A stretch of 64,000 nt of DNA from Rhodococcus sp. Z13 (GTDB lineage Bacteria; Actinomycetota; Actinomycetes; Mycobacteriales; Mycobacteriaceae). Within the stretch, counting starts at the first letter, position 1; each line of letters opens with the position of its first letter. Both the position numbers and the translations under genes were made by a program. The stretch lies in NCBI RefSeq assembly GCF_025837095.1, contig NZ_CP107551.1:806001-870000 (forward strand). Direction: 5' to 3'. Shown here piece by piece: positions 1 to 64,000 of the stretch. Under the pieces are notes generated by a model. The model was not told the DNA's origin. It saw nothing but the letters and a program-made list of their open reading frames with translations, and made no database searches.

Positions 1-7
1 AGGCGGC

Positions 8-964
8 GTGAGTGCTGCGTCTACTTCCGCTTCCCGAGGAACGAACCCCGTGGTCGATCCGGCGGTGCGCTCCGTACTCGCCGACGCGGTGGACATCGCC
101 CGTGCCGCGCTCGACGAACTCGGGGACGGTGGAGTCGGCGCGTATCTGGGGGTGACGAGCGAGGACGACTGCGCGGCCACACACCGGTTCGCCGCCGATC
201 TCCCCGGCTACCGCGGTTGGCAGTGGGCCGTCGTGGTCGCCGCGGCCCCCGACTCCGATCACGTGACGGTGAGCGAACTCGCGTTGCTCCCCGGCCCCGA
301 CGCTCTCGTCGCACCCGAGTGGGTGCCCTGGAACCAGCGGATCCGTCCCGGCGATCTCGGCCCCGGCGACCTGCTGGCCCCGATGCCCGACGATCCGCGG
401 CTGGTTCCCGGCTACATGGAGTCCGGCGATCCCGCCGTCGACGAGACCGCGCTCGAGATCGGTCTCGGCCGCAAGCAGGTCATGAGCCTCGAAGGCCGCC
501 TCGACGCCGCGCAGCGGTGGTTCGAGGGCGATCACGGCCCGAACTCGGAGATGGCGAAGGCCGCTCCGTCCTCCTGCTATCTGTGCGGCTTCTACCTGCC
601 GCTGGCCGGTTCGCTGCGGGCCGCGTTCGGGGTGTGCGGAAACGAGTTCGCCGCCGACGGGCACGTGGTGCACGCCGAGTACGGGTGCGGAGCCCACTCC
701 GACACGACCCTGCCGACCGGCGCCGGTTCGCCGATCTACGACGCCTACGACGACTCCGCGATCGAGATCGTCGACCTGCCCCCGGCCGGGAACACGACCG
801 CCGCGACCGCACCGGAGACGGCCGCGCCCGCCCCCGCGGAGCAGGGCGAGGCGATTCCTGCGGAGCAGGACGAGGCTACGGCGGAGCCGACCGAGGTGAT
901 CGCGGACGAGTCGTCTGCCGAGACGGCCGCGGATGCGACCTCCGGACCGGAACAGACCGACTGA
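8..964 (+). CDS. DUF3027 domain protein
   Basis: Protein of 318 aa that I assign to the actinobacterial DUF3027 family by its central region (GYRGWQWAVVVAAAP near residue 68, then ALVAPEWVPWNQRIRPGDLG). Four cysteines at about 190, 193, 210 and 227, with His230, are spaced like a zinc-binding knuckle (CYLCG, then VCGNEF, then GCGAH). The last 60 or so residues are a low-complexity Ala/Glu/Pro/Thr tail, probably disordered. The start is a GTG with a purine-rich AGGCGG just upstream at the window edge. The stop lies one base before the GTG of the sacsin-like ATPase gene, so the two are probably co-translated. No function is known to me for the family; zinc binding is inferred from cysteine spacing only. 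Confidence 0.85.
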   Translation: MSAASTSASRGTNPVVDPAVRSVLADAVDIARAALDELGDGGVGAYLGVTSEDDCAATHRFAADLPGYRGWQWAVVVAAAPDSDHVTVSELALLPGPDALVAPEWVPWNQRIRPGDLGPGDLLAPMPDDPRLVPGYMESGDPAVDETALEIGLGRKQVMSLEGRLDAAQRWFEGDHGPNSEMAKAAPSSCYLCGFYLPLAGSLRAAFGVCGNEFAADGHVVHAEYGCGAHSDTTLPTGAGSPIYDAYDDSAIEIVDLPPAGNTTAATAPETAAPAPAEQGEAIPAEQDEATAEPTEVIADESSAETAADATSGPEQTD

Positions 965-965
965 C

Positions 966-3779
966 GTGCCCCACCGGGACCTCGCGGATCCGTTCGGAAC
1001 CGCGGCGTTGCGTGAAGGCATCCTGTCGGCGTGGGCGTCCTCGCCCACCCGGCTGCGTGAGGATGCCGCCACCGAATCCGATTACGTCCGCGCCGGATAC
1101 CGCGACCGTGTCCTGACCGAACTCGCGCAGAACGCCGCCGACGCCGCGGCTCGCGCCGAACTGCCCGGTGTGCTGCGGGTGTGGTGCGACGGCACCGGCC
1201 TCCACGTCGCCAACATCGGTGAACCGCTCGACGAACCCGGCGTCCACGCCCTCACCGCCCTGCGGTCCTCCGGCAAGACCGGCGGCGTCGGCCGGTTCGG
1301 GGTGGGTTTCACCGCGGTGCTGGCGGTCTCCGAGGAGATCGAGGTGCGCTCGCGCACCGGCTCGATCCTGTTTTCGGCCGACCGGACCCGCGCCGTGCTC
1401 GACGACCACGGCCTGACCGCCCCCGCGGCCGGGGTGCCGACGCTGCGGCTCGCCTGGCCCTCCACCACCCCGCCGGTGGAGGGCAGCGACACCGAGGTCG
1501 TGCTGCGCCTGCGCCCCGACGTCGACGCCGGCGCGCTGCTCGCCGCTTTCCGCGACGAGGCGTACGACATCCTGCTCGAACTCCCCGCGCTGCGCACCGT
1601 CGAGATCGACGGCGACGCCCTCGAACGCACCGAACACGACCTCGACAACGGGCTGCGCGAGATCGGGATCGGCGACCGCACCTGGTGGGAACACACCGGA
1701 CCGTCGGCGCGCTGGCTCGTCCCCGTCGTCGACGACCGCGTCCGGCCGGTCCGCCGGGACGTCCTGCGCGCCCCCACCCGCTCCGACGAGGAACTGTCCC
1801 TGCCGGCGCTGCTCGTCGCCGATGTCGCGATGCAACCCGACCGCCGGCGGATACTCCCCGGCACCCCTCTCGACCGGGTCGCCGCCGGTTACGCTCGGCT
1901 CGTCGCGGCGCTGCCTGCCGACCAGCGGCTCGACCTCGTCCCCGAACCCGGCTTCGCCCGCAGCGAGGTCGACGGCCGCATCCGCGAGGCCGTCCTCGAG
2001 GAACTGCGCACCCACCCGTGGCTGCCCGCCGCGGACGGCGGCGCCGATCTGCTGCCCGACCGGGCGAACGCACTGCCCGGCCTCACCGACGAGCTCGCCG
2101 CGACGCTCGGTGGGGTGGTCCCGGGCCTGATCGCCCCCGAACTGTGCCGCCCGCGGCACGCACCCGCCCTCGCCGCCGTCGACGTGCACCGGCTCGGCCT
2201 CGCGCGGCTCGCCGAGATGCTCGCGGGCCACGACCGCGAACCGCAGTGGTGGAACCGCCTGTACGAGGCGTTGACGCCGCTCGTCACCGATGCCGTCGCC
2301 GCCGAGGAACTCGCGTCGCTGCCCGTCCCGCTGTCGGACGGCCGCACCGTCACCGGTCCGCGCACCACCGTGCTCTCGACGGGACTGCAGGAGATCGGGC
2401 CGCTGCGGATGCCGTGGGTCCGCCTGGTCCACCCCGACGCCGCACACCCGCTGCTCGCCCGGCTCGGCGCCGGCACCGTCACCGCCGAGGACCTGCTCGC
2501 CGACCCCGCGCTCGTCACCGCCGTCGAGGAACTCGACCCCGACGACCCGGGCTTCGGTGACCCCGGCCTCGGCGACGCGCTGTCTGCCGAAGCCCTCGCC
2601 GACGTCGTCCTGCGGCTGGTCCCGCTCGTACCGCCCTCGGCCGTGCCCCGCGAACTCGGGGCGTTGCTGCTGCCCGACACCCACGGCGACCTCGTGCCCG
2701 CCGACGAACTGCTGCTGCCCGGCGCGCCGCTCGCAGAGGTTCTCGTCGACGACGCCCCCTTCGGCACCCTCGGCCCCGCCGTCGCCGACCGCTACGGCCC
2801 CGATGCGCTCCGCGCCGTCGGTGTGGGCTGGGGCTTCACCGTCCTGCGCGCCGACCTGCCCACCGGACCCGACCACGACCTGCCCGACGAGGACCTGTGG
2901 TGGGACGGCCTCGACGACGACCCCGAGACGCTCGTCGCCGTGCGCGACCTCGATCTCGTCGACGACGGGCACTGGGCGCGGGCCCTGACATTGCTGGCCG
3001 CCGACCCGGCGACCGCCGAGACCCTCACCGATCCCGCCGGCTACACCGCCTGGTACCTGCGCACCCACGCGGTGCTCGACGGCCGTCCCCTCGGGCACTA
3101 CCGCTTCGCCGACGACACCACCTTCGAGGGTCTGCTCGACCCCTGCACCCATCCCGACGCGGGCGCGTTCCGCGCCGCCCTCGCCGGCACGAGCATCGAC
3201 GACCTCGACCTCGCGCAGACCCTGCTCGACCGGCTCGCCGACCCGGAGGCCTCACCCGGACCGGCCGCGATCGTCGCCGCCCACACCGCGCTGGCCGCGG
3301 CGTTCTCCTCCGGCGGGCTCGACCCGGAGTCCGTCACCCTGCCAGACGGGGTGCGCAGCTTGGCCGGCAGCGTCGTCGACGCCACCGACGCACTCGTGGC
3401 CGACCGGCCGTGGTTCGCGGGCCTGATCCCGCACGACCGGCTCGTCGTCGGAGGGCCGGGCACCGCCACGGCACTGTCGGAGGTCCTCGACATCGCGGTG
3501 GCGTCCGCGGTGATCGAGGCCGAACCGGCCGAACCGGGCCGCCGCACCGGATGGGATCGCGAACCCGCCGCGATTCTCGCCTCCACCGTCACCGGGGTGC
3601 CGCTGCCGCGCGGGAGGCTCGCGCTGCACGACCGGCTCGTCGTGCGCTGCACCGGCGCGCTCACCGGCGAGCACGAGGTCGACTGGTGGGTCGACGCCGC
3701 CGGCACCGTCCACAGCACCCCGTCGGGGCTGGCCGCGGCACTCGTGGCCCTGCGGGAAACCGGGCCGTCGGCACCGTGA
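966..3779 (+). CDS. Sacsin/Hsp90-like GHKL ATPase protein
   Basis: Large protein of 937 aa with an N-terminal Bergerat-type ATP-binding fold. The N-box is ELAQNAADAA (residues about 52-61; Glu52, Asn56, Asp59) and the glycine lid is GRFGVGFTAV (about 109-118). This combination is typical of sacsin-type proteins often annotated as Hsp90-like chaperones. The remaining roughly 750 residues are Leu/Asp/Ala-rich and match no domain I recognise. The GTG start at 966 follows the DUF3027 stop by one base; an in-frame ATG 33 bases earlier would lie inside that gene and is less likely. Its TGA overlaps the GTG of the PAP2 gene, so the three genes look like one operon. A nucleotide-dependent chaperone or remodelling role is inferred from the fold alone. 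Confidence 0.8.
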   Translation: MPHRDLADPFGTAALREGILSAWASSPTRLREDAATESDYVRAGYRDRVLTELAQNAADAAARAELPGVLRVWCDGTGLHVANIGEPLDEPGVHALTALRSSGKTGGVGRFGVGFTAVLAVSEEIEVRSRTGSILFSADRTRAVLDDHGLTAPAAGVPTLRLAWPSTTPPVEGSDTEVVLRLRPDVDAGALLAAFRDEAYDILLELPALRTVEIDGDALERTEHDLDNGLREIGIGDRTWWEHTGPSARWLVPVVDDRVRPVRRDVLRAPTRSDEELSLPALLVADVAMQPDRRRILPGTPLDRVAAGYARLVAALPADQRLDLVPEPGFARSEVDGRIREAVLEELRTHPWLPAADGGADLLPDRANALPGLTDELAATLGGVVPGLIAPELCRPRHAPALAAVDVHRLGLARLAEMLAGHDREPQWWNRLYEALTPLVTDAVAAEELASLPVPLSDGRTVTGPRTTVLSTGLQEIGPLRMPWVRLVHPDAAHPLLARLGAGTVTAEDLLADPALVTAVEELDPDDPGFGDPGLGDALSAEALADVVLRLVPLVPPSAVPRELGALLLPDTHGDLVPADELLLPGAPLAEVLVDDAPFGTLGPAVADRYGPDALRAVGVGWGFTVLRADLPTGPDHDLPDEDLWWDGLDDDPETLVAVRDLDLVDDGHWARALTLLAADPATAETLTDPAGYTAWYLRTHAVLDGRPLGHYRFADDTTFEGLLDPCTHPDAGAFRAALAGTSIDDLDLAQTLLDRLADPEASPGPAAIVAAHTALAAAFSSGGLDPESVTLPDGVRSLAGSVVDATDALVADRPWFAGLIPHDRLVVGGPGTATALSEVLDIAVASAVIEAEPAEPGRRTGWDREPAAILASTVTGVPLPRGRLALHDRLVVRCTGALTGEHEVDWWVDAAGTVHSTPSGLAAALVALRETGPSAP

Positions 3780-4315
3780 CCGTCGACACCGCGGTGCTCG
3801 AATGGGCGGTGTCCGTTCGCGAGCCCTGGCTGACCACCGCGATCACCGTGCTCACCCACACCGGTGGGGGAGTGGCCACCACCCTGTTCGCCGCCGCGGC
3901 GACGCTCCTGCTCGTCCGCGCCGACCGGCCGAGCGACGCACTGATCGTCGCAGGGGCCGTACTCACCGGCTGGCCGGTGATGTCGCTGCTCAAGAATCTC
4001 TTCGGGCGGGCCCGGCCACCCGAACCCGAACGGCTGCTCGTCCTGCACACCGAGTCGTTCCCCTCCGGGCACGCCATGACCAGCGCGATCCTCGCCACCG
4101 CCCTGGCCGCGGTGGTCGTGCGGACGTGGCCGCGCGGGGACCGGTGCCGGACGGTCACGCTGGCGGGACTCGCCGGTTACACCGTCGCTATCGGGCTCTC
4201 GCGGGTGTACCTGGCGGCGCACTGGCTCACCGACGTCGTCGCCGGGTGGATCTTCGGGATCGTGTGGGCACTTCTGTGGGTGTGGTTGATCACTCGGGTG
4301 CGGATCCGTCTCTGA
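3776..4315 (+). CDS. PAP2-family membrane phosphatase
   Basis: Protein of 179 aa with the complete phosphatidic-acid-phosphatase type 2 signature: K-X6-RP at 73-81 (KNLFGRARP), PSGH at 96-99, and SR-X5-H-X3-D at 142-153 (Ser142, Arg143, His149, Asp153). Several hydrophobic helices surround these motifs, so it is an integral membrane enzyme with an outward-facing active site. Family members dephosphorylate lipid phosphates such as undecaprenyl pyrophosphate or phosphatidylglycerol phosphate; the substrate here cannot be read from sequence. The GTG start overlaps the previous stop by four bases (GTGA), indicating translational coupling to the sacsin-like gene. Confidence 0.88.
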   Translation: MTVDTAVLEWAVSVREPWLTTAITVLTHTGGGVATTLFAAAATLLLVRADRPSDALIVAGAVLTGWPVMSLLKNLFGRARPPEPERLLVLHTESFPSGHAMTSAILATALAAVVVRTWPRGDRCRTVTLAGLAGYTVAIGLSRVYLAAHWLTDVVAGWIFGIVWALLWVWLITRVRIRL

Positions 4316-4354
4316 CCGCCCACGGCCGCCGTGTGGGGCGTGCGGACGGGCCGC

Positions 4355-4606
4355 TCAGTCCAGCCCGACCTGGGCGCCGCGGCTGCCGCGGCGCGCGGCG
4401 CGACGCTGAGTGAGGAAGAGCGCAGATCCCAGCAGCCCCACCACGATTCCCGCGATGCAGACCGGCAGCAGATCGTCGCGAACGTCGCCTCCGGTCAGCA
4501 GGACGACGAGGGTGGCGACGGTCCACACCCCGATCCCGACGGCGAGAGCGGGACGCGGGTCGGCGAGGCGCCGGATGCGGGCTGCGACGTTCTGGGCGGG
4601 TTCCAC
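4355..4606 (-). CDS. DUF2530 small membrane protein
   Basis: Small protein of 83 aa with two hydrophobic helices (ALAVGIGVWTVATLVVLLTG and LLPVCIAGIVVGLLGSALFL) followed by a basic Arg-rich tail. It matches the DUF2530 family found next to the marR and SpoU methylase genes in mycobacteria and rhodococci. I chose the GTG at 4606 because a TAACCT -10-like element ends seven bases upstream, giving a leaderless start. A TTG at 4636 would add ten residues but lies upstream of that -10. It converges with the PAP2 gene and diverges from the NCS2 permease gene. Function unknown. Confidence 0.75.
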   Translation of the reverse strand: MEPAQNVAARIRRLADPRPALAVGIGVWTVATLVVLLTGGDVRDDLLPVCIAGIVVGLLGSALFLTQRRAARRGSRGAQVGLD

Positions 4607-4613
4607 GGATTGC

Positions 4614-4619
4614 AGGTTA
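4614..4619 (-). promoter_or_regulatory. -10 element for leaderless DUF2530 start
   Basis: On the minus strand TAACCT is followed by seven bases and then the GTG start of the DUF2530 gene. This is the spacing of leaderless actinobacterial promoters. The same hexamer and spacing occur before the ctpE-like gene. No good -35 is visible. Confidence 0.5.
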
Positions 4620-4686
4620 GTTCGTTTCCGCTGCAATAATCGTTCCCCGTTGCGACGCCCCGTACCCGACGAGCGGAATTCTGGAC

Positions 4687-6156
4687 ATGGCCGTAGGCAC
4701 CGACTCCAACCGAACGTCCTTCCTGGACACCTATTTCAAGATCACCGAGCGCGGCTCGTCCGTGTCCCGGGAGGTGCGTGGCGGCATCGTCACGTTCTTC
4801 GCGATGTCGTACATCGTGGTGCTCAACCCGCTGATCCTCGGTAGCTTCTCTGCCGACGACGCCTCGGCCAAGGTCGACGTGCTGGGCAACATCCTGCCCG
4901 TCAACCAGGTCGCCGCGGTCACCGCTCTCGTCGCCGGCTTCATGAGCATCGTCTTCGGTGTGGTGGCCAACTATCCCTTCGCCATCGCCGCCGGCCTCGG
5001 CATCAACAGTCTGCTCGCGGTGACCATCGCGCCGCAGGTCACCTGGCCCGAGGCGATGGGCCTGGTGGTCATCGACGGCATCGTCATCGTCGTGCTGGCT
5101 CTCACCGGCTTCCGCACCGCAGTGTTCAACGCGATCCCGTCCGCGCTCAAGGCGGCCATCGCCGCCGGTATCGGTGCCTTCATCGCGATGATCGGCTTCG
5201 TCGACGCCGGCTTCGTGCGCCGCATCCCCGACGCGGCCGGCACCACCGTGCCGGTGAGCCTGGGCATCGACGGGTCGATCGCCTCCTGGCCGACCTTCGT
5301 GTTCGTCGTCGGTCTACTGCTCATGGGCGTGCTGGTCGCGCGGAAGGTGCGCGGCGGCCTGCTGATCGGCATCGTCGTCACCACGCTCCTGTCCATGCTC
5401 ATCGAGGCGATCGCCGACGTCGGACCGTCGCTCGGCACCAACCCCAAGGGCTGGAACCTCACCACCCCCGAGACCCCCGACTCCTTCTTCGGCATCCCCG
5501 ACCTGAGCCTCGTCGGCGACGTGAACCTCTTCGGTGCCTTCACCCGCATCGGCGTCATCGCCGCCACCCTGCTGGTGTTCACCCTCGTGCTCGCCAACTT
5601 CTTCGACGCCATGGGCACCATGACCGGCCTGGGCAAGGAAGCCGGTCTCGCCGACAAGAACGGCACCCTGCCGGGCATCGGCAAGGCCCTGGTCGTCGAG
5701 GGCACCGGCGCCATCGTCGGTGGCGCGGCGTCGTCCTCGTCGAACACGGTCTTCGTCGAATCGGCCTCCGGCATCGCCGAGGGTGCCCGCACCGGCCTGG
5801 CGAACGTCGTCACCGGCGCGCTGTTCCTCGTCGCGATGTTCCTGACCCCGCTCTACGAGGTGGTGCCCATCGAGGCGGCCTCCCCGGCGCTGGTCGTCGT
5901 CGGCGCCCTGATGATCGGGCAGGTCCGCGACATCGACTTCACGAAGTTCGAGATCGCCCTTCCGGCCTTCCTGACCATCATGGTCATGCCGTTCACCTAC
6001 TCGATCGCCAACGGCATCGGCGTCGGCTTCATCACCTGGGTGGTGCTCCACGCGGCGAGCGGCAAGATCCGCTCGGTGCACCCGCTGATGTGGATCGTCG
6101 CCGTGCTGTTCGCCGCCTACTTCGCCGTCGACCCGATCACCGACCTGCTCACCTGA
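4687..6156 (+). CDS. NCS2-family purine permease
   Basis: Membrane transporter of 489 aa with about 12-14 predicted helices, of the AzgA/GhxP/PbuG branch of the NCS2 family, which imports guanine, hypoxanthine or adenine with protons. Supporting segments include the N-terminal EVRGGIVTFFAMSYIVVLNP, the FFDAMGTMTGL motif after residue 300, and the SSSNTVFVESASGIAEGART motif near 350. The ATG at 4687 starts about 80 bases upstream of the DUF2530 GTG on the opposite strand. No purine riboswitch fits in the 50-80 base divergent gap. The MarR gene downstream runs in the same direction and may control it, but that is inference. Exact purine specificity is not determinable. Confidence 0.88.
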   Translation: MAVGTDSNRTSFLDTYFKITERGSSVSREVRGGIVTFFAMSYIVVLNPLILGSFSADDASAKVDVLGNILPVNQVAAVTALVAGFMSIVFGVVANYPFAIAAGLGINSLLAVTIAPQVTWPEAMGLVVIDGIVIVVLALTGFRTAVFNAIPSALKAAIAAGIGAFIAMIGFVDAGFVRRIPDAAGTTVPVSLGIDGSIASWPTFVFVVGLLLMGVLVARKVRGGLLIGIVVTTLLSMLIEAIADVGPSLGTNPKGWNLTTPETPDSFFGIPDLSLVGDVNLFGAFTRIGVIAATLLVFTLVLANFFDAMGTMTGLGKEAGLADKNGTLPGIGKALVVEGTGAIVGGAASSSSNTVFVESASGIAEGARTGLANVVTGALFLVAMFLTPLYEVVPIEAASPALVVVGALMIGQVRDIDFTKFEIALPAFLTIMVMPFTYSIANGIGVGFITWVVLHAASGKIRSVHPLMWIVAVLFAAYFAVDPITDLLT

Positions 6157-6198
6157 CGCGCGGCCGTCCGCTGCGGCGACGGGATGTGGACCGTCGCC

Positions 6199-6227
6199 GC
6201 ACAATACGGACATCTGACGTATTGTGC
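6199..6227. promoter_or_regulatory. Operator-like perfect palindrome at marR start
   Basis: Perfect inverted repeat with ten-base arms (GCACAATACG and CGTATTGTGC) separated by nine bases. It ends five bases before the ATG of the MarR-family gene. MarR dimers bind palindromes of this kind and commonly repress their own promoter, so this is the probable autoregulatory operator. The local AT content also suits a promoter core. Confidence 0.65.
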
Positions 6228-6232
6228 TCGCC

Positions 6233-6664
6233 ATGATCTCGGATACACGCGCACTTGCCGGCGACCTCGCGCTCGCCGTCGTGCGTCTGACGCGTCATTT
6301 GAGGGGGAGACGCACCGATTCCCGAGTTTCCCTGACTCAGATCTCGGCGATGGCCACCCTGGCCCAGGAGGGGGCGATGACCCCGGGTGCGCTCGCCGCG
6401 CGCGAGCGGGTGCAACCACCGTCGATGACCAGGGTCATCGCGTCTCTCCACGAACTCGGACTCGTCGAGCGCACGCCGCATCCCACCGACGGCAGGCAGA
6501 TCATCGTCTCGCTGTCGCAGGCGGGACACGACCTGCTCGCCGACGAAGCCCAGGCTCGCGAGGTGTGGCTGAGCGAAAGGCTCGAGAAACTCGACGACAC
6601 GTCGCTGGCCACGCTGCGCGAGGCCGTCGGCATCCTCACCGCGCTGGTCGCGGAAGACGACTGA
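6233..6664 (+). CDS. MarR-family transcriptional regulator
   Basis: Winged-helix regulator of 143 aa. The DNA-binding core is recognisable: LTQISAMATLAQEGAMTPGALAARERVQPPSMTRVIASLHELGLVERTPHPTDGRQ split across the helix-turn-helix and wing, with the usual DGR in the wing. It corresponds by position to M. tuberculosis Rv0880. The ATG at 6233 is chosen over an in-frame GTG at 6224 because the GTG lies inside the operator palindrome. Effector and targets are unknown; the neighbouring NCS2 permease and the gene itself are the obvious candidates. Its last codons and stop codon form the first unit of a 26-base tandem repeat. Confidence 0.9.
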   Translation: MISDTRALAGDLALAVVRLTRHLRGRRTDSRVSLTQISAMATLAQEGAMTPGALAARERVQPPSMTRVIASLHELGLVERTPHPTDGRQIIVSLSQAGHDLLADEAQAREVWLSERLEKLDDTSLATLREAVGILTALVAEDD

Positions 6665-6773
6665 CCGCGGGGTGGTCGGACGACGACTGACCGCGGGGCG
6701 GTCGGACGACGACTGACCGCGGGGCGGTCGGACGAGGACTGACCGCGGGGTGGTCGGACGACGACTGACCGCA
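6656..6773 (+). repeat. 26-bp tandem repeat over marR stop codon
   Basis: Four full units and a partial fifth, each starting at GACGACTGA (6656, 6682, 6708, GAGGACTGA at 6734, and 6760), an exact 26-base period. The first unit contains the last two codons and stop of marR. Each unit holds a small hairpin: GACCGC, three bases, then GCGGTC, perfect in units 2 and 3 and with one G-T wobble in units 1 and 4. There are no spacers, so it is not a CRISPR. It could act as a terminator, transcript stabiliser or protein site. Confidence 0.9.
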
Positions 6774-6828
6774 TCACCCCTCACGGACCCGGTGCGGGGG
6801 CACCGGAATGCGCTGGGAGAATGGTCCG

Positions 6829-7635
6829 GTGGTTCACGTCATCGACATCGACGATCCGTCCGACCCCCGGGTCGACGACTTCCGGGATCTCAACTCCTCG
6901 GACCGTCGCCCCGACCTGCCCGGAGGCAAGGGACTGGTGATCGCCGAGGGCGTGTTCGTCGTCCAGCGCATGCTCGACTCCCGGTTCTCGCCGACGGCCC
7001 TGCTCGGTGTCGGCCGTCGTCTGGAGGAACTCGCCGAGGACCTGCGCGACGTGGACGTGCCGTTCTACCGCATCGATGCCGACACCATGGCGAAGGTGGT
7101 GGGTTTCCACCTCAACCGCGGGGTGCTCGCGGCCGCGCACCGGCCGGAGCCCCTCGAACCCGGGGAGATCCTTGACAAGGCGACCACCGTCGCGGTGCTC
7201 GAGGGCGTCAACGACCACGAGAACATCGGGTCGATGTTCCGGAACGCGGCCGGTCTCGGGGTCGACGGCATCCTGTTCGGGAAGGGCTGCGCCGACCCGC
7301 TCTACCGGCGGGCCGTGCGGGTGTCCATGGGGCACGTGCTGCGGGTGCCGTTCGCGCACCTCGACCACTGGCCGCAGGATCTGGACATCCTGCGGAGCCG
7401 GGGTTTCCAGCTGATCTCGCTGACCCCGAATCCGTCCGCGATCCCGCTGGCGGAGGCCATGACGGGGGAGAAGGTCGCGTTGCTGCTCGGCGCCGAGGGA
7501 CCGGGTCTCACCGAGGCCACGATGCAGGCCACCGATGTGCGGGCCCGCATCCCCATGGCGCCGGGCACCGATTCGCTGAACGTCGCCACCGCGGCGGCGA
7601 TGGCGTTCTACGAGCGGGTGCGGCTGCCTCGATGA
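6829..7635 (+). CDS. TrmH/SpoU-family RNA 2'-O-methyltransferase
   Basis: SPOUT-class methyltransferase of 268 aa that should transfer a methyl group from S-adenosylmethionine to a ribose 2'-OH of rRNA or tRNA. All three SpoU motifs are present: NIGSMFRNA at about 132-140, LLLGAEGPG near 225, and IPMAPGTDSLNVATAAAM near the C-terminus, which forms the trefoil knot. The N-terminal 100 residues are a substrate-binding domain. The GTG at 6829 has GGGAGA eight bases upstream; an in-frame ATG at 6808 precedes that ribosome-binding site and is less likely. Its stop overlaps the ATG of the DUF2537 gene (ATGA). Corresponds by position to Rv0881; the exact nucleotide modified is unknown. Confidence 0.88.
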   Translation: MVHVIDIDDPSDPRVDDFRDLNSSDRRPDLPGGKGLVIAEGVFVVQRMLDSRFSPTALLGVGRRLEELAEDLRDVDVPFYRIDADTMAKVVGFHLNRGVLAAAHRPEPLEPGEILDKATTVAVLEGVNDHENIGSMFRNAAGLGVDGILFGKGCADPLYRRAVRVSMGHVLRVPFAHLDHWPQDLDILRSRGFQLISLTPNPSAIPLAEAMTGEKVALLLGAEGPGLTEATMQATDVRARIPMAPGTDSLNVATAAAMAFYERVRLPR

Positions 7636-7904
7636 GACCCGCGTCCGATTCCGCTCCCACACCGTGGGCGACGGGGCTGACGCTGACAGCGTTCTCGCTC
7701 GCCGCCACCGTCGTGGCGGTCGTCGCGTTCGGTCAGGTGCTCGCCCGCATCCACCCGATCCTGGCGATCGCCGTCAACCTCGTGGCCGCCGCCGGCAGCG
7801 TCCCCACCCTGTGGGCGTGGATCCGGGTCCCGGTCCTGCGCTGGTTCGCGGCCGGGGTCGCCGCGGGGATCCCGATCGGCTGGCTCGTTCTGCTCGTGTC
7901 CTGA
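7632..7904 (+). CDS. DUF2537 membrane protein
   Basis: Small membrane protein of 90 aa with three hydrophobic segments (GLTLTAFSLAATVVAVVAFG, ILAIAVNLVAAAGSVPTLWA and WFAAGVAAGIPIGWLVLLV). It matches DUF2537, found immediately after the SpoU methylase in mycobacteria (Rv0882 position). The ATG overlaps the methylase stop by four bases, so translation is coupled. It ends five bases before the stop of the convergent gene on the minus strand, leaving no room for a separate terminator. Function unknown. Confidence 0.8.
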   Translation: MRPASDSAPTPWATGLTLTAFSLAATVVAVVAFGQVLARIHPILAIAVNLVAAAGSVPTLWAWIRVPVLRWFAAGVAAGIPIGWLVLLVS

Positions 7905-7909
7905 CAGCG

Positions 7910-8692
7910 CTATCGGCGCACCAGGCGCCGCCACCAGGACGCGCGCGGCTCCGGCGCGGTGCCGGCTTCGGGCACGGACGTTACTTCGGACACGGTCTCC
8001 GGCTCGGTAACGGATACGGGCCGGGGCTCGACCGGGGGAGCGGGCAGCGGCGCGTCGTGGGCGCGCAATGCGAAGCGCCACACCCGGAACTCCGCCGGGT
8101 CCGGCTCGTCGTCGCGGCGTCCGACGTACCGGAAGCCCAGCCACGCCGCGTGGGCTTCCTCGACGAGCTTGCGGGGATGGAAGGGCAGCGACGCCGGTGG
8201 CGGGGTGACGTTCGGCGGCCACCGAAGCGGATGCTCACCACCCCAGTACGGGCCCTCCCAGACGAACGGCAGCCCCCGGTCCTCGAAGAACTCCACCGTG
8301 TTCGCCCCGAAGGCGCGGCGCAGGCGCCCGCGCTCCCACATCGCGAACGCCCCCCACGCCCCGGGCGGATCCGAGACCAGCAGGAGGGTCCGGTCCGCTG
8401 CGGGGGTGTGCAGCCACATCTCCGGCAGGGCGGACGGCTGCTTCAGCGCGAAACGGGGACTCGACACGACCGTCACCCCGGGATAGCTCCCGACGCAGAT
8501 CCGTTCCTCGTCACCGTCGAGCGTACCGGCGGCCTCGGTGAGCGGTACGCAGTCCAGTGGATCGGCGCGGCGATCCGGGAACAGGCGCGTCAGCAGCGCC
8601 CGGGCGGCGTCACGGTCGGGTTCGAACTCGCGCAGGGTCGCGGCGGGCACGGGAGAGTCGACGTACCACAGCGTCGACACGGCCGCGGCCAT
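7910..8692 (-). CDS. DUF6928-like hypothetical protein
   Basis: Soluble protein of 260 aa. The pattern DRDAARALLTRLFPDRR near the N-terminus, then VCVGSYPG-type and VVSSPRFAL segments and a Trp-rich middle (FAMWERGRLRRAFG, PFVWEGPYWGGEHP), resembles the DUF6928 family of actinobacteria. I make this assignment from memory and hold it loosely. The last 50 residues are Pro/Glu/Val-rich and end in a basic cluster (RASWWRRLVRR). It is the distal gene of a minus-strand run behind sepH, whose stop lies about 12 bases upstream. No enzyme motif was seen. Confidence 0.6.
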   Translation of the reverse strand: MAAAVSTLWYVDSPVPAATLREFEPDRDAARALLTRLFPDRRADPLDCVPLTEAAGTLDGDEERICVGSYPGVTVVSSPRFALKQPSALPEMWLHTPAADRTLLLVSDPPGAWGAFAMWERGRLRRAFGANTVEFFEDRGLPFVWEGPYWGGEHPLRWPPNVTPPPASLPFHPRKLVEEAHAAWLGFRYVGRRDDEPDPAEFRVWRFALRAHDAPLPAPPVEPRPVSVTEPETVSEVTSVPEAGTAPEPRASWWRRLVRR

Positions 8693-8704
8693 CGCCGGTG
8701 GTTC

Positions 8705-9586
8705 TCAGGCGCGTCCGTTGCTGCGAACGCCGAGCAGGACGTCGTCCCAGGACGGCAGGGCCGGCTTGCCGCGCTTGTCCTTCGTCGGCGACTGCGTGGC
8801 GCGCGAGGCGTCGTCGTCGTGGTCGTCGGACAGGGTGGCGCCCACCGGGGTGTCCTCGACGACGGGAGCCGGTTCCGCGGCGGGTTCCTCGACGACCGGC
8901 GGCTCCAGCTGGATCGGCGCACTGCGGTCGGTGCCGTCCAGTTCGGTGGAGTCGTCCACGTCGCGGGCCGAGTAGACCGGCGTCAGATAGCGCAGGGGCC
9001 GACCGCAGTCCGGATCGATCAGGTCGGCCGCGATGTCGTCGAGCGCGGTGATGGTGCCGCCGTGGGCGTCCGGCTGGTACCGCCAGTGTGCCCGGTTGGT
9101 GGAACGGCCCGCGTTCCAGCGCAGCTGCGCGACCCAGTAACCCTCGTCGTCGCGCCAGGCGTCCCAGACGGCGTCGTCGAGGCTGTGCCCGCGGGCGCGG
9201 AAGGCCTGCGAGACGATCTCCATGAGGGTCTCGACGGTGGGGCCGTCGGGGCGGACCGGGTGCCCGTTCTTCGCCATCTCGGCGGCGCGGGAGCGTTCGA
9301 GCAGCACCGGATAGGCGAACCGCTCGACCTTCGCGACGGGGATCCCGGCGTCCTCGGCGACCTGCTCGACGGAGGCGCCGCCGCGGATGCGGGCCTGGAT
9401 CTCGCGGGGGCGGAGCTGGCTGGTGGTCTCGATCTCGATCTGGCCCAGACGTGCGAGGTCGCCGCGGGCGGCGGCGCGCAGGGTGTCGTCCACGGGGATG
9501 CGGAACTTGTCCCCCGTGGTGGGATCGGCGAGCACCACATGCTTAGCATCGGGCTCGAGACCGACCACTCGAAGCTCTCGCACCAT
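8705..9586 (-). CDS. sepH: Septation protein SepH
   Basis: Protein of 293 aa matching SepH (formerly DUF3071), the actinobacterial FtsZ-binding cell-division protein. The N-terminus MVRELRVVGLEPDAKHVVLA is the conserved beginning, followed by a helix-turn-helix (RPREIQARIRGGASVEQVAEDAGIP near residues 80-105) and the conserved YWVAQLRWNAGRS block. The C-terminal third is an acidic Pro/Glu linker ending in a conserved SWDDVLLGVR motif. The ATG at 9586 is preceded by GAGGAGG at good spacing; upstream in-frame starts lack this. In Streptomyces and Mycobacterium SepH stimulates FtsZ assembly through the N-terminal HTH region. Position next to serC matches Rv0883c-Rv0884c. Confidence 0.92.
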   Translation of the reverse strand: MVRELRVVGLEPDAKHVVLADPTTGDKFRIPVDDTLRAAARGDLARLGQIEIETTSQLRPREIQARIRGGASVEQVAEDAGIPVAKVERFAYPVLLERSRAAEMAKNGHPVRPDGPTVETLMEIVSQAFRARGHSLDDAVWDAWRDDEGYWVAQLRWNAGRSTNRAHWRYQPDAHGGTITALDDIAADLIDPDCGRPLRYLTPVYSARDVDDSTELDGTDRSAPIQLEPPVVEEPAAEPAPVVEDTPVGATLSDDHDDDASRATQSPTKDKRGKPALPSWDDVLLGVRSNGRA

Positions 9587-9754
9587 GACCTCCTCGCGCC
9601 GATCGCGATTGACCCGCCCGACTGTAACCGACTTGATCACCTTTTCGGGCCAGGACACGCCGCGCCGTCCAGCACGGAGCCGCCGGAATCCGTTTCGGCG
9701 CGCTATCGTCCAGGGTTCTCCCGAAAAGTCTCGATGTCGGGTCGAGAGTTGGGA

Positions 9755-9787
9755 ACGGGGCCGGGTCCGTGCAGGACCCGGCCCCGT
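9755..9787 (-). terminator. Terminator hairpin after serC
   Basis: Perfect 14-base-pair GC-rich stem (arms 9755-9768 and 9774-9787) with a five-base loop, 22 bases beyond the serC stop. The following minus-strand sequence is only moderately T-rich. It separates serC from sepH, which therefore probably has its own promoter in the remaining 170 bases. Confidence 0.75.
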
Positions 9788-9809
9788 CGGGCCTCGGTGA
9801 GGCGAGCGA

Positions 9810-10943
<1,134 letters not shown>

Positions 10944-10972
10944 CTAAGAGTCGAGGGACATGGTGCACAGGT

Positions 10973-10978
10973 AGTCTA
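10973..10978 (-). promoter_or_regulatory. serC: Probable -10 element for serC
   Basis: TAGACT on the minus strand, a close match to the actinobacterial TANNNT consensus, lies 42 bases before the serC ATG in the 78-base gap behind citA. No convincing -35 hexamer is present 17 bases upstream, as is common in these genomes. Confidence 0.4.
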
Positions 10979-11009
10979 GACGGCCCGCTCATCCCTGCCG
11001 CCGGGTGCG

Positions 11010-12137
11010 TCAGCGGTGGGTGATCGAATCCCAGCCGGTGACCGAGGACGCGGGCCGCGGATCGGGGCCGGTGTAGATGGCGGCGGGACGCACCAGCCGG
11101 CCCAGTCGCTTCTGTTCGAGGATGTGCGCGCACCAGCCGGCGGTGCGTCCGCAGGTGAACATCGCGGGCATCATCGCGGCGGGGACCTCGGCGAAGTCGA
11201 GGACGACCGCGGCCCAGAACTCGACGTTGGTTTCGATGGCGCGGTCGGGGCGGCGTTCGCGCAGCTCCGTCAGGGCGGCCTGTTCGAGAGCGGCGGCGGC
11301 TTCGAAGCGCGGGGCGCCGAGGCGTTTGGCGGTGGCGCGCAGCACCCGGGCGCGGGGGTCCTCGGCGCGGTAGACGCGGTGCCCGAAGCCCATGAGCTTG
11401 TCCTTGCGGTCGAGGATGCCCTTGACCAGCGCGGCCGGATCGCCGGTGCGTTCGGTTTCCTCGATCATCGGCAGGACGCGGGCGGGGGCGCCGCCGTGCA
11501 GGGGGCCGGACATCGCGCCGACCGCGCCGGAGAGGGCGGCGGCGGCGTCGGCGCCGGTGGAGGCGATGACGCGGGCGGTGAAGGTCGAGGCGTTCATGCC
11601 GTGTTCGGCCGCGGAGACCCAGTAGGCGTCGATGGCTTCGACGTGGCGGGGGTCGGGTTCGCCCTTCCAGCGGACCATGAAGCGTTCGGTGACCGTGCGC
11701 GCTTCGTCGATGCGTTTCTGGGGGACGGCGGGCTGGTAGATGCCGCGGGCGGATTGGGCGACGTAGGACAGGGCCATGACGGCGGCGCGGGCGAGGTTGT
11801 CGCGGGCGGTGGTGTCGTCGATGTCGAGCAGGGGTTGGAAGCCCCAGATGGGGGCGAGCATGGCGAGGCCGGCTTGGACGTCGACGCGGACGTCGCCGGT
11901 GTGGATGGGCAGGGGGAACGGTTCGGCGGGGTGCAGGCCGCGGCCGAATTCGCCGTCGACGAGCAGGGCCCAGACGTCGCCGAAGGTCACGCCCTTGTCG
12001 ACGAGTTCTTCGATGTCGACGCCGCGGTAGCGCAGGGCGCCGCCGTCCTTGTCGGGTTCGGCGATGTCGCTGGTGAATGCGACGACCCCTTCGAGACCAG
12101 GGGTGAAATCTTCCGGAACTGACGCGCTCGCTGCCAT
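11010..12137 (-). CDS. citA: Citrate synthase 2
   Basis: Protein of 375 aa of the short, type-I-like actinobacterial citrate synthase 2 family (Rv0889c position). It condenses acetyl-CoA (or propionyl-CoA in methylcitrate-active members) with oxaloacetate. Catalytic landmarks are present: PLHGGAPARVLPM (His), GFGHRVYRAEDPRA (His) and NVEFWAAVVLD (Asp near the end). It differs from the hexameric GltA-type enzyme encoded at 15535 by lacking its extended N-terminus. The ATG at 12137 has GAGGAGAG about 11 bases upstream. It diverges from pdxH across 185-230 bases that contain a small palindrome. Confidence 0.92.
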   Translation of the reverse strand: MAASASVPEDFTPGLEGVVAFTSDIAEPDKDGGALRYRGVDIEELVDKGVTFGDVWALLVDGEFGRGLHPAEPFPLPIHTGDVRVDVQAGLAMLAPIWGFQPLLDIDDTTARDNLARAAVMALSYVAQSARGIYQPAVPQKRIDEARTVTERFMVRWKGEPDPRHVEAIDAYWVSAAEHGMNASTFTARVIASTGADAAAALSGAVGAMSGPLHGGAPARVLPMIEETERTGDPAALVKGILDRKDKLMGFGHRVYRAEDPRARVLRATAKRLGAPRFEAAAALEQAALTELRERRPDRAIETNVEFWAAVVLDFAEVPAAMMPAMFTCGRTAGWCAHILEQKRLGRLVRPAAIYTGPDPRPASSVTGWDSITHR

Positions 12138-12249
12138 GACGGTGGGGCTCTCCTCGCTAGGGTGCCGCCCGGTCCGGGCCGCACTGCCGGTGGATACGGG
12201 GACGCCGTCGGGTGTGACCGGCGTCCCAATCGGGTCGTCGGAGAAAACT

Positions 12250-12265
12250 GTAGTCCCCCGACTAC
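12250..12265. promoter_or_regulatory. Small palindrome in citA-pdxH divergent gap
   Basis: GTAGTC and GACTAC form a perfect inverted repeat around CCCC. On the minus strand the right-hand edge reads TACAGT, a possible -10 for citA, so a protein bound here could control citA. It is short and may be chance in GC-rich DNA. Confidence 0.35.
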
Positions 12266-12322
12266 CGCGTGGACCGGCCGGTCGCCCGAGTACCGTCGTC
12301 GTCCGTGCCGTCCGATATCCTG

Positions 12323-12384
12323 ATGCCGAACCACGAGGGCATCCCGATGCCGAATCACGAGGGCATCCCGATGCCGAATCCCGA
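12323..12384 (+). repeat. 24-bp repeat carrying ribosome site and ATG
   Basis: Units begin at ATGs 12323, 12347 and 12371 (third unit partial). Each complete unit encodes MPNHEGIP and contains GAGGG seven bases before the next ATG, so every unit is itself a Shine-Dalgarno plus start codon for the following one. It lies at the 5' end of pdxH and all three ATGs are in frame with it. Confidence 0.9.
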
Positions 12385-13057
12385 AGGCGACGACCTCGCG
12401 CGCATGCGCGTCGACTACGGGCTCACCGGGTCGTCGGACGAGTCCCGGGACGATCTCGACCTCGATCCCGCTGCACTCGCCGACGGCTGGCTGTCGTTGC
12501 TGCGCCGGTGGTTCGCCGCCGCCGTGGCGACCGGCGTCACCGAGCCCAACGCGATGGTGCTCGCCACCGTCGACGAGCAGGGCCGGCCCGCCAGCCGCAC
12601 GGTGCTGTGCAAGGGGATCGACGACGACGGTCTGACCTTCTTCACCAACTACGAGTCGGACAAGGGCCGCCACCTCGCGGCGAACCCCTACGCGTCGGCG
12701 ACCTTCCTCTGGCTGCAGGCCCACCGTCAGGTGACCGTGCGCGGACCGGTCGTCCGCGTCCCCGCCGAGGAAACCGAGGCCTACTGGCGCACGCGTCCGC
12801 GCGGCTCGCGTCTCGGTGCCTGGGCGTCGCGGCAGTCGCGACCGGTGGCGGAGCGCGCCGATCTCGAACGCGCCCTCGTCGAGGCCGCCGAACGCTACGA
12901 GGTCGACGACGACATCCCCGTGCCCCCGTTCTGGGGCGGTTTCCGGATCCGGCCCGAATCGGTCGAGTTCTGGCAAGGCCGACCCAACCGGCTGCACGAC
13001 CGGCTCCGCACCCGGCTGGTGGACGGCCGCTGGATCACCGAGCGTCTGCAGCCGTGA
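12371..13057 (+). CDS. pdxH: Pyridoxamine 5'-phosphate oxidase
   Basis: FMN enzyme of 228 aa from this start, oxidising pyridoxamine or pyridoxine 5'-phosphate to PLP. Conserved parts are [23 protein letters not shown] (FMN site), [42 protein letters not shown] and the C-terminal RPNRLHDRL signature. The third of three in-frame ATGs (12323, 12347, 12371) was chosen because it has GAGGG at seven bases and gives normal family length; the second has the same signal, and the first has none. The stop overlaps the GTG of the MFS gene. Proximity to serC, which shares PLP chemistry, may be coincidental. Confidence 0.92.
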
Positions 13058-14322
13058 GGCGGATGCTCGCGGACACCACACCTCTCCGCAACAAGGACTA
13101 CGCCCGGCTGTGGTGGGCCGGGATCGTCACCGTCATCGGCGCGCAGATGGCCGTCGTCGCCGTGCCCCAGCAGATCTACGAGATCACCCGCAACTCCGCC
13201 TATGTGGGGCTGACCGGTGTGTTCGGTCTGGTGCCGCTCGTGGTGTTCGGGCTGTGGGGCGGTGCGCTCGCCGACGCGATGGACCGCCGCAGGCTGCTGC
13301 TGATCACCTCGATCGGTCTCGGTGTCACCTCCCTTCTGCTGTGGGTGCAGGCCCTGAGCGGACTGGACAACGTGTGGGTGCTGCTCGGCCTGTTCTCGGT
13401 GCAGCAGGCGTTCTTCGCGGTCAATCAGCCCACGCGGGCCGCGATCATCCCGCGGCTGCTGCCGGTCGGGCAGATCGCCGCGGCCACCTCGCTCAACATG
13501 ACGGTGGTGCAGTTCGGGGCCATCGCCGGACCGTTGTTCGCCGGTGCCCTCATCCCCGTCGTCGGCCTGCCCACCCTCTACCTGCTCGACGCGCTCTTCC
13601 TGCTCGCCACCCTGTGGGCGGTCTTCCGGCTGCCGGCCATCCCGCCGCTCGGGGAGGTCACCAGGGCCGGGTTGCGGGCCGTCTTCGACGGCTTCCGCTA
13701 TCTGTCCACGCAGAAGATCCTGCTGGCCTCCTTCGTCGTCGACATCGTCGCGATGATCTTCGGGATGCCGCGCGCGCTGTTCCCGCAGATCGCCCACGAA
13801 TCCTTCGGCGACCCGGTCCAGGGCGGTTTCGCGCTCGGTCTGCTCTTCGCCGCCATGTCGGTGGGCGCGGTGCTCGGCGGTGTGTTCTCGGGCTGGTTGC
13901 CGCGCGTGCAGCGGCAGGGTCTCGCGGTGATCGTGTGCATCGGCCTGTGGGGCGCCGCCATGATCGGCTTCGGCGCCGCCGTGTGGTGGGCCGAGCCCGG
14001 CGGCAGCGGCCTGCTGCTGTGGGTGGCGCTGTTCTTCCTCGCCTTCGGCGGGGCCGTCGACATGGTGTCGGCGGCCTTCCGTTCCACGATGCTGCAGACC
14101 GTCGCGACCGACGAGATGCGCGGCCGTCTGCAGGGGGTGTTCATCGTCGTGGTGGCGGGCGGCCCGCGCATCGGCGACGTGCTGCACGGCGCGGCCGCGG
14201 CTGCGGCGGGCACGGCGGTCGCCGCAGCCGGTGGTGGCGCGCTGGTGATCGTCGGCATCGTCGTGTGCGTGTTCGCCTTCCCGGCGTTCGTGCGGTACCG
14301 GGTCGTGCACAGCCTCGCCTGA
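13054..14322 (+). CDS. MFS transporter, enterobactin-exporter type
   Basis: Membrane protein of 422 aa with about 12 hydrophobic helices. The N-terminus [22 protein letters not shown] and the DAMDRRRLL loop between helices 2 and 3 are typical of the DHA3/EntS-like branch of the major facilitator superfamily, which exports siderophores or drugs. The GTG at 13054 overlaps the pdxH stop by four bases; an in-frame ATG at 13063 is an alternative. Substrate unknown. A possible link to the distant NRPS cannot be argued from position. Confidence 0.85.
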
Positions 14323-14345
14323 GGCAGGGTCGCGGGCCGTCCCGT

Positions 14346-14480
14346 TCATCGGACCCGTTCCCGGATCCGAAGTCCTTGTGACAGCAGGGGTTGCGTCGTG
14401 TCGAGCATGGCGGCCGTGCGACCGGAACGGCGTTCGTCCGCGACGGTGACGAAGAACCGTAGATGGCGGATCGGATCCAT
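14346..14480 (-). pseudogene. Truncated LysR-family regulator fragment
   Basis: Only 44 codons remain. They match the N-terminal helix-turn-helix of LysR regulators: an MDPIRHLRFFVTVADE start followed by RTAAMLDTTQPLLSQ. The frame stops at 14346, before the end of the recognition region and with no effector domain, so it is a 5' remnant. It is divergent from the beta-lactamase remnant at 14646, the arrangement seen for LysR-controlled class A beta-lactamases in Streptomyces and Nocardia. Both appear to have decayed together. Confidence 0.7.
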
Positions 14481-14645
14481 ACGGCGATTCGAACAGTGCC
14501 GGTCCCTCCACCGCTCCCATCGCACGATCCGCTCGGGATGTTCCGCCCCTTCCGGGGGTTCCACCAGCGGCGATAGCGTTTGCGACCCGTACACCGGACA
14601 GGTCGCTGTCGGCGCACGCCACGATCGCGGTGATCTGCTGGCGGC

Positions 14646-15249
14646 ATGACCAGGACATTTGGAAGCGCACGAGTTCCGTTGCCACGCAGTCGCTTTCTTT
14701 CGAATCTGGTCGTGCGGCCGTCGGAGACCGGCCGCGTGTACCTGCATCGGGCCGACGAACGGTTCGCGATGGGTTCGACCATCAAGGTCTACGCCGCCAC
14801 GCTTCTCCGTCTCGAGGCCGAAGGTGCGCTGCGGCTCGACGAGACCCGTCCGGACCGCTGGGAACCCGACCTCGACGAGGCCGCACGGGGCGACGAGCGC
14901 GACACCCCCACCGCTGCCGCACCGGCCCGTGACTTCGAGGAGGTCCTGCTCGGTGCGGGCCTGCCGGCCGCGCAGCAGCGCACGCTCACCGGCTGGATGC
15001 GGACGACGACGACCTCCGGCACCCGCATCCGGGCCGGGCCGCCGCCCGGCCGGACGTCGGCGGACAAGACCGGCGGGGCATGTTCGGGACGGTGGACGAC
15101 GCCGGAGTGGTGTGGTCACCGGACGGTCGTCCACTGGTGCTCGTGATCCTGTCGGACCCGGCGGCCGGCGACCCGACGCACCTCTCGAGGGGGCTCCCGT
15201 CGCGGAGGCCACCGCAGCTGTCGTCGAGGTACTCACCGCGGTGCCGTGA
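14646..15249 (+). pseudogene. Decayed class A beta-lactamase
   Basis: Reading across frames recovers a class A serine beta-lactamase: RFAMGSTIKVYAA (SXXK active-site motif, here STIK), then DRWEPDLDEAARGDERDT (the Glu166 region, with LD in place of the usual LN), EEVLLGAGLPAAQQRTLTGWM, and SADKTG (the KTG motif). About 90 residues between the STIK block and the Glu166 block, including the SDN loop, are missing. After KTG the frame shifts: GTVDDAGVVWSPDGRPLVLVILSD continues one frame away (from 15080), and the C-terminal AEATAAVVEVLTAV lies in another. There is no signal peptide. The product cannot be an active enzyme. Confidence 0.8.
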
Positions 15250-15534
15250 CCGTGCGGCCCCTGGGTACAGTGGCCCCCGTGGGACACCGGTACGCACCGA
15301 TCCCCGCGTCACGACCTCGTCGAGACTCGGTTAGTATTGCCGCAGGTTATCGGCGTGTGCCGGCCTGGCGGCACAGTCGCGGAGGGCGCGGTCGAGCGTT
15401 CGGAACCCACATGGACGACATACCGATCGGGGACTTTCGACGGACCCTGCCTCAGCGCAGACGCCGCGCTACGGCTAGGTTCTACCTGAATGTTCGGAAG
15501 TTTCTCGTAGGTCTGAGCTTGAGAGGGATCCTTC
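15250..15534 (+). other. Non-coding leader region of gltA
   Basis: A 285-base gap between the beta-lactamase remnant and gltA with no convincing gene. TAGGTT at 15476-15481 is a possible -10 about 55 bases before the gltA GTG, followed by GAGAGGG as ribosome-binding site at 15521-15527. No riboswitch or strong terminator was recognised. Confidence 0.5.
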
Positions 15535-16833
15535 GTGCCCGCTGAGAATGACACCCAACCCACCCTCAGCTACCCCGGTGGCGAGCACACGATGTCTATC
15601 GCCAAGGCGACGGAAGGCAATGACGGTATCGAGCTGGGCAAGCTCCTTGCGGCGACCGGGTACACCACCCTGGACCCGGGTTTCGTCAACACCGCCTCCA
15701 CGAAGTCGGCGATCACGTACATCGACGGCGAGAAGGGCATCCTGCGGTATCGCGGGTACCCGATCGAGCAGCTCGCCGAGAAGTCGACGTTCATCGAGGT
15801 CAGCTACCTGCTGATCTACGGTGAGCTGCCGACTGCGGAGCAGCTCGAGACGTTCACCGACAAGATCCGCCGCCACACCCTGCTGCACGAGGATCTCAAG
15901 CGGTTCTTCGACGGCTTCCCCCGCAACGCGCACCCGATGCCGGTCGTCTCCTCGGCCGTCAACGCGCTGTCGGCGTACTACCAGGACGCTCTCGACCCCG
16001 ACGATCCGGAGCAGGTCGAGCTGTCCACCATCCGCCTCATGGCGAAGCTGCCCACCATCGCGGCCTACGCCTACAAGAAGTCCGTCGGCCAGCCGTTCCT
16101 GTACCCGGACAACTCGCTGTCGCTCGTCGAGAACTTCCTGCGGATGACCTTCGGGTTCCCCGCCGAGCCGTACGAGATCGATCCCGAGATCGCTCAGGCG
16201 CTCGACATGCTGCTGATCCTGCACGCGGACCACGAGCAGAACTGCTCGACGTCGACGGTGCGCCTCGTCGGTTCCTCCGACGCCAACCTCTTCACCTCGA
16301 TCTCCGGCGGCATCAACGCCCTGTGGGGCCCGCTGCACGGTGGCGCCAACCAGGCCGTGCTCGAGATGCTCGACGGCATCCAGAAGTCCGGCGGCGACGT
16401 CAAGGAGTTCGTCCGCAAGGTCAAGAACAAGGAAGACGGCGTGAAGCTCATGGGCTTCGGGCACCGCGTCTACCGCAACTACGACCCGCGCGCCGCGATC
16501 GTCAAGAAGACCGCCGACCGCATCCTGAAGAAGCTCGGTGCGGGCGACGAGCTGCTCGAGATCGCCATGAAGCTCGAGGAAGCCGCCCTCACGGACGAGT
16601 ACTTCATCGAGCGCAAGCTGTACCCGAACGTCGATTTCTACACGGGCCTGATCTACCGTGCGATGGGCTTCCCGGACCGCATGTTCACCGTGCTGTTCGC
16701 GCTCGGCCGCCTGCCCGGCTGGATCGCGCACTGGCGTGAGATGCACTCCGACCCGACGCTGAAGATCGGCCGCCCGCGCCAGATCTACACCGGCTACACC
16801 GAGCGCGCGTACCAGCCCGTCGAGGAGCGCTGA
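15535..16833 (+). CDS. gltA: Citrate synthase (main, hexameric type)
   Basis: Protein of 432 aa catalysing entry of acetyl-CoA into the citric acid cycle. Catalytic segments are intact: LHGGANQAVLEM (His), GFGHRVYRNYDPRA (His) and NVDFYTGLI (Asp). The beta-rich N-terminal extension of type II, NADH-sensitive hexameric synthases is present (TLDPGFVNTASTKSAITYIDGEKGILRYRGYPIEQLAE). The GTG start has GAGAGGG eight bases upstream. Matches M. tuberculosis GltA2 (Rv0896). Followed after 53 bases by the FKBP gene, likely co-transcribed. Confidence 0.96.
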   Translation: MPAENDTQPTLSYPGGEHTMSIAKATEGNDGIELGKLLAATGYTTLDPGFVNTASTKSAITYIDGEKGILRYRGYPIEQLAEKSTFIEVSYLLIYGELPTAEQLETFTDKIRRHTLLHEDLKRFFDGFPRNAHPMPVVSSAVNALSAYYQDALDPDDPEQVELSTIRLMAKLPTIAAYAYKKSVGQPFLYPDNSLSLVENFLRMTFGFPAEPYEIDPEIAQALDMLLILHADHEQNCSTSTVRLVGSSDANLFTSISGGINALWGPLHGGANQAVLEMLDGIQKSGGDVKEFVRKVKNKEDGVKLMGFGHRVYRNYDPRAAIVKKTADRILKKLGAGDELLEIAMKLEEAALTDEYFIERKLYPNVDFYTGLIYRAMGFPDRMFTVLFALGRLPGWIAHWREMHSDPTLKIGRPRQIYTGYTERAYQPVEER

Positions 16834-16886
16834 ACCGGTCGGACCGACCCACGCATCTCGACCGAACCCCGACGAGGAGACAACGC

Positions 16887-17609
16887 ATGACAAAGCCGGA
16901 AATCGAATTCCAGGAGGGTCCGGCCCCCACCCAGCTGGTCATCAAGGACCTGGTGGTCGGTGAGGGCGCCGAGGCCGAGCCCGGCTCCAAGGTCGAGGTC
17001 CACTACGTCGGGGTCGAGTTCGACAGCGGTGAAGAGTTCGATTCGTCGTGGAGCCGCGGCGAGTCGATCACCTTCCCGCTGTCCGGGCTGATCGCCGGTT
17101 GGCAGGAGGGCATCCCCGGCATGAAGGTCGGCGGCCGTCGCCAGCTGACCATCCCGCCGGAGCTCGCCTACGGACCGGCCGGCTCGGGTCACCGCCTGTC
17201 GGGCAAGACGCTCGTCTTCGTCATCGACCTGCTCGACGTGCAGGTGCCGCCGGAGGCTCCCACCGTGGAGCCCGCCACCGGCCCCGCACCCACCGAGCTC
17301 GTGGTCGAGGACATCACCGTCGGTGACGGTGAGGAGGCCCAGCCCGGCGGTGTCGTCGACGTGCACTACCACGGTGTCGAGTACGAGACCAACGAGGTGT
17401 TCGACTCCTCGTTCGTCCGCGGCGACTCGGTGCGCTTCCCGCTCGGCCGGCTCATCCCCGGCTGGCAGGAGGGCATCCCCGGCATGCGTGTCGGTGGCCG
17501 CCGCAAGCTCACGGTTCCGCCGCAGCTGGCCTACGGGCCGGCCGGTTCCGGGCACCCGCTCGGCGGCAAGACCCTGGTCTTCGTGATCGACCTGCTCGGC
17601 GTCGGCTAG
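16887..17609 (+). CDS. Tandem FKBP-type peptidyl-prolyl isomerase
   Basis: Protein of 240 aa made of two FKBP domains in a row, at about residues 12-115 and 130-239. Each carries the FKBP core with GWQEGIPGM(K/R)VGGRR followed by PP(E/Q)LAYGPAGSG. FKBPs catalyse cis-trans isomerisation of proline peptide bonds and act in folding. There is no signal peptide, so it is cytoplasmic. Both domains keep the hydrophobic pocket Trp and Tyr, so both may be active. ATG start with GAGGAG ten bases upstream. Transcription probably ends at the hairpin at 17629-17673. Confidence 0.93.
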   Translation: MTKPEIEFQEGPAPTQLVIKDLVVGEGAEAEPGSKVEVHYVGVEFDSGEEFDSSWSRGESITFPLSGLIAGWQEGIPGMKVGGRRQLTIPPELAYGPAGSGHRLSGKTLVFVIDLLDVQVPPEAPTVEPATGPAPTELVVEDITVGDGEEAQPGGVVDVHYHGVEYETNEVFDSSFVRGDSVRFPLGRLIPGWQEGIPGMRVGGRRKLTVPPQLAYGPAGSGHPLGGKTLVFVIDLLGVG

Positions 17610-17628
17610 GCCGGACGCACAGCATTTC

Positions 17629-17673
17629 CGAGGCTCGCACCACCGGTGTCACCCACCGGTGTTGCGAGCCTCG
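17629..17673 (+). terminator. Terminator hairpin after FKBP gene
   Basis: Long stem with perfect outer arms (17629-17639 and 17663-17673, CGAGGCTCGCA type) and an inner CACCGGTG pair, followed by TGCTCTTTCT. It is 20 bases past the FKBP stop. Confidence 0.85.
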
Positions 17674-17730
17674 TGCTCTTTCTGTGAGCGTGGGGTGCAG
17701 TGCCCGCGTGCCTCCCGAAAGGATCTGTCG

Positions 17731-19530
17731 ATGCCCGCTCCCGTGCTGTCCCGCCGCGACCTGGACTTCCTGCTCTACGACTGGCTCGACATCGAGTCCC
17801 TCACCGATCGTGCCCGTTTCGCCGAGCACTCCCGCGAGACCTTCGACGCGGTCCTCGACCTGAGCGCCGACCTCGCCACCCGGTACTTCGCGACCCACAA
17901 CAAGAAGGCCGACGCGCAGGAACCCCGCATCGGTGAGGACGGCCGCGTGGAGATCATCCCCGAGGTCAAGGAGGCGCTGGACCTGTTCTCCAAGGCCGGA
18001 CTCATCGCGGGCGGTTTCGACGAGCGGCACGGCGGCATGCAGCTGCCGGTGACCGTGCTGCGCGCCTCCATGGCGTGGTTCCAGGCAGCCAATGCGGGCA
18101 CCTCGGCCTATCCCTTTCTCACCGCCGCCAACGCCAACCTGCTCGTCACCCACGGCAGCGACGAGCAGATCGCGACCTTCGTCCCGCCCATGCTCGAGGG
18201 CCGCTTCTTCGGCACCATGTGCCTGTCCGAACCACAGGCCGGATCCTCGCTCGCCGACATCACCACGAAGGCCGTGCCCGCCGGCGACGGCACCTACCGG
18301 CTGACCGGCACGAAGATGTGGATCTCCGGCGGCGACCACGAACTCACCGAGAACATCGTCCACCTCGTCCTCGCGAAGATCCCGGGCAGCCCGGCGGGGG
18401 TGAAGGGCATCTCGCTGTTCGTCGTCCCCAAGTACCTCGTCGAGCCCGACGGCACGCTCGGCGACCGCAACGACGTCGCCCTCGTGGGCCTGAACCACAA
18501 GATGGGCAACCGCGGCACCACCAACACCCTGCTCAACTTCGGGGAGGGCGCGCACACCCCGGGCGGGCGGGCCGGCGCGGTCGGTTACCTGCTCGGGGAG
18601 CCGGACAAGGGCCTGTCGTACATGTTCCACATGATGAACGAGGCACGCATCGGTGTCGGGTTCCTCGCGACCTCCCTCGGCTACGCCGGCTACCTGCAGT
18701 CGCTCGACTACGCCCGCACCCGCACGCAGGGCCGCCCGCTCGGCGCCAAGGACCCGGCCTCACCGCAGGTGCCGCTCGTCGAGCACGCCGACGTGCGGCG
18801 GATGCTGCTGGCCCAGAAGTCCTACGTCGAGGGCGCACTGGCACTGGGCCTGTACTGCTCGAAGCTCGTCGACGAACAGCAGACCACCGACAGCGACGAG
18901 GCGCGGACCCGCGCCGGGCTGTTGCTGGACCTGCTCACCCCGATCGCCAAGTCGTGGCCGTCGCAGTGGTGCCTCGAGGCGAACAGCCTCGCGATCCAGG
19001 TGCTCGGCGGTTACGGCTACACCCGCGAGTTCGACGTCGAGCAGTTCTACCGCGACAACCGGCTCAACGCCATCCACGAGGGCACCCACGGCATCCAGGG
19101 ACTCGACCTGCTCGGCCGCAAGGTGATCATGCAGGGCGGCGCTGCCTTGAAGCTGCTGGGCGAGACGATCGGGGAGACCATCGCCCGCGCGACCGTAGCC
19201 GGGGGCGACGCCGCGGTGTACGCGCAGCAGCTCGGGGCCGCGGTCGGCCGCGTCGCCGAGACCACCGCGACGTTGTGGTCCACCGGCGATCCCGCTGTGG
19301 CGCTGGCAAATTCGTCGATCTACCTCGAGGCCGTCGGGCACGTCGTGGTGGCGTGGATCTGGCTCGAACAGCTGCTCGCCGTCGGCGACCGCGAGGGCGA
19401 CTTCTTCGACGGCAAGCGCGCCGCGGCCCGCTACTTCTACCGCTTCGAGCTGCCGCGGACGGGACCGCAGTTCGACCTGCTGTCGAGCCTCGACCGCACC
19501 ACCCTGGACGTGTCACCGTCGGCTCTGTGA
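17731..19530 (+). CDS. Acyl-CoA dehydrogenase, large (FadE/DmdC-like)
   Basis: FAD enzyme of 599 aa, longer than the usual 380-400 aa acyl-CoA dehydrogenases because of a C-terminal extension (about residues 470-599) typical of the FadE5/DmdC-like group. FAD and substrate motifs: CLSEPQAGSSLADI, KMWISGGDH, QVLGGYGYTREF, and the catalytic Glu in NAIHEGTHGIQGLDLLGRK. It oxidises acyl-CoA to 2-enoyl-CoA in fatty-acid breakdown; chain length is unknown. ATG with GAAAGGA eight bases upstream. The stop codon sits in the first copy of a 27-base hairpin repeat shared with the convergent gene. Confidence 0.9.
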   Translation: MPAPVLSRRDLDFLLYDWLDIESLTDRARFAEHSRETFDAVLDLSADLATRYFATHNKKADAQEPRIGEDGRVEIIPEVKEALDLFSKAGLIAGGFDERHGGMQLPVTVLRASMAWFQAANAGTSAYPFLTAANANLLVTHGSDEQIATFVPPMLEGRFFGTMCLSEPQAGSSLADITTKAVPAGDGTYRLTGTKMWISGGDHELTENIVHLVLAKIPGSPAGVKGISLFVVPKYLVEPDGTLGDRNDVALVGLNHKMGNRGTTNTLLNFGEGAHTPGGRAGAVGYLLGEPDKGLSYMFHMMNEARIGVGFLATSLGYAGYLQSLDYARTRTQGRPLGAKDPASPQVPLVEHADVRRMLLAQKSYVEGALALGLYCSKLVDEQQTTDSDEARTRAGLLLDLLTPIAKSWPSQWCLEANSLAIQVLGGYGYTREFDVEQFYRDNRLNAIHEGTHGIQGLDLLGRKVIMQGGAALKLLGETIGETIARATVAGGDAAVYAQQLGAAVGRVAETTATLWSTGDPAVALANSSIYLEAVGHVVVAWIWLEQLLAVGDREGDFFDGKRAAARYFYRFELPRTGPQFDLLSSLDRTTLDVSPSAL

Positions 19531-19585
19531 CTTCGGGTCACCTCGTCGGCACTGTGACCTCGGGTCACCTCCGGTTCCGTGAGGG
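19512..19585. repeat. 27-bp hairpin repeat over fadE stop
   Basis: Two clear units and a degraded third. GTCGGCTCTGTGAC at 19518 recurs as GTCGGCACTGTGAC at 19545, an offset of 27. Each is followed by a five-base loop and GTCAC, forming GTGAC-loop-GTCAC hairpins at 19527-19541 and 19554-19568. The TGA of fadE lies in the left arm of the first hairpin, and the TGA of the convergent minus-strand gene (19565-19567) lies in the right arm of the second. Confidence 0.85.
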
Positions 19586-20077
19586 CACCTTCCAGTCCAC
19601 CGTCAGCGAGCCGTCGACCGGGAGCGCGTGCCACCGGTCGGCGTGCTCGTCGAGGCGATCCACGATCCGCTCGACCAGCGGGGTGACGTCCCGGGGCGAC
19701 ACGTAGCCGGGCAGGCCGGGCGCCTTTCCCCGGCGGACCTCCCAGACCGGCACGGCGATCCGCGCGAGTTCCTCCGAGCGGACCATGTCGGCTTCCGCTC
19801 GCGGTGGCAGGTGGCGTTTCCCGGCCCGGCGCTGCCGGCCGGCCCGGGCGCGTTCGGCCGGGTCGGCCGGCCAGAACAGGCCGTTGTCGCCGGCGGCCAG
19901 CTGCCCGAACACGCCGAGTTCGATGCCGGCCTCCAGCTCGACCAGCAGATGGACCAGGTCGTGGGGGAGATAGGGGTGGCCGCCGGGGCCGTTGCGGGGT
20001 GCGAGCGCCGGACCGGTCTCGCGCTGCACCGCGACCTCGTACCCGATGCCGGGACCCTTCGTGAACGTCACTCGCAT
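19565..20077 (-). CDS. Hypothetical protein
   Basis: Soluble protein of 170 aa that I do not recognise. It starts MRVTFTKGPGIGYEVAVQRE, has a PYLPHDLVHLLVELEAGIELGVFGQLAAG segment and an Arg/Ala-rich basic middle, and ends in DGSLTVDWKVPSRNRR. There is no signal peptide, membrane helix or catalytic motif. ATG at 20077 preceded by CTGGCGGC, a weak ribosome site. It is the last gene of a minus-strand series from 22531. Its stop lies in a hairpin repeat shared with fadE. Confidence 0.6.
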   Translation of the reverse strand: MRVTFTKGPGIGYEVAVQRETGPALAPRNGPGGHPYLPHDLVHLLVELEAGIELGVFGQLAAGDNGLFWPADPAERARAGRQRRAGKRHLPPRAEADMVRSEELARIAVPVWEVRRGKAPGLPGYVSPRDVTPLVERIVDRLDEHADRWHALPVDGSLTVDWKVPSRNRR

Positions 20078-20120
20078 GCCGCCAGGGTAGGCCCCGCGAC
20101 CGGCGACGCGCACCCGGTTT

Positions 20121-20699
20121 TCAGGCGGCCGCACCCCGCGGCACCAGCCGGTTCACCGTGACACCCCCGAAGACCCGGCTCTCGGTGAGGTCGAACCGGA
20201 TCGGATCGAATCCGCTGCGGAACAACGGGATGCCGTCGCCGATCACCACGGGGGAGATCTTCAGGACGAGTTCGTCGATCTCCGGCAGTAGCGTGCCGGC
20301 GAGAGATCCACCGCCACACAACCAGATTCCCGCACCGTCCTGCTTCTTCAGGTCGCGCACGTAGGCGAGCGGGTCGCTGTCGACGAGGGTGACGGTGTCG
20401 TCGGGCGTCTCGGTCATGGTGGTGGAGAAGACGTACTGATCCAGGTGCTTGTACGCGCTCGTCACCCCGGCGTCGAGCGACGGTTCCCAGGTGCGACGCC
20501 CCATCACCACGGAATCGAATTTCTTGTTCGGAGAATCGATTCCGAGATGATCACGCACATGTGTGGGGACGGTCTCCGGGTACTCCTGCACCAGTGCGGC
20601 CGTGAGCTCGTCGGGGATCGGGAAGAAGTCGTACTCCCCGTTCGGTCCCGCGATGAAGCCGTCCATCGTGACGGCGACGTAGTAGGTCAGAGTGCGCAC
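20121..20699 (-). CDS. Dihydrofolate reductase-family protein
   Basis: Protein of 192 aa with the RibD C-terminal/DHFR-like fold. It has the N-terminal YYVAVTMDGFIAGPNGEYDFF, the VVMGRRTWE motif (NADPH-binding region) and IWLCGGGSLAGTLL (glycine turn). Family members are NADPH-dependent reductases whose substrate is usually undefined; true folate reductase activity is not implied. GTG start with AGGGGGG about five bases upstream. It shares its strand with a second, more RibD-like reductase at 21205. Confidence 0.8.
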   Translation of the reverse strand: MRTLTYYVAVTMDGFIAGPNGEYDFFPIPDELTAALVQEYPETVPTHVRDHLGIDSPNKKFDSVVMGRRTWEPSLDAGVTSAYKHLDQYVFSTTMTETPDDTVTLVDSDPLAYVRDLKKQDGAGIWLCGGGSLAGTLLPEIDELVLKISPVVIGDGIPLFRSGFDPIRFDLTESRVFGGVTVNRLVPRGAAA

Positions 20700-20723
20700 A
20701 CGACCCCCCTGTGAGGTGCGATC

Positions 20724-21215
20724 TCAGGCGGATGCCCGGTCGCGGAGCAACGTTAGTGCGTGCCTCACGGTCTGGGCGAGCACTTTTTCCGGATCGCCGT
20801 CGAAGTGCTGCTCCTCGCTGCGGGTTCCGTCCGGACCGGTCGTCGCGAAGCACACCGTGCCCGGCGGGCGGCCGTCCTGCGGGTCGGGGCCACCGGCGCC
20901 GCTCACCGCGACGACGAGCTGCGCGCCAAGCAATCGGGCCGTGCTCTCGGCCATCGTGCGCGCCGCGCTCTCGCACACCACCGGTCCCTCGGGAACCTCG
21001 AGCAGCCCGTACTTGACCTCGCGCGAGTACGCGACGATGCCGCCGCGGAACCAGTCGGAGCTGCCCTTCGCGGCGCCGAGCCGGGCGGCGATGGTGCCCG
21101 CGGTCAGCGACTCCGCGCACCCGAGCGTCAGTTTCCGGTCGCAGGCGAGCTGCGCGAGCTCGTCGATCAGCTCGTCGGAGGTGTCCGTCCCCTCCACCAC
21201 GTCGTCATCGGCCAT
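20724..21215 (-). CDS. CinA C-terminal-type amidohydrolase (PncC-like)
   Basis: Protein of 163 aa consisting only of the CinA C-terminal domain, which in PncC deamidates nicotinamide mononucleotide in NAD salvage. Conserved motifs are CAESLTAGTIAARLG (with the catalytic Ser), GSSDWFRGGIVAYS and AVSGAGGPD. Start at the second of two close ATGs (21215): AAGGAG sits directly against the first (21221) and six bases from the second. Overlaps the RibD-like gene by 11 bases. Confidence 0.85.
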   Translation of the reverse strand: MADDDVVEGTDTSDELIDELAQLACDRKLTLGCAESLTAGTIAARLGAAKGSSDWFRGGIVAYSREVKYGLLEVPEGPVVCESAARTMAESTARLLGAQLVVAVSGAGGPDPQDGRPPGTVCFATTGPDGTRSEEQHFDGDPEKVLAQTVRHALTLLRDRASA

Positions 21216-22020
21216 CGCCATCTCCTTCCAGAGCGGTCGGGCGCACCCAGCGGGTGAGCAGGGTGCCGTCGTCGTCACACAGCAGGTGTGCGCGGCGCAT
21301 GGGGGTCAGGGCGGATCCGGGGGAGCGGGCGATGCGCCCGGCGTTCCCGGCGGCGAGCACCGGCGCCCAGGTCAGGCACAGCTCGTCGACGACACCGTCC
21401 TCGACGAGACGGCCGAACAGGTTGGGGCCGCCCTCGCACAGCACCCGCCGCCAGCCCGCCTCCGCGACCGCCGTGAGCAGGGAAGGGCCGTCGATCTCCT
21501 CCTGCGCGACGACCCGCACGTCGGCGCCCGCGGCCTCCACGGCCCGCCGGGCGGCCTCGGGTGCCCGCGCCGAGGTGAACACCACGGGCGGGATCGTCGT
21601 GTCGGTGAACAGCCGCAGATCGGGATGCAGGTCGCAGGAGGCGGTGACCACCACGACCGGTGGGATCGGCGACAGACCGGCCGCCTCGCGGCGCGACCGC
21701 AGGGCCTCGCTCGTGCGGGCGCCCCCGTAGTTCTCGGCCCGCACCGTGCCGGCGCCCACGAGGATCACGTCGGCGAGTTCGCGCAGCAACCCGAAGACCT
21801 TCTTGTCGGCGGGAGAACCCAGCGCTCCGGACCGTCCCTCGACCGCTGCGGCGCCGTCGAGGGACGACACGAAGTTGATCCGCAGCCAGGGGCGGGTGAG
21901 GTTGTCCGGATAGGCGTAGAGGTTGCGCAGGGCCGCATCGTCCAGCGGGTGCGCCGCGGTGGGGTCGCCGTCGAGTCGTCGCATGTCGCCGATCAGATCA
22001 TTCCTGTCTTCCGGATGCAC
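21205..22020 (-). CDS. RibD-like pyrimidine reductase (Rv2671 type)
   Basis: Protein of 271 aa with the reductase domain of RibD. Motifs: RPWLRINFVSSLDGAAAVEGRSG, ADVILVGAGTVRAENYG (NADPH-binding) and WRRVLCEGGPNLFGRL (substrate pocket). It lacks the deaminase domain. It resembles M. tuberculosis Rv2671, reported as a folate-pathway bypass reductase, so either a riboflavin or a dihydrofolate role is possible. The GTG at 22020 follows the upstream stop by one base; an ATG at 21984 is an alternative. Flanked by flavin reductase-like and CinA-like genes, all apparently one operon. Confidence 0.82.
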   Translation of the reverse strand: MHPEDRNDLIGDMRRLDGDPTAAHPLDDAALRNLYAYPDNLTRPWLRINFVSSLDGAAAVEGRSGALGSPADKKVFGLLRELADVILVGAGTVRAENYGGARTSEALRSRREAAGLSPIPPVVVVTASCDLHPDLRLFTDTTIPPVVFTSARAPEAARRAVEAAGADVRVVAQEEIDGPSLLTAVAEAGWRRVLCEGGPNLFGRLVEDGVVDELCLTWAPVLAAGNAGRIARSPGSALTPMRRAHLLCDDDGTLLTRWVRPTALEGDGDGR

Positions 22021-22021
22021 G

Positions 22022-22531
22022 TCACGCGCCGTGACCCGCCTCCAGATCGCTCACCTTCGCGAAGGTGAGCAGCCCGTCCAGGTCGCCGCGCACATCCCCT
22101 CGCTCGGGGTCGAGGAGGAAGCCGCCGTGGTCGCCGATCTCGGAGTGCCCGAGAATCCGCCCGACGAACCATGCCGGTGCGTCGTCGAGGATCGGCAGCC
22201 CGTACGGGCCTTCCCGCCACGCGCACCGGCCGAACTTGTCGATGTCGTCGCCGGAGTGCTCCCCGAACAGCGATGCGAGGTCGCGGTTGGCCTCGGTGAG
22301 CACGTGCACGGCGAGGTGCTCGGAGGCGTGTGCGATGCGGTAGGTGCGGTTCTTGTTCGACAACGCCACAAAGAACCGCGCCGGGTCGATCGCGCTCTGG
22401 GTGGCGAACCCGATGAGGCAGCCGCTGCGTTCCTCGCCGTCGAAGGCGGTGAGGACGAACATGGGGTAGTCGAGGTGCGACGCGATCCTCGCGAAACCGT
22501 CGGGTGTGCCCTCGAGCGGGGTGTCGGTCAT
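22022..22531 (-). CDS. Flavin reductase-like FMN-binding protein
   Basis: Protein of 169 aa of the flavin reductase-like split-barrel family. The pattern YPMFVLTAFDGEERSGCLIGFATQSAIDPARFFVALSNKNRTY and HLAVHVLTEANRDLASLFGEHSGDD is typical of FMN-binding flavin reductases and NADH:flavin oxidoreductases. Such proteins reduce free flavin or bind FMN in other oxidoreductase systems; no partner monooxygenase is adjacent. ATG start. First gene of the minus-strand operon ending at 19565. Divergent from the BrkB gene with about 100 bases between. Confidence 0.85.
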   Translation of the reverse strand: MTDTPLEGTPDGFARIASHLDYPMFVLTAFDGEERSGCLIGFATQSAIDPARFFVALSNKNRTYRIAHASEHLAVHVLTEANRDLASLFGEHSGDDIDKFGRCAWREGPYGLPILDDAPAWFVGRILGHSEIGDHGGFLLDPERGDVRGDLDGLLTFAKVSDLEAGHGA

Positions 22532-22630
22532 GAGCGGATCGTACGGCCGTGGCGCGCTCGCGGAGGCGGGTTCGGGGCCGTCCTCCGCGGTGGGTTTGGT
22601 GGAGGCGCGAGGGCGGGTATCCGCCGCGGT

Positions 22631-23701
22631 ATGGATGCCGAGCACAGAGGTGACGCCTCGTCCGGGGCCACCGTGGCCCCGGACGATCCCCGTAAGCCCG
22701 ATTCGCCCACGGACCTGACGAAATTGTCGTGGAAGTACGTGCTGCGACGCACGATTCGCGAGTTCGGGCACGACCAGTGCACGGATCTCGCCGCCGCGCT
22801 CACCTACTACGCGGTGCTGTCGCTGTTCCCGGCGCTGCTCGTCGTGGTCTCCCTGCTCGGGGTGTTCGGGCAGGGGCAGGCCACCGTCGACACCGTGCTC
22901 GGCATGGTCGAGGATCTCGGTCCGTCGTCGGCGGTGGACACCCTGCGCGGTCCGATCGAACAGCTGGTGGCGGCACCCACCGCCGGACTCGCCCTGCTCA
23001 TCGGTGTCGTCGGTGCCCTGTGGTCGGCGTCCGGCTACGTCGGGGCGTTCGGACGGGCCATGAACCGGATCTACGAGATCGAGGAGGGCCGGCCCGTCTG
23101 GAAGCTGCGGCCGCTGATGCTGCTCGTGACGGCACTGGCGCTCGTCGCCGCGGGTGCCACCGCGCTGATGCTGGTGGTGAGCGGCCCGCTCGCCCGCACC
23201 ATCGGCGACGTCATCGGACTCGGCGACACCGCCGTGACCACGTGGAACATCGTCAAATGGCCGGTCATGCTGCTGCTCGTCATCGTGATCGTCGCGGTGC
23301 TGTACTACGCGACGCCCAATGTCGCGCAGCCGAAGTTCCGGTGGGTGAGCCTCGGTTCGCTCATCGCGATCGTCGTGTGGATCCTCGCGTCGGTCGGATT
23401 CGCCTTCTACGTCTCGAACTTCGGCAGCTACAACAAGACCTACGGTTCCCTCGCCGGTGCCGTGATCTTCCTGTTGTGGCTGTGGATCACGAACCTGGCG
23501 CTGCTGTTCGGCGCCGAATTCGACGCCGAGATGGAACGCGGCCGCCAGCTGCAGGCCGGGATGTCGGCGGAGGAGACCCTGCAACTGCCCGAACGGGATT
23601 CACGGGTGATCGAGAAGAACGCCGCCAAGTACGAGGAACTCGTCGAACACGGCCGTCGCCTGCGCGAGGCGCACAGTACCGGCACCGAAGACGGCCGCTG
23701 A
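22631..23701 (+). CDS. YihY/BrkB-family membrane protein
   Basis: Integral membrane protein of 356 aa, the UPF0761/BrkB family. It begins with a hydrophilic segment, then DLAAALTYYAVLSLFPALLVVVSLLG, which is the family hallmark, and has about six transmembrane helices, including LWSASGYVGAFGRAMNRIYE and IFLLWLWITNLALLFGAEFDAE. A charged tail of about 60 residues follows. Despite the historical name tRNase BN, this family has no proven RNase activity; its function is uncertain. The ATG at 22631 is near the divergent flavin reductase start at 22531. Confidence 0.85.
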   Translation: MDAEHRGDASSGATVAPDDPRKPDSPTDLTKLSWKYVLRRTIREFGHDQCTDLAAALTYYAVLSLFPALLVVVSLLGVFGQGQATVDTVLGMVEDLGPSSAVDTLRGPIEQLVAAPTAGLALLIGVVGALWSASGYVGAFGRAMNRIYEIEEGRPVWKLRPLMLLVTALALVAAGATALMLVVSGPLARTIGDVIGLGDTAVTTWNIVKWPVMLLLVIVIVAVLYYATPNVAQPKFRWVSLGSLIAIVVWILASVGFAFYVSNFGSYNKTYGSLAGAVIFLLWLWITNLALLFGAEFDAEMERGRQLQAGMSAEETLQLPERDSRVIEKNAAKYEELVEHGRRLREAHSTGTEDGR

Positions 23702-23708
23702 CAACAGA

Positions 23709-23751
23709 AGTGGACGGTCGCACAGGCCGGATACCTGTGCGGCCGTCCACT
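23709..23751. terminator. Bidirectional terminator between brkB and prpE
   Basis: Stem of 18 base pairs with one wobble (arms 23709-23726 and 23734-23751). It lies between the convergent stops at 23701 and 23771, so it can serve both. Confidence 0.85.
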
Positions 23752-23770
23752 CCGTGTGCGAAGGGGCGGA

Positions 23771-25663
23771 TCAGCCCTGCAGCTGCTCGCGCAGCGCCTC
23801 GAGGACGGCCGGGTCCTCGATGGTCGACGGCACGGTGAACTGCTCGTGGTCGGCGATCTGCCGCATCGTCTTGCGGAGGATCTTGCCCGACCGGGTCTTC
23901 GGGAGCGCCTGCACGACCGTCACATCGCGGAAGGTCGCGACCGCGCCGATCTGCTCGCGGACCATCGCGACGAGCTCCCGACGCAGTGTCTCGTGGTCGA
24001 TCTCCACACCCGACTTGAGCACCACGTATCCCGACGGGCGCTGACCCTTCAGCTCGTCGCGGATACCCACCACGGCGCACTCGGCGACGGCCGGATGCGA
24101 GGCGACCACGGCCTCCATGCTGCCGGTGGAGAGCCGGTGCCCGGCCACGTTGATGACGTCGTCGGAGCGGCCCAGGACGAAGACGTAACCGTCCTCGTCG
24201 ACGAAGCCGGAGTCACCGGTGAGGTAGTACCCGGGGAAGGTGTCGAGATAGGAGCGGCGGAAGCGCTCTTCGTCCCGCCACAGACCGGCGAGCGTGCCGG
24301 GCGGAAGCGGGAGACCGATGACGATGTTGCCTTCGGTGTTCGGCTCGACCGGCTTGCCCTCGCCGTCGACGATCTCCACCCGGTAGCCCGGCACGGGGAC
24401 GGTGGGGGAGCCGGCCTTGAGCGGCATCGGGTCCAGGCCGCGCAGGTTCGCAGCGATCGCCCAGCCGGTCTCGGTCTGCCACCAGTGGTCGACGACCGGG
24501 CGCTCGAGCACCTTCGTCGCCCACTCGTAGGTGTCGGGGTCGAGGCGCTCACCCGCAGCGAAGAGGGTCTCCAGCGTGTCGATCGAGTACTTCTTCAGCT
24601 CGTCGGCGTTCGGATCGGCCTTGCGCACGGCGCGGATCGCGGTGGGCGCGGTGAACAGCGCCTTGACGCCGTTCTCCGAGATGATCCGCCAGAACGCACC
24701 GGCGTCCGGGGTGCCGACGGGCTTGCCCTCGTACATCACGGTGGTCGCACCCACGAGCAGCGGGGCGTAGACGATGTAGGAGTGGCCGACGACCCAGCCG
24801 ACGTCCGAGGCCGTCCACCACACGTCGCCGGGCCCGATGTCGTAGATGGCGCTCATCGACCAGGTCAGCGCCACGGCGTGACCGCCGTTGTCGCGCACGA
24901 CGCCCTTCGGCTTCCCGGTGGTGCCGGAGGTGTAGAGGATGTAGAGCGGGTCGGTGGCCGCGACCGTCACCGGCTCGGCCGGAGTGGTGTCGGCAGCCAG
25001 CTCGTCCCAGTCGAACCACGCCGCGGAGGACGTCTTGTAGTCCGCTGCCGAACCGGGGATCTGCTCGCGGTTCTTGACGATCACGGTGTGCGGCGGAGTC
25101 TGCGACAACCCGATCGCCTGCTCGACCATCGGCAGGTACTCGATGATGCGGCCGGGCTCCATGCCGCCGGAGGCGGTGACGAGGACCACGGGGGTCGCGT
25201 CGTCGATGCGGGTGGCGAGCTCCTTGGCGGCGAACCCACCGAACACCACCGAGTGCACGGCGCCGATACGGGCGCACGCGAGCATCGCGATGGCGGCCTC
25301 GGGGATCATCGGCATGTAGACGACCACGCGGTCGCCGGCGGTGACGCCCTGGTCGCGCAGGACACCGGCGAAGGTCGCGACCTCGTCGAGCAGCTCCGCG
25401 TAGGTGTAGGTGCGCTTGGCCGGGACCATCGCCGAATCCCAGATCAGGGCCGGGCGGTCGCCGTGGCCGGCGCGCACGTGCCGGTCGAGGGCGTTGACGC
25501 TCGTGTTGAGGGTGCCGTCGGGGAACCAGCGGTAAGCCGGTGCCGCCGAGTCGTCGAGAGCCCGGGTCGGGGCGTTCTCCCACTCGACCGCCTGGGCGGC
25601 CTCGAGCCAGAACCCTTCCGGGTCCTCCACGCTCCGGCGGAACGCCTCCTCGTACGAGCTCAT
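23771..25663 (-). CDS. prpE: Propionyl-CoA synthetase
   Basis: AMP-forming acyl-CoA synthetase of 630 aa. YILYTSGTTGKPKG is the adenylation P-loop, WWQTETGW the A5 motif, YYLTGDSG the A7 motif, and KTRSGKILRKTMR near the C-terminus carries the catalytic lysine. The N-terminal YRWFPDGTLNTSVNALDRHV is characteristic of PrpE rather than Acs. It makes propionyl-CoA (or acetyl-CoA) from the free acid, ATP and CoA, feeding the methylcitrate and methylmalonyl pathways. A tight ribosome site (GGACAGGAAAG) precedes the ATG. It lies downstream of an acyl-CoA carboxyltransferase gene, consistent with propionyl-CoA metabolism. Confidence 0.88.
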   Translation of the reverse strand: MSSYEEAFRRSVEDPEGFWLEAAQAVEWENAPTRALDDSAAPAYRWFPDGTLNTSVNALDRHVRAGHGDRPALIWDSAMVPAKRTYTYAELLDEVATFAGVLRDQGVTAGDRVVVYMPMIPEAAIAMLACARIGAVHSVVFGGFAAKELATRIDDATPVVLVTASGGMEPGRIIEYLPMVEQAIGLSQTPPHTVIVKNREQIPGSAADYKTSSAAWFDWDELAADTTPAEPVTVAATDPLYILYTSGTTGKPKGVVRDNGGHAVALTWSMSAIYDIGPGDVWWTASDVGWVVGHSYIVYAPLLVGATTVMYEGKPVGTPDAGAFWRIISENGVKALFTAPTAIRAVRKADPNADELKKYSIDTLETLFAAGERLDPDTYEWATKVLERPVVDHWWQTETGWAIAANLRGLDPMPLKAGSPTVPVPGYRVEIVDGEGKPVEPNTEGNIVIGLPLPPGTLAGLWRDEERFRRSYLDTFPGYYLTGDSGFVDEDGYVFVLGRSDDVINVAGHRLSTGSMEAVVASHPAVAECAVVGIRDELKGQRPSGYVVLKSGVEIDHETLRRELVAMVREQIGAVATFRDVTVVQALPKTRSGKILRKTMRQIADHEQFTVPSTIEDPAVLEALREQLQG

Positions 25664-25805
25664 CGCTTTCCTGTCCTTCCTCGCCTACAACTGTGGCCGC
25701 GAACACCCTATGTGACCGATCACCAGGACGAGTGCGATCTGCGCCGGACGGACGGAAATACGCGACGAATGGTGGATCGTCGGGTGCCGCGGCCGTTCCT
25801 GCCGC

Positions 25806-27317
25806 TCATTCCCGTAGGTCCGGAACCCCGAGCCGGCGGTACCGCTCGAGGCGCCTGCGGTACCGCAGGTCGTCGGGTTCGTCGGCCAGTGCGACGAGTT
25901 CCCGCGCCACCGCCGCGCCGACCCGCTTGACGAACCCCACCGGCTCCGCTGCGGCGTCGGGCAGCTCCGGGACCACCGCGTCGACGATGCCGTCGCGCAG
26001 CAGGTCGCGGGAGCGGATGCCCTGGTCCTCGGCCATGCGCGGGGCGTGGGTGGTGTCGCGGTGCACGATTGCGCTGGCGCCCTCGGGCGGCAGGGGCGCA
26101 AGCCAGCCGTGCTGTGCGCACAGCACCCGGTCGGCGGGCAGCAGCGCCAGCGCCCCACCGCCGGTACCCTGCCCGAGCAGCACCGACACCGTCGGGGTCG
26201 GCAGGGTCACGAGGTCGGCGAGGCACCGGGCGATCTCCGGGGCGAGACCGCGTTCCTCGGCCTCCTTCGACAGGGCCGCGCCGAGGGTGTCGATGACGAG
26301 CACGAGCGGCAGCCGCAGTTCGTCGGCCAGGCGCATGGCGCGACGGGCCTCGCGCAGCGCGCCGGGCCCCATCGTCTGCTCGGGCGACTGGCCGGACCGG
26401 TCCTGCCCGAACATCACACACGACACCCCGCGGAAGCGGGCGAGGGACAGCATCACGGTGCGGTCCGACTCTCCCTGCCCCGTTCCCGACAGCGGCACCT
26501 GCGCCGACGCCGCGTGCCGCAGCAGCTGCCGGATACCCGGCCGTTCACGGCGGCGGCTGAGCATCACCGACTGCCAGGCGGGGATGTCGGGCACGTCCGC
26601 GGGATCGGTGACCGCGGGGCTCGTGCTGATGTCGGGGCGGTTCGGTTCGACGAGCACCCGCAGCAGCCGGTGCACCACCTGCCGCACGCCCTCGAGGGGG
26701 ATGATCCCGTCGATCACACCGTTGCGGTAGAGGTTCTCGGCGGTCTGGACGCCCTCGGGGAACGGCTCGTTGTACAGGGCCCGGTAGACGCGCGGGCCGA
26801 GGAACCCGACGAGCGCGCCGGGTTCGGCGGCGGTGACGTGCCCGAGCGAACCCCACGACGCGAACACCCCGCCCGTCGTCGGGTTGCGCAGGTACACGAG
26901 ATAACCGAGGTGTGCGGCCTTGTGGGCGGCGACCGCCGCGGCGATCTTGACCATCTGCACGAAGGCGAGCGTGCCCTCCTGCATGCGGGTGCCCCCGGAG
27001 GTGGGGGAGGCGAGCAGCGGCAGTCCCTCGGCGGTCGCGCGTTCGACGGCGGTGACGATCCGTTCGGCGGCGGCCACCCCGATCGACCCTGCGAGGAAGG
27101 AGAATTCGCACACGATCAGGGCGATGCGCCGGCCGTGCACGGTGCCGACGCCGGTGAGGACGGACTCGTCGACCCCGGACTTCTCGGCGGCCCGCTGCAG
27201 GTCGGCGCGATAGCTCTCCCCGGCGCCGACGTCGATGGGCGGGACGTCCCAGGAGACGAAGCTGCCCGGGTCGAGCACGTTGTCGATGAACTCCTGCGCC
27301 GAAATCTTCCCGGCCAC
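25806..27317 (-). CDS. accD3: Fused acyl-CoA carboxyltransferase (AccD3 type)
   Basis: Protein of 503 aa with both carboxyltransferase halves, beta-like N-terminal and alpha-like C-terminal, fused in one chain. ASPTSGGTRMQEGTLAFVQM and GGVFASWGSLGHVTAAEPGA define the first half; VIDTLGAALSKEAEERGLAPEIARCL and LGQGTGGGALALLPADRVL the second. It transfers carboxyl from biotin to acyl-CoA; its biotinylated partner is not encoded here. It matches M. tuberculosis AccD3 (Rv0904c) by sequence type and by its neighbour echA6. ATG start with GGAGGCAAC-type ribosome site. Confidence 0.88.
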   Translation of the reverse strand: MAGKISAQEFIDNVLDPGSFVSWDVPPIDVGAGESYRADLQRAAEKSGVDESVLTGVGTVHGRRIALIVCEFSFLAGSIGVAAAERIVTAVERATAEGLPLLASPTSGGTRMQEGTLAFVQMVKIAAAVAAHKAAHLGYLVYLRNPTTGGVFASWGSLGHVTAAEPGALVGFLGPRVYRALYNEPFPEGVQTAENLYRNGVIDGIIPLEGVRQVVHRLLRVLVEPNRPDISTSPAVTDPADVPDIPAWQSVMLSRRRERPGIRQLLRHAASAQVPLSGTGQGESDRTVMLSLARFRGVSCVMFGQDRSGQSPEQTMGPGALREARRAMRLADELRLPLVLVIDTLGAALSKEAEERGLAPEIARCLADLVTLPTPTVSVLLGQGTGGGALALLPADRVLCAQHGWLAPLPPEGASAIVHRDTTHAPRMAEDQGIRSRDLLRDGIVDAVVPELPDAAAEPVGFVKRVGAAVARELVALADEPDDLRYRRRLERYRRLGVPDLRE

Positions 27318-27370
27318 GTTGCCTCCACCTGTTCTCGTCGTTCGAGGTCAACCTATACCGGCACGAAGAA

Positions 27371-27421
27371 GGGGGAGGATGTGTGTGCTCCGCGGCGGCA
27401 GGAGCGCACACATCCTCCCCC
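27371..27421 (-). terminator. Strong terminator after ABC permease gene
   Basis: Stem of 21 base pairs with one wobble (arms 27371-27391 and 27401-27421) around a nine-base loop. On the minus strand the 3' side continues TTCTTCG. It lies beyond the ABC permease stop and before the accD3 start, so it separates these units. Confidence 0.85.
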
Positions 27422-27430
27422 TCGATCGGG

Positions 27431-27500
27431 CCGCTCAGCGGCCGAGTTGCCGGGGGCCGCTCAGCGGCCGAGCTGCCGGGGGCCGCTCAGCGGCCGAGCG
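27431..27500 (-). repeat. 26-bp tandem repeat over ABC permease stop
   Basis: Copies of CCGCTCAGCGGCCGAG start at 27431, 27457 and 27483, an exact 26-base period. The palindrome CCGCTCAGCGG has TGA at its centre on the minus strand. The copy at 27483 supplies the last codons (Leu-Gly-Arg) and stop of the ABC permease gene; two further copies repeat them downstream. Confidence 0.9.
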
Positions 27501-28680
27501 CTTCCTTCCAGGTGACCGTGCGGCCGATTCGCAGGATCGACCGCTGGTAGATGCGCGCGGCGACCACGCTGAGCACTGCGATCGCGACGAGCATGAGCAC
27601 GATGGTCACGAGGATCTGCATCGGGGTCGCGACCCCGGCAGCGATGCGCAGCGGCATGAGGATCGCCGAGAACGGCGGGATCCAGCTGAGCGTCGTGCTC
27701 CAGCCCGACTCGGGATCGTCGATCGACGAGAACGCCGCGAAGAACATCACGAGGATGACCATCATGAGCGGGCCGGAGGTGGAGTTGACGTCCTCCTGGC
27801 GCGAAACCATCGATCCCGCAGCGGCGTAGAGCACCGCGAAGAACGTGAAGCCCAGGATGAACCAGCCGAGGGTGCCGGCGAGGACCCCGAGGGCGGTGCC
27901 GGTGATCGTCAGGGTGCCGGTGGCCAGCGACGCCCCGACCCCGACGACGCCGTAGGCGGCGAGCTGCACCAGGCCGACGGCACCGATGCCGAGGATCTTG
28001 CCCCACAGCAGCTGCAGTGGACGCAGGGTGGACAGCAGCAGTTCGACCACCCGCGAGGACTTCTCCTCGACGACACCCATCGCCACGTAGGTGCCGAAGA
28101 GCAGGATCTGCATGTACAGCAGGGCCACCGCGGCGATCGACAGCACCATGCGCTGACCCTGCTCCGGGTCGGGCGGGTCGACGGCTTCGACCACGACCGT
28201 GGCGGAGGAGACCTCGCCGGCGATCTCGGCCGGATCGATCCCGCGCGCGGTCAGCGCCTCGGTCTGGGCCTGCTGCACCACCGCGGCGTCGAGGAGCGCT
28301 TTCACGTCGGTGTCGATGTCGGACTCGGTGACGGCGGTGACGGTGTTCCCGGAGCCGGGGACCAGCGCGACGTCGAGTTCGCCCGCGGCGACGCGGTCGC
28401 GGCCGGTGTCGGCGTCGGGCAGTTCGGAGATCTCGAGCGGTGTGTCGACGGCCTCCCCGAGGGATTCGAGGGTGGCGCTCAGTGCCGGGGCGCCGACCAC
28501 ACCGATGGTGGGCCGCTCCTCGTCGCCGCCGGAGAGCACGGACGCGACCACGATACCGACGACGATCGCGATCAGCACGATCGCGTTGCTGATCAGGAAG
28601 CTCTTCTTCTGGACCTGCGTGACGAATTCGCGGCGGGCGACGAGCGCGATCGCGCGGGTATCGCTCATCGGGGCGCTCAT
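27487..28680 (-). CDS. ABC-2 type exporter permease (NatB-like)
   Basis: Membrane protein of 397 aa of the ABC-2/NatB family. The first helix (FLISNAIVLIAIVVGIVVASVL) is followed by a large extracytoplasmic domain (about residues 50-180) and then five or six helices, with the VVEEKSSRVVELLLSTLRPLQLLWGK cytoplasmic segment typical of NatB permeases. It should form an exporter with the ATPase encoded just upstream; NatAB exports Na+, but related systems export drugs or peptides. The ATG overlaps the ATPase stop (ATGA). Its 3' end is embedded in a tandem repeat. Confidence 0.88.
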   Translation of the reverse strand: MSAPMSDTRAIALVARREFVTQVQKKSFLISNAIVLIAIVVGIVVASVLSGGDEERPTIGVVGAPALSATLESLGEAVDTPLEISELPDADTGRDRVAAGELDVALVPGSGNTVTAVTESDIDTDVKALLDAAVVQQAQTEALTARGIDPAEIAGEVSSATVVVEAVDPPDPEQGQRMVLSIAAVALLYMQILLFGTYVAMGVVEEKSSRVVELLLSTLRPLQLLWGKILGIGAVGLVQLAAYGVVGVGASLATGTLTITGTALGVLAGTLGWFILGFTFFAVLYAAAGSMVSRQEDVNSTSGPLMMVILVMFFAAFSSIDDPESGWSTTLSWIPPFSAILMPLRIAAGVATPMQILVTIVLMLVAIAVLSVVAARIYQRSILRIGRTVTWKEALGR

Positions 28681-29567
28681 GCGGCCACCACCTCTCGGAA
28701 CAGTTCGGTCAGGGACGGTTGCCGCAGCGAGAACTCGTGCACCGGGCCGGTTTCCAGCGCGGCCTTCAGGATCTGCTGGTCGTCGGTGCCGGGAGCGAGG
28801 GTGAGCACGGTACGGTCGCCGTCGTACTCGACGTGGGTGACCCCGGGCAGACCGTGCGCCCACCCGGCGGGTGCCTGCGGGGCGTGGACGACGAGGGTCG
28901 CGTCGCCCCCGGAGCGCAGTTCGTCGACGGTGCCCACCGCCCGCATGCGGCCGGCGGAGATGATGCCGACCCGGTCGCAGAGACGTTGCACGAGATCGAG
29001 CTGGTGGCTCGAGAAGATAACCGGCACACCGTCGTTCGCCTTCTGGAGCAGAACCTCGCTCATGACGTCGACGGCGACGGGGTCGAGGCCGGAGAACGGT
29101 TCGTCGAGGACGAGGACCTTCGGGTCGTGCACGAGCGCCGCGGCCAGCTGGACGCGCTGCTGGTTGCCGAGCGAGAGGGAGTCGACGGTGTCACCGACCC
29201 GTTCGGCGATACCCAGGCGCTCCGTCCACCGTTCCACCGCGTCGTGGGCCTCGGACTTCGAAAGTCCGTGCAGTCGAGCAAGGTAGGTCAGCTGCTTGCC
29301 GACCTTCATCTTCGGGTAGAGACCGCGTTCCTCGGGCATGTACCCGATCGTGCGGCGCACGTCGAGATCGACGGGGCGACCGTCGATCCGCACCTCACCG
29401 GCATCGGCGGCGAGCACCCCGAGCACGATGCGCATCGTGGTGGTCTTCCCGGCACCGTTGCTGCCGACGAAACCGAACAGTTCGCCGGGACGGACCTCGA
29501 AGTTCACCCCGTCGAGGGCGGTCTTGTCGCCGTAGCGTTTGGACAGATTGTCGATGGTGAGGGTCAA
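28677..29567 (-). CDS. ABC exporter ATPase (NatA-like)
   Basis: ATP-binding subunit of 296 aa. Walker A is GSNGAGKTT, the signature is LSLGNQQRVQLAAAL, Walker B is VLVLDEPFSGLD, and the switch His is in SSHQLD. The C-terminal 80 residues are the accessory domain often found in exporters of the NatA/DrrA type. It powers the permease encoded immediately downstream. ATG start. The upstream gene stop is one or two bases away, suggesting a four-gene operon beginning with the XRE regulator at 30373. Confidence 0.92.
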   Translation of the reverse strand: MTLTIDNLSKRYGDKTALDGVNFEVRPGELFGFVGSNGAGKTTTMRIVLGVLAADAGEVRIDGRPVDLDVRRTIGYMPEERGLYPKMKVGKQLTYLARLHGLSKSEAHDAVERWTERLGIAERVGDTVDSLSLGNQQRVQLAAALVHDPKVLVLDEPFSGLDPVAVDVMSEVLLQKANDGVPVIFSSHQLDLVQRLCDRVGIISAGRMRAVGTVDELRSGGDATLVVHAPQAPAGWAHGLPGVTHVEYDGDRTVLTLAPGTDDQQILKAALETGPVHEFSLRQPSLTELFREVVAA

Positions 29568-29568
29568 G

Positions 29569-30099
29569 TCACTCCTCGGGGTCGTCGTCGGGTCGGGTCC
29601 AGGCGAGCAGAACGGCGGGCAGGCAGCCGCTGAACAGCAGTGCGGCGAGTGCGAATCCGCCCATCGAGTACGCGAGCGCGCGATGGTCGAGGGAGTCGAG
29701 CGTGGCGCCGAAGATCAGGGCGAAGACGGGGATCAGCAGCAGCGTCTGGGCCACCGACATCCCGATCGAGCGTGCGCTGTTCCGTTCGGCGATCTCGCGT
29801 TCGTCGAGGGCGTGGCGCGGGGCGTCGGACTGGCGGCCGGTGACGATCTGCAGGCACGTCCAGGTGGGCAGGAAGATCAGCGTGACCGGAAGCCAGGCGA
29901 TCACCGCCCATTTCGTGAAGTACGACGCGATCGCCACGACGAACATCGCGGCGAGGAGGGTGATCACGCTGCCGGCGAGGATGCGGCGACGATGCTGTGT
30001 GCGCCAGCCGGGCAGCCAGCGGGAGGAGAGCTTCTCGTTCTCGAGGAACCGGCGGGTGCGGTAGGCCTCGTAGCGGTCGATCAACGAGGAGGTGGACAC
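29569..30099 (-). CDS. Membrane protein partnered with XRE regulator
   Basis: Protein of 176 aa with four hydrophobic helices arranged in pairs (ILAGSVITLLAAMFVVAIASYF, WAVIAWLPVTLIFLPTWTCL, SIGMSVAQTLLLIPVFALIF and GGFALAALLFSGCLPAVLLAW) and a charged loop between. I cannot name the family. Small XRE regulators of this kind are often paired with such membrane proteins. GTG at 30099 with GGAGG about seven bases upstream, one base after the regulator stop. It precedes the ABC ATPase by one base. Confidence 0.75.
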   Translation of the reverse strand: MSTSSLIDRYEAYRTRRFLENEKLSSRWLPGWRTQHRRRILAGSVITLLAAMFVVAIASYFTKWAVIAWLPVTLIFLPTWTCLQIVTGRQSDAPRHALDEREIAERNSARSIGMSVAQTLLLIPVFALIFGATLDSLDHRALAYSMGGFALAALLFSGCLPAVLLAWTRPDDDPEE

Positions 30100-30100
30100 G

Positions 30101-30373
30101 TCAGGCCTCCTTCCGGGGTCTGTAGAGCTCGGTCGACAGCGGCGTGAACTCGGTGCGCGAGAAGACGGCCTCGACCGGCAGCCCGAACACGTCGCAGATG
30201 CGGAACGCGAGGTCCAGGCTGGGGTAGTGGTCGCCGCGTTCCAGTGCACCGACGGTCTGCGGGTTCACCCCGATGAGCTCGGCCAGCTGTGCGCGACTCA
30301 TGCCGCGTTCCGTGCGGAGGACGCGGATGCGGTTGTAGATGGGAAGGGTTTCCCCACGGCGAACCGGACTCAT
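30101..30373 (-). CDS. XRE-family transcriptional regulator
   Basis: Small regulator of 90 aa, essentially one helix-turn-helix of the XRE/Cro type: IRVLRTERGMSRAQLAELIGVNPQTVGALERGDHYPSLDLAFRICDVFGLPVEAVFS. It most likely controls its own operon with the membrane protein and the ABC exporter. The ATG at 30373 was chosen over an upstream TTG at 30397 because a TTGACA -35 and AACAAT -10 with a 17-base gap place transcription start at that ATG. The message is then leaderless and the TTG would lie inside the promoter. Confidence 0.88.
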   Translation of the reverse strand: MSPVRRGETLPIYNRIRVLRTERGMSRAQLAELIGVNPQTVGALERGDHYPSLDLAFRICDVFGLPVEAVFSRTEFTPLSTELYRPRKEA

Positions 30374-30375
30374 GA

Positions 30376-30408
30376 ACAAATTGTTGTAAAAACCCAACGA
30401 TTTGTCAA
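30376..30408 (-). promoter_or_regulatory. Promoter and operator of XRE operon
   Basis: On the minus strand TTGACA (30408-30403) and AACAAT (30385-30380) are 17 bases apart, with the ATG six bases past the -10. An inverted repeat (ACAAATTGTTG at 30376-30386 and CAACGATTTGT at 30395-30405, one mismatch) spans from the -35 to beyond the -10. A regulator bound here would block RNA polymerase. Confidence 0.7.
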
Positions 30409-30442
30409 TGGAAGGGAACGGAGAGCCGGTTGCCGGGAACGG

Positions 30443-30826
30443 TCAGCTCGGATCGAAACCGCGCAGCCGATCCATCTCCCGCCGTTCCTTCTTCGTCGGA
30501 CGACCCGCACCGCGGTCGCGGCGCGGCACCGCCGCGAGAACCTCCTTCGGCGGCGGGGGCGGGCTGTGGTCGACGTAGGCGGTCGCCGCGATCGGCGCAC
30601 CGACCCGCTTGTTCACGAGCTGGGTGACCTCGACGATCTTCTCGATGCCGTGGGGACCGTGCGCCCGGATCCGCACCTCGGCGCCGATGGTCACCGGCGT
30701 CGACGGCTTCGCGGTCACTCCGTCGACGCGCACGTGCCCGGCGCGGCACGCACTCGCCGCCGCCGAACGGGTCTTGAACAACCGCACCGACCACGTCCAG
30801 CTGTCCACACGGACGCTTCCACCCAT
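30443..30826 (-). CDS. S4-domain RNA-binding protein (Hsp15-like)
   Basis: Protein of 127 aa with an N-terminal S4 RNA-binding domain: RVDSWTWSVRLFKTRSAAASACRAGHVRVDG is the S4 core. It is followed by a proline stretch and a basic tail (RPTKKERREMDRLRGF). Hsp15 members bind stalled 50S subunits carrying peptidyl-tRNA. Its ATG directly follows the stop of the ABC-F gene, so the two are probably co-expressed; both types act on ribosomes. Confidence 0.85.
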   Translation of the reverse strand: MGGSVRVDSWTWSVRLFKTRSAAASACRAGHVRVDGVTAKPSTPVTIGAEVRIRAHGPHGIEKIVEVTQLVNKRVGAPIAATAYVDHSPPPPPKEVLAAVPRRDRGAGRPTKKERREMDRLRGFDPS

Positions 30827-32464
<1,638 letters not shown>

Positions 32465-32522
32465 GGATCCGAGTATCCCGGTCGTGGCGGACCGGCCGTC
32501 CGCCACGGGTCGGTATCGACGC

Positions 32523-33599
32523 TCAGCGGGCCGGGCCGTCGTCGAGAACGACCGAGGTGGAATGCTTCTCGCCCGCCTCCGTGACCCACTCGATCGCCAC
32601 GGCGTCTCCCGGCCGGTGGCGCATCAGCAGCTCCTCCAGGTCCGCGATCGAGGTGACCGGTTGCCCGTCGAAGGTCACCACCACGTCGCCGATGTCGAGT
32701 CCGGCGCGGTAGGCGGGACTGCCGTAGGACACCCACAGGATCTCTGCGCCCGGGTCGCGGCCGTTCCCGCGCGAGGTCACCACGCTCGCACCGAGCCGCG
32801 GGGTGGGGCCGACGTGTACCGACCCGCCGCTCACCCCGGACCGCACCTGCTCGACCACGGCCATCGCCTCGGTGATCGGCACCGCGTACGACTCGGGGGT
32901 GCTGTCGACCGGGGTGGCGTCCTCACGGTGGACGGCACCGGCGGTGTTGATCCCGACGACGACGCCGTACTCGTCGACCAGCGGTCCACCCGAGTCGCCC
33001 GGCCGGATCGGGGCGTCCGTCTGCACCATCCCCGTGAGACGGTGGCGGGAGCCGTCCGTGGCGTCGCGCACCACGACGTTGCGGTCGAAGGCGACGATGC
33101 TGCCCGGGGTCGCGACGACCACCCCACCGCCCTGCGAGTTGCCGAACGCGGTGACCCGCGTGCCCACCGGGGGCAGTTCGTCGGCGATCGGCGCGACCGG
33201 CAGATCGTTCGCCGCGCCGAGATGCAGAACGGCGAGGTCGCGGGTGCTGTCGTAGCCGAGGACCTCGACGTCGTGGATCAGCCCGGTCGCGACGCTGACC
33301 GCGGTGATCTCGGTGGCGCCGCTGACCACGTGATGGTTGGTCAGGACCGTGCCGTCGGAGGTGAGCACGATCCCGGTGCCGGTGACCCCGGTCCAGCCGG
33401 AGGACGCGTCGATCGTCACCACGACGGGCAGGGTGTGCGCGGCGAGTTCCTCCGCAGTCAACGGTGGGGGTGGGGGAGGTGCCTCCGGAGCGGGCGGAGG
33501 TGGGGGCAGTGCGACGTCGACCGTGGCCGGGGCGGACACGAGCAGACCGGCGGCCGCGGTCACCACGACCAGCAGAACCGATCCGGCACGTCGCCTCAC
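32523..33599 (-). CDS. Secreted S1C (HtrA/DegP-like) serine protease
   Basis: Protein of 358 aa. An N-terminal signal peptide (MRRRAGSVLLVVVTAAAGLLVSA) is followed by a proline-rich linker. The trypsin-like domain carries His in TNHHVV, Asp in DSTRDLAVL and Ser in GDSGGPL. A C-terminal PDZ domain follows (AYRAGLDIGDVVVTFDGQPV). It is exported and probably acts in cell-envelope quality control. The GTG start overlaps the stop of the FAD monooxygenase gene by four bases. Confidence 0.9.
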   Translation of the reverse strand: MRRRAGSVLLVVVTAAAGLLVSAPATVDVALPPPPPAPEAPPPPPPLTAEELAAHTLPVVVTIDASSGWTGVTGTGIVLTSDGTVLTNHHVVSGATEITAVSVATGLIHDVEVLGYDSTRDLAVLHLGAANDLPVAPIADELPPVGTRVTAFGNSQGGGVVVATPGSIVAFDRNVVVRDATDGSRHRLTGMVQTDAPIRPGDSGGPLVDEYGVVVGINTAGAVHREDATPVDSTPESYAVPITEAMAVVEQVRSGVSGGSVHVGPTPRLGASVVTSRGNGRDPGAEILWVSYGSPAYRAGLDIGDVVVTFDGQPVTSIADLEELLMRHRPGDAVAIEWVTEAGEKHSTSVVLDDGPAR

Positions 33600-34693
33600 C
33601 GCGTCGCACCCTCCTCGCGCAGATGGTCGAGAAGTTCGCGCGCGGCGGCACGGCCGGCACGGTTGGCGCCGATGGTGGACGACGACGGCCCGTAACCGAC
33701 GAGGTGGATCCGCGGATCCTTCCCGACCTGTGTGGCGAGACGGCCGGTCATCGTGATGCCGCCCCCGGGATTACGCAGGTTCAGCGGAGCGAGATGGTCG
33801 AGGGAACTGCGAAAACCGGTGCACCACAGGATGACGTCGACATCGAGGGTGGTGCCGTCGGCCCACCGCACGCCGGTCTCGGTGATCTCCGAGAACATCG
33901 GGTGCCGGTCGAGGACGCCGCGTTCCCGGGCGGCGCGCAGGGCCGGGGTCAGGGGAAGCCCGGTGACGGACACGACCGAGCCCGGCGGCAGTCCGCGCCG
34001 CACCCGGTCCTCGACGCGGGCGACGGCGGAGTGACCCAGCTCCGCAGTGAAAGGCTCGTTGCTCCAACGTGGTTCGGACCTCGTCACCCAGGTGGTCTCG
34101 GTGACGCGGGAGATCTCGTCGAGCAGCTGCACCGCCGAGATGCCACCGCCGACGACGAGGACGTGCTGCCCGGCGAACTCGTCGGCCGTGCGGTAGTCCT
34201 TGGTGTGCAACTGCCGTCCGGTGAACCGCGCGACGCCCGGATACCACGGCACGAAGGGGCGTTCCCAGGTTCCGGTGGCGTTGATGATCCCGCGCGCGGC
34301 GTAGACCGCCGTGTCGGTCTCCACCCGCAGGTGGTCGCCGCGGTCGCACACCACCCGGACGGTCGCCGGGCGGTGCACGGGCAGCTCGAACCGTTTCTCG
34401 TAGGCGGCGTAGTACTCGGGTACCGCGGAGGCGGCGGGCACCTGCCCGGCGGAGGTGTCCACCACCTCGGCGAAGGCGAGGCCCGGCAGGTCGTGCACGC
34501 CGTTGACGGTGCTCAGCGTCAGGGAGGGCCAGCGGTGCTGCCAGGCGCCGCCGGGCCCGAACGACCGGTCGAGGACGACGAATCCGGTCTCGCGGGCGAC
34601 TCCGAAGCGGGTGAGGAAATAGGCGGCGGACAGTCCGGCCTGCCCCCCGCCGATGACGACGACGTCCACGGGTGTTCCGTCGATCCGTGACAC
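33596..34693 (-). CDS. FAD-dependent monooxygenase-like protein
   Basis: Protein of 365 aa with two nucleotide-binding folds. The FAD site is GGGQAG at about 15-20, the NADPH site is VLVVGGGISAVQLL near 158, and FTGRQLHTKDYR matches the FMO/BVMO fingerprint FXGXXXHXXXY in relaxed form. It probably oxygenates a nitrogen, sulphur or ketone substrate; the substrate is unknown. The GTG at 34693 has GGGAGG six bases upstream. A longer ATG start 30 bases earlier lacks it. Overlaps the downstream protease gene (GTGA). Confidence 0.83.
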   Translation of the reverse strand: MSRIDGTPVDVVVIGGGQAGLSAAYFLTRFGVARETGFVVLDRSFGPGGAWQHRWPSLTLSTVNGVHDLPGLAFAEVVDTSAGQVPAASAVPEYYAAYEKRFELPVHRPATVRVVCDRGDHLRVETDTAVYAARGIINATGTWERPFVPWYPGVARFTGRQLHTKDYRTADEFAGQHVLVVGGGISAVQLLDEISRVTETTWVTRSEPRWSNEPFTAELGHSAVARVEDRVRRGLPPGSVVSVTGLPLTPALRAARERGVLDRHPMFSEITETGVRWADGTTLDVDVILWCTGFRSSLDHLAPLNLRNPGGGITMTGRLATQVGKDPRIHLVGYGPSSSTIGANRAGRAAARELLDHLREEGATR

Positions 34694-34780
34694 GAGCCTC
34701 CCTCTCGCTCCGATGCCTCTCATGATGCCGTGAGCCGGGTGGATGTGCCGCGGAAACGTGGTCGCGGGCCGTAAAATGTG

Positions 34781-34802
34781 ATATCACTTTAATATCGCTT
34801 TG
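34781..34802 (+). promoter_or_regulatory. 11-bp direct repeats before SPFH gene
   Basis: ATATCACTTTA and ATATCGCTTTG lie side by side, one helical turn each, in an unusually AT-rich stretch 18 bases before the SPFH ATG. Ribbon-helix-helix dimers often bind adjacent sites spaced by 10-11 bases, and such a protein is encoded 900 bases downstream. Confidence 0.5.
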
Positions 34803-34820
34803 ATTGCTGGAGGGAAGAAC

Positions 34821-35711
34821 ATGGATGCCGTGAAGTCCCCTGTCACCTCGGAACGCCCCGGGCCGTCGGCGAACGGCTGGGCCGTCCTCGTCGCCGGTCT
34901 CCTCGTCGAAGCAGCCGGGATCGGGCTGATCGCCTGGGGCGCACTGTCCGTGAACGTCCCGCTGATCGTCGCGGGGGCCGTCGCCGTCGTCCTCGCCGGC
35001 GTCGCGCTCATCGGCCTCGTGCTGGTCGAACCCAACGAGGCCCGCGTGCTGCAGCTGCTCGGCAGCTCCTACACCGGCACGCTGCGCGAACCCGGCCTGC
35101 GCTGGATGAACCCCCTCAACACCCGCCGCAAGGTCTCCACGCGCATCCGCAACCACGAGACCGGCAAGGCCAAGGTCAACGACGCCGACGGCAACCCCAT
35201 CGAGATCTCCGCGGTGATCGTGTGGCAGGTCGAGGACACCGCCCGCGCGGTCTTCGACGTCGACGACTTCGAGGAGTTCGTGGAGGTCCAGGCCGAGGCC
35301 GCGGTCCGTCACATCGCCGGCGCATACCCCTACGACGGTGCCCCGGAGGTGATGTCGCTGCGGCAGAACGCCGACGAGATCACCACCAAGCTCACCGCCG
35401 AGGTCCAGGACCGCGTGCAGTCCGCCGGCATCCGTGTCATCGAGACCCGCATCAACCAGCTCGCCTACGCCCCCGAGATCGCCCAGGCGATGCTGCGCCG
35501 CCAGCAGGCCGGCGCCGTCATCGCCGCCCGCGAACAGATCGTCCAGGGCGCCGTCTCGATGGTCGGCACCGCGCTCGAACGCCTCGAGGCCGAGCACACC
35601 ATCGAACTCGACGAGGAACGCAAGGCCGCGATGGTCTCCAACCTGCTCGTCGTACTCTGCGGGGACCAGAGTGCCCAGCCGGTCCTCAACACGGGATCGC
35701 TCTACCAGTAG
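34821..35711 (+). CDS. SPFH (band-7) domain membrane protein
   Basis: Protein of 296 aa. Two N-terminal transmembrane helices (about residues 20-45 and 48-72) are followed by a stomatin/prohibitin-type domain (VLVEPNEARVLQLLGSSYTGTLREPGL, and later VIETRINQLAYAPEIAQAML) and a helical tail. SPFH proteins scaffold membrane microdomains and often associate with proteases. ATG with GGAGGGA seven bases upstream. Followed after 15 bases by a ribbon-helix-helix gene; the pair is probably one operon. Confidence 0.88.
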   Translation: MDAVKSPVTSERPGPSANGWAVLVAGLLVEAAGIGLIAWGALSVNVPLIVAGAVAVVLAGVALIGLVLVEPNEARVLQLLGSSYTGTLREPGLRWMNPLNTRRKVSTRIRNHETGKAKVNDADGNPIEISAVIVWQVEDTARAVFDVDDFEEFVEVQAEAAVRHIAGAYPYDGAPEVMSLRQNADEITTKLTAEVQDRVQSAGIRVIETRINQLAYAPEIAQAMLRRQQAGAVIAAREQIVQGAVSMVGTALERLEAEHTIELDEERKAAMVSNLLVVLCGDQSAQPVLNTGSLYQ

Positions 35712-35726
35712 CAGGGATCATGCGGC

Positions 35727-35936
35727 ATGCCCGAACGTAAGAAGGTGCTGCTGCGCCTCGACCCGGCGGTCCACGATGCGCTCGCGCGGTGGGCCGCCGA
35801 CGAGTTGCGCAGCACCAACGCGCAGATCGAGTTCCTGCTCCGGCGCGCCCTCACCGACGCCGGCAGGATGCCCCGCGACGCCGCGCGCATGCGGAAGCCG
35901 GGCCGGCCACCCAAGGACGCCGGCGGCGAGGAGTGA
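35727..35936 (+). CDS. Ribbon-helix-helix DNA-binding protein (Arc-like)
   Basis: Small protein of 69 aa. KKVLLRLDPAVHDALARWAADELRSTNAQIEFLLRRAL is an Arc/MetJ-type ribbon-helix-helix: one beta-strand and two helices that dimerise to read the major groove. A basic disordered tail follows. It likely represses the SPFH operon via the direct repeats at 34781-34802. It resembles an antitoxin in size and fold, but no toxin-like partner was found. Confidence 0.8.
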   Translation: MPERKKVLLRLDPAVHDALARWAADELRSTNAQIEFLLRRALTDAGRMPRDAARMRKPGRPPKDAGGEE

Positions 35937-35970
35937 ACTTCACCGTCGTGGCTCCACCGAAATCGGAACC

Positions 35971-36011
35971 TCGGTGTTCTCGACCCCGGATACCGAAGTC
36001 GAGAACACCGA
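35971..36011. terminator. Perfect inverted repeat after RHH gene
   Basis: Fourteen-base perfect arms (35971-35984 and 35998-36011) around 13 bases, 35 bases past the RHH stop. There is no T-run, so it is either an intrinsic terminator of the actinobacterial type or a protein-binding palindrome upstream of the crotonase gene. Confidence 0.6.
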
Positions 36012-36113
36012 ACTTCGGAGATGGGGTCGTGCCCTTCTCCGAGCCGGTCCGCAGTGTGCACCCCCGGCCTGATGGAATGATGCGGGGGGCGGCACGAAAG
36101 GATGGGACGACAC

Positions 36114-36845
36114 ATGATCGGGTACAGCCGCGACGGACACGTGGTGACCGTGGAGCTGCAGCGCGAGGAACGCAGGAACGCGCTGAGCACACAGATGTGC
36201 GTGGGGATCCGCGAGTCCGTCGAGCAGGCCGTGGAGGACGGCGCCCGCGCCGTGGTGCTCACCGGGCGCGGCACGAGTTTCTGCGCCGGCGCGGACCTGA
36301 GCGGCGACGTCTACGCCGAAGGGTTCACCGACAGCCTCGCCGAGATGCTGCGGACCATCGAGAACGCCCCGATCCCCGTGATCGCCGCGGTCAACGGCCC
36401 CGCGATCGGCGCCGGCACCCAGCTCGCCCTCGCCTCGGACCTGCGTGTCGTCGCGCCCGGCGCCCGCTTCGGGGTTCCCGCTGCCCGCCTGGGCATCTCG
36501 GTGGACCGGTGGACGGTGCGACGGCTCGCCTCGCTCGTCGGCGGTGGCCCCGCCCGCGCGGTCTTCCTGGCCGCCGAACCGATCCACGCCGAGGAGGCGT
36601 TCGCCCGCGGGCTGGCCAACCGGATCGGTGAACTCGCCGACGCGCAGGCCTGGGCCCACGAGATCGCGCAGCTGGCACCGCTGAGTCTGCGTGCGATGAA
36701 AATGTTCCTCAACGACGACGGCACCCGCGACGAGAGCACCCCGGAACAGACCGCCGCGCTCGCCGCCGCCTGGCTCAGCGAGGACGCCCAGGAGGCCCGG
36801 CGCGCCCGCGCCGAACGCCGCGACCCGGTCTTCCAGGGACGATGA
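36114..36845 (+). CDS. echA6: EchA6-like crotonase-fold protein
   Basis: Protein of 243 aa of the enoyl-CoA hydratase/isomerase superfamily. The oxyanion segments GRGTSFCAGADLSGD and AVNGPAIGAGTQLALASDLRV are clear. The usual catalytic-glutamate block is altered: FGVPAARLGISVDRWTVRRL has no Glu where active hydratases have PEVXLG and GGTQRL. This is the state of M. tuberculosis EchA6, which binds acyl-CoA and channels it towards mycolic-acid synthesis rather than hydrating it. Position between accD3 and ctpE supports orthology. ATG at 36114 with AAGGA about 11 bases upstream. Stop overlaps the next ATG. Confidence 0.85.
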   Translation: MIGYSRDGHVVTVELQREERRNALSTQMCVGIRESVEQAVEDGARAVVLTGRGTSFCAGADLSGDVYAEGFTDSLAEMLRTIENAPIPVIAAVNGPAIGAGTQLALASDLRVVAPGARFGVPAARLGISVDRWTVRRLASLVGGGPARAVFLAAEPIHAEEAFARGLANRIGELADAQAWAHEIAQLAPLSLRAMKMFLNDDGTRDESTPEQTAALAAAWLSEDAQEARRARAERRDPVFQGR

Positions 36846-37960
36846 ACCTCCGGTCCGCGGTGTCGACCGCGCTCGCCGGAGCGGGCGCGGTGTGGTTCGC
36901 GCGGGCCGTCCAGGGGCTACCAGGCTCCCTCGGGGCCTCGGTGTCCGACATCCGGCCCTACGCCGCCGGCTCCCCGCGCTACCGCGACGGCCGCTTCCAC
37001 AACACCGATCCGGTGTCGGTGCTCGGCCCCGAGGCGGCCGGTGGCTTCGCCAAGGACCTGCTCACCCGCGGGGGTCGCGGCAGGCCGCGCACCGAGGTGC
37101 CGCTCGCGCCCTGTCTCGCGCCGGTCGAGGCGGGCACCCTCGCCGTGACGTGGTTCGGGCACTCCAGTGCCCTCGTCGAGGTCGACGGCCACCGGGTGCT
37201 GTGCGACCCGGTGTGGAGCGAGCGGGTCTCGCCGTCGCCCACGATCGGGCCGGCGCGGCTGTATCCCGTGCCGGTCGAACTGCAGGCGCTGCCCGCACTC
37301 GACGCCGTGGTGATCTCCCACGACCATTACGACCACCTCGACCGCTTCACCGTCGAGACCCTCGCGATCCTGCAGCCCACGGCCCGGTTCGTGGTGCCGC
37401 TCGGGGTGGGCGCGCACCTGCGGCGCTGGAAACTCCCCGAGGACCGGATCGTCGAACTCGACTGGGATCAGCACGTCGAGGTGAGCGGGCTGCGCATCAC
37501 CTGCACCGAGGCCCGGCACTTCTCCGGCCGCGGCCTGCAGCGCAACATCACGCTGTGGTCGTCGTGGGTGCTCGCCGGACCCACGCACCGGGTGTTCTTC
37601 GGCGGCGACAGCGGCTACACCCCGCGCTTCGCCGACCTCGGCGAGAAGTACGGCCCGTTCGACCTGACGCTGCTGCCGGTCGGCGCCTACGACGCGCGGT
37701 GGCCCGACGTGCACATGAACCCCGAGGAGGCGGTGCGCACGCATCTGGACCTCGGTGGCGTCGACCGGCGCGACGCCCTGCTCGTCCCCGTGCACTGGGG
37801 CACCTTCGACCTGGCATTCCACGGCTGGTCGGAACCGATCGCCCGGCTGCTGCCCGCCGCCCAGGAATCGGAGGTCCCCACCACCGTCCCGAAGCCGGGG
37901 CAGCGGATCGACGCGTCGCGGCCCGTGACGGTCGAACCGTGGTGGCTCTCGTCGAGCTGA
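36842..37960 (+). CDS. Metallo-beta-lactamase fold hydrolase
   Basis: Protein of 372 aa with the HXHXDH-type motif HDHYDHLD near residue 161, plus [14 protein letters not shown] and PVHWGTF metal ligands, giving a binuclear zinc site. It is related to NAPE-PLD/UlaG-like hydrolases, which act on phosphodiesters or lipid substrates rather than beta-lactams. A hydrophobic N-terminus ([14 protein letters not shown]) suggests a signal or membrane anchor. ATG overlaps the crotonase stop (ATGA). Corresponds by position to Rv0906. Confidence 0.85.
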
Positions 37961-37998
37961 GGGACGTGCCGCATCGACCCCATTCCCGTTCGGTGCCC

Positions 37999-38004
37999 TA
38001 ACCT
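37999..38004 (+). promoter_or_regulatory. ctpE: -10 element for leaderless ctpE start
   Basis: TAACCT followed by eight bases and the ATG of the P-type ATPase, the same element and geometry as before the DUF2530 gene. No clear -35. Confidence 0.5.
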
Positions 38005-38012
38005 GGTTGTTC

Positions 38013-40490
<2,478 letters not shown>

Positions 40491-40525
40491 CCGCCGAAAT
40501 CGGTTGCGGAAGGACAGGAAAGAAC

Positions 40526-40729
40526 ATGGGCTTCATGGATTCGGTGAAGGGTCTCGTCGACAAGGGCAAGGAGTTCGCCGAGCAGAACCCCGACAAGGTC
40601 GAGCAGATCATCGAGAAGGCCGGCGACGCGGTCGACGAGAAGACCGGCGGCAAGTACGCCGATCAGGTCGACAAGGTGCAGGACGCCGCCCGTAAGCATC
40701 TCGGCGCCGACGGCAACACCGGCGCCTGA
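40526..40729 (+). CDS. Rv0909-like small antitoxin, toxin absent
   Basis: Protein of 67 aa, charged and helical: MGFMDSVKGLVDKGKEFAEQ then PDKVEQIIEKAGDAVDEKTGGKYADQVDKVQDAARKHL. It closely resembles M. tuberculosis Rv0909, described as antitoxin to the START-domain protein Rv0910. Here the next gene is an antiporter, and no Rv0910-like gene is present. So it is an orphan, or it has a general role such as a KGG/CsbD-like stress protein. ATG with GGACAGGAAAG upstream. Confidence 0.8.
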   Translation: MGFMDSVKGLVDKGKEFAEQNPDKVEQIIEKAGDAVDEKTGGKYADQVDKVQDAARKHLGADGNTGA

Positions 40730-40744
40730 TCCCGGAGGCCCGCG

Positions 40745-42391
40745 ATGAACGGCGCAGGGATCCTGTTGGTCGTCATCGCGGGCATCGCCGTGACCGCAGT
40801 CGCGTCACGGCGCGACCTGCAGGCCCCGCTGGTGCTCGTCACCGTCGGGGCCGCGGTGTCCTTCGTGCCGGGACTGCCGCGTCTGGAACTGCACCCGGAG
40901 ATCATCCTCGGCGTGGTGCTCCCGCCGCTGCTGTACTCGTCGGCGCTGCGCTTCCCGGTGCCCACCTTCAAGCGGTACCTTCCCTCGATCCTGCGGCTCG
41001 GCATCTTCACCGTGCTCGTCACCGCCTTCGCCGTGGCGTGGACGGCCTCCGCCCTGGTGCCCGCGGTGGTCTTCGGCGCGGCGCTCGCGCTCGGTGCCGT
41101 CGTCGCCCCCACCGACGCGGTCAGCGCCGTGGCCGTGGGGCAACGCCTCGGCCTGCCGAAACGGGTGATCGCGGTGCTGACCGGGGAGGGCCTGGTCAAC
41201 GACGCCACCGCCCTGACCCTGTTCACCGTCGCGGTCTCGGCCGTCACCGGCGCGCACATCCTCGCCGACTCACCGGTCCTGTTCTTCCTGTACGAGGTCG
41301 CCGGGGGTCTCGCGGTCGGTCTGGTCCTCGCCTATCTCGTGCACCTGATCCGGGTCCGGATGTACGACTCGCCCCTCGAGACGGTGCTGGGGTTGGTGCT
41401 GCCCTTCACGGCCTATCTCGCCGCCGAGGAACTGCACGCCTCGGGTGTGCTCGCGGTCGTCGCCGCCGGGCTGTTCCTCGGGCACCGCGCCACCGACGTC
41501 TCGGTGGGCACCCGACTACAGGAACGGGCGGTGTGGAAGAGCATCGACGTGGCGCTCGAGACCTTCGTCTTCGCCTACATGGGCCTGCAGTTCCGGTTCG
41601 TGCTCGACGACGTCCGCGAAGCCGGCATCGACCTGCGTCGCGCACTGCTCGGCGCGCTGGTGGTGCTGCTCGTCGTCATGCTCGTCCGTCCGCTCTGGGG
41701 CCTGCTGCACTGGGGGCGGCGCGCCCTCGTCCGCCGCGCCGGACACGAACGGCTCGGCCGCGACCCGATGAGTTTCCGGGAGCACGTGGTGGTGGCCTGG
41801 GCGGGGATGCGCGGAGTCGTCACGCTCGCCGCCGCGGGAGGGGTGCCCTTCACCGTCGCGTCGGGTGACCCGTTCCCGGGCCGCGAGATGATCCAGATCT
41901 GCGCTCTGATCGTCGCCGTCGGCACCCTGCTCATCCAGGGCGCGACCATGCCCTGGCTCATCCGCCGCCTGGATGTCACCGATCCCTACGAACGCCTGCG
42001 CACGGAGGAACAGTTGGCGATCGCGCGCAGGATCTCCGCGGAGTCCAGCGAGAAGGTGCTCACCGAACTCGCCTCCGACCCACCCGGCGACGTCGACCGC
42101 GAGGTGTACGACAAGCTCCTCGCCAAGGCGCATCGGGTGTTCCGGTCACGGCAGGAGGCACAGAACGTCGAGGACGCTGCGGAGGACGCCGGCACCCGGC
42201 TGGCCGCGCTGTTCGACGACATCCGGCTCGCGGCCCTGCGCGGCCGGCGCGAAGCCCTCGTCGCGGCACGCGACCGCGGGGAACTCGACGACGAGATCCT
42301 GCGGGACGTGCTCGAAGGCCTCGACCTCGAGGAGGCGGCGGTGGAGGAGCGCATCGCCCGCCGTAACGGGGAGGACATGCCCCCTCGGTAG
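40745..42391 (+). CDS. CPA1-family Na+/H+ antiporter
   Basis: Membrane protein of 548 aa with about 12 helices and the CPA1 signature pair PTDAVSAVAV and GEGLVNDATAL, whose Asn-Asp carry the ion-binding site. A cytoplasmic helical tail of about 130 residues (from RRLDVTDPYERL) probably regulates it. It exchanges Na+ or K+ for protons in pH and salt balance. ATG with GGAGG about six bases upstream. It follows the antitoxin-like gene by 15 bases, and its stop overlaps a promoter of the next gene. Confidence 0.9.
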   Translation: MNGAGILLVVIAGIAVTAVASRRDLQAPLVLVTVGAAVSFVPGLPRLELHPEIILGVVLPPLLYSSALRFPVPTFKRYLPSILRLGIFTVLVTAFAVAWTASALVPAVVFGAALALGAVVAPTDAVSAVAVGQRLGLPKRVIAVLTGEGLVNDATALTLFTVAVSAVTGAHILADSPVLFFLYEVAGGLAVGLVLAYLVHLIRVRMYDSPLETVLGLVLPFTAYLAAEELHASGVLAVVAAGLFLGHRATDVSVGTRLQERAVWKSIDVALETFVFAYMGLQFRFVLDDVREAGIDLRRALLGALVVLLVVMLVRPLWGLLHWGRRALVRRAGHERLGRDPMSFREHVVVAWAGMRGVVTLAAAGGVPFTVASGDPFPGREMIQICALIVAVGTLLIQGATMPWLIRRLDVTDPYERLRTEEQLAIARRISAESSEKVLTELASDPPGDVDREVYDKLLAKAHRVFRSRQEAQNVEDAAEDAGTRLAALFDDIRLAALRGRREALVAARDRGELDDEILRDVLEGLDLEEAAVEERIARRNGEDMPPR

Positions 42392-42394
42392 ACT
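42389..42394 (+). promoter_or_regulatory. -10 element for leaderless SulP start
   Basis: TAGACT overlaps the antiporter stop and is followed by eight bases and the GTG start of the SulP gene. It is the third example of this promoter geometry in the window. Confidence 0.5.
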
Positions 42395-42402
42395 GCTCCG
42401 AA

Positions 42403-43917
<1,515 letters not shown>

Positions 43918-43966
43918 TCACCTAGAGTGTGACCGTCCGGATCGGCTCCACGAACCAGGTTTCCTC

Positions 43967-44878
43967 ATGCCACCCAGCACAGCCACGTCCCGTCGCGCAC
44001 CGTCCCTCGTGTCGGTCGTCGTCCCGGCCCGCAATGCACGCCCGGAGATCGACGAACAGCTCGAGGCCCTCGCGGTGCAGGACTACGAAGGGTCGTGGGA
44101 GGTCGTGGTCAGCGACAACGGTTCGACCGACGGACTGCGGGAGCATCTGGAGCGGCATCCGCTGAGGGAGAAGCTGTCGTTGAGGGTCGTCGACAGCGCC
44201 GATGTCCCGGGCGTCGCCCACGCCCGGAACATCGGCGTGCGCGAGGCGCACGGGGAACTCGTCGCGATCGCCGACGCGGACGATCGGGTGCATCCCGGTT
44301 GGCTGCGGGCACTGGTCACGGTGGCCGCCGCCCACGATGCCGTCGGTGGTGTGCTGGAGGTCGAGTCGATCAATCCGGCCGAGGTCGCGGACTCCCGGCC
44401 CGCACGGGACACCACACAGCAGCCGAGGATGCCCGGATTCCTGGCGATCGCGCCGGGCGGCAACATGGCGGTCTGGAAGGACGTCGTGGACACACTCGGC
44501 GGCTGGGACGAGAGCTACACCACCGGTGGGGGCGAGGACTGGGCCTTCGCCCTGCGGCTCCAGCTCGAGGGCTACACGCTCGGGTACGCGCCCGATGCGC
44601 TGATCGCGTATCGCCTGCGGGGCAGCCGCCGTGCCATGTGGCGGCAGGCCGTCGGATACGGGCGCGCAGAGGTGCGCCTGTACAAGGACTTCCGTGGGCA
44701 CGGGATGCCGAGACGTTCGCTGATCGCGCTCGTGGACACGATCGCGTACATCGTCCTCCGCAATCCGCTGGTGCCGCGCGTCATCCGGCGCAACTCGACG
44801 AGCCGATGGCTCTTCCTCACAGCGAACTTCGTCGGTCGTGTGCGCGGCAGCATCGAGAACCGGGTCTTCTACGTCTGA
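43967..44878 (+). CDS. Family 2 glycosyltransferase (first copy)
   Basis: Protein of 303 aa. GT-A fold of family GT2: LVSVVVPARNARPEI at the N-terminus, VVVSDNGSTDG and DADDRVHPGW (the DXD metal/nucleotide site), and the GGWDESYTTGGGEDW acceptor motif. The C-terminus is Arg-rich and may lie on the membrane. It transfers a sugar from a nucleotide donor; donor and acceptor are unknown. TAGAGT at 43923-43928 is a likely -10. Stop overlaps the ATG of the second copy (TGATG), so the pair is coupled. Confidence 0.9.
   Translation: MPPSTATSRRAPSLVSVVVPARNARPEIDEQLEALAVQDYEGSWEVVVSDNGSTDGLREHLERHPLREKLSLRVVDSADVPGVAHARNIGVREAHGELVAIADADDRVHPGWLRALVTVAAAHDAVGGVLEVESINPAEVADSRPARDTTQQPRMPGFLAIAPGGNMAVWKDVVDTLGGWDESYTTGGGEDWAFALRLQLEGYTLGYAPDALIAYRLRGSRRAMWRQAVGYGRAEVRLYKDFRGHGMPRRSLIALVDTIAYIVLRNPLVPRVIRRNSTSRWLFLTANFVGRVRGSIENRVFYV
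43993..44240 (+). repeat. Duplicated segment, copy 1
   Basis: The 5' part of the first glycosyltransferase is almost identical to that of the second, displaced by 929 bases (counterpart about 44922-45169). The two then diverge sharply in the rest of the genes. This suggests recent duplication or gene conversion limited to the N-terminal region. Confidence 0.75.
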
Positions 44879-45804
44879 TGACACCGCACAGCCTGACACC
44901 GCACAGCCGATCGGCGGGTCGCCGAGCACCGTCCCTCGTGTCGGTCGTCGTCCCGGCCCGCAATGCGCGCCCGGAGATCGACGAACAGCTCGAGGCCCTC
45001 GCGGTGCAGGACTACGCGGGGCCGTGGGAGGTCGTGGTCAGCGACAACGGTTCGACCGACGGACTGCGGGAGCATCTGGAGCGGCATCCGCTGAGGGAGA
45101 AGCTGTCGCTGCGGGTCGTCGACAGCGCCGACGTCCCCGGGGCCGCCCACGCCCGGAACGTCGGGGCGCGCCACGCGAGAGGCGATCTCGTCGCGGTGGT
45201 GGACGCGGACGACCGCGTGCACTCCGAATGGCTGCGGGAACTGGTCGCCGTGGCGGCCGACCACGACTCCGTGGGCGGGGCACGCGAGGTCGAGTCGATC
45301 AACTCACCGGAGGTCGCGCAGTGGCGGCCGATGCCGGACCCGAGTGAACAGCCCACCCTGTTCCGGTTCCTTCCGGTCGCGGTCAGCTGCAACTTCGCGG
45401 TCTGGAAGGACGTCCTCGACGAGCTCGGCGGCTGGGACGAGAGTTACGACGTCGGCGGCGAGGATCTCGAATTCTGCCTGCGGCTCCAGCTCGCCGGGTT
45501 CACCCTGGGATACGCGCCCGATGCGGTGATCGCCTACCGCCTGCGTGACACCCTTCGTGGCCTGTGGCGTCAGTGCATCGCCTACGGGCGGGCGGACGCC
45601 CGGTTGTACAGGGACTTCCGTGAGCACGGCATGCCACGGCGGTCGTCGATCGCGCTCGCGGACACCCTCGCGTACATCGTTCTTCGTAATCCCTTGGTGC
45701 CCCGTATGATCCGGCGCAACTCGACCGGAATGTGGGTGTTCCACCTCGCGAGTCTGGTCGGCCGGATCCGAGGGAGTGTCGAGAACCGGGTCTTCTACGT
45801 CTGA
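44878..45804 (+). CDS. Family 2 glycosyltransferase (second copy)
   Basis: Protein of 308 aa, a paralogue of the preceding gene product. About 80 N-terminal residues (from RRAPSLVSVVVPARN to ADVPGAAHARN) are nearly identical, while the rest shares only the framework: DADDRVHSEW, GGWDESYDVGGEDLEF, RNPLVPRMIRRNST. The different middle and C-terminal halves suggest a different acceptor. Ends nine bases before the stop of the convergent third glycosyltransferase, leaving no room for a terminator. Confidence 0.9.
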   Translation: MTPHSLTPHSRSAGRRAPSLVSVVVPARNARPEIDEQLEALAVQDYAGPWEVVVSDNGSTDGLREHLERHPLREKLSLRVVDSADVPGAAHARNVGARHARGDLVAVVDADDRVHSEWLRELVAVAADHDSVGGAREVESINSPEVAQWRPMPDPSEQPTLFRFLPVAVSCNFAVWKDVLDELGGWDESYDVGGEDLEFCLRLQLAGFTLGYAPDAVIAYRLRDTLRGLWRQCIAYGRADARLYRDFREHGMPRRSSIALADTLAYIVLRNPLVPRMIRRNSTGMWVFHLASLVGRIRGSVENRVFYV

Positions 45805-45813
45805 GAACACCGG

Positions 45814-46692
45814 TCACGGATAGGGATAGCGGTGACGGATGCTGCCGCGGATCCGGCCCACCAGGTTCCCGGTCACCCAGCACCACTCACCCCGCCGAGC
45901 CCGACTCCACGCCCACGGCCACACCGGAGCCAGCCCGATGCTGACACCGAGGTGGAGGAAGAACCAGTACCACTGCCGGCCCGGTGCCCGGAACCGCTTC
46001 GCGACCCCCGCTTCCTCGATCGCGTAATCGCAGGCCTGGTCCCATGTCTCACGCAGACCGGTGCGGTACCGATAGGCGACCATCGCGTCCGGAGCGAAAC
46101 CGAGCGAGTACCCGAGCGTCTGCGCCCGCCAGCAGAACTCGACATCGCTCCCGGCGTTGAGATAGCTCTCGTCCCACCCGCCCACGGCCTCGAAGGCGTC
46201 CCGCCAGATCGCGAGATTGCAGCCGAAGGTGATCGGCAGGAAGCGGGCGAGCACCGGAAGCGAATCCGGTTCGGGCAGCGCACGGAACCGGGCGACCACC
46301 GGATCGTTGAGGGTGTCGCGTTCGAGCGGTCCGCCGACCAGATCGTGCTCGGCGGCCGCCTCGGCGAGGGCGGTGAGCCAGCCGGGATGCACCCGGTCGT
46401 CCTGGTCGCAGTAGGCGACGAGCGGATGGATCGCAGCCCGCGTGCCGGCATTGCGGGCGTGCGGTGTGCCGGCGGTGCCCGACGAGTCGATCCACCGCAC
46501 CGGTATCCGATCGGCGAGGGGATGGGAGGCGACGAACTCGCGCACCCTCTCGTCACCGCGATTGTCGCTCACCACGACCTCCACCGGGCCGTCGTAGTCC
46601 TGCTCGGCGAGACCGTCGAGCTGGACCCCCAGCACGGGGAGCGGGTCGTAGGCGGCGATGACCACCGAGATGCCGGGCCGTTGCGGTCTCAC
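45814..46692 (-). CDS. Family 2 glycosyltransferase coupled to NRPS
   Basis: Protein of 292 aa of the same GT2 family as the two plus-strand genes: ISVVIAAYDPLPVLGVQ, VVVSDNRGDERV, DQDDRVHPGW (with Gln in place of Ala) and GGWDESYLNAGSDVEF. The C-terminus has a Trp-rich membrane-contact segment (RQWYWFFLHLGV, APVWPWAWSR). The GTG at 46692 overlaps the NRPS stop (GTGA), so it is translated as part of the NRPS unit. This is the best evidence that the peptide, or a partner lipid, is glycosylated. Confidence 0.9.
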   Translation of the reverse strand: MRPQRPGISVVIAAYDPLPVLGVQLDGLAEQDYDGPVEVVVSDNRGDERVREFVASHPLADRIPVRWIDSSGTAGTPHARNAGTRAAIHPLVAYCDQDDRVHPGWLTALAEAAAEHDLVGGPLERDTLNDPVVARFRALPEPDSLPVLARFLPITFGCNLAIWRDAFEAVGGWDESYLNAGSDVEFCWRAQTLGYSLGFAPDAMVAYRYRTGLRETWDQACDYAIEEAGVAKRFRAPGRQWYWFFLHLGVSIGLAPVWPWAWSRARRGEWCWVTGNLVGRIRGSIRHRYPYP

Positions 46693-49600
46693 TGCGTCCC
46701 CTCCACCTGTCGATCCCGCCCGGCGCTCACGTCCTCGAGCACGCTCCGGAAGTTCTCCACCAGCTCCACGATCGTCGTCCGTTCGAACAGTGCCGTCGGA
46801 TAGATGAGCGTGCCCGTCAACCCTTCGGGGACGCCGTTCTCGTCGACGTACTCGTTGAGCGCGATCTCCAGTTCGTGCTTGGCGATCCTGTTGTCGAACG
46901 GTTCCGGACGCGCCGACAGGCCGGGTAGCTCGACGTTCCGGGAGACCTCCGCGCGCTGGAGGATCAGTGTCGCCGGGAACAGCGGATTGCCGTCGACCGT
47001 CGGTTCGACACCGAGAGCCTCGAGCAGCACCGGGGCGGAGATGTCGGGATGCGCCATGGCCTCGTGCAACCGCCGGCGGACCTGCGCGACGACCTCCGAG
47101 AAGGGCGTGTCCGCCCCGATCCGCAGCCGCAGCACGAGGTCGTCGGCGAAGTTGCCCACCACATCGTCGAGGAGCGGATCGTCGCGGCCGGCGTTCGCGG
47201 TGGCGACCGTGACGTCGTCGGACTCCGCCCGTTCGCGCAACTGCACCGCGAAGGCGGCCTGCAGCACCATGAACAGGCTGGCTCCCAACCGCTGAGCGGC
47301 CTCCAGCAGACCTGCGTGGACGTCGGCACCGAGTTCGAACGAGACGGTGTCGCCCAGCGAGTTCCATCGCTCCGGCCGGGGACGGTCGGTCCGCAGTGCC
47401 GGACGCGGTCCGCTGCGGTCGAGCGTGGTCGTCCAGTACCCGAGTTGGCGGGCGTACTCGCTGTCCGGATCGTCCTTTTCGCCGAGCACCTCGTGCTTCC
47501 ACACCGCGTAGTCGCCGTACTGCACACCCTGCGGCGGCCACTGTGGTTCCTGTCCCGCAGCGCGGAAGAGGTAGGCCGCGAGCACATCACGCGACAACGG
47601 CAGCATCGCCCGGCCGTCGGCGGCGATGTGGTGCACCACGAGCGCGAGCACGTGCTCGTCCGCGGACAACCGGAACAGGCGCATCCGCAGAGGAATGTCG
47701 ACGGTGAGATCGTAGGGAGCCCACAGGAACTCGTCGAGTACAGTGGGGAGCTCGTTCTCGGTCACCGGCACCACGGCGGGGACCACGGAGACGTCCTCCA
47801 CCGGCACCACCCACTGCACGGGACCGGACGAGTCGTCCCGGAACCGGGTGCGCAGCATCTCGTGCCGGGCCACCACATCGGTCGCGGCCGCACACAGGAC
47901 GTCCGGGTCGATCTCACCGACGAGCCGCAACGCGACGGGAATGTTCCAGTCCCCGTTGGGGTCGGCCCGATTGGCCGCCCAGATCCGCATCTGCGCCGGA
48001 GCGAGCGGGAACTCCTGCTCGTGCGGGCGGGGACCGAGCGGAATCCGCGTCGCGGCGCCCGCGGCCGGGATGCGGGCGGCGAGTTCGGCGACGGTCGGTG
48101 CCTCGAACACCAGCCGGACGGGGATCTCGCGTCCGAGCTCCTCCCGGAGCCGCGCGGCCACCCGTACAGCCGTGAGCGAATTGCCCCCGAGCGCGAAGAA
48201 GTCGTCGGTGACACCGAGATCGGCGATACCGAGAACACCGCCGATCACCGAGGCGACGGTGGCCTCGAGATCGGTACGCGGCGCGACCCTGGCGCTCTCC
48301 GGGCGCGGTGGCTCCGGCAGACGCGCCCGATCCAGCTTGCCGTTCGCGTTGCGCGGCAACGACTCCACGACCACCACCTGTGAGGGGGTCATGTAACCGG
48401 GCAACACGGAGCGGGCGTGTGCGGTCACCGCGGCCGGATCGACCGCGGTGCCCTCGACGAAAGCGACCAGGCGGGCGGTGGCGCGCTCGGGATCGGCGAC
48501 GGTGACGGCCGCGAGGTCCACCCCCGGTGCACGTCCGAGCACCGCCTCGATCTCCCCGATCTCGATGCGGTGACCGCGGAGCTTGAGCTGCAGGTCGCCG
48601 CGGCCGAGATATTCCAGCACGCCGTTGCGGCTCCGCACGAGATCGCCGGTGCGGTAGAGGCGTTCACCCGGTTCGAACGGGCTCGCGACGAACCGCGAGG
48701 CGGTCAGGTCCGGACGGGCGGTGTAGCCGCGCGCGAGCTGGATACCGGACAGATACAGCTCACCGGTCACCCCGTCCGGGACGGGATGCAGACGCTCGTC
48801 GAGGACATATGTCCCGACCCCCGTCTGGGCACGGCCGATCGGGACGCGGCGATCGGGCCGGCCGGTGACGGGATGCCGGGTGACACTGACGGCGGCCTCG
48901 GTGGGCCCGTACAGATTGTCGATGCCGGCGTCGGTGACCGCGAGAGCACGTTCGGCCAGTGCGGGCGCGAGTTCCTCGCCGATGCACAGGATCCGGCGCA
49001 GCGAACCGGGGAACACCGGCTGGTCGACGAGACCTTCGAGCATGGACGGCACCGTGGTCAGCGTGGTGACCCGCTCCCGGCCGATCAGCTCGGCGAGGGC
49101 CGCCGGGTCGGCCGGGACGTGCGCGGGTGCGAGCACGATCCGCGCACCCGTCCGCAGCGCCCACCAGTACTCCCACACCGACAGGTCGAAACCGGCGGAG
49201 GCCTTCACCAGCACCGCGTCGTCGCCGGTGAGCGCGTAGGTGCGCTGCATCCACTCGAGTTCGTGGATCACCGCGCGATGCGGTACCGCGACCCCCTTGG
49301 GGACCCCGGTGGAGCCGGACGTGAAGATGACGTACGCGGCATTGTCGTCGCGCACCGGGCCCCGCCGCTCGGCGTCGGTGAGCGGCGCGGCCGCACCGGC
49401 AGGATCCGCGGTACCCACCGGGACGACCCGGGCAGCACCGGCCACCGACCCCGGCAGCGTCCGGCCGGGATCGATCAGGACCACCGGCGGTCGCGCGGTG
49501 GCCAGGATGTGGCCGATTCGCTCGTCCGGCAGGGACGGATCGACGGGGACGTACGCACCGCCGGCCTCGACGACCGCGTACATCGCCACGACCTGCTCGA

Positions 49601-52600
49601 TCGAGCGGCCCATCACCACCGCGACGGGCACGTCCGGTCCCACCCCGTCCGCCACGAGGGTGCGCGCGAGCGCGGTGACCCGGCCGAGCAGTTCGGTGTA
49701 GGTCAGGGTGCGGGCACCGTCCGGCCCGGGTTCGACCACCGCGACCGCGTCCGGGCACTGCCGGGCGCGCTCGACGAAGCCGGCGGTCAGCACGGTGTGC
49801 GCCAGCGGCAGGGGAACGCTCGGCGGTGCGGTGAGGGCGGGAAGGTCGGCGGCGTCGGTCAGCGGCAGGTCGCCGACCGCGACACCGGGATCGTCGACGA
49901 GCCCGCGCAGGATCCGCGTGTATCCGGCCGCGATACCGGCGACCGTGTCCTCGTCGAACAGGTCGGTGGCGTAGACGATCTGCGCCGGGAGTGGGCCCCC
50001 GCTGCCGTCGTCCACCAGCGTCAGGTGCAGGTCGAACTCGGCGAGATGCAGATCCGGATCGACCACCTCGACGTCGAGGCCGGGCAGAGCGAAGGACATC
50101 GGCCCGAGATTCTGGAACGAGAGCGCCACCTGGAACAACGGGTGGTGGGCCTGTGAGCGTGGCGGATTCAGGATCTCCACGAGCCGTTCGAAGGGCAGGT
50201 CCGCGTGACCGAACGCCGCGAGATCGCCGTCGCGCACCGCGGCGACGACACTGCGGCCGTCTGCCCCGGGTGCGATCTCGGTGCGCAGCACCAGGGTGCC
50301 GACGAACATGCCGACCACGTCGTCGAGTCGGCGGTCGCCGCGCCCCGCGATGGGGGTACCGACGACGATGTCGCGGGTGCCCGACAGGCGGGCGAGCAGG
50401 ATCGCCAGCGCGGCGTGCGCCACCATGAACGGCGTCGCCCCCAGTTCGGCGGCGCGTCGGCGCATCGCCTCGTGCAGGTCGGCGTCCAGCGTGAAGTCGT
50501 GCCGCCGGCCCCGATGCGACTGCACCGCCGGGCGCGGCCGGTCGGAGGGGAGATCCAGCACGTCCGGGAGGCCGGCCAGCCGCTCGCTCCAGTAGGTGCG
50601 CTGGCGTCCGGCGATCGACTCCGGATCGGTGTCGTCGCCCAGCACGTCGCGCTGCCAGAGCGCGAAGTCGGCGTACTGCAGACCGAGCGGCGACCAGGCG
50701 GGTGGCTCACCGGTGCACCGTGCCGCGTAGGCGGTCATGGTGTCGCGGGCGAGCACCCCCATGGACACCCCGTCGGCGCAGATGTGATGCGAGACGAGGG
50801 CCAGGACGTGTTCGTCCGCGCGGTCGGAGACGCGCAGCAGCACGAGCCGGATCGGGGGTGCCGCGGTGACGTCGAAACCGGCGAGCGCGGCCTCCATCAC
50901 CCGTGCCGACACCTGATCCTCGGGGACGGTGTCGACGACGAGTTCGGGCGTGGAGTCGTCCACCGGGGCGATCAGCTGGTGCGGTCCGTCCGGGGAATCG
51001 GGATAGGACATCCGCAGGATCTCGTGCCGGGCGGTGAGGTCCCCGACGGCCGCGCGCAGGGCCTGCACGTCGAGGGGGCCGCGCAGCCACAGGACGACGG
51101 GGATGTTCTCCACCGCCGAGCCCGCGTCGAAGCGGTTGAGGAACCACATGCGCTGCTGGGCGAGCGACAGCGGGATCCGGTCGGGGCGTTCGGCCACGGT
51201 GAGCGCGGCCCGGGCCGGCCCGCGGATCTCGGCACGTACGGCCAGCAACGCCGCCGTGGGGGCTTCGAACAGGTCGCGGACCTCGAGGCCGGCACCGAGC
51301 GCGTCGTTGATGCGGGCCACCGCGCGAGTCGCGGTGAGCGAGTTGCCACCGCGGTCGAAGAACGCGTCGTGCACGCCCACCCGGTCGGCGCCGAGGATCT
51401 CCGCGAACACCTCCGTGACGACCTGCTCGGTGGCCGAGCGGGGCGCGGTGTACTCGGCGGGCGCGAACTGCGGCTCCGGCAGGGCGTCGCGGTCGAGCTT
51501 GCCCGCCGGGGTGAGCGGTATCCGGTCCAGTTCGGTGATCGCCGCCGGAACCATGTGACCGGGCAGCTGCGCGCGGGCGTGGGCGAGCAGGACGTCCTGC
51601 GGCACGGTGCGTCCGTCCACGGTGCCGACGTAGGCGACGAGGACGGTGCTGTCGGGCGAACCGGGATCGACCCGGTGTCCCAGCGCGAGCGCGAACTCGA
51701 CGTCCGGGTGGGCGCGCAGGGCGCGTTCCACCTCGCCGAGTTCGATGCGGAAGCCGCGCACCTTCACCTGGTTGTCGCGTCGCCCGGCGTACGACAGGGC
51801 CGAACCGTCGCGGTCCCACCGCACCAGGTCGCCGGTGCGGTAGCGGCGGCTGCCGGGCGGGCCGTCGGGGTCGGCGACGAAGGTCGTGGCGGTCAGCCCC
51901 GGACGGCCGTGATAGCCGCGGGCCAGACCCGGTCCGGCCAGGTACAATTCGCCGATGCTGCCCGGGGGGACGGCGCCGAAGGCGTCGTCGAGCACCTGCA
52001 CCCGGGTGCCGGTGACGGGGACACCGATCGGCACGGCCTCGCCGTCGGGGGACAGCGGTCCGGCGACGGTCGCCATGATCGTCGACTCGGTCGGCCCGTA
52101 GGCGTTGAACATGCGGCGGCCCGGCGCCCACTCCCGCACCAGCGAGGGTGGGCATTCGTCGCCGCCCACGATCACGGTGTGTACCTCGGGCAGATCGTCC
52201 GGGTCGAGGGTGCGCAGCGCACCCGGGGTGAGGAACAGGTGCGTGACGTGTTCGTCCCGGAGCACGTCACCGAGAGTGGTGCCGCCGTAGACCCCGGTCG
52301 GGACGACGACGGTGCTCGCCCCGGCCGCGAACGCGAGGAGCAATTCCAGGATCGAGGCGTCGAAGCTCGGCGACGCGAACAGCGCCGACCGGCAGGTGCG
52401 ATCCACCCGGTAGCGCCCGGTCTGCTCGGCGGCGAAGGCCGCGAGACCGCGGTGGGTCACCACCACGGCCTTCGGCAGACCGGTGGATCCGGACGTGTAG
52501 ATCATGTAGGCGGGATCGTCGAGCGACAGCGCACGGGACCGCTCGGCGTCGGTCACCGGACCGCCCTCGCAGGACGCGAGTTCCGTGCGGGCTCCGGCGT

Positions 52601-55600
52601 CGTCGAGGGTGAGCCAGGGTCCTTCGGGGCGGATCGCCGCGAGTGCGGTGAGCCGGTCGGTCGTGGTGAGGCAGAGCCGCGCGCCGGAATCGCCGAGCAT
52701 GTGGGCGATGCGTCCCGCGGGGTAGTCGGGATCGACGGGGACGAAGGTCGCGCCCGCGAGCGCGGTGGCCCACACCGCCACGACCTGGTCGACACTGCGG
52801 GGCAGGCAGATCGCGACGACGTCACCCGGATCGAGTCCGCGCCCGATCAGCAGGCGCGCCAGCCGGTTCGCGCGGTCTCCGAGCTGTCCGTAGGTGAGTT
52901 CGACGCGCACCGGTCCGGGTGCGACGAGTGCGGTGTCCTCCGCCCGGCCCGCCCCGGTGAGCAGGTCGGCGAGGCTGCGCTCGGGCACCGGTGGGCGGGT
53001 GTGCAGTCGTTCGAGGGCGGCGTTCTCCGCGGGGGTGCTCAGGTCGATGCTCCGGACGGGGAGTGTGGGATCCTCTGCGGCACTGCGCAGTACCGTCGCG
53101 AACCGGGCCAGCAGGGTGTCCGCCGTGGCGGCGTCGAACAGGTCGGTCGCGTAGATCAGGTCGATGCCGGCCGACCCGTCGGGCCGCGGGGTGAGCGTGA
53201 ACTCGAGATCGAAGCGGGTCACCCCGGCGTCGAACGGCACTTCGTGCACGGTGAAACCTGCTGCTTCGACGCCCTTCTCGTCGATCGGTGCGGGATCGGC
53301 GACGGTGAGGGTGATCTGGAACAGTGGATGGTGTGCCGTCGACCGCGGCGGAGCCAGCGTCTCGACGACGGTTTCGAAGGGCACCGTGTCGTGGTCGAAG
53401 GCGGCGAGATCGCTCGCGCGGACCGACCCGAGCAACCGGTCGAAGCTCCGGCGGGTGTCGACCGGGGTGCGCAGGACCACCGTCTGCACGAACATGCCCA
53501 CGAGCGGGGCCAACGCGGGATGGTGGCGTCCGGCCACCGGGGCGCCGATCACGATGTCCGGCCCGGCGCCGAGACGCGAGAGCAGCACCGCGAGGGCGGT
53601 GTGGGCCACCATGAACAGGGTCGCGCCGTGTTCCCGCGCGAGGGCGTCCAGCGCACGGTGGGTGTCGGCGTCGAGCACGGTTGCCGCGCGGGCGCCCCGC
53701 CCCGTCGCGGTCGCGGGCCGGGGGCGGTCCGTCGGGAGGTCCGGCAGGGCCGGCGCGCCGGTGAGGGTGGTGCGCCAGAACGCCAGTTCCCGGGAGAGTC
53801 GCGAGCCGGGATCGCCGGGGTTCCCGAGGACCGCCTGCTGCCACAGCGTGTAGTCCGCGTACTGGACCGGGAGGGGATCCCAGTCCGGTCGGTGCCCGGC
53901 GGCACGTGCGGCGTAGGCGGCGAGCAGGTCGGCCGCGAGCACCCGCAGCGACCAGCCGTCGGCGGCGATGTGGTGCACCGCGACGACCAGCAGTGCACTG
54001 TCGGGACCGAGAGGACGGAGACCGATCCGCAGCGGCGGCCGCTCCGCGAGGTCGAATCCGGTGCGCAGGACCGCGAAGACCTCCGCCGGATCGTCCGGCC
54101 CCGACTCGTCGACCTCGAGGTCGGCCACGGCCGTCCCGGTGGGAAGGACCACCTGGTGCGGCTGCCCGTCGGTCACGGCGTAGACGGTGCGCAGAATCTC
54201 GTGCCGGTCGCTCACGTCGGCGAGCGCGGCGCGCATCAGGCCGGTGTCGAGCGGCCCGTCGATCCGCAGGGCCGCGGCGATGGTGTACGCCGAGGATGCG
54301 GGATCGAGGTTCTGCAGCAACCACATCCGCTGCTGTGCGGCCGACAGCGGCACCCGTTCGGGACGCGGCATCGGCGCGAGCGGCAGCGCGTCGGTGAGCG
54401 CTGTGGAATCGATCCGGGCGGCGAGCGCTGCCACGCTCGGGGATTCGAAGATCTCCCGCAGACGCAGGCCGGTGGGGAAGACCGCGTCGATCGCCGCGAC
54501 CAGGCGGGTCGCGACCAGCGAGTTGCCACCCAGGTCGAGGAAGCTGCGGTCCGGGTCGACCCGGTCGAGCCCGAGTTCGCGGGCGAAGATCTCGGCGATC
54601 CGGCGCTCCGTGACGGTCGCGGGTTCGCGTCCCGCCGAACCGGTCTCGGGGCGCGCCTCGGGCAGGGCTGCGCGGTCGAGTTTCCCGTTGGGGCCCACCG
54701 GCAGTGCATCGAGGATCGCGACGGCCGAGGGCACCAGGTGCGCCGGCAGCGCCGCGGCGAGGTCGACGCGCAGCGCGTCGCCGTCGAGTGCGGCGGAGCC
54801 GGCAGGCACCGCGTAGGCCACGAGATGGTCGCCGGTCACCGGATGGTGTCGCAGCACGCACACCGCCGCCGCGACGTCGGGACGGGTCAGCAGGACCGCC
54901 TCGATCTCGCCGAGCTCGATGCGTTGTCCGCGCAGCTTGATCTGGAAGTCGCTGCGCCCCAGGAAATCCAATCGGGGATCGGTGCCGTCGGGACCGGACC
55001 GCCAGCGGACGACATCGCCCGTGCGGTACATCCGGCTCCCGGGCGGGCCGTCGGGGTCGGCGACGAACCGGTCGGCCGTGAGATCGGGCCGTCCGAGATA
55101 GCCGCGGGCGAGCTGGATGCCGGTGAGGTACAACTCGCCGCGCACTCCCTCGGGTACCGGCCGGAGACGGGCGTCGAGCACCCGTGTCCCGGTGTTCCAC
55201 ACCGGCAGGCCGATCGGCACGATCGTGCCCGGCACGGTGGAACCCGGCACGACAGCGCGGTGGGTGACGTCCACCGCGGCCTCGGTCGGGCCGTAGAGAT
55301 TGTGCAGTTCCGTGCCGCACGCCGCGAGCAGCGCCGTCGCGGTCTCCGCCCGCAGTCCCTCACCGCTGGTGAAGACGGTTCGCAGGCTCGGGTGCGCGGC
55401 TCCGTCTCCGGGTCTGCCGGCGACGAAGGCGTCGAGCATCGACGGGACGAAGTGCGCGACCGTGACGTCCTCGCGGTCCACGAGGTCCCCGAGATAGCGG
55501 GGATCGCGGTGACCGTCGGGGGCGGCGACGAGCAACCGGGCACCGACCTGCAACGGCCAGAACAACTCCCACACCGACACGTCGAAGGTCGCCGGGGTCT

Positions 55601-58600
55601 TGTGCAGCACCGTGTCGGATACCGACAGCGGATAGGTGTGCTGCATCCACCGCAGCCGGTTGACGATCGCCCGGTGGGTGACGGTCACGCCCTTCGGCCG
55701 GCCGGTGGACCCGGAGGTGAAGATGACGTAGGCGGGGTGATCCGGATGCAGAGGGGACGGGCGGTCCGCATCGGTGGGCAGGGCGACATCGCCGGTGATC
55801 GCGTCCGCGGGATCGACGACGCGGATCCCGGCGTCCGCGGCCTCGGCGACGACCGTCGTCTGCTCCGGGGTGGTCAGCACCGCGACGGGAGTGGCGGCGG
55901 TGAACAGTTCGCGGATACGCGCCGCGGGGTAGGCCGGGTCGACCGGCAGGTATGCGCCTCCCGCGGCCACGACAGCGTGCACCGCGACCACGAAGTCGGC
56001 GCTGCGGGGAAGCGCCACCGCCACGATGCGCTCCGGGCCGGCACCGGCAGCGAGCAGGTGGTGGGCGAGCCGGGCCACGCGCTCTCCGAATTCGCCGTAG
56101 GACAGGGTCGTTCCGTCGTCCTCGGTGAGAGCGGGTGCCGCGGGCTCGGCAGCGATCCGGGCGGCGAGCAGATCGGGCAGCGACCGGGCGTCCAGCGGCA
56201 CGGTCTCCCCGGTGCCCCACGCCGCGAGGCGGTCGAGTTCCCCGGTCTCTCCGGCGTCGACCGCACCGATGGGGGTCTCCGGAGTCTCCACCAGGTGGCG
56301 CAGGATCGCGGTGAACCGCCGGGACAGCGTCGCGACGGTGGCGGCGTCGAACAGATCGGCCGACCCGCTCAGGTGGGCCTCGACCGGCTGGTCGGCGGCC
56401 CCGACCGTCAGGGTCAGGTGCAGATCGAACCGTGCGACCGGTAGGTCGAGATCGACGGCGGACACGCGCAGGCCGGGCAGTTCCGCGGACGTGGCGACCG
56501 CGTCCTGGAACGCGAGCATCACCTGGAAGAACGGATGCCGGTCGGCCGAGCGCGGCGGATCGAGTTCGGTGACGAGATGCTCGAACGGCACCTCCGCGTG
56601 GTCGAAGGCCGCGAGATCACGCTGCCGTACCTCGCCGAGCAGCTCGGCGAAGGTCGACGACGGATCGACCGGGGTCCGCAGCACCAGGGTGTCGGCGAAC
56701 ATGCCGACGACCTCGTCGAGCACGGCGCTGCCACGACCGGCCACCGGTGTACCGACGGCGACGTCGGAGGCCGACCCCCAGTGGGCGAGTGCAACGGCGA
56801 ACGCCGCGTGCACCACCATGAACAGGGTCGCACCGTGCCGTTGTGCGAGTTCTCGTGCAGCCGAGTGCAGTCCGGCGTCGATGGTGAACCGGGTCGCGAC
56901 ACCCCGGCCGCTCGGTGCGACCGGCCGGGGGTGGTCGGTGGGCAGCTCGAGGAGCGGGGGGAGACCGTGCAGGGTCTCCCGCCAGAAGGCGGTCTCGGCG
57001 TCGAGGCGCGTGCTGTCCGCGAGGAGGCGCTGTTGCCACACCGCGTGATCGGCGACCTGCACGGCAAGCGGCTCCCAGTGCGGCGCGTCGCCGGTGCTCC
57101 GGGCGGCGTAGGCGAGGGCGATGTCCCGGGCCAGCGGGGCCAGCGACGAGCCGTCCGCGGCGATGTGGTGGGCCACGACGACCAGCACGTGGCTGTCGGG
57201 CGCGACGCGCAGCAGGCGTGTGCGGACGGGGATCCCGGCGGTCACGTCGAAGCCGGCCGCTGCGGCCGCGAGGATCTCCGCCTGCAGATCGGTGGTGTCG
57301 ATGTCGACGGGTGTGAAGGACGGCGCCGGGAGGTCCTCCGGAGCGACGACCACCTGTTCGGGGACCCCGGCGGAGTCGGGATAACGGGTGCGCAGCGACT
57401 CGTGACGGGTCTGCACGTCCCGCCAGGCCGCGGCCAGGGCGTCGAGGTCGAGCCCGCCGTCGAGCCGCAGTGCCACCGGGAGGTTGTAGGCGGGCGAGGA
57501 CGGATCGAGCTGGTTGAGCAGCCACATCCGGTACTGGGCGGCGTTGAGCGGCACCCGTTCGGGCCGCGGCCCGGCCGTCAACGCGGGACGCCGCGCCGAC
57601 CGCCCGCGCACACCGTCGATCCACGCGGCCAGGGCCCGGACGGTCGGGGCCTCGAACAACGCCCGGACCGGGACGTCGACGTCGAGTTCCTCGGACAGCC
57701 GCGCGGTCACGCGGGTCGCGCTGAGTGAGTTCCCGCCCACGGCGAAGAAGTCGTCGTCCGTGCCCAGGCCGTGCTCGTCGATCCCGAGAACCGCCGCGAT
57801 CGCACCGACCACGGCCTGCTCGAGTTCGGTCTCGGGCACCCGGTAGGTGCGGAGACGCAGGGTCGGCTCGGGCAGCGCAGCGCGATCGATCTTGCCGTTG
57901 ACGTTCATCGGCAGGGCCGGCAGCACGTCGAGGGTGGCCGGCACCATGTAGCCGGGCAGGCGCCGGGACAGATCCGCGAGGACGTCGTCGACGGGGAGCG
58001 CTCCCGGCAGGTCGGCGGGGACGACATAGGCCACCAGCGTGTCGCGGTGCACCGCGGCGACCGCCTGGGCGATGCGGTCGTCGAGGGTCAGCGCGGCCTC
58101 CACCTCGCCGAGTTCGATCCGCTGGCCGCGCAGTTTGACCTGGAAGTCGTTCCGGCCCACGTACTCGAGCGTTCCGTCCTTCCCGAACCGCACGAGATCG
58201 CCGGTGCGGTACATCCGGTCACCCACCGGCGGGGCGGTGCCGTCGAGAGTGCGGGCGACGCTGGGCCGGGCGACGAAGCGCTCGGCGGTCAGATCGGGGC
58301 GGCCTTCGTACCACGAGGCCAGCTGGGGGCCCGCGAGATACAGTTCGCCCACCACACCCACCGGGACGGGATGCAGTCGGGCGTCGAGGACGAGCAGATC
58401 GGTGTCCCACACCGGCAGCCCGATGGGCACGGTGGTCGCCTCGCGTTCGGAGCACCGGTAGGAGGTCACGGAGACGGCGGCCTCGGTGGGGCCGTACAGA
58501 TTGAACATCTCGGCGTCCGTGCTGCTGCGGACCCGTTCGACCGTGCCGGGGGTGAGTGCCTCACCGATGCACAGGATCCGTTGCAGGGAGGTCTCGTCCA

Positions 58601-61600
58601 GAGCGCCAGGCACGGTGAGCAGGGCATCGAGCAGTGACGGGACGAAATGGGCGGTGGTGACGCCGTACCGGCGCAGCGCCCGTGCGACCCGCGCCGGGTC
58701 GCGGTGATCGTCGGGGTGCGCGACGGCGAGCCGTGCCCCGCTGATCAACGGCCAGAACAACTCCCACACCGACAGATCGAATCCGACAGGGGTCTTGAGC
58801 ATCACGGTGTCGCCGACGGAGATCGGGAACTCCGCCTTCTTCCACCGCAACTGAGCGGCGACCGCCGCATGGGAGACCGCGACACCCTTGGGGACGCCGG
58901 TGGATCCGGAGGTGTAGAGCACGTAGGCCGTGTTGCCGGGTCGCAGTCCGGTCTCCGGAATCACGGGCGCCGGAACGGCTTCGGCGACACCCTCGGTGTC
59001 GACGTCGACCACGGGAAGGTCGCCGGGCAGCGATGCCGCGACGTCCGAGGTCGTCACGACGCAGGCCGGGCGGGCCGACCGCAGGATGTGCGCGGTGCGT
59101 TCACCGGGGGCATCGGGATCGATCGGGACGTACGCGCCCCCGGCGACGAGCACCGCGCACAGGGCGACCGGCAGGTCGAGCCCGCGGCGCAGGGCGACCG
59201 CGACACGGGTCTCCGGCCGAACCCCGGTCTCGATCAGGCGTTGTGCGAGAGCGACCACGCGCGAAGCGAATCCGGCGTAGTCGAGGCTGTGGTCGTCGAA
59301 GACGAGTGCCGGCGCGTGCGGCGAGCGGGACCACTGGTCGGCGAGGAGCTCGGGCAGTGTCACCGAGGGGAGGTCCGTCCGGTCGCCGTCGAGCCGGGCG
59401 GCGATCCGGGAGCCGGCTGCGGTGCGCAGGTCGATGTCGCCGACGACCGTGTCCGGGTGCGCGAGCACCTCCCGCAGCACGATCTCGAAGCGTTCGGCCG
59501 TCATGCGGACGGTGTCGGCGTCGAACAGATCCAGCGCGTGATCCCACTGCAGCCGCAGGTGGGTCCGCGTGGAGTCCAGGACGTCCTCCACCGCGGTGAG
59601 ATGCAGGTCGAACTTGGCCACGCCCAGCGGGAGGTCGAGTACCTCGGCGTCGAGGCCGGCGAGTTTCAGGTCGGTGGACGGCAGGTTCTGGTACGAGAAA
59701 CCGACCTGCACGAGGGGATGATGGGCCGCCGACCGTGTCGGGGCGAGCGCGTCGACGAGACGCTCGAACGGCAGGTCGGCGTGTGCGAAGTCCTCGGTGT
59801 CGTCCCGGCGGACCCGCTCGAGGAGATCGCGGAAACGCTCGCCCGGACGAACCTCGGTGCGCAGCACCAGGGTTCCGACGAACATGCCGATGAGGTCGTC
59901 GAGTGCGGGATCGACCCGTCCGGCGACCGGGGTGCCCACGGCGATGTCGGTGCGGGTGCTCAGACGTGCGAGCAGCACGGCGAACACCGCCTGCACGACC
60001 ATGAAGGGGGTGGTGCCGGTGTCCGCCGCGAGACGGCGCACCGCGGCGAAGGTCTCCACGTCGATACCGGAGTCGACCGTACCGCCCCGCATCGACGCCA
60101 CCGTCGGCCGCGGCCGGTCGGTGGGCAGGTCGAGCCGGGGAGGCAGGCCCGCGAGGCGGTTCCGCCAGTACTCGAGTTGCCGGGCCGCCACCGATCGGGG
60201 ATCCGATTCGTCGCCGAGCAGGAGGTCTTGCCACACCGTGACGTCCGCGAACTGGATCGGCAGGGGCACGAACTCCGGTGTGCGACCGCCGGATCGCGCG
60301 GCATAGGCGATCGCCGTGTCGCGTGCGAAGGGCGCGAGCGAGGCGCCGTCGGCGCTGATGTGATGGAGGGTGACGGCCACGACGTGGTCCTCCGGGGCGA
60401 GCCGGAGGATCTCGGCCCGCACCGGCACCTCGCTCGTCACGTCGAATCGGGTCGCGGCGATCTCCCGCAGCCGGTCCGGCAGGGCGTCCTCGGCGATGTC
60501 GGCCAGGACGGGCGCGAAGACCGGTTCGGGGTGGACGAGCTGGATCGGGCCGTCCGGGCTGTCCGGATAACTCGTGCGCAGGATCTCGTGCCGGCGGGAC
60601 ACATCGTCGAAGGCCGCGGCGAGGGCGCCGGTGTCGAGCTGGCCCCGGATCCGGAGCGCGATCGGGATGTTGTAGGCCGGGGAGGCGCCGTCGAAACGAT
60701 TGAGGAACCACATCCGGTGCTGGGCGGGCGAGACCGGGACGGGTGTGTCGCGGGGGACCGGGACCAGTGGCGGTCGTGCGGGATCGTCCTGCGTCTCGTC
60801 GAGACGCCGGGCGAGGGCGGACACCGTCGCTGCCTCGAAGACGGTGCGCACGGCCACCGTGGTTCCGAGCGCTGCACCCAGTTCGGCGGCCACGCGGGTC
60901 GCCGACAGCGAGTTCCCTCCGAGGGAGAAGAAGTTGTCGTGCGCCCCGACGGTGTCCGCTCCGAGGACGCTCCGGAACACGTCCGCGACGAGGGTCTCGG
61001 TTTCCGATGTCGGGGCGATGAATTCCTCGTGGGGCCAATCGGGTTCGGGAAGTGCGCGCCGGTCGACCTTACCCGCCGTGGTGAGGGGGAGCTCGTCGAG
61101 GACCGTGACGGCGGCGGGAACCATGTGGTGCGGAAGGCTGCGGGCGGCGTGTTCCCGCAGGGCCGCCGCGAGATCCGCGGGCGCGGTGGAAGAGTCCCGT
61201 GCCGGAAGCACATACGACACGAGGGCCAGGGTGTCGTTGCGGTCCGTCCGGCGCCGGGTGACGGTGACCGCGAAGTCGACCGCCGGATGGGTGCCGAGCA
61301 CTGCGTCGATCTCACCCGGTTCGATGCGGAAGCCTCGCAGCTTGACCTGGAAATCGGTGCGGCCCAGATAGTGCAGGCGGTGTGCGTCGTCCCAGCGGAC
61401 CCGGTCCCCGGTGCGATACATGCGGCTGCCGGGCGGTCCGTACGGGTCGGCGACGAAGGCCGCGGCGCTCTGGGCCGGCCGCCGGTGATAGCCCCGCGAT
61501 ACCGCGGGCCCCGCGATGTACAACTCACCCGGTGCCCCGACCGGCACCGGACGCAACCGCGAATCCAGGACGACGACGCGGATCCCGGTGCCCGGATCGC

Positions 61601-63956
61601 CGATCGTGACCGGTTCGTCCGCCGACATCGGCCCGACTCCGGTGGCCATGACGGTGCACTCGGTCGGCCCGTAGGCGTTGAACATCCGTCGGCCGGGCGC
61701 CCAGCGCCGGACGAGTTCCGCCTCGCAGGCGTCACCCCCGACGATCACCGTGCGCAGGTCCGGAACCGCCGTCTCGTCCACCGTGGCGAGCGCGGCCGGA
61801 GTGAGGAATGCGTGGGTGATCCGTTCGGCACGAAGGAAATTCGTGAGTGCATCCCCGCCGTAGACGTCCTGCGGGACGGTCACCGCGCAGGCCCCGGCAC
61901 CGACGGCGAGGAGGAGTTCGAGCACCGACGCGTCGAAGCTCGCGGACGCGAACTGCAGCGTCCGGGCCTCGGGCGGCAGCTGGTAACGGCGCCGCTGCTC
62001 GGCGGCGAAGGCCGCCAGACCGGCATGCGGGACCACCACACCCTTGGGGACACCGGTCGAACCGGAGGTGTAGATCATGTACGCGGCGGCATCGGTACGC
62101 GGACGTCCGCGCAGCTCCGTCCGGGTGAGCGGGGCGGGTGACGACGCCAGGTACTCGTCCCGGAGCGTCTCGGCGCCCAGGGCCAGCCACGACACGGACG
62201 CGGGGAGCGATGCGACGTGGTCGGTGTCGGTGAGGCCGATGCCGGCCGAGCAGTCCTCGAGGATGGTCCGGATGCGGTCGGACGGCAGTGCCGGATCGAC
62301 GGGGACGAAGGCACCACCCGCCTTGGCGATCGCGAGGGTGGCCACGACGGCCCGGACACCGCGGGGCAGTGACACCGCCACGAACACCTCTGGCCCGACC
62401 CCTCGGGCGATCAGCATGCGGGCGAGGCGGTTCGCGCGTTCGTCGAGTTCCCGGTACGAGACATCGTCCCCGTTCTGCCGCAGGGCGGGGCGCAGATCGT
62501 GCCGGGCGACCGTCGCCGCGAAGATCTCGGCGAGGGTCGCTCGGTCGGGGGCTTCGGGTCCGTGTGCGGGGACGAGCGCGGCGTGTTCCTCCGGGCGGAC
62601 CATCCGCAGGGCGCGGGCCGGGCGGTCGGCCGGCCCGGCCAGATCGGAGAGCAACGCGAACAGCCGGTCGAGCCGGCCGTCCAGCTCGGCTTCGGTGTGC
62701 AGCGCGGGATTCGCCTCGAGGTCGATGCGGGACTCGCTGCCGCCGATGCTGGGATAGACGTTGACCGCGAGATCGTCCACCGGGCCCGTGGACAGCACGT
62801 GGAAGCGGCCGGTGGCGGCGCCGAGCGCTACCTCCGGGTGGAACATCATGAGGTTGACCGCCGGGCCGAAGAAACCGCGGCTGCCGGGATCGGTGAACGC
62901 GGGCGCGTCGGGGCTGTCCCGGTGCATGTCCTCGGCGCGGTACCGCTGGTGGCGCAGGGCCCCGGTCAGCTCCACGGTGGTGGCGGCGAGCAGTTCCCCC
63001 ACGGTGGTGTCGGGGCCGATGTGCAGCCGGAGAGGGACGACGTTCGAGACCATGCCGCCGGAGCGGCGCAGCAGGGCGTTCGTCCGAGCCGAGACGGGCA
63101 GACTCAGCGTCACGTCCTCGGTGTCGCACACGACCGACAGGTACAGGGCGGTCGCGGCGACCACGAGCGCCGCGAGTGTGGTGCGCTGCGCGGCCGCCGT
63201 CTCGTCGAGGGCCGCAGCGAGATCCGGGGGCAGGGCCCGGCCGACCGTCAGCGGGCAGGCCGCGGGCGGGGCGACACGATCGGAGACGCGGACGGGCACG
63301 GGCAGGTCGCGGACCCGGCTGCGCCAGTGCTCCCTGTCGCGGGTGAACCGGGACGACGCGCGATAGGCGTGTTCGTCGGCGACGATCGCCTCCAGGGCCC
63401 CGGCCCGGGAAACGGGTGCCGGCAGGCCTTCCCATTCGGCGTTGTACAGCTCGATCGCGCGGGTCATCTGCGCCATCGCGCCGTAACCGTCGAGAGCGAC
63501 GTGGTGCATGCGGCAGTACCAGAACCAGCGGTCATCGGCGATCTGCAGCATCGTCGCCTCGATCAGACGGTCCTCGAACAGGTCGAGAGGGGCCGCCGTG
63601 TCCGCGCGCATCCAGGCGTGCGCGGTGGCCTCGGGATCGGCTTCGCCGCGCAGATCGCGGAAACGCATCTCGTCGAGCAACCCGTGGTCGACGACCTGCA
63701 GGGGATCCGGGTCGCCGGGCACGAGCCGCAGCAGCGCCGTGCCGAACTCGTGCGCCGCCCGGGTGCCGACCCTGCGGAGAAGTTCGAAGTCGAGGTCGCC
63801 CCTCAGGTCGACGTACTGGGCGATCGACAGGGGGACGGAACCGAGGAGATGCTGGGCGAACAGGATGCTCCGCTGGGCCGCGGAGAGCACGAACGGCTCG
63901 GAGCCGACGTCGTGCGTGTCACCGCGCGGCTCGTCGCGCTGTGGGTCGTGCGTCAT
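46689..63956 (-). CDS. Five-module NRPS ending in a condensation domain
   Basis: Single chain of 5,755 aa. Domain order is C-A-T repeated five times, then C. C-domain motifs (HHXXXDG) are at about residues 151 (HHVALDG), 1198, 2263, 3328, 4390 and 5442. Phosphopantetheine serines (GGNS) are at about 1016, 2077, 3146, 4206 and 5260, so each module is about 1,060 aa. A-domain cores such as YTSGSTGVPKG are present in all modules. There is no epimerase, methyltransferase or thioesterase. My reading of the substrate-pocket residues gives DALFIGAVMK for A1, DLWHLILVSK for A2, DVWHFSLVDK for A3 (serine type), DALFIGAIMK for A4 and DLWTLILVSK for A5. A1 and A4 probably use the same residue, as may A2 and A5. 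The first C resembles EntF-type C domains, so an acyl or aryl starter, or an upstream protein, is likely. The ATG at 63956 is near the window edge, so an upstream gene is out of view. A glycosyltransferase is coupled downstream. The product is unknown. Confidence 0.93.
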   Translation of the reverse strand: MTHDPQRDEPRGDTHDVGSEPFVLSAAQRSILFAQHLLGSVPLSIAQYVDLRGDLDFELLRRVGTRAAHEFGTALLRLVPGDPDPLQVVDHGLLDEMRFRDLRGEADPEATAHAWMRADTAAPLDLFEDRLIEATMLQIADDRWFWYCRMHHVALDGYGAMAQMTRAIELYNAEWEGLPAPVSRAGALEAIVADEHAYRASSRFTRDREHWRSRVRDLPVPVRVSDRVAPPAACPLTVGRALPPDLAAALDETAAAQRTTLAALVVAATALYLSVVCDTEDVTLSLPVSARTNALLRRSGGMVSNVVPLRLHIGPDTTVGELLAATTVELTGALRHQRYRAEDMHRDSPDAPAFTDPGSRGFFGPAVNLMMFHPEVALGAATGRFHVLSTGPVDDLAVNVYPSIGGSESRIDLEANPALHTEAELDGRLDRLFALLSDLAGPADRPARALRMVRPEEHAALVPAHGPEAPDRATLAEIFAATVARHDLRPALRQNGDDVSYRELDERANRLARMLIARGVGPEVFVAVSLPRGVRAVVATLAIAKAGGAFVPVDPALPSDRIRTILEDCSAGIGLTDTDHVASLPASVSWLALGAETLRDEYLASSPAPLTRTELRGRPRTDAAAYMIYTSGSTGVPKGVVVPHAGLAAFAAEQRRRYQLPPEARTLQFASASFDASVLELLLAVGAGACAVTVPQDVYGGDALTNFLRAERITHAFLTPAALATVDETAVPDLRTVIVGGDACEAELVRRWAPGRRMFNAYGPTECTVMATGVGPMSADEPVTIGDPGTGIRVVVLDSRLRPVPVGAPGELYIAGPAVSRGYHRRPAQSAAAFVADPYGPPGSRMYRTGDRVRWDDAHRLHYLGRTDFQVKLRGFRIEPGEIDAVLGTHPAVDFAVTVTRRRTDRNDTLALVSYVLPARDSSTAPADLAAALREHAARSLPHHMVPAAVTVLDELPLTTAGKVDRRALPEPDWPHEEFIAPTSETETLVADVFRSVLGADTVGAHDNFFSLGGNSLSATRVAAELGAALGTTVAVRTVFEAATVSALARRLDETQDDPARPPLVPVPRDTPVPVSPAQHRMWFLNRFDGASPAYNIPIALRIRGQLDTGALAAAFDDVSRRHEILRTSYPDSPDGPIQLVHPEPVFAPVLADIAEDALPDRLREIAATRFDVTSEVPVRAEILRLAPEDHVVAVTLHHISADGASLAPFARDTAIAYAARSGGRTPEFVPLPIQFADVTVWQDLLLGDESDPRSVAARQLEYWRNRLAGLPPRLDLPTDRPRPTVASMRGGTVDSGIDVETFAAVRRLAADTGTTPFMVVQAVFAVLLARLSTRTDIAVGTPVAGRVDPALDDLIGMFVGTLVLRTEVRPGERFRDLLERVRRDDTEDFAHADLPFERLVDALAPTRSAAHHPLVQVGFSYQNLPSTDLKLAGLDAEVLDLPLGVAKFDLHLTAVEDVLDSTRTHLRLQWDHALDLFDADTVRMTAERFEIVLREVLAHPDTVVGDIDLRTAAGSRIAARLDGDRTDLPSVTLPELLADQWSRSPHAPALVFDDHSLDYAGFASRVVALAQRLIETGVRPETRVAVALRRGLDLPVALCAVLVAGGAYVPIDPDAPGERTAHILRSARPACVVTTSDVAASLPGDLPVVDVDTEGVAEAVPAPVIPETGLRPGNTAYVLYTSGSTGVPKGVAVSHAAVAAQLRWKKAEFPISVGDTVMLKTPVGFDLSVWELFWPLISGARLAVAHPDDHRDPARVARALRRYGVTTAHFVPSLLDALLTVPGALDETSLQRILCIGEALTPGTVERVRSSTDAEMFNLYGPTEAAVSVTSYRCSEREATTVPIGLPVWDTDLLVLDARLHPVPVGVVGELYLAGPQLASWYEGRPDLTAERFVARPSVARTLDGTAPPVGDRMYRTGDLVRFGKDGTLEYVGRNDFQVKLRGQRIELGEVEAALTLDDRIAQAVAAVHRDTLVAYVVPADLPGALPVDDVLADLSRRLPGYMVPATLDVLPALPMNVNGKIDRAALPEPTLRLRTYRVPETELEQAVVGAIAAVLGIDEHGLGTDDDFFAVGGNSLSATRVTARLSEELDVDVPVRALFEAPTVRALAAWIDGVRGRSARRPALTAGPRPERVPLNAAQYRMWLLNQLDPSSPAYNLPVALRLDGGLDLDALAAAWRDVQTRHESLRTRYPDSAGVPEQVVVAPEDLPAPSFTPVDIDTTDLQAEILAAAAAGFDVTAGIPVRTRLLRVAPDSHVLVVVAHHIAADGSSLAPLARDIALAYAARSTGDAPHWEPLAVQVADHAVWQQRLLADSTRLDAETAFWRETLHGLPPLLELPTDHPRPVAPSGRGVATRFTIDAGLHSAARELAQRHGATLFMVVHAAFAVALAHWGSASDVAVGTPVAGRGSAVLDEVVGMFADTLVLRTPVDPSSTFAELLGEVRQRDLAAFDHAEVPFEHLVTELDPPRSADRHPFFQVMLAFQDAVATSAELPGLRVSAVDLDLPVARFDLHLTLTVGAADQPVEAHLSGSADLFDAATVATLSRRFTAILRHLVETPETPIGAVDAGETGELDRLAAWGTGETVPLDARSLPDLLAARIAAEPAAPALTEDDGTTLSYGEFGERVARLAHHLLAAGAGPERIVAVALPRSADFVVAVHAVVAAGGAYLPVDPAYPAARIRELFTAATPVAVLTTPEQTTVVAEAADAGIRVVDPADAITGDVALPTDADRPSPLHPDHPAYVIFTSGSTGRPKGVTVTHRAIVNRLRWMQHTYPLSVSDTVLHKTPATFDVSVWELFWPLQVGARLLVAAPDGHRDPRYLGDLVDREDVTVAHFVPSMLDAFVAGRPGDGAAHPSLRTVFTSGEGLRAETATALLAACGTELHNLYGPTEAAVDVTHRAVVPGSTVPGTIVPIGLPVWNTGTRVLDARLRPVPEGVRGELYLTGIQLARGYLGRPDLTADRFVADPDGPPGSRMYRTGDVVRWRSGPDGTDPRLDFLGRSDFQIKLRGQRIELGEIEAVLLTRPDVAAAVCVLRHHPVTGDHLVAYAVPAGSAALDGDALRVDLAAALPAHLVPSAVAILDALPVGPNGKLDRAALPEARPETGSAGREPATVTERRIAEIFARELGLDRVDPDRSFLDLGGNSLVATRLVAAIDAVFPTGLRLREIFESPSVAALAARIDSTALTDALPLAPMPRPERVPLSAAQQRMWLLQNLDPASSAYTIAAALRIDGPLDTGLMRAALADVSDRHEILRTVYAVTDGQPHQVVLPTGTAVADLEVDESGPDDPAEVFAVLRTGFDLAERPPLRIGLRPLGPDSALLVVAVHHIAADGWSLRVLAADLLAAYAARAAGHRPDWDPLPVQYADYTLWQQAVLGNPGDPGSRLSRELAFWRTTLTGAPALPDLPTDRPRPATATGRGARAATVLDADTHRALDALAREHGATLFMVAHTALAVLLSRLGAGPDIVIGAPVAGRHHPALAPLVGMFVQTVVLRTPVDTRRSFDRLLGSVRASDLAAFDHDTVPFETVVETLAPPRSTAHHPLFQITLTVADPAPIDEKGVEAAGFTVHEVPFDAGVTRFDLEFTLTPRPDGSAGIDLIYATDLFDAATADTLLARFATVLRSAAEDPTLPVRSIDLSTPAENAALERLHTRPPVPERSLADLLTGAGRAEDTALVAPGPVRVELTYGQLGDRANRLARLLIGRGLDPGDVVAICLPRSVDQVVAVWATALAGATFVPVDPDYPAGRIAHMLGDSGARLCLTTTDRLTALAAIRPEGPWLTLDDAGARTELASCEGGPVTDAERSRALSLDDPAYMIYTSGSTGLPKAVVVTHRGLAAFAAEQTGRYRVDRTCRSALFASPSFDASILELLLAFAAGASTVVVPTGVYGGTTLGDVLRDEHVTHLFLTPGALRTLDPDDLPEVHTVIVGGDECPPSLVREWAPGRRMFNAYGPTESTIMATVAGPLSPDGEAVPIGVPVTGTRVQVLDDAFGAVPPGSIGELYLAGPGLARGYHGRPGLTATTFVADPDGPPGSRRYRTGDLVRWDRDGSALSYAGRRDNQVKVRGFRIELGEVERALRAHPDVEFALALGHRVDPGSPDSTVLVAYVGTVDGRTVPQDVLLAHARAQLPGHMVPAAITELDRIPLTPAGKLDRDALPEPQFAPAEYTAPRSATEQVVTEVFAEILGADRVGVHDAFFDRGGNSLTATRAVARINDALGAGLEVRDLFEAPTAALLAVRAEIRGPARAALTVAERPDRIPLSLAQQRMWFLNRFDAGSAVENIPVVLWLRGPLDVQALRAAVGDLTARHEILRMSYPDSPDGPHQLIAPVDDSTPELVVDTVPEDQVSARVMEAALAGFDVTAAPPIRLVLLRVSDRADEHVLALVSHHICADGVSMGVLARDTMTAYAARCTGEPPAWSPLGLQYADFALWQRDVLGDDTDPESIAGRQRTYWSERLAGLPDVLDLPSDRPRPAVQSHRGRRHDFTLDADLHEAMRRRAAELGATPFMVAHAALAILLARLSGTRDIVVGTPIAGRGDRRLDDVVGMFVGTLVLRTEIAPGADGRSVVAAVRDGDLAAFGHADLPFERLVEILNPPRSQAHHPLFQVALSFQNLGPMSFALPGLDVEVVDPDLHLAEFDLHLTLVDDGSGGPLPAQIVYATDLFDEDTVAGIAAGYTRILRGLVDDPGVAVGDLPLTDAADLPALTAPPSVPLPLAHTVLTAGFVERARQCPDAVAVVEPGPDGARTLTYTELLGRVTALARTLVADGVGPDVPVAVVMGRSIEQVVAMYAVVEAGGAYVPVDPSLPDERIGHILATARPPVVLIDPGRTLPGSVAGAARVVPVGTADPAGAAAPLTDAERRGPVRDDNAAYVIFTSGSTGVPKGVAVPHRAVIHELEWMQRTYALTGDDAVLVKASAGFDLSVWEYWWALRTGARIVLAPAHVPADPAALAELIGRERVTTLTTVPSMLEGLVDQPVFPGSLRRILCIGEELAPALAERALAVTDAGIDNLYGPTEAAVSVTRHPVTGRPDRRVPIGRAQTGVGTYVLDERLHPVPDGVTGELYLSGIQLARGYTARPDLTASRFVASPFEPGERLYRTGDLVRSRNGVLEYLGRGDLQLKLRGHRIEIGEIEAVLGRAPGVDLAAVTVADPERATARLVAFVEGTAVDPAAVTAHARSVLPGYMTPSQVVVVESLPRNANGKLDRARLPEPPRPESARVAPRTDLEATVASVIGGVLGIADLGVTDDFFALGGNSLTAVRVAARLREELGREIPVRLVFEAPTVAELAARIPAAGAATRIPLGPRPHEQEFPLAPAQMRIWAANRADPNGDWNIPVALRLVGEIDPDVLCAAATDVVARHEMLRTRFRDDSSGPVQWVVPVEDVSVVPAVVPVTENELPTVLDEFLWAPYDLTVDIPLRMRLFRLSADEHVLALVVHHIAADGRAMLPLSRDVLAAYLFRAAGQEPQWPPQGVQYGDYAVWKHEVLGEKDDPDSEYARQLGYWTTTLDRSGPRPALRTDRPRPERWNSLGDTVSFELGADVHAGLLEAAQRLGASLFMVLQAAFAVQLRERAESDDVTVATANAGRDDPLLDDVVGNFADDLVLRLRIGADTPFSEVVAQVRRRLHEAMAHPDISAPVLLEALGVEPTVDGNPLFPATLILQRAEVSRNVELPGLSARPEPFDNRIAKHELEIALNEYVDENGVPEGLTGTLIYPTALFERTTIVELVENFRSVLEDVSAGRDRQVEGTQ

Positions 63957-63960
63957 TCGG

Positions 63961-63979
63961 GTGCGTTCGCCTTGCCTGA
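63961..63979 (-). promoter_or_regulatory. Weak IdeR/DtxR iron-box-like site
   Basis: On the minus strand, TCAGGCAAGGCGAACGCAC lies five bases before the NRPS ATG. It matches 12 of 19 positions of the IdeR/DtxR consensus TTAGGTTAGGCTAACCTAA. This would fit an iron-regulated siderophore synthetase, but the match is poor in the right half and the site overlaps the translation start region. Confidence 0.25.
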
Positions 63980-64000
63980 TTAGGGACTTTCGGCACTTGG

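Follow-up and report, generated by a model that had tools for sequence, protein, structure and literature searches.

Three genes in the window (the whole 64,000-nucleotide stretch of Rhodococcus sp. Z13 DNA that was analysed) end in short tandem arrays that run across the stop codon. The genes, arrays and neighbouring features are as follows:

6224..6664, + strand: marR-family gene, stop TGA at 6662-6664 (ORF list; Pfam MarR, 7.8e-15)
6651..6772, + strand: 26-bp array at the marR end (TRF: 4.7 copies, 94% matches, score 216)
17659..19530, + strand: fadE-like acyl-CoA dehydrogenase gene, stop at 19528-19530 (Pfam Acyl-CoA_dh_C, 1.1e-25)
19517..19571, + strand: 27-bp array at the fadE end (TRF: 2.0 copies, score 96)
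19565..20134, - strand: ORF convergent with fadE, stop at 19565-19567, in copy 2 of the fadE array
27369..27423, - strand: separate strong hairpin 3′ of the ABC array (score 20.0; similar hairpin in sisters)
27428..27499, - strand: 26-bp array at the ABC-2 permease end, the ABC array (TRF: 2.8 copies, score 137)
27487..28863, - strand: ABC-2 permease gene, stop at 27487-27489 (Pfam ABC2_membrane_3, 2.1e-42)
44879..44908, + strand: 15-bp unit in 2.0 copies (TRF), beginning right after TGA 44876-44878 of ORF 43967-44878

An orthologue of the marR-family gene was present in every one of 18 Rhodococcus genomes, and the array at its end takes in 11 nt of the ORF, the stop codon and copies of that stop. 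The fadE array lies at a tight convergent junction and contains the stops of both genes, together with 11 nt of one ORF and 4 nt of the other; the convergent ORF gave no Pfam match. The ABC array is built on a GGCCGC/GCGGCC palindrome with the stop codon in its loop, and the separate hairpin behind it is likely the real 3′-end signal of the gene. The 15-bp repeat at 44879..44908 was scored as a gap array, not a stop array, in the density counts given below. A lag-match scan of the window (lags 18–60) yielded four places above the cut-off, namely the marR, fadE and ABC arrays and a site at 12317-12388 within an ORF. The tandem stop-spanning arrays that a first-pass annotation had described at the three gene ends were recovered by TRF at the same periods (26, 27 and 26).

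That annotation had also held that the arrays are not one mobile repeat, which is borne out. The consensus units are not alike between loci, and a search of the 4.53-Mb genome, run with the marR and ABC arrays, hit nothing beyond the array's own locus in either case. No Rfam family was found in positions 1-30000 of the window, and the units reproduce the end of the gene at which they lie. Intergenic position and tandem copies do resemble MIRU, a mobile sequence family of about 40–100 bp that is said to insert at start codons (PMC12548453, PMC2734929); like the Rhodococcus arrays, MIRU and MIRU-VNTR of mycobacteria are actinobacterial tandem repeats at gene borders. Unlike MIRU, the Rhodococcus loci have each their own 13–32 bp unit, lie at stops and have no family in common. 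Insertion of a MIRU- or REP-like family at stops is rejected by the locus-specific units and by the genome and Rfam searches, and we regard it as scarcely credible.

The derivation of the units was seen at orthologous gene ends. Seven gene ends were compared in six sisters (42 ends, between species, with one genome per species). Arrays were present at 8 of the 42 ends, with other periods or units than in the own genome, and the remaining ends were single-copy. At the ABC end each of the six sisters carries a single copy of a palindrome whose loop contains the stop codon (TAG or TAA), and at the L021 junction the array unit corresponds to the single junction sequence of the sisters. Judged from these orthologous ends, the array units arose by serial duplication of the 3′ end of the gene itself, which agrees with the first proposal, and the arrays turn over fast between species. 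The expectation that arrays would be kept in sisters held only in part. It failed at five of the seven gene ends (fadE, ABC, uvrA-like, L021 and L017), which are conserved and have an array in the own genome only (0/6 sisters each), and it held at the marR and DUF881 gene ends, with arrays in four of six sisters each; the own unit at the DUF881 gene is unrelated to theirs and has the same period of 26. This recurrence suggests hot spots or retained use. At L017 the terminus of the own protein is unlike that of the sisters, so the first copy did not keep that gene end as before. At the uvrA-like end every one of the six sisters carries, at +2 to +11, a hairpin scoring 14–17.5, and the own genome has no hairpin outside the array and one of score 10.0 inside it. 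That an array takes the place of the sisters' strong hairpin is an observation in favour of a functional role.

The frequency of such arrays was measured in a main sample of 1.66 Mb from five related genomes, with genes called by a home-made Markov gene finder rather than taken from annotation. A stop array was counted strictly when it contained the stop and at least 6 nt of its ORF; 3 of the 48 non-ORF arrays lay outside the counted gene pairs in the collapsed-junction and strict counts. By the strict count there are 10.7 arrays at stops for every 10,000 admissible placements. The figure falls to 2.5 in gaps no more than 60 nt from a stop, to 1.2 in the remaining gaps and to 0.3 at starts; frame-corrected gene interiors hold about 2 per 10,000 nt. 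Arrays are therefore commoner at stops than elsewhere in this clade, as the first-pass annotation had supposed, and the difference between the stop and the DNA just behind it is significant (p=1.3e-4). Starts are avoided: only 1 of 45 arrays lies at one and none of the 45 spans a joint stop and start. The stop excess persists with the window left out (16 vs 8, p=2.6e-5). Its size depends on the null: under the least favourable one, in which whole arrays are placed at random among non-ORF positions, 17 of 27 were observed against about 10.0 expected (five genomes summed), an excess of only 1.7-fold, whereas a founder-unit null without collapsing of arrays gives 17 observed against 4.35. The approximately fourfold preference for the stop over adjoining 3′ DNA is real in this clade. 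One 200-kb genome sample (G013) was without any stop array. Beyond this Rhodococcus clade the excess is weak or absent: stop and gap arrays numbered 2 and 5 in a further five genomes (p=0.58), and 9 and 12 at 80 named loci (p=0.049).

The units of 24 stop arrays are 13–32 bp long, most commonly 26, although lengths of 10–200 were allowed, and copy number in the clade ranges from two to six. The period is divisible by three in 8 of these 24 stop-overlapping arrays and not in 16, which speaks against any selection on frame at stops. Back-up stops against read-through, which would favour periods divisible by three, were rejected because 8/24 is the chance level. Within ORFs the period is divisible by three in 91 of 97 arrays, with peaks at 24 (12/43) and 27 (8/43), either side of 26. 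Of the 19 strict stop arrays, 9 include 9–11 nt of the ORF (full range 6–22); in other collections six of nine arrays include 13–29 nt. The former figure at first pointed to ribosome-footprint-sized copying, with a unit from about -10 to +15 around the stop, but the range is broader, the test was post hoc and the other collections did not repeat the pattern.

Many units are palindromic. A stem of at least 6 was found in the units of 7 of 17 stop arrays and of 37% of the 38 arrays inside ORFs; among 1222 ordinary stop segments the share was 4.5%. After filtering at 85% match the palindromic fractions were 0.44 of 16 and 0.38 of 24, against 0.06–0.08 in shuffles, so that in-ORF units are as palindromic as those at stops. 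Folded as RNA and compared with shuffles, the marR array gave z=-3.7 and the ABC array, taken jointly with the separate hairpin that follows it, z=-8.0; the fadE array gave z=0.0, so that the fadE hairpin is not exceptional. Some units have a stable hairpin no more than about 50 bp 3′ of the stop (ABC, uvrA-like), but in others it is weak or missing. Hairpin profiles of two genomes peak 30–45 nt behind the stop, not on it; for these two genomes a general hairpin habit at stops was rejected, as the profiles show no general enrichment.

It is conceivable that the arrays are selected 3′-end elements, in which serial U-tract-less hairpins end transcription or protect mRNA, and which give tight convergent gene pairs space and insulation. 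Besides the uvrA-like array and the recurrence at marR and DUF881, this would fit the 12 arrays found at 224 convergent junctions and the smaller number of changes at stem positions (8/328 vs 20/393 at other positions, p=0.08). A tandem 'U-shaped' terminator class exists in actinobacteria. Mycobacterial terminators without a U-tract are said to sit within 50 bp behind the stop (PMC12288462), and such I-shaped terminators share with the arrays a GC-rich hairpin shortly after the stop. Compared with the I-shaped and tandem terminators, however, the Rhodococcus palindrome overlaps the stop, is weak in many cases and occurs just as often where the array lies within a gene. Stems of four perfect pairs or fewer occur in 8 of 17 stop arrays, no terminator-like site (hairpin plus T-tract) was found at the three window arrays, and the ABC gene has a strong hairpin of its own apart from its array. 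Stacked terminators, 3′ protection and insulation, the roles put forward by the first-pass annotation, accordingly lack support as a general cause, and the fadE folding, the position of hairpins in general and the five arrays without a counterpart in any sister also weigh against them. We consider selected elements an unlikely explanation.

The reading we prefer, at a probability of about 0.6, is that the stop arrays are minisatellites arising from palindrome-linked slippage and tolerated since the first copy normally preserves the gene end. A palindromic stretch of 15–30 bp would be duplicated in tandem when replicating strands slip or misalign, and later slippage would add or remove copies. 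Such duplications could arise anywhere in the genome; within genes only units divisible by three would persist, and at gene starts hardly any. A duplication across a stop, with the gene's own end normally retained in the first copy, would be nearly cost-free, and such arrays would persist. We infer slippage as the mechanism, and near-neutrality at most loci. If the arrays were purely neutral they should be as dense just behind the stop as on it, contrary to the densities found, and slippage with tolerance leaves the fourfold preference for the stop over equally free DNA unaccounted for. Further points against near-neutrality are the altered protein end at L017, the replaced hairpin at the uvrA-like gene, the fewer stem changes and the recurrence at marR and DUF881.

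A mutational hot spot would account for that preference if the end of translation bared nascent RNA and single-stranded DNA, leading to hairpin extrusion and slippage at the stop, with arrays as a by-product. Array density at stops exceeds every other class, frame-corrected gene interiors included, and a strong excess in one clade only would fit a differing repair or replication factor. Exact direct repeats (at least 10 bp, lag 13–32, known arrays excluded) also peak there, at 0.61–0.73 per kb from -20 to +19 of stops against 0.15 per kb in gene interiors, with few of them around the start codon itself; these repeats may nevertheless be seeds or remains of arrays, and 8-bp direct repeats are in excess from 0 to +19 only. 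Moreover, one would expect the exposed stretch to lie behind the stop and not on it, and a retention bias yields the same pattern. As a by-product of this kind the arrays seem to us quite unlikely. A broader version, improbable as well, is that stops in this clade are a true hot spot at which some process linked to the end of translation or transcription duplicates the gene's own end in tandem units of about 26 bp, and that hairpin arrays are sometimes recruited as new 3′-end signals, as at the uvrA-like gene, so that gene ends would evolve by self-copying.

The arrays resemble bacterial minisatellites (VNTR) in their head-to-tail, near-identical units of about 10–100 bp, locus-specific sequence, in-ORF units divisible by three and rapid change between relatives (here between species); they differ in concentrating strongly on stops and in having units that include the end of the gene itself. 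Borg tandem repeats have independent origins, evolve fast and have in-ORF units that are all divisible by three and intergenic units that mostly are not (PMC9879509). In these respects the Rhodococcus arrays are similar, but Borg units are perfect and A-rich, whereas those described here are GC-rich, palindromic, stop-centred and on a bacterial chromosome.

Bacterial tandem repeats are usually treated as scattered over coding and intergenic DNA. No paper on stop-codon-spanning tandem arrays in Rhodococcus was found in the open-licence literature, a scope that makes this weak evidence of novelty. If tolerance is all that maintains the arrays, they are still a warning against reading stacked terminators into them. 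The several-fold concentration on the stop and the depletion at starts mean that gene anatomy, over distances of about 20 nt, affects either how small duplications arise or whether they survive. The stop arrays offer fast strain-typing loci for Rhodococcus and may show how new 3′ ends originate in GC-rich genomes with few U-tract terminators.

Three tandem arrays lie over stop codons in the window, at marR (26 bp × 4.7 copies), fadE (27 bp × 2.0 copies) and the ABC-2 permease gene, which was identified by Pfam (26 bp × 2.8 copies). All three, detected with TRF and inspected in the sequence, are genuine. In the fadE array, the gene on the opposite strand ends in copy 2, so that the stops of both genes lie within one array. 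The window's fourth strong array, a 24-bp unit × 3.0 at 12317–12388, is found in an ORF defined by the gene caller (12304–13057). A 15-bp unit × 2.0 (44879–44908), absent from the first-pass annotation, lies directly 3′ of a stop TGA (44876–44878), and TGA also opens each unit.

The genome of Z13, a single contig of 4,532,339 bases, was sampled as the window plus 20 stretches of 20 kb (464 kb). Among named relatives, the most similar FadE proteins are those of Rhodococcus gordoniae (91%) and R. coprophilus (90%). MarR protein identity is 92–94% in six of 18 genomes of the genus and at most 86% in the others; these six sisters and Z13 (G000, G003, G005, G006, G008, G013 and G015) were defined as a clade by MarR identity. 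Four of these sisters were sampled systematically (400 kb each from G006 and G005, 200 kb each from G008 and G013), giving a clade sample of 1.664 Mb with Z13. A home-made fifth-order Markov caller supplied the genes, and TRF (score ≥60, period 10–200) the arrays.

Of the 145 arrays in the clade sample, 97 lie within ORFs and 23 in gaps, while 24 span a stop and one spans a start. Z13 contributes 10 of the 24 stop arrays, which extrapolates, very roughly, to 80–100 in its whole genome. For the density count, each array was collapsed to one unit and all admissible places for a 26-bp founder (the single unit before tandem copying) were counted, tandem and convergent pairs being summed. This yielded 23 arrays in 28,676 places at stops, 6 in 33,801 places in gaps within 60 nt of the stop, and none in the 6,915 places covering a stop and the next start jointly. 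When a stop array had to include the stop together with 6 nt or more of its ORF, stops held 10.7 arrays per 10,000 places; the density was 2.5 in near gaps, 1.2 in far gaps and 0.3 around starts (19 stop arrays against 10 near-gap arrays, p = 1.3e-4), and the frame-corrected value within ORFs is about 2. The difference persists with the window, the place of discovery, excluded (16 versus 8, p = 2.6e-5, 22-bp founders). The crudest null gives a smaller excess, with 17 stop arrays observed against about 10.0 expected. The pattern is real and statistically firm.

Short direct repeats provided an independent measure. With all listed arrays excluded, exact repeats of at least 10 bp at a lag of 13–32 occur at 0.61/kb in the interval −20 to −1 of stops and 0.73/kb at 0 to +19, compared with 0.16–0.36/kb farther downstream and 0.15/kb in gene interiors. 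Near starts they fall to 0.04/kb immediately upstream, yet reach 0.42/kb at −60 to −41. For 8-bp repeats, the interval 0 to +19 of stops is the only one that stands out.

Beyond the clade, no stop excess is seen in 0.8 Mb from five genomes, of which two belong to the genus and three to other genera (2 versus 5, p = 0.58). In 1.58 Mb around fadE, from 80 named actinobacterial loci, the excess is weak (9 versus 12, p = 0.049). The strong form is thus a feature of this clade, and cases elsewhere are scattered. Within the clade, G013 has no stop array in its 200-kb sample. The longest stop-array unit among the 80 loci, 87 bp × 2.6, is found in Gordonia amicalis (L166:9748–9971).

Orthologous ends were compared in the six sisters for 7 of the 10 Z13 stop arrays, including these gene ends:

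Gene ends and an associated hairpin
L013:4112–4263 (Z13): array of 26 bp × 5.8 copies at a gene that we take to be uvrA-like (Pfam match, ABC_tran)
L021 (Z13): second MarR-family gene, member of a convergent pair
L002:13806–13916 (Z13): period-26 array at the 3′ end of a DUF881 gene, which precedes a gene for a class-I glutamine amidotransferase (GATase); sister loci L302, L303, L305 and L306
27369–27423 (window): long, near-perfect hairpin 3′ of the ABC permease gene and its array; sisters have a similar hairpin in this position

At the fadE, ABC, uvrA-like, L021 and L017 ends, the array is found in Z13 and in none of the six sisters. The marR end carries arrays in four of six (TRF periods 23–25), one hairpin in G008 and nothing in G013. 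The DUF881 gene end has period-26 arrays in four of six sisters, or five of the seven clade genomes, the sister arrays beginning 6–31 nt 3′ of the stop with a unit unrelated to that of Z13. At the ABC end, each of the six sisters has one copy of a palindrome with the stop (TAG in four, TAA in two) in its loop, and the L021 unit is the junction sequence of the sisters. The array units are thus copies of the ancestral gene end, as the orthologous sequences show, which bears out the serial duplication of gene ends proposed in the first-pass annotation. At L017, another Z13 stop-array locus, the protein end is unlike that of the sisters, so duplication sometimes has an effect.

Palindromes accompany the arrays. 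Stems of at least 6 are present in 7 of 17 stop-array units, against 4.5% of 1222 ordinary stop segments (p = 1.2e-4 for stems); 38 in-ORF arrays, with 37%, are equally palindromic (p = 0.54), also on repetition with a match filter and shuffles. Hairpins are not enriched at stops in Z13 (42 of 365 ends) or G006 (29 of 310), given the 12–13% expected from coding DNA, and in both genomes they peak 30–45 nt 3′ of the stop. The palindrome is thus tied to being an array and not to the stop position. This fits slippage at hairpins as the probable mechanism of duplication. Two arrays within ORFs of G006, separated by 1.8 kb (L058:13772–13820 and 15563–15611) and probably in paralogous genes, share an identical 25-bp-period consensus.

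The arrays were also proposed to act as stacked terminators, 3′ protection or insulation. A role as 3′-end signal is possible at some loci: at the uvrA-like end, a strong single hairpin is present at +2 to +11 in every one of the six sisters, whereas Z13 has none outside the array, and within arrays the stems are slightly less variable than the spacers (8/328 versus 20/393, p = 0.08). However, the three window arrays show no T-tract terminator pattern, the folding of the fadE array is no stronger than that of shuffled sequences, and the ABC gene has behind its array the separate strong hairpin, which is likely its terminator. The proposed purpose is not borne out on present evidence, and 3′-end signalling is not supported as a general cause. 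Tolerated minisatellite formation is the likeliest explanation for the arrays, although it leaves unexplained why they favour the stop itself rather than the DNA 3′ of it, where duplication would be equally free.
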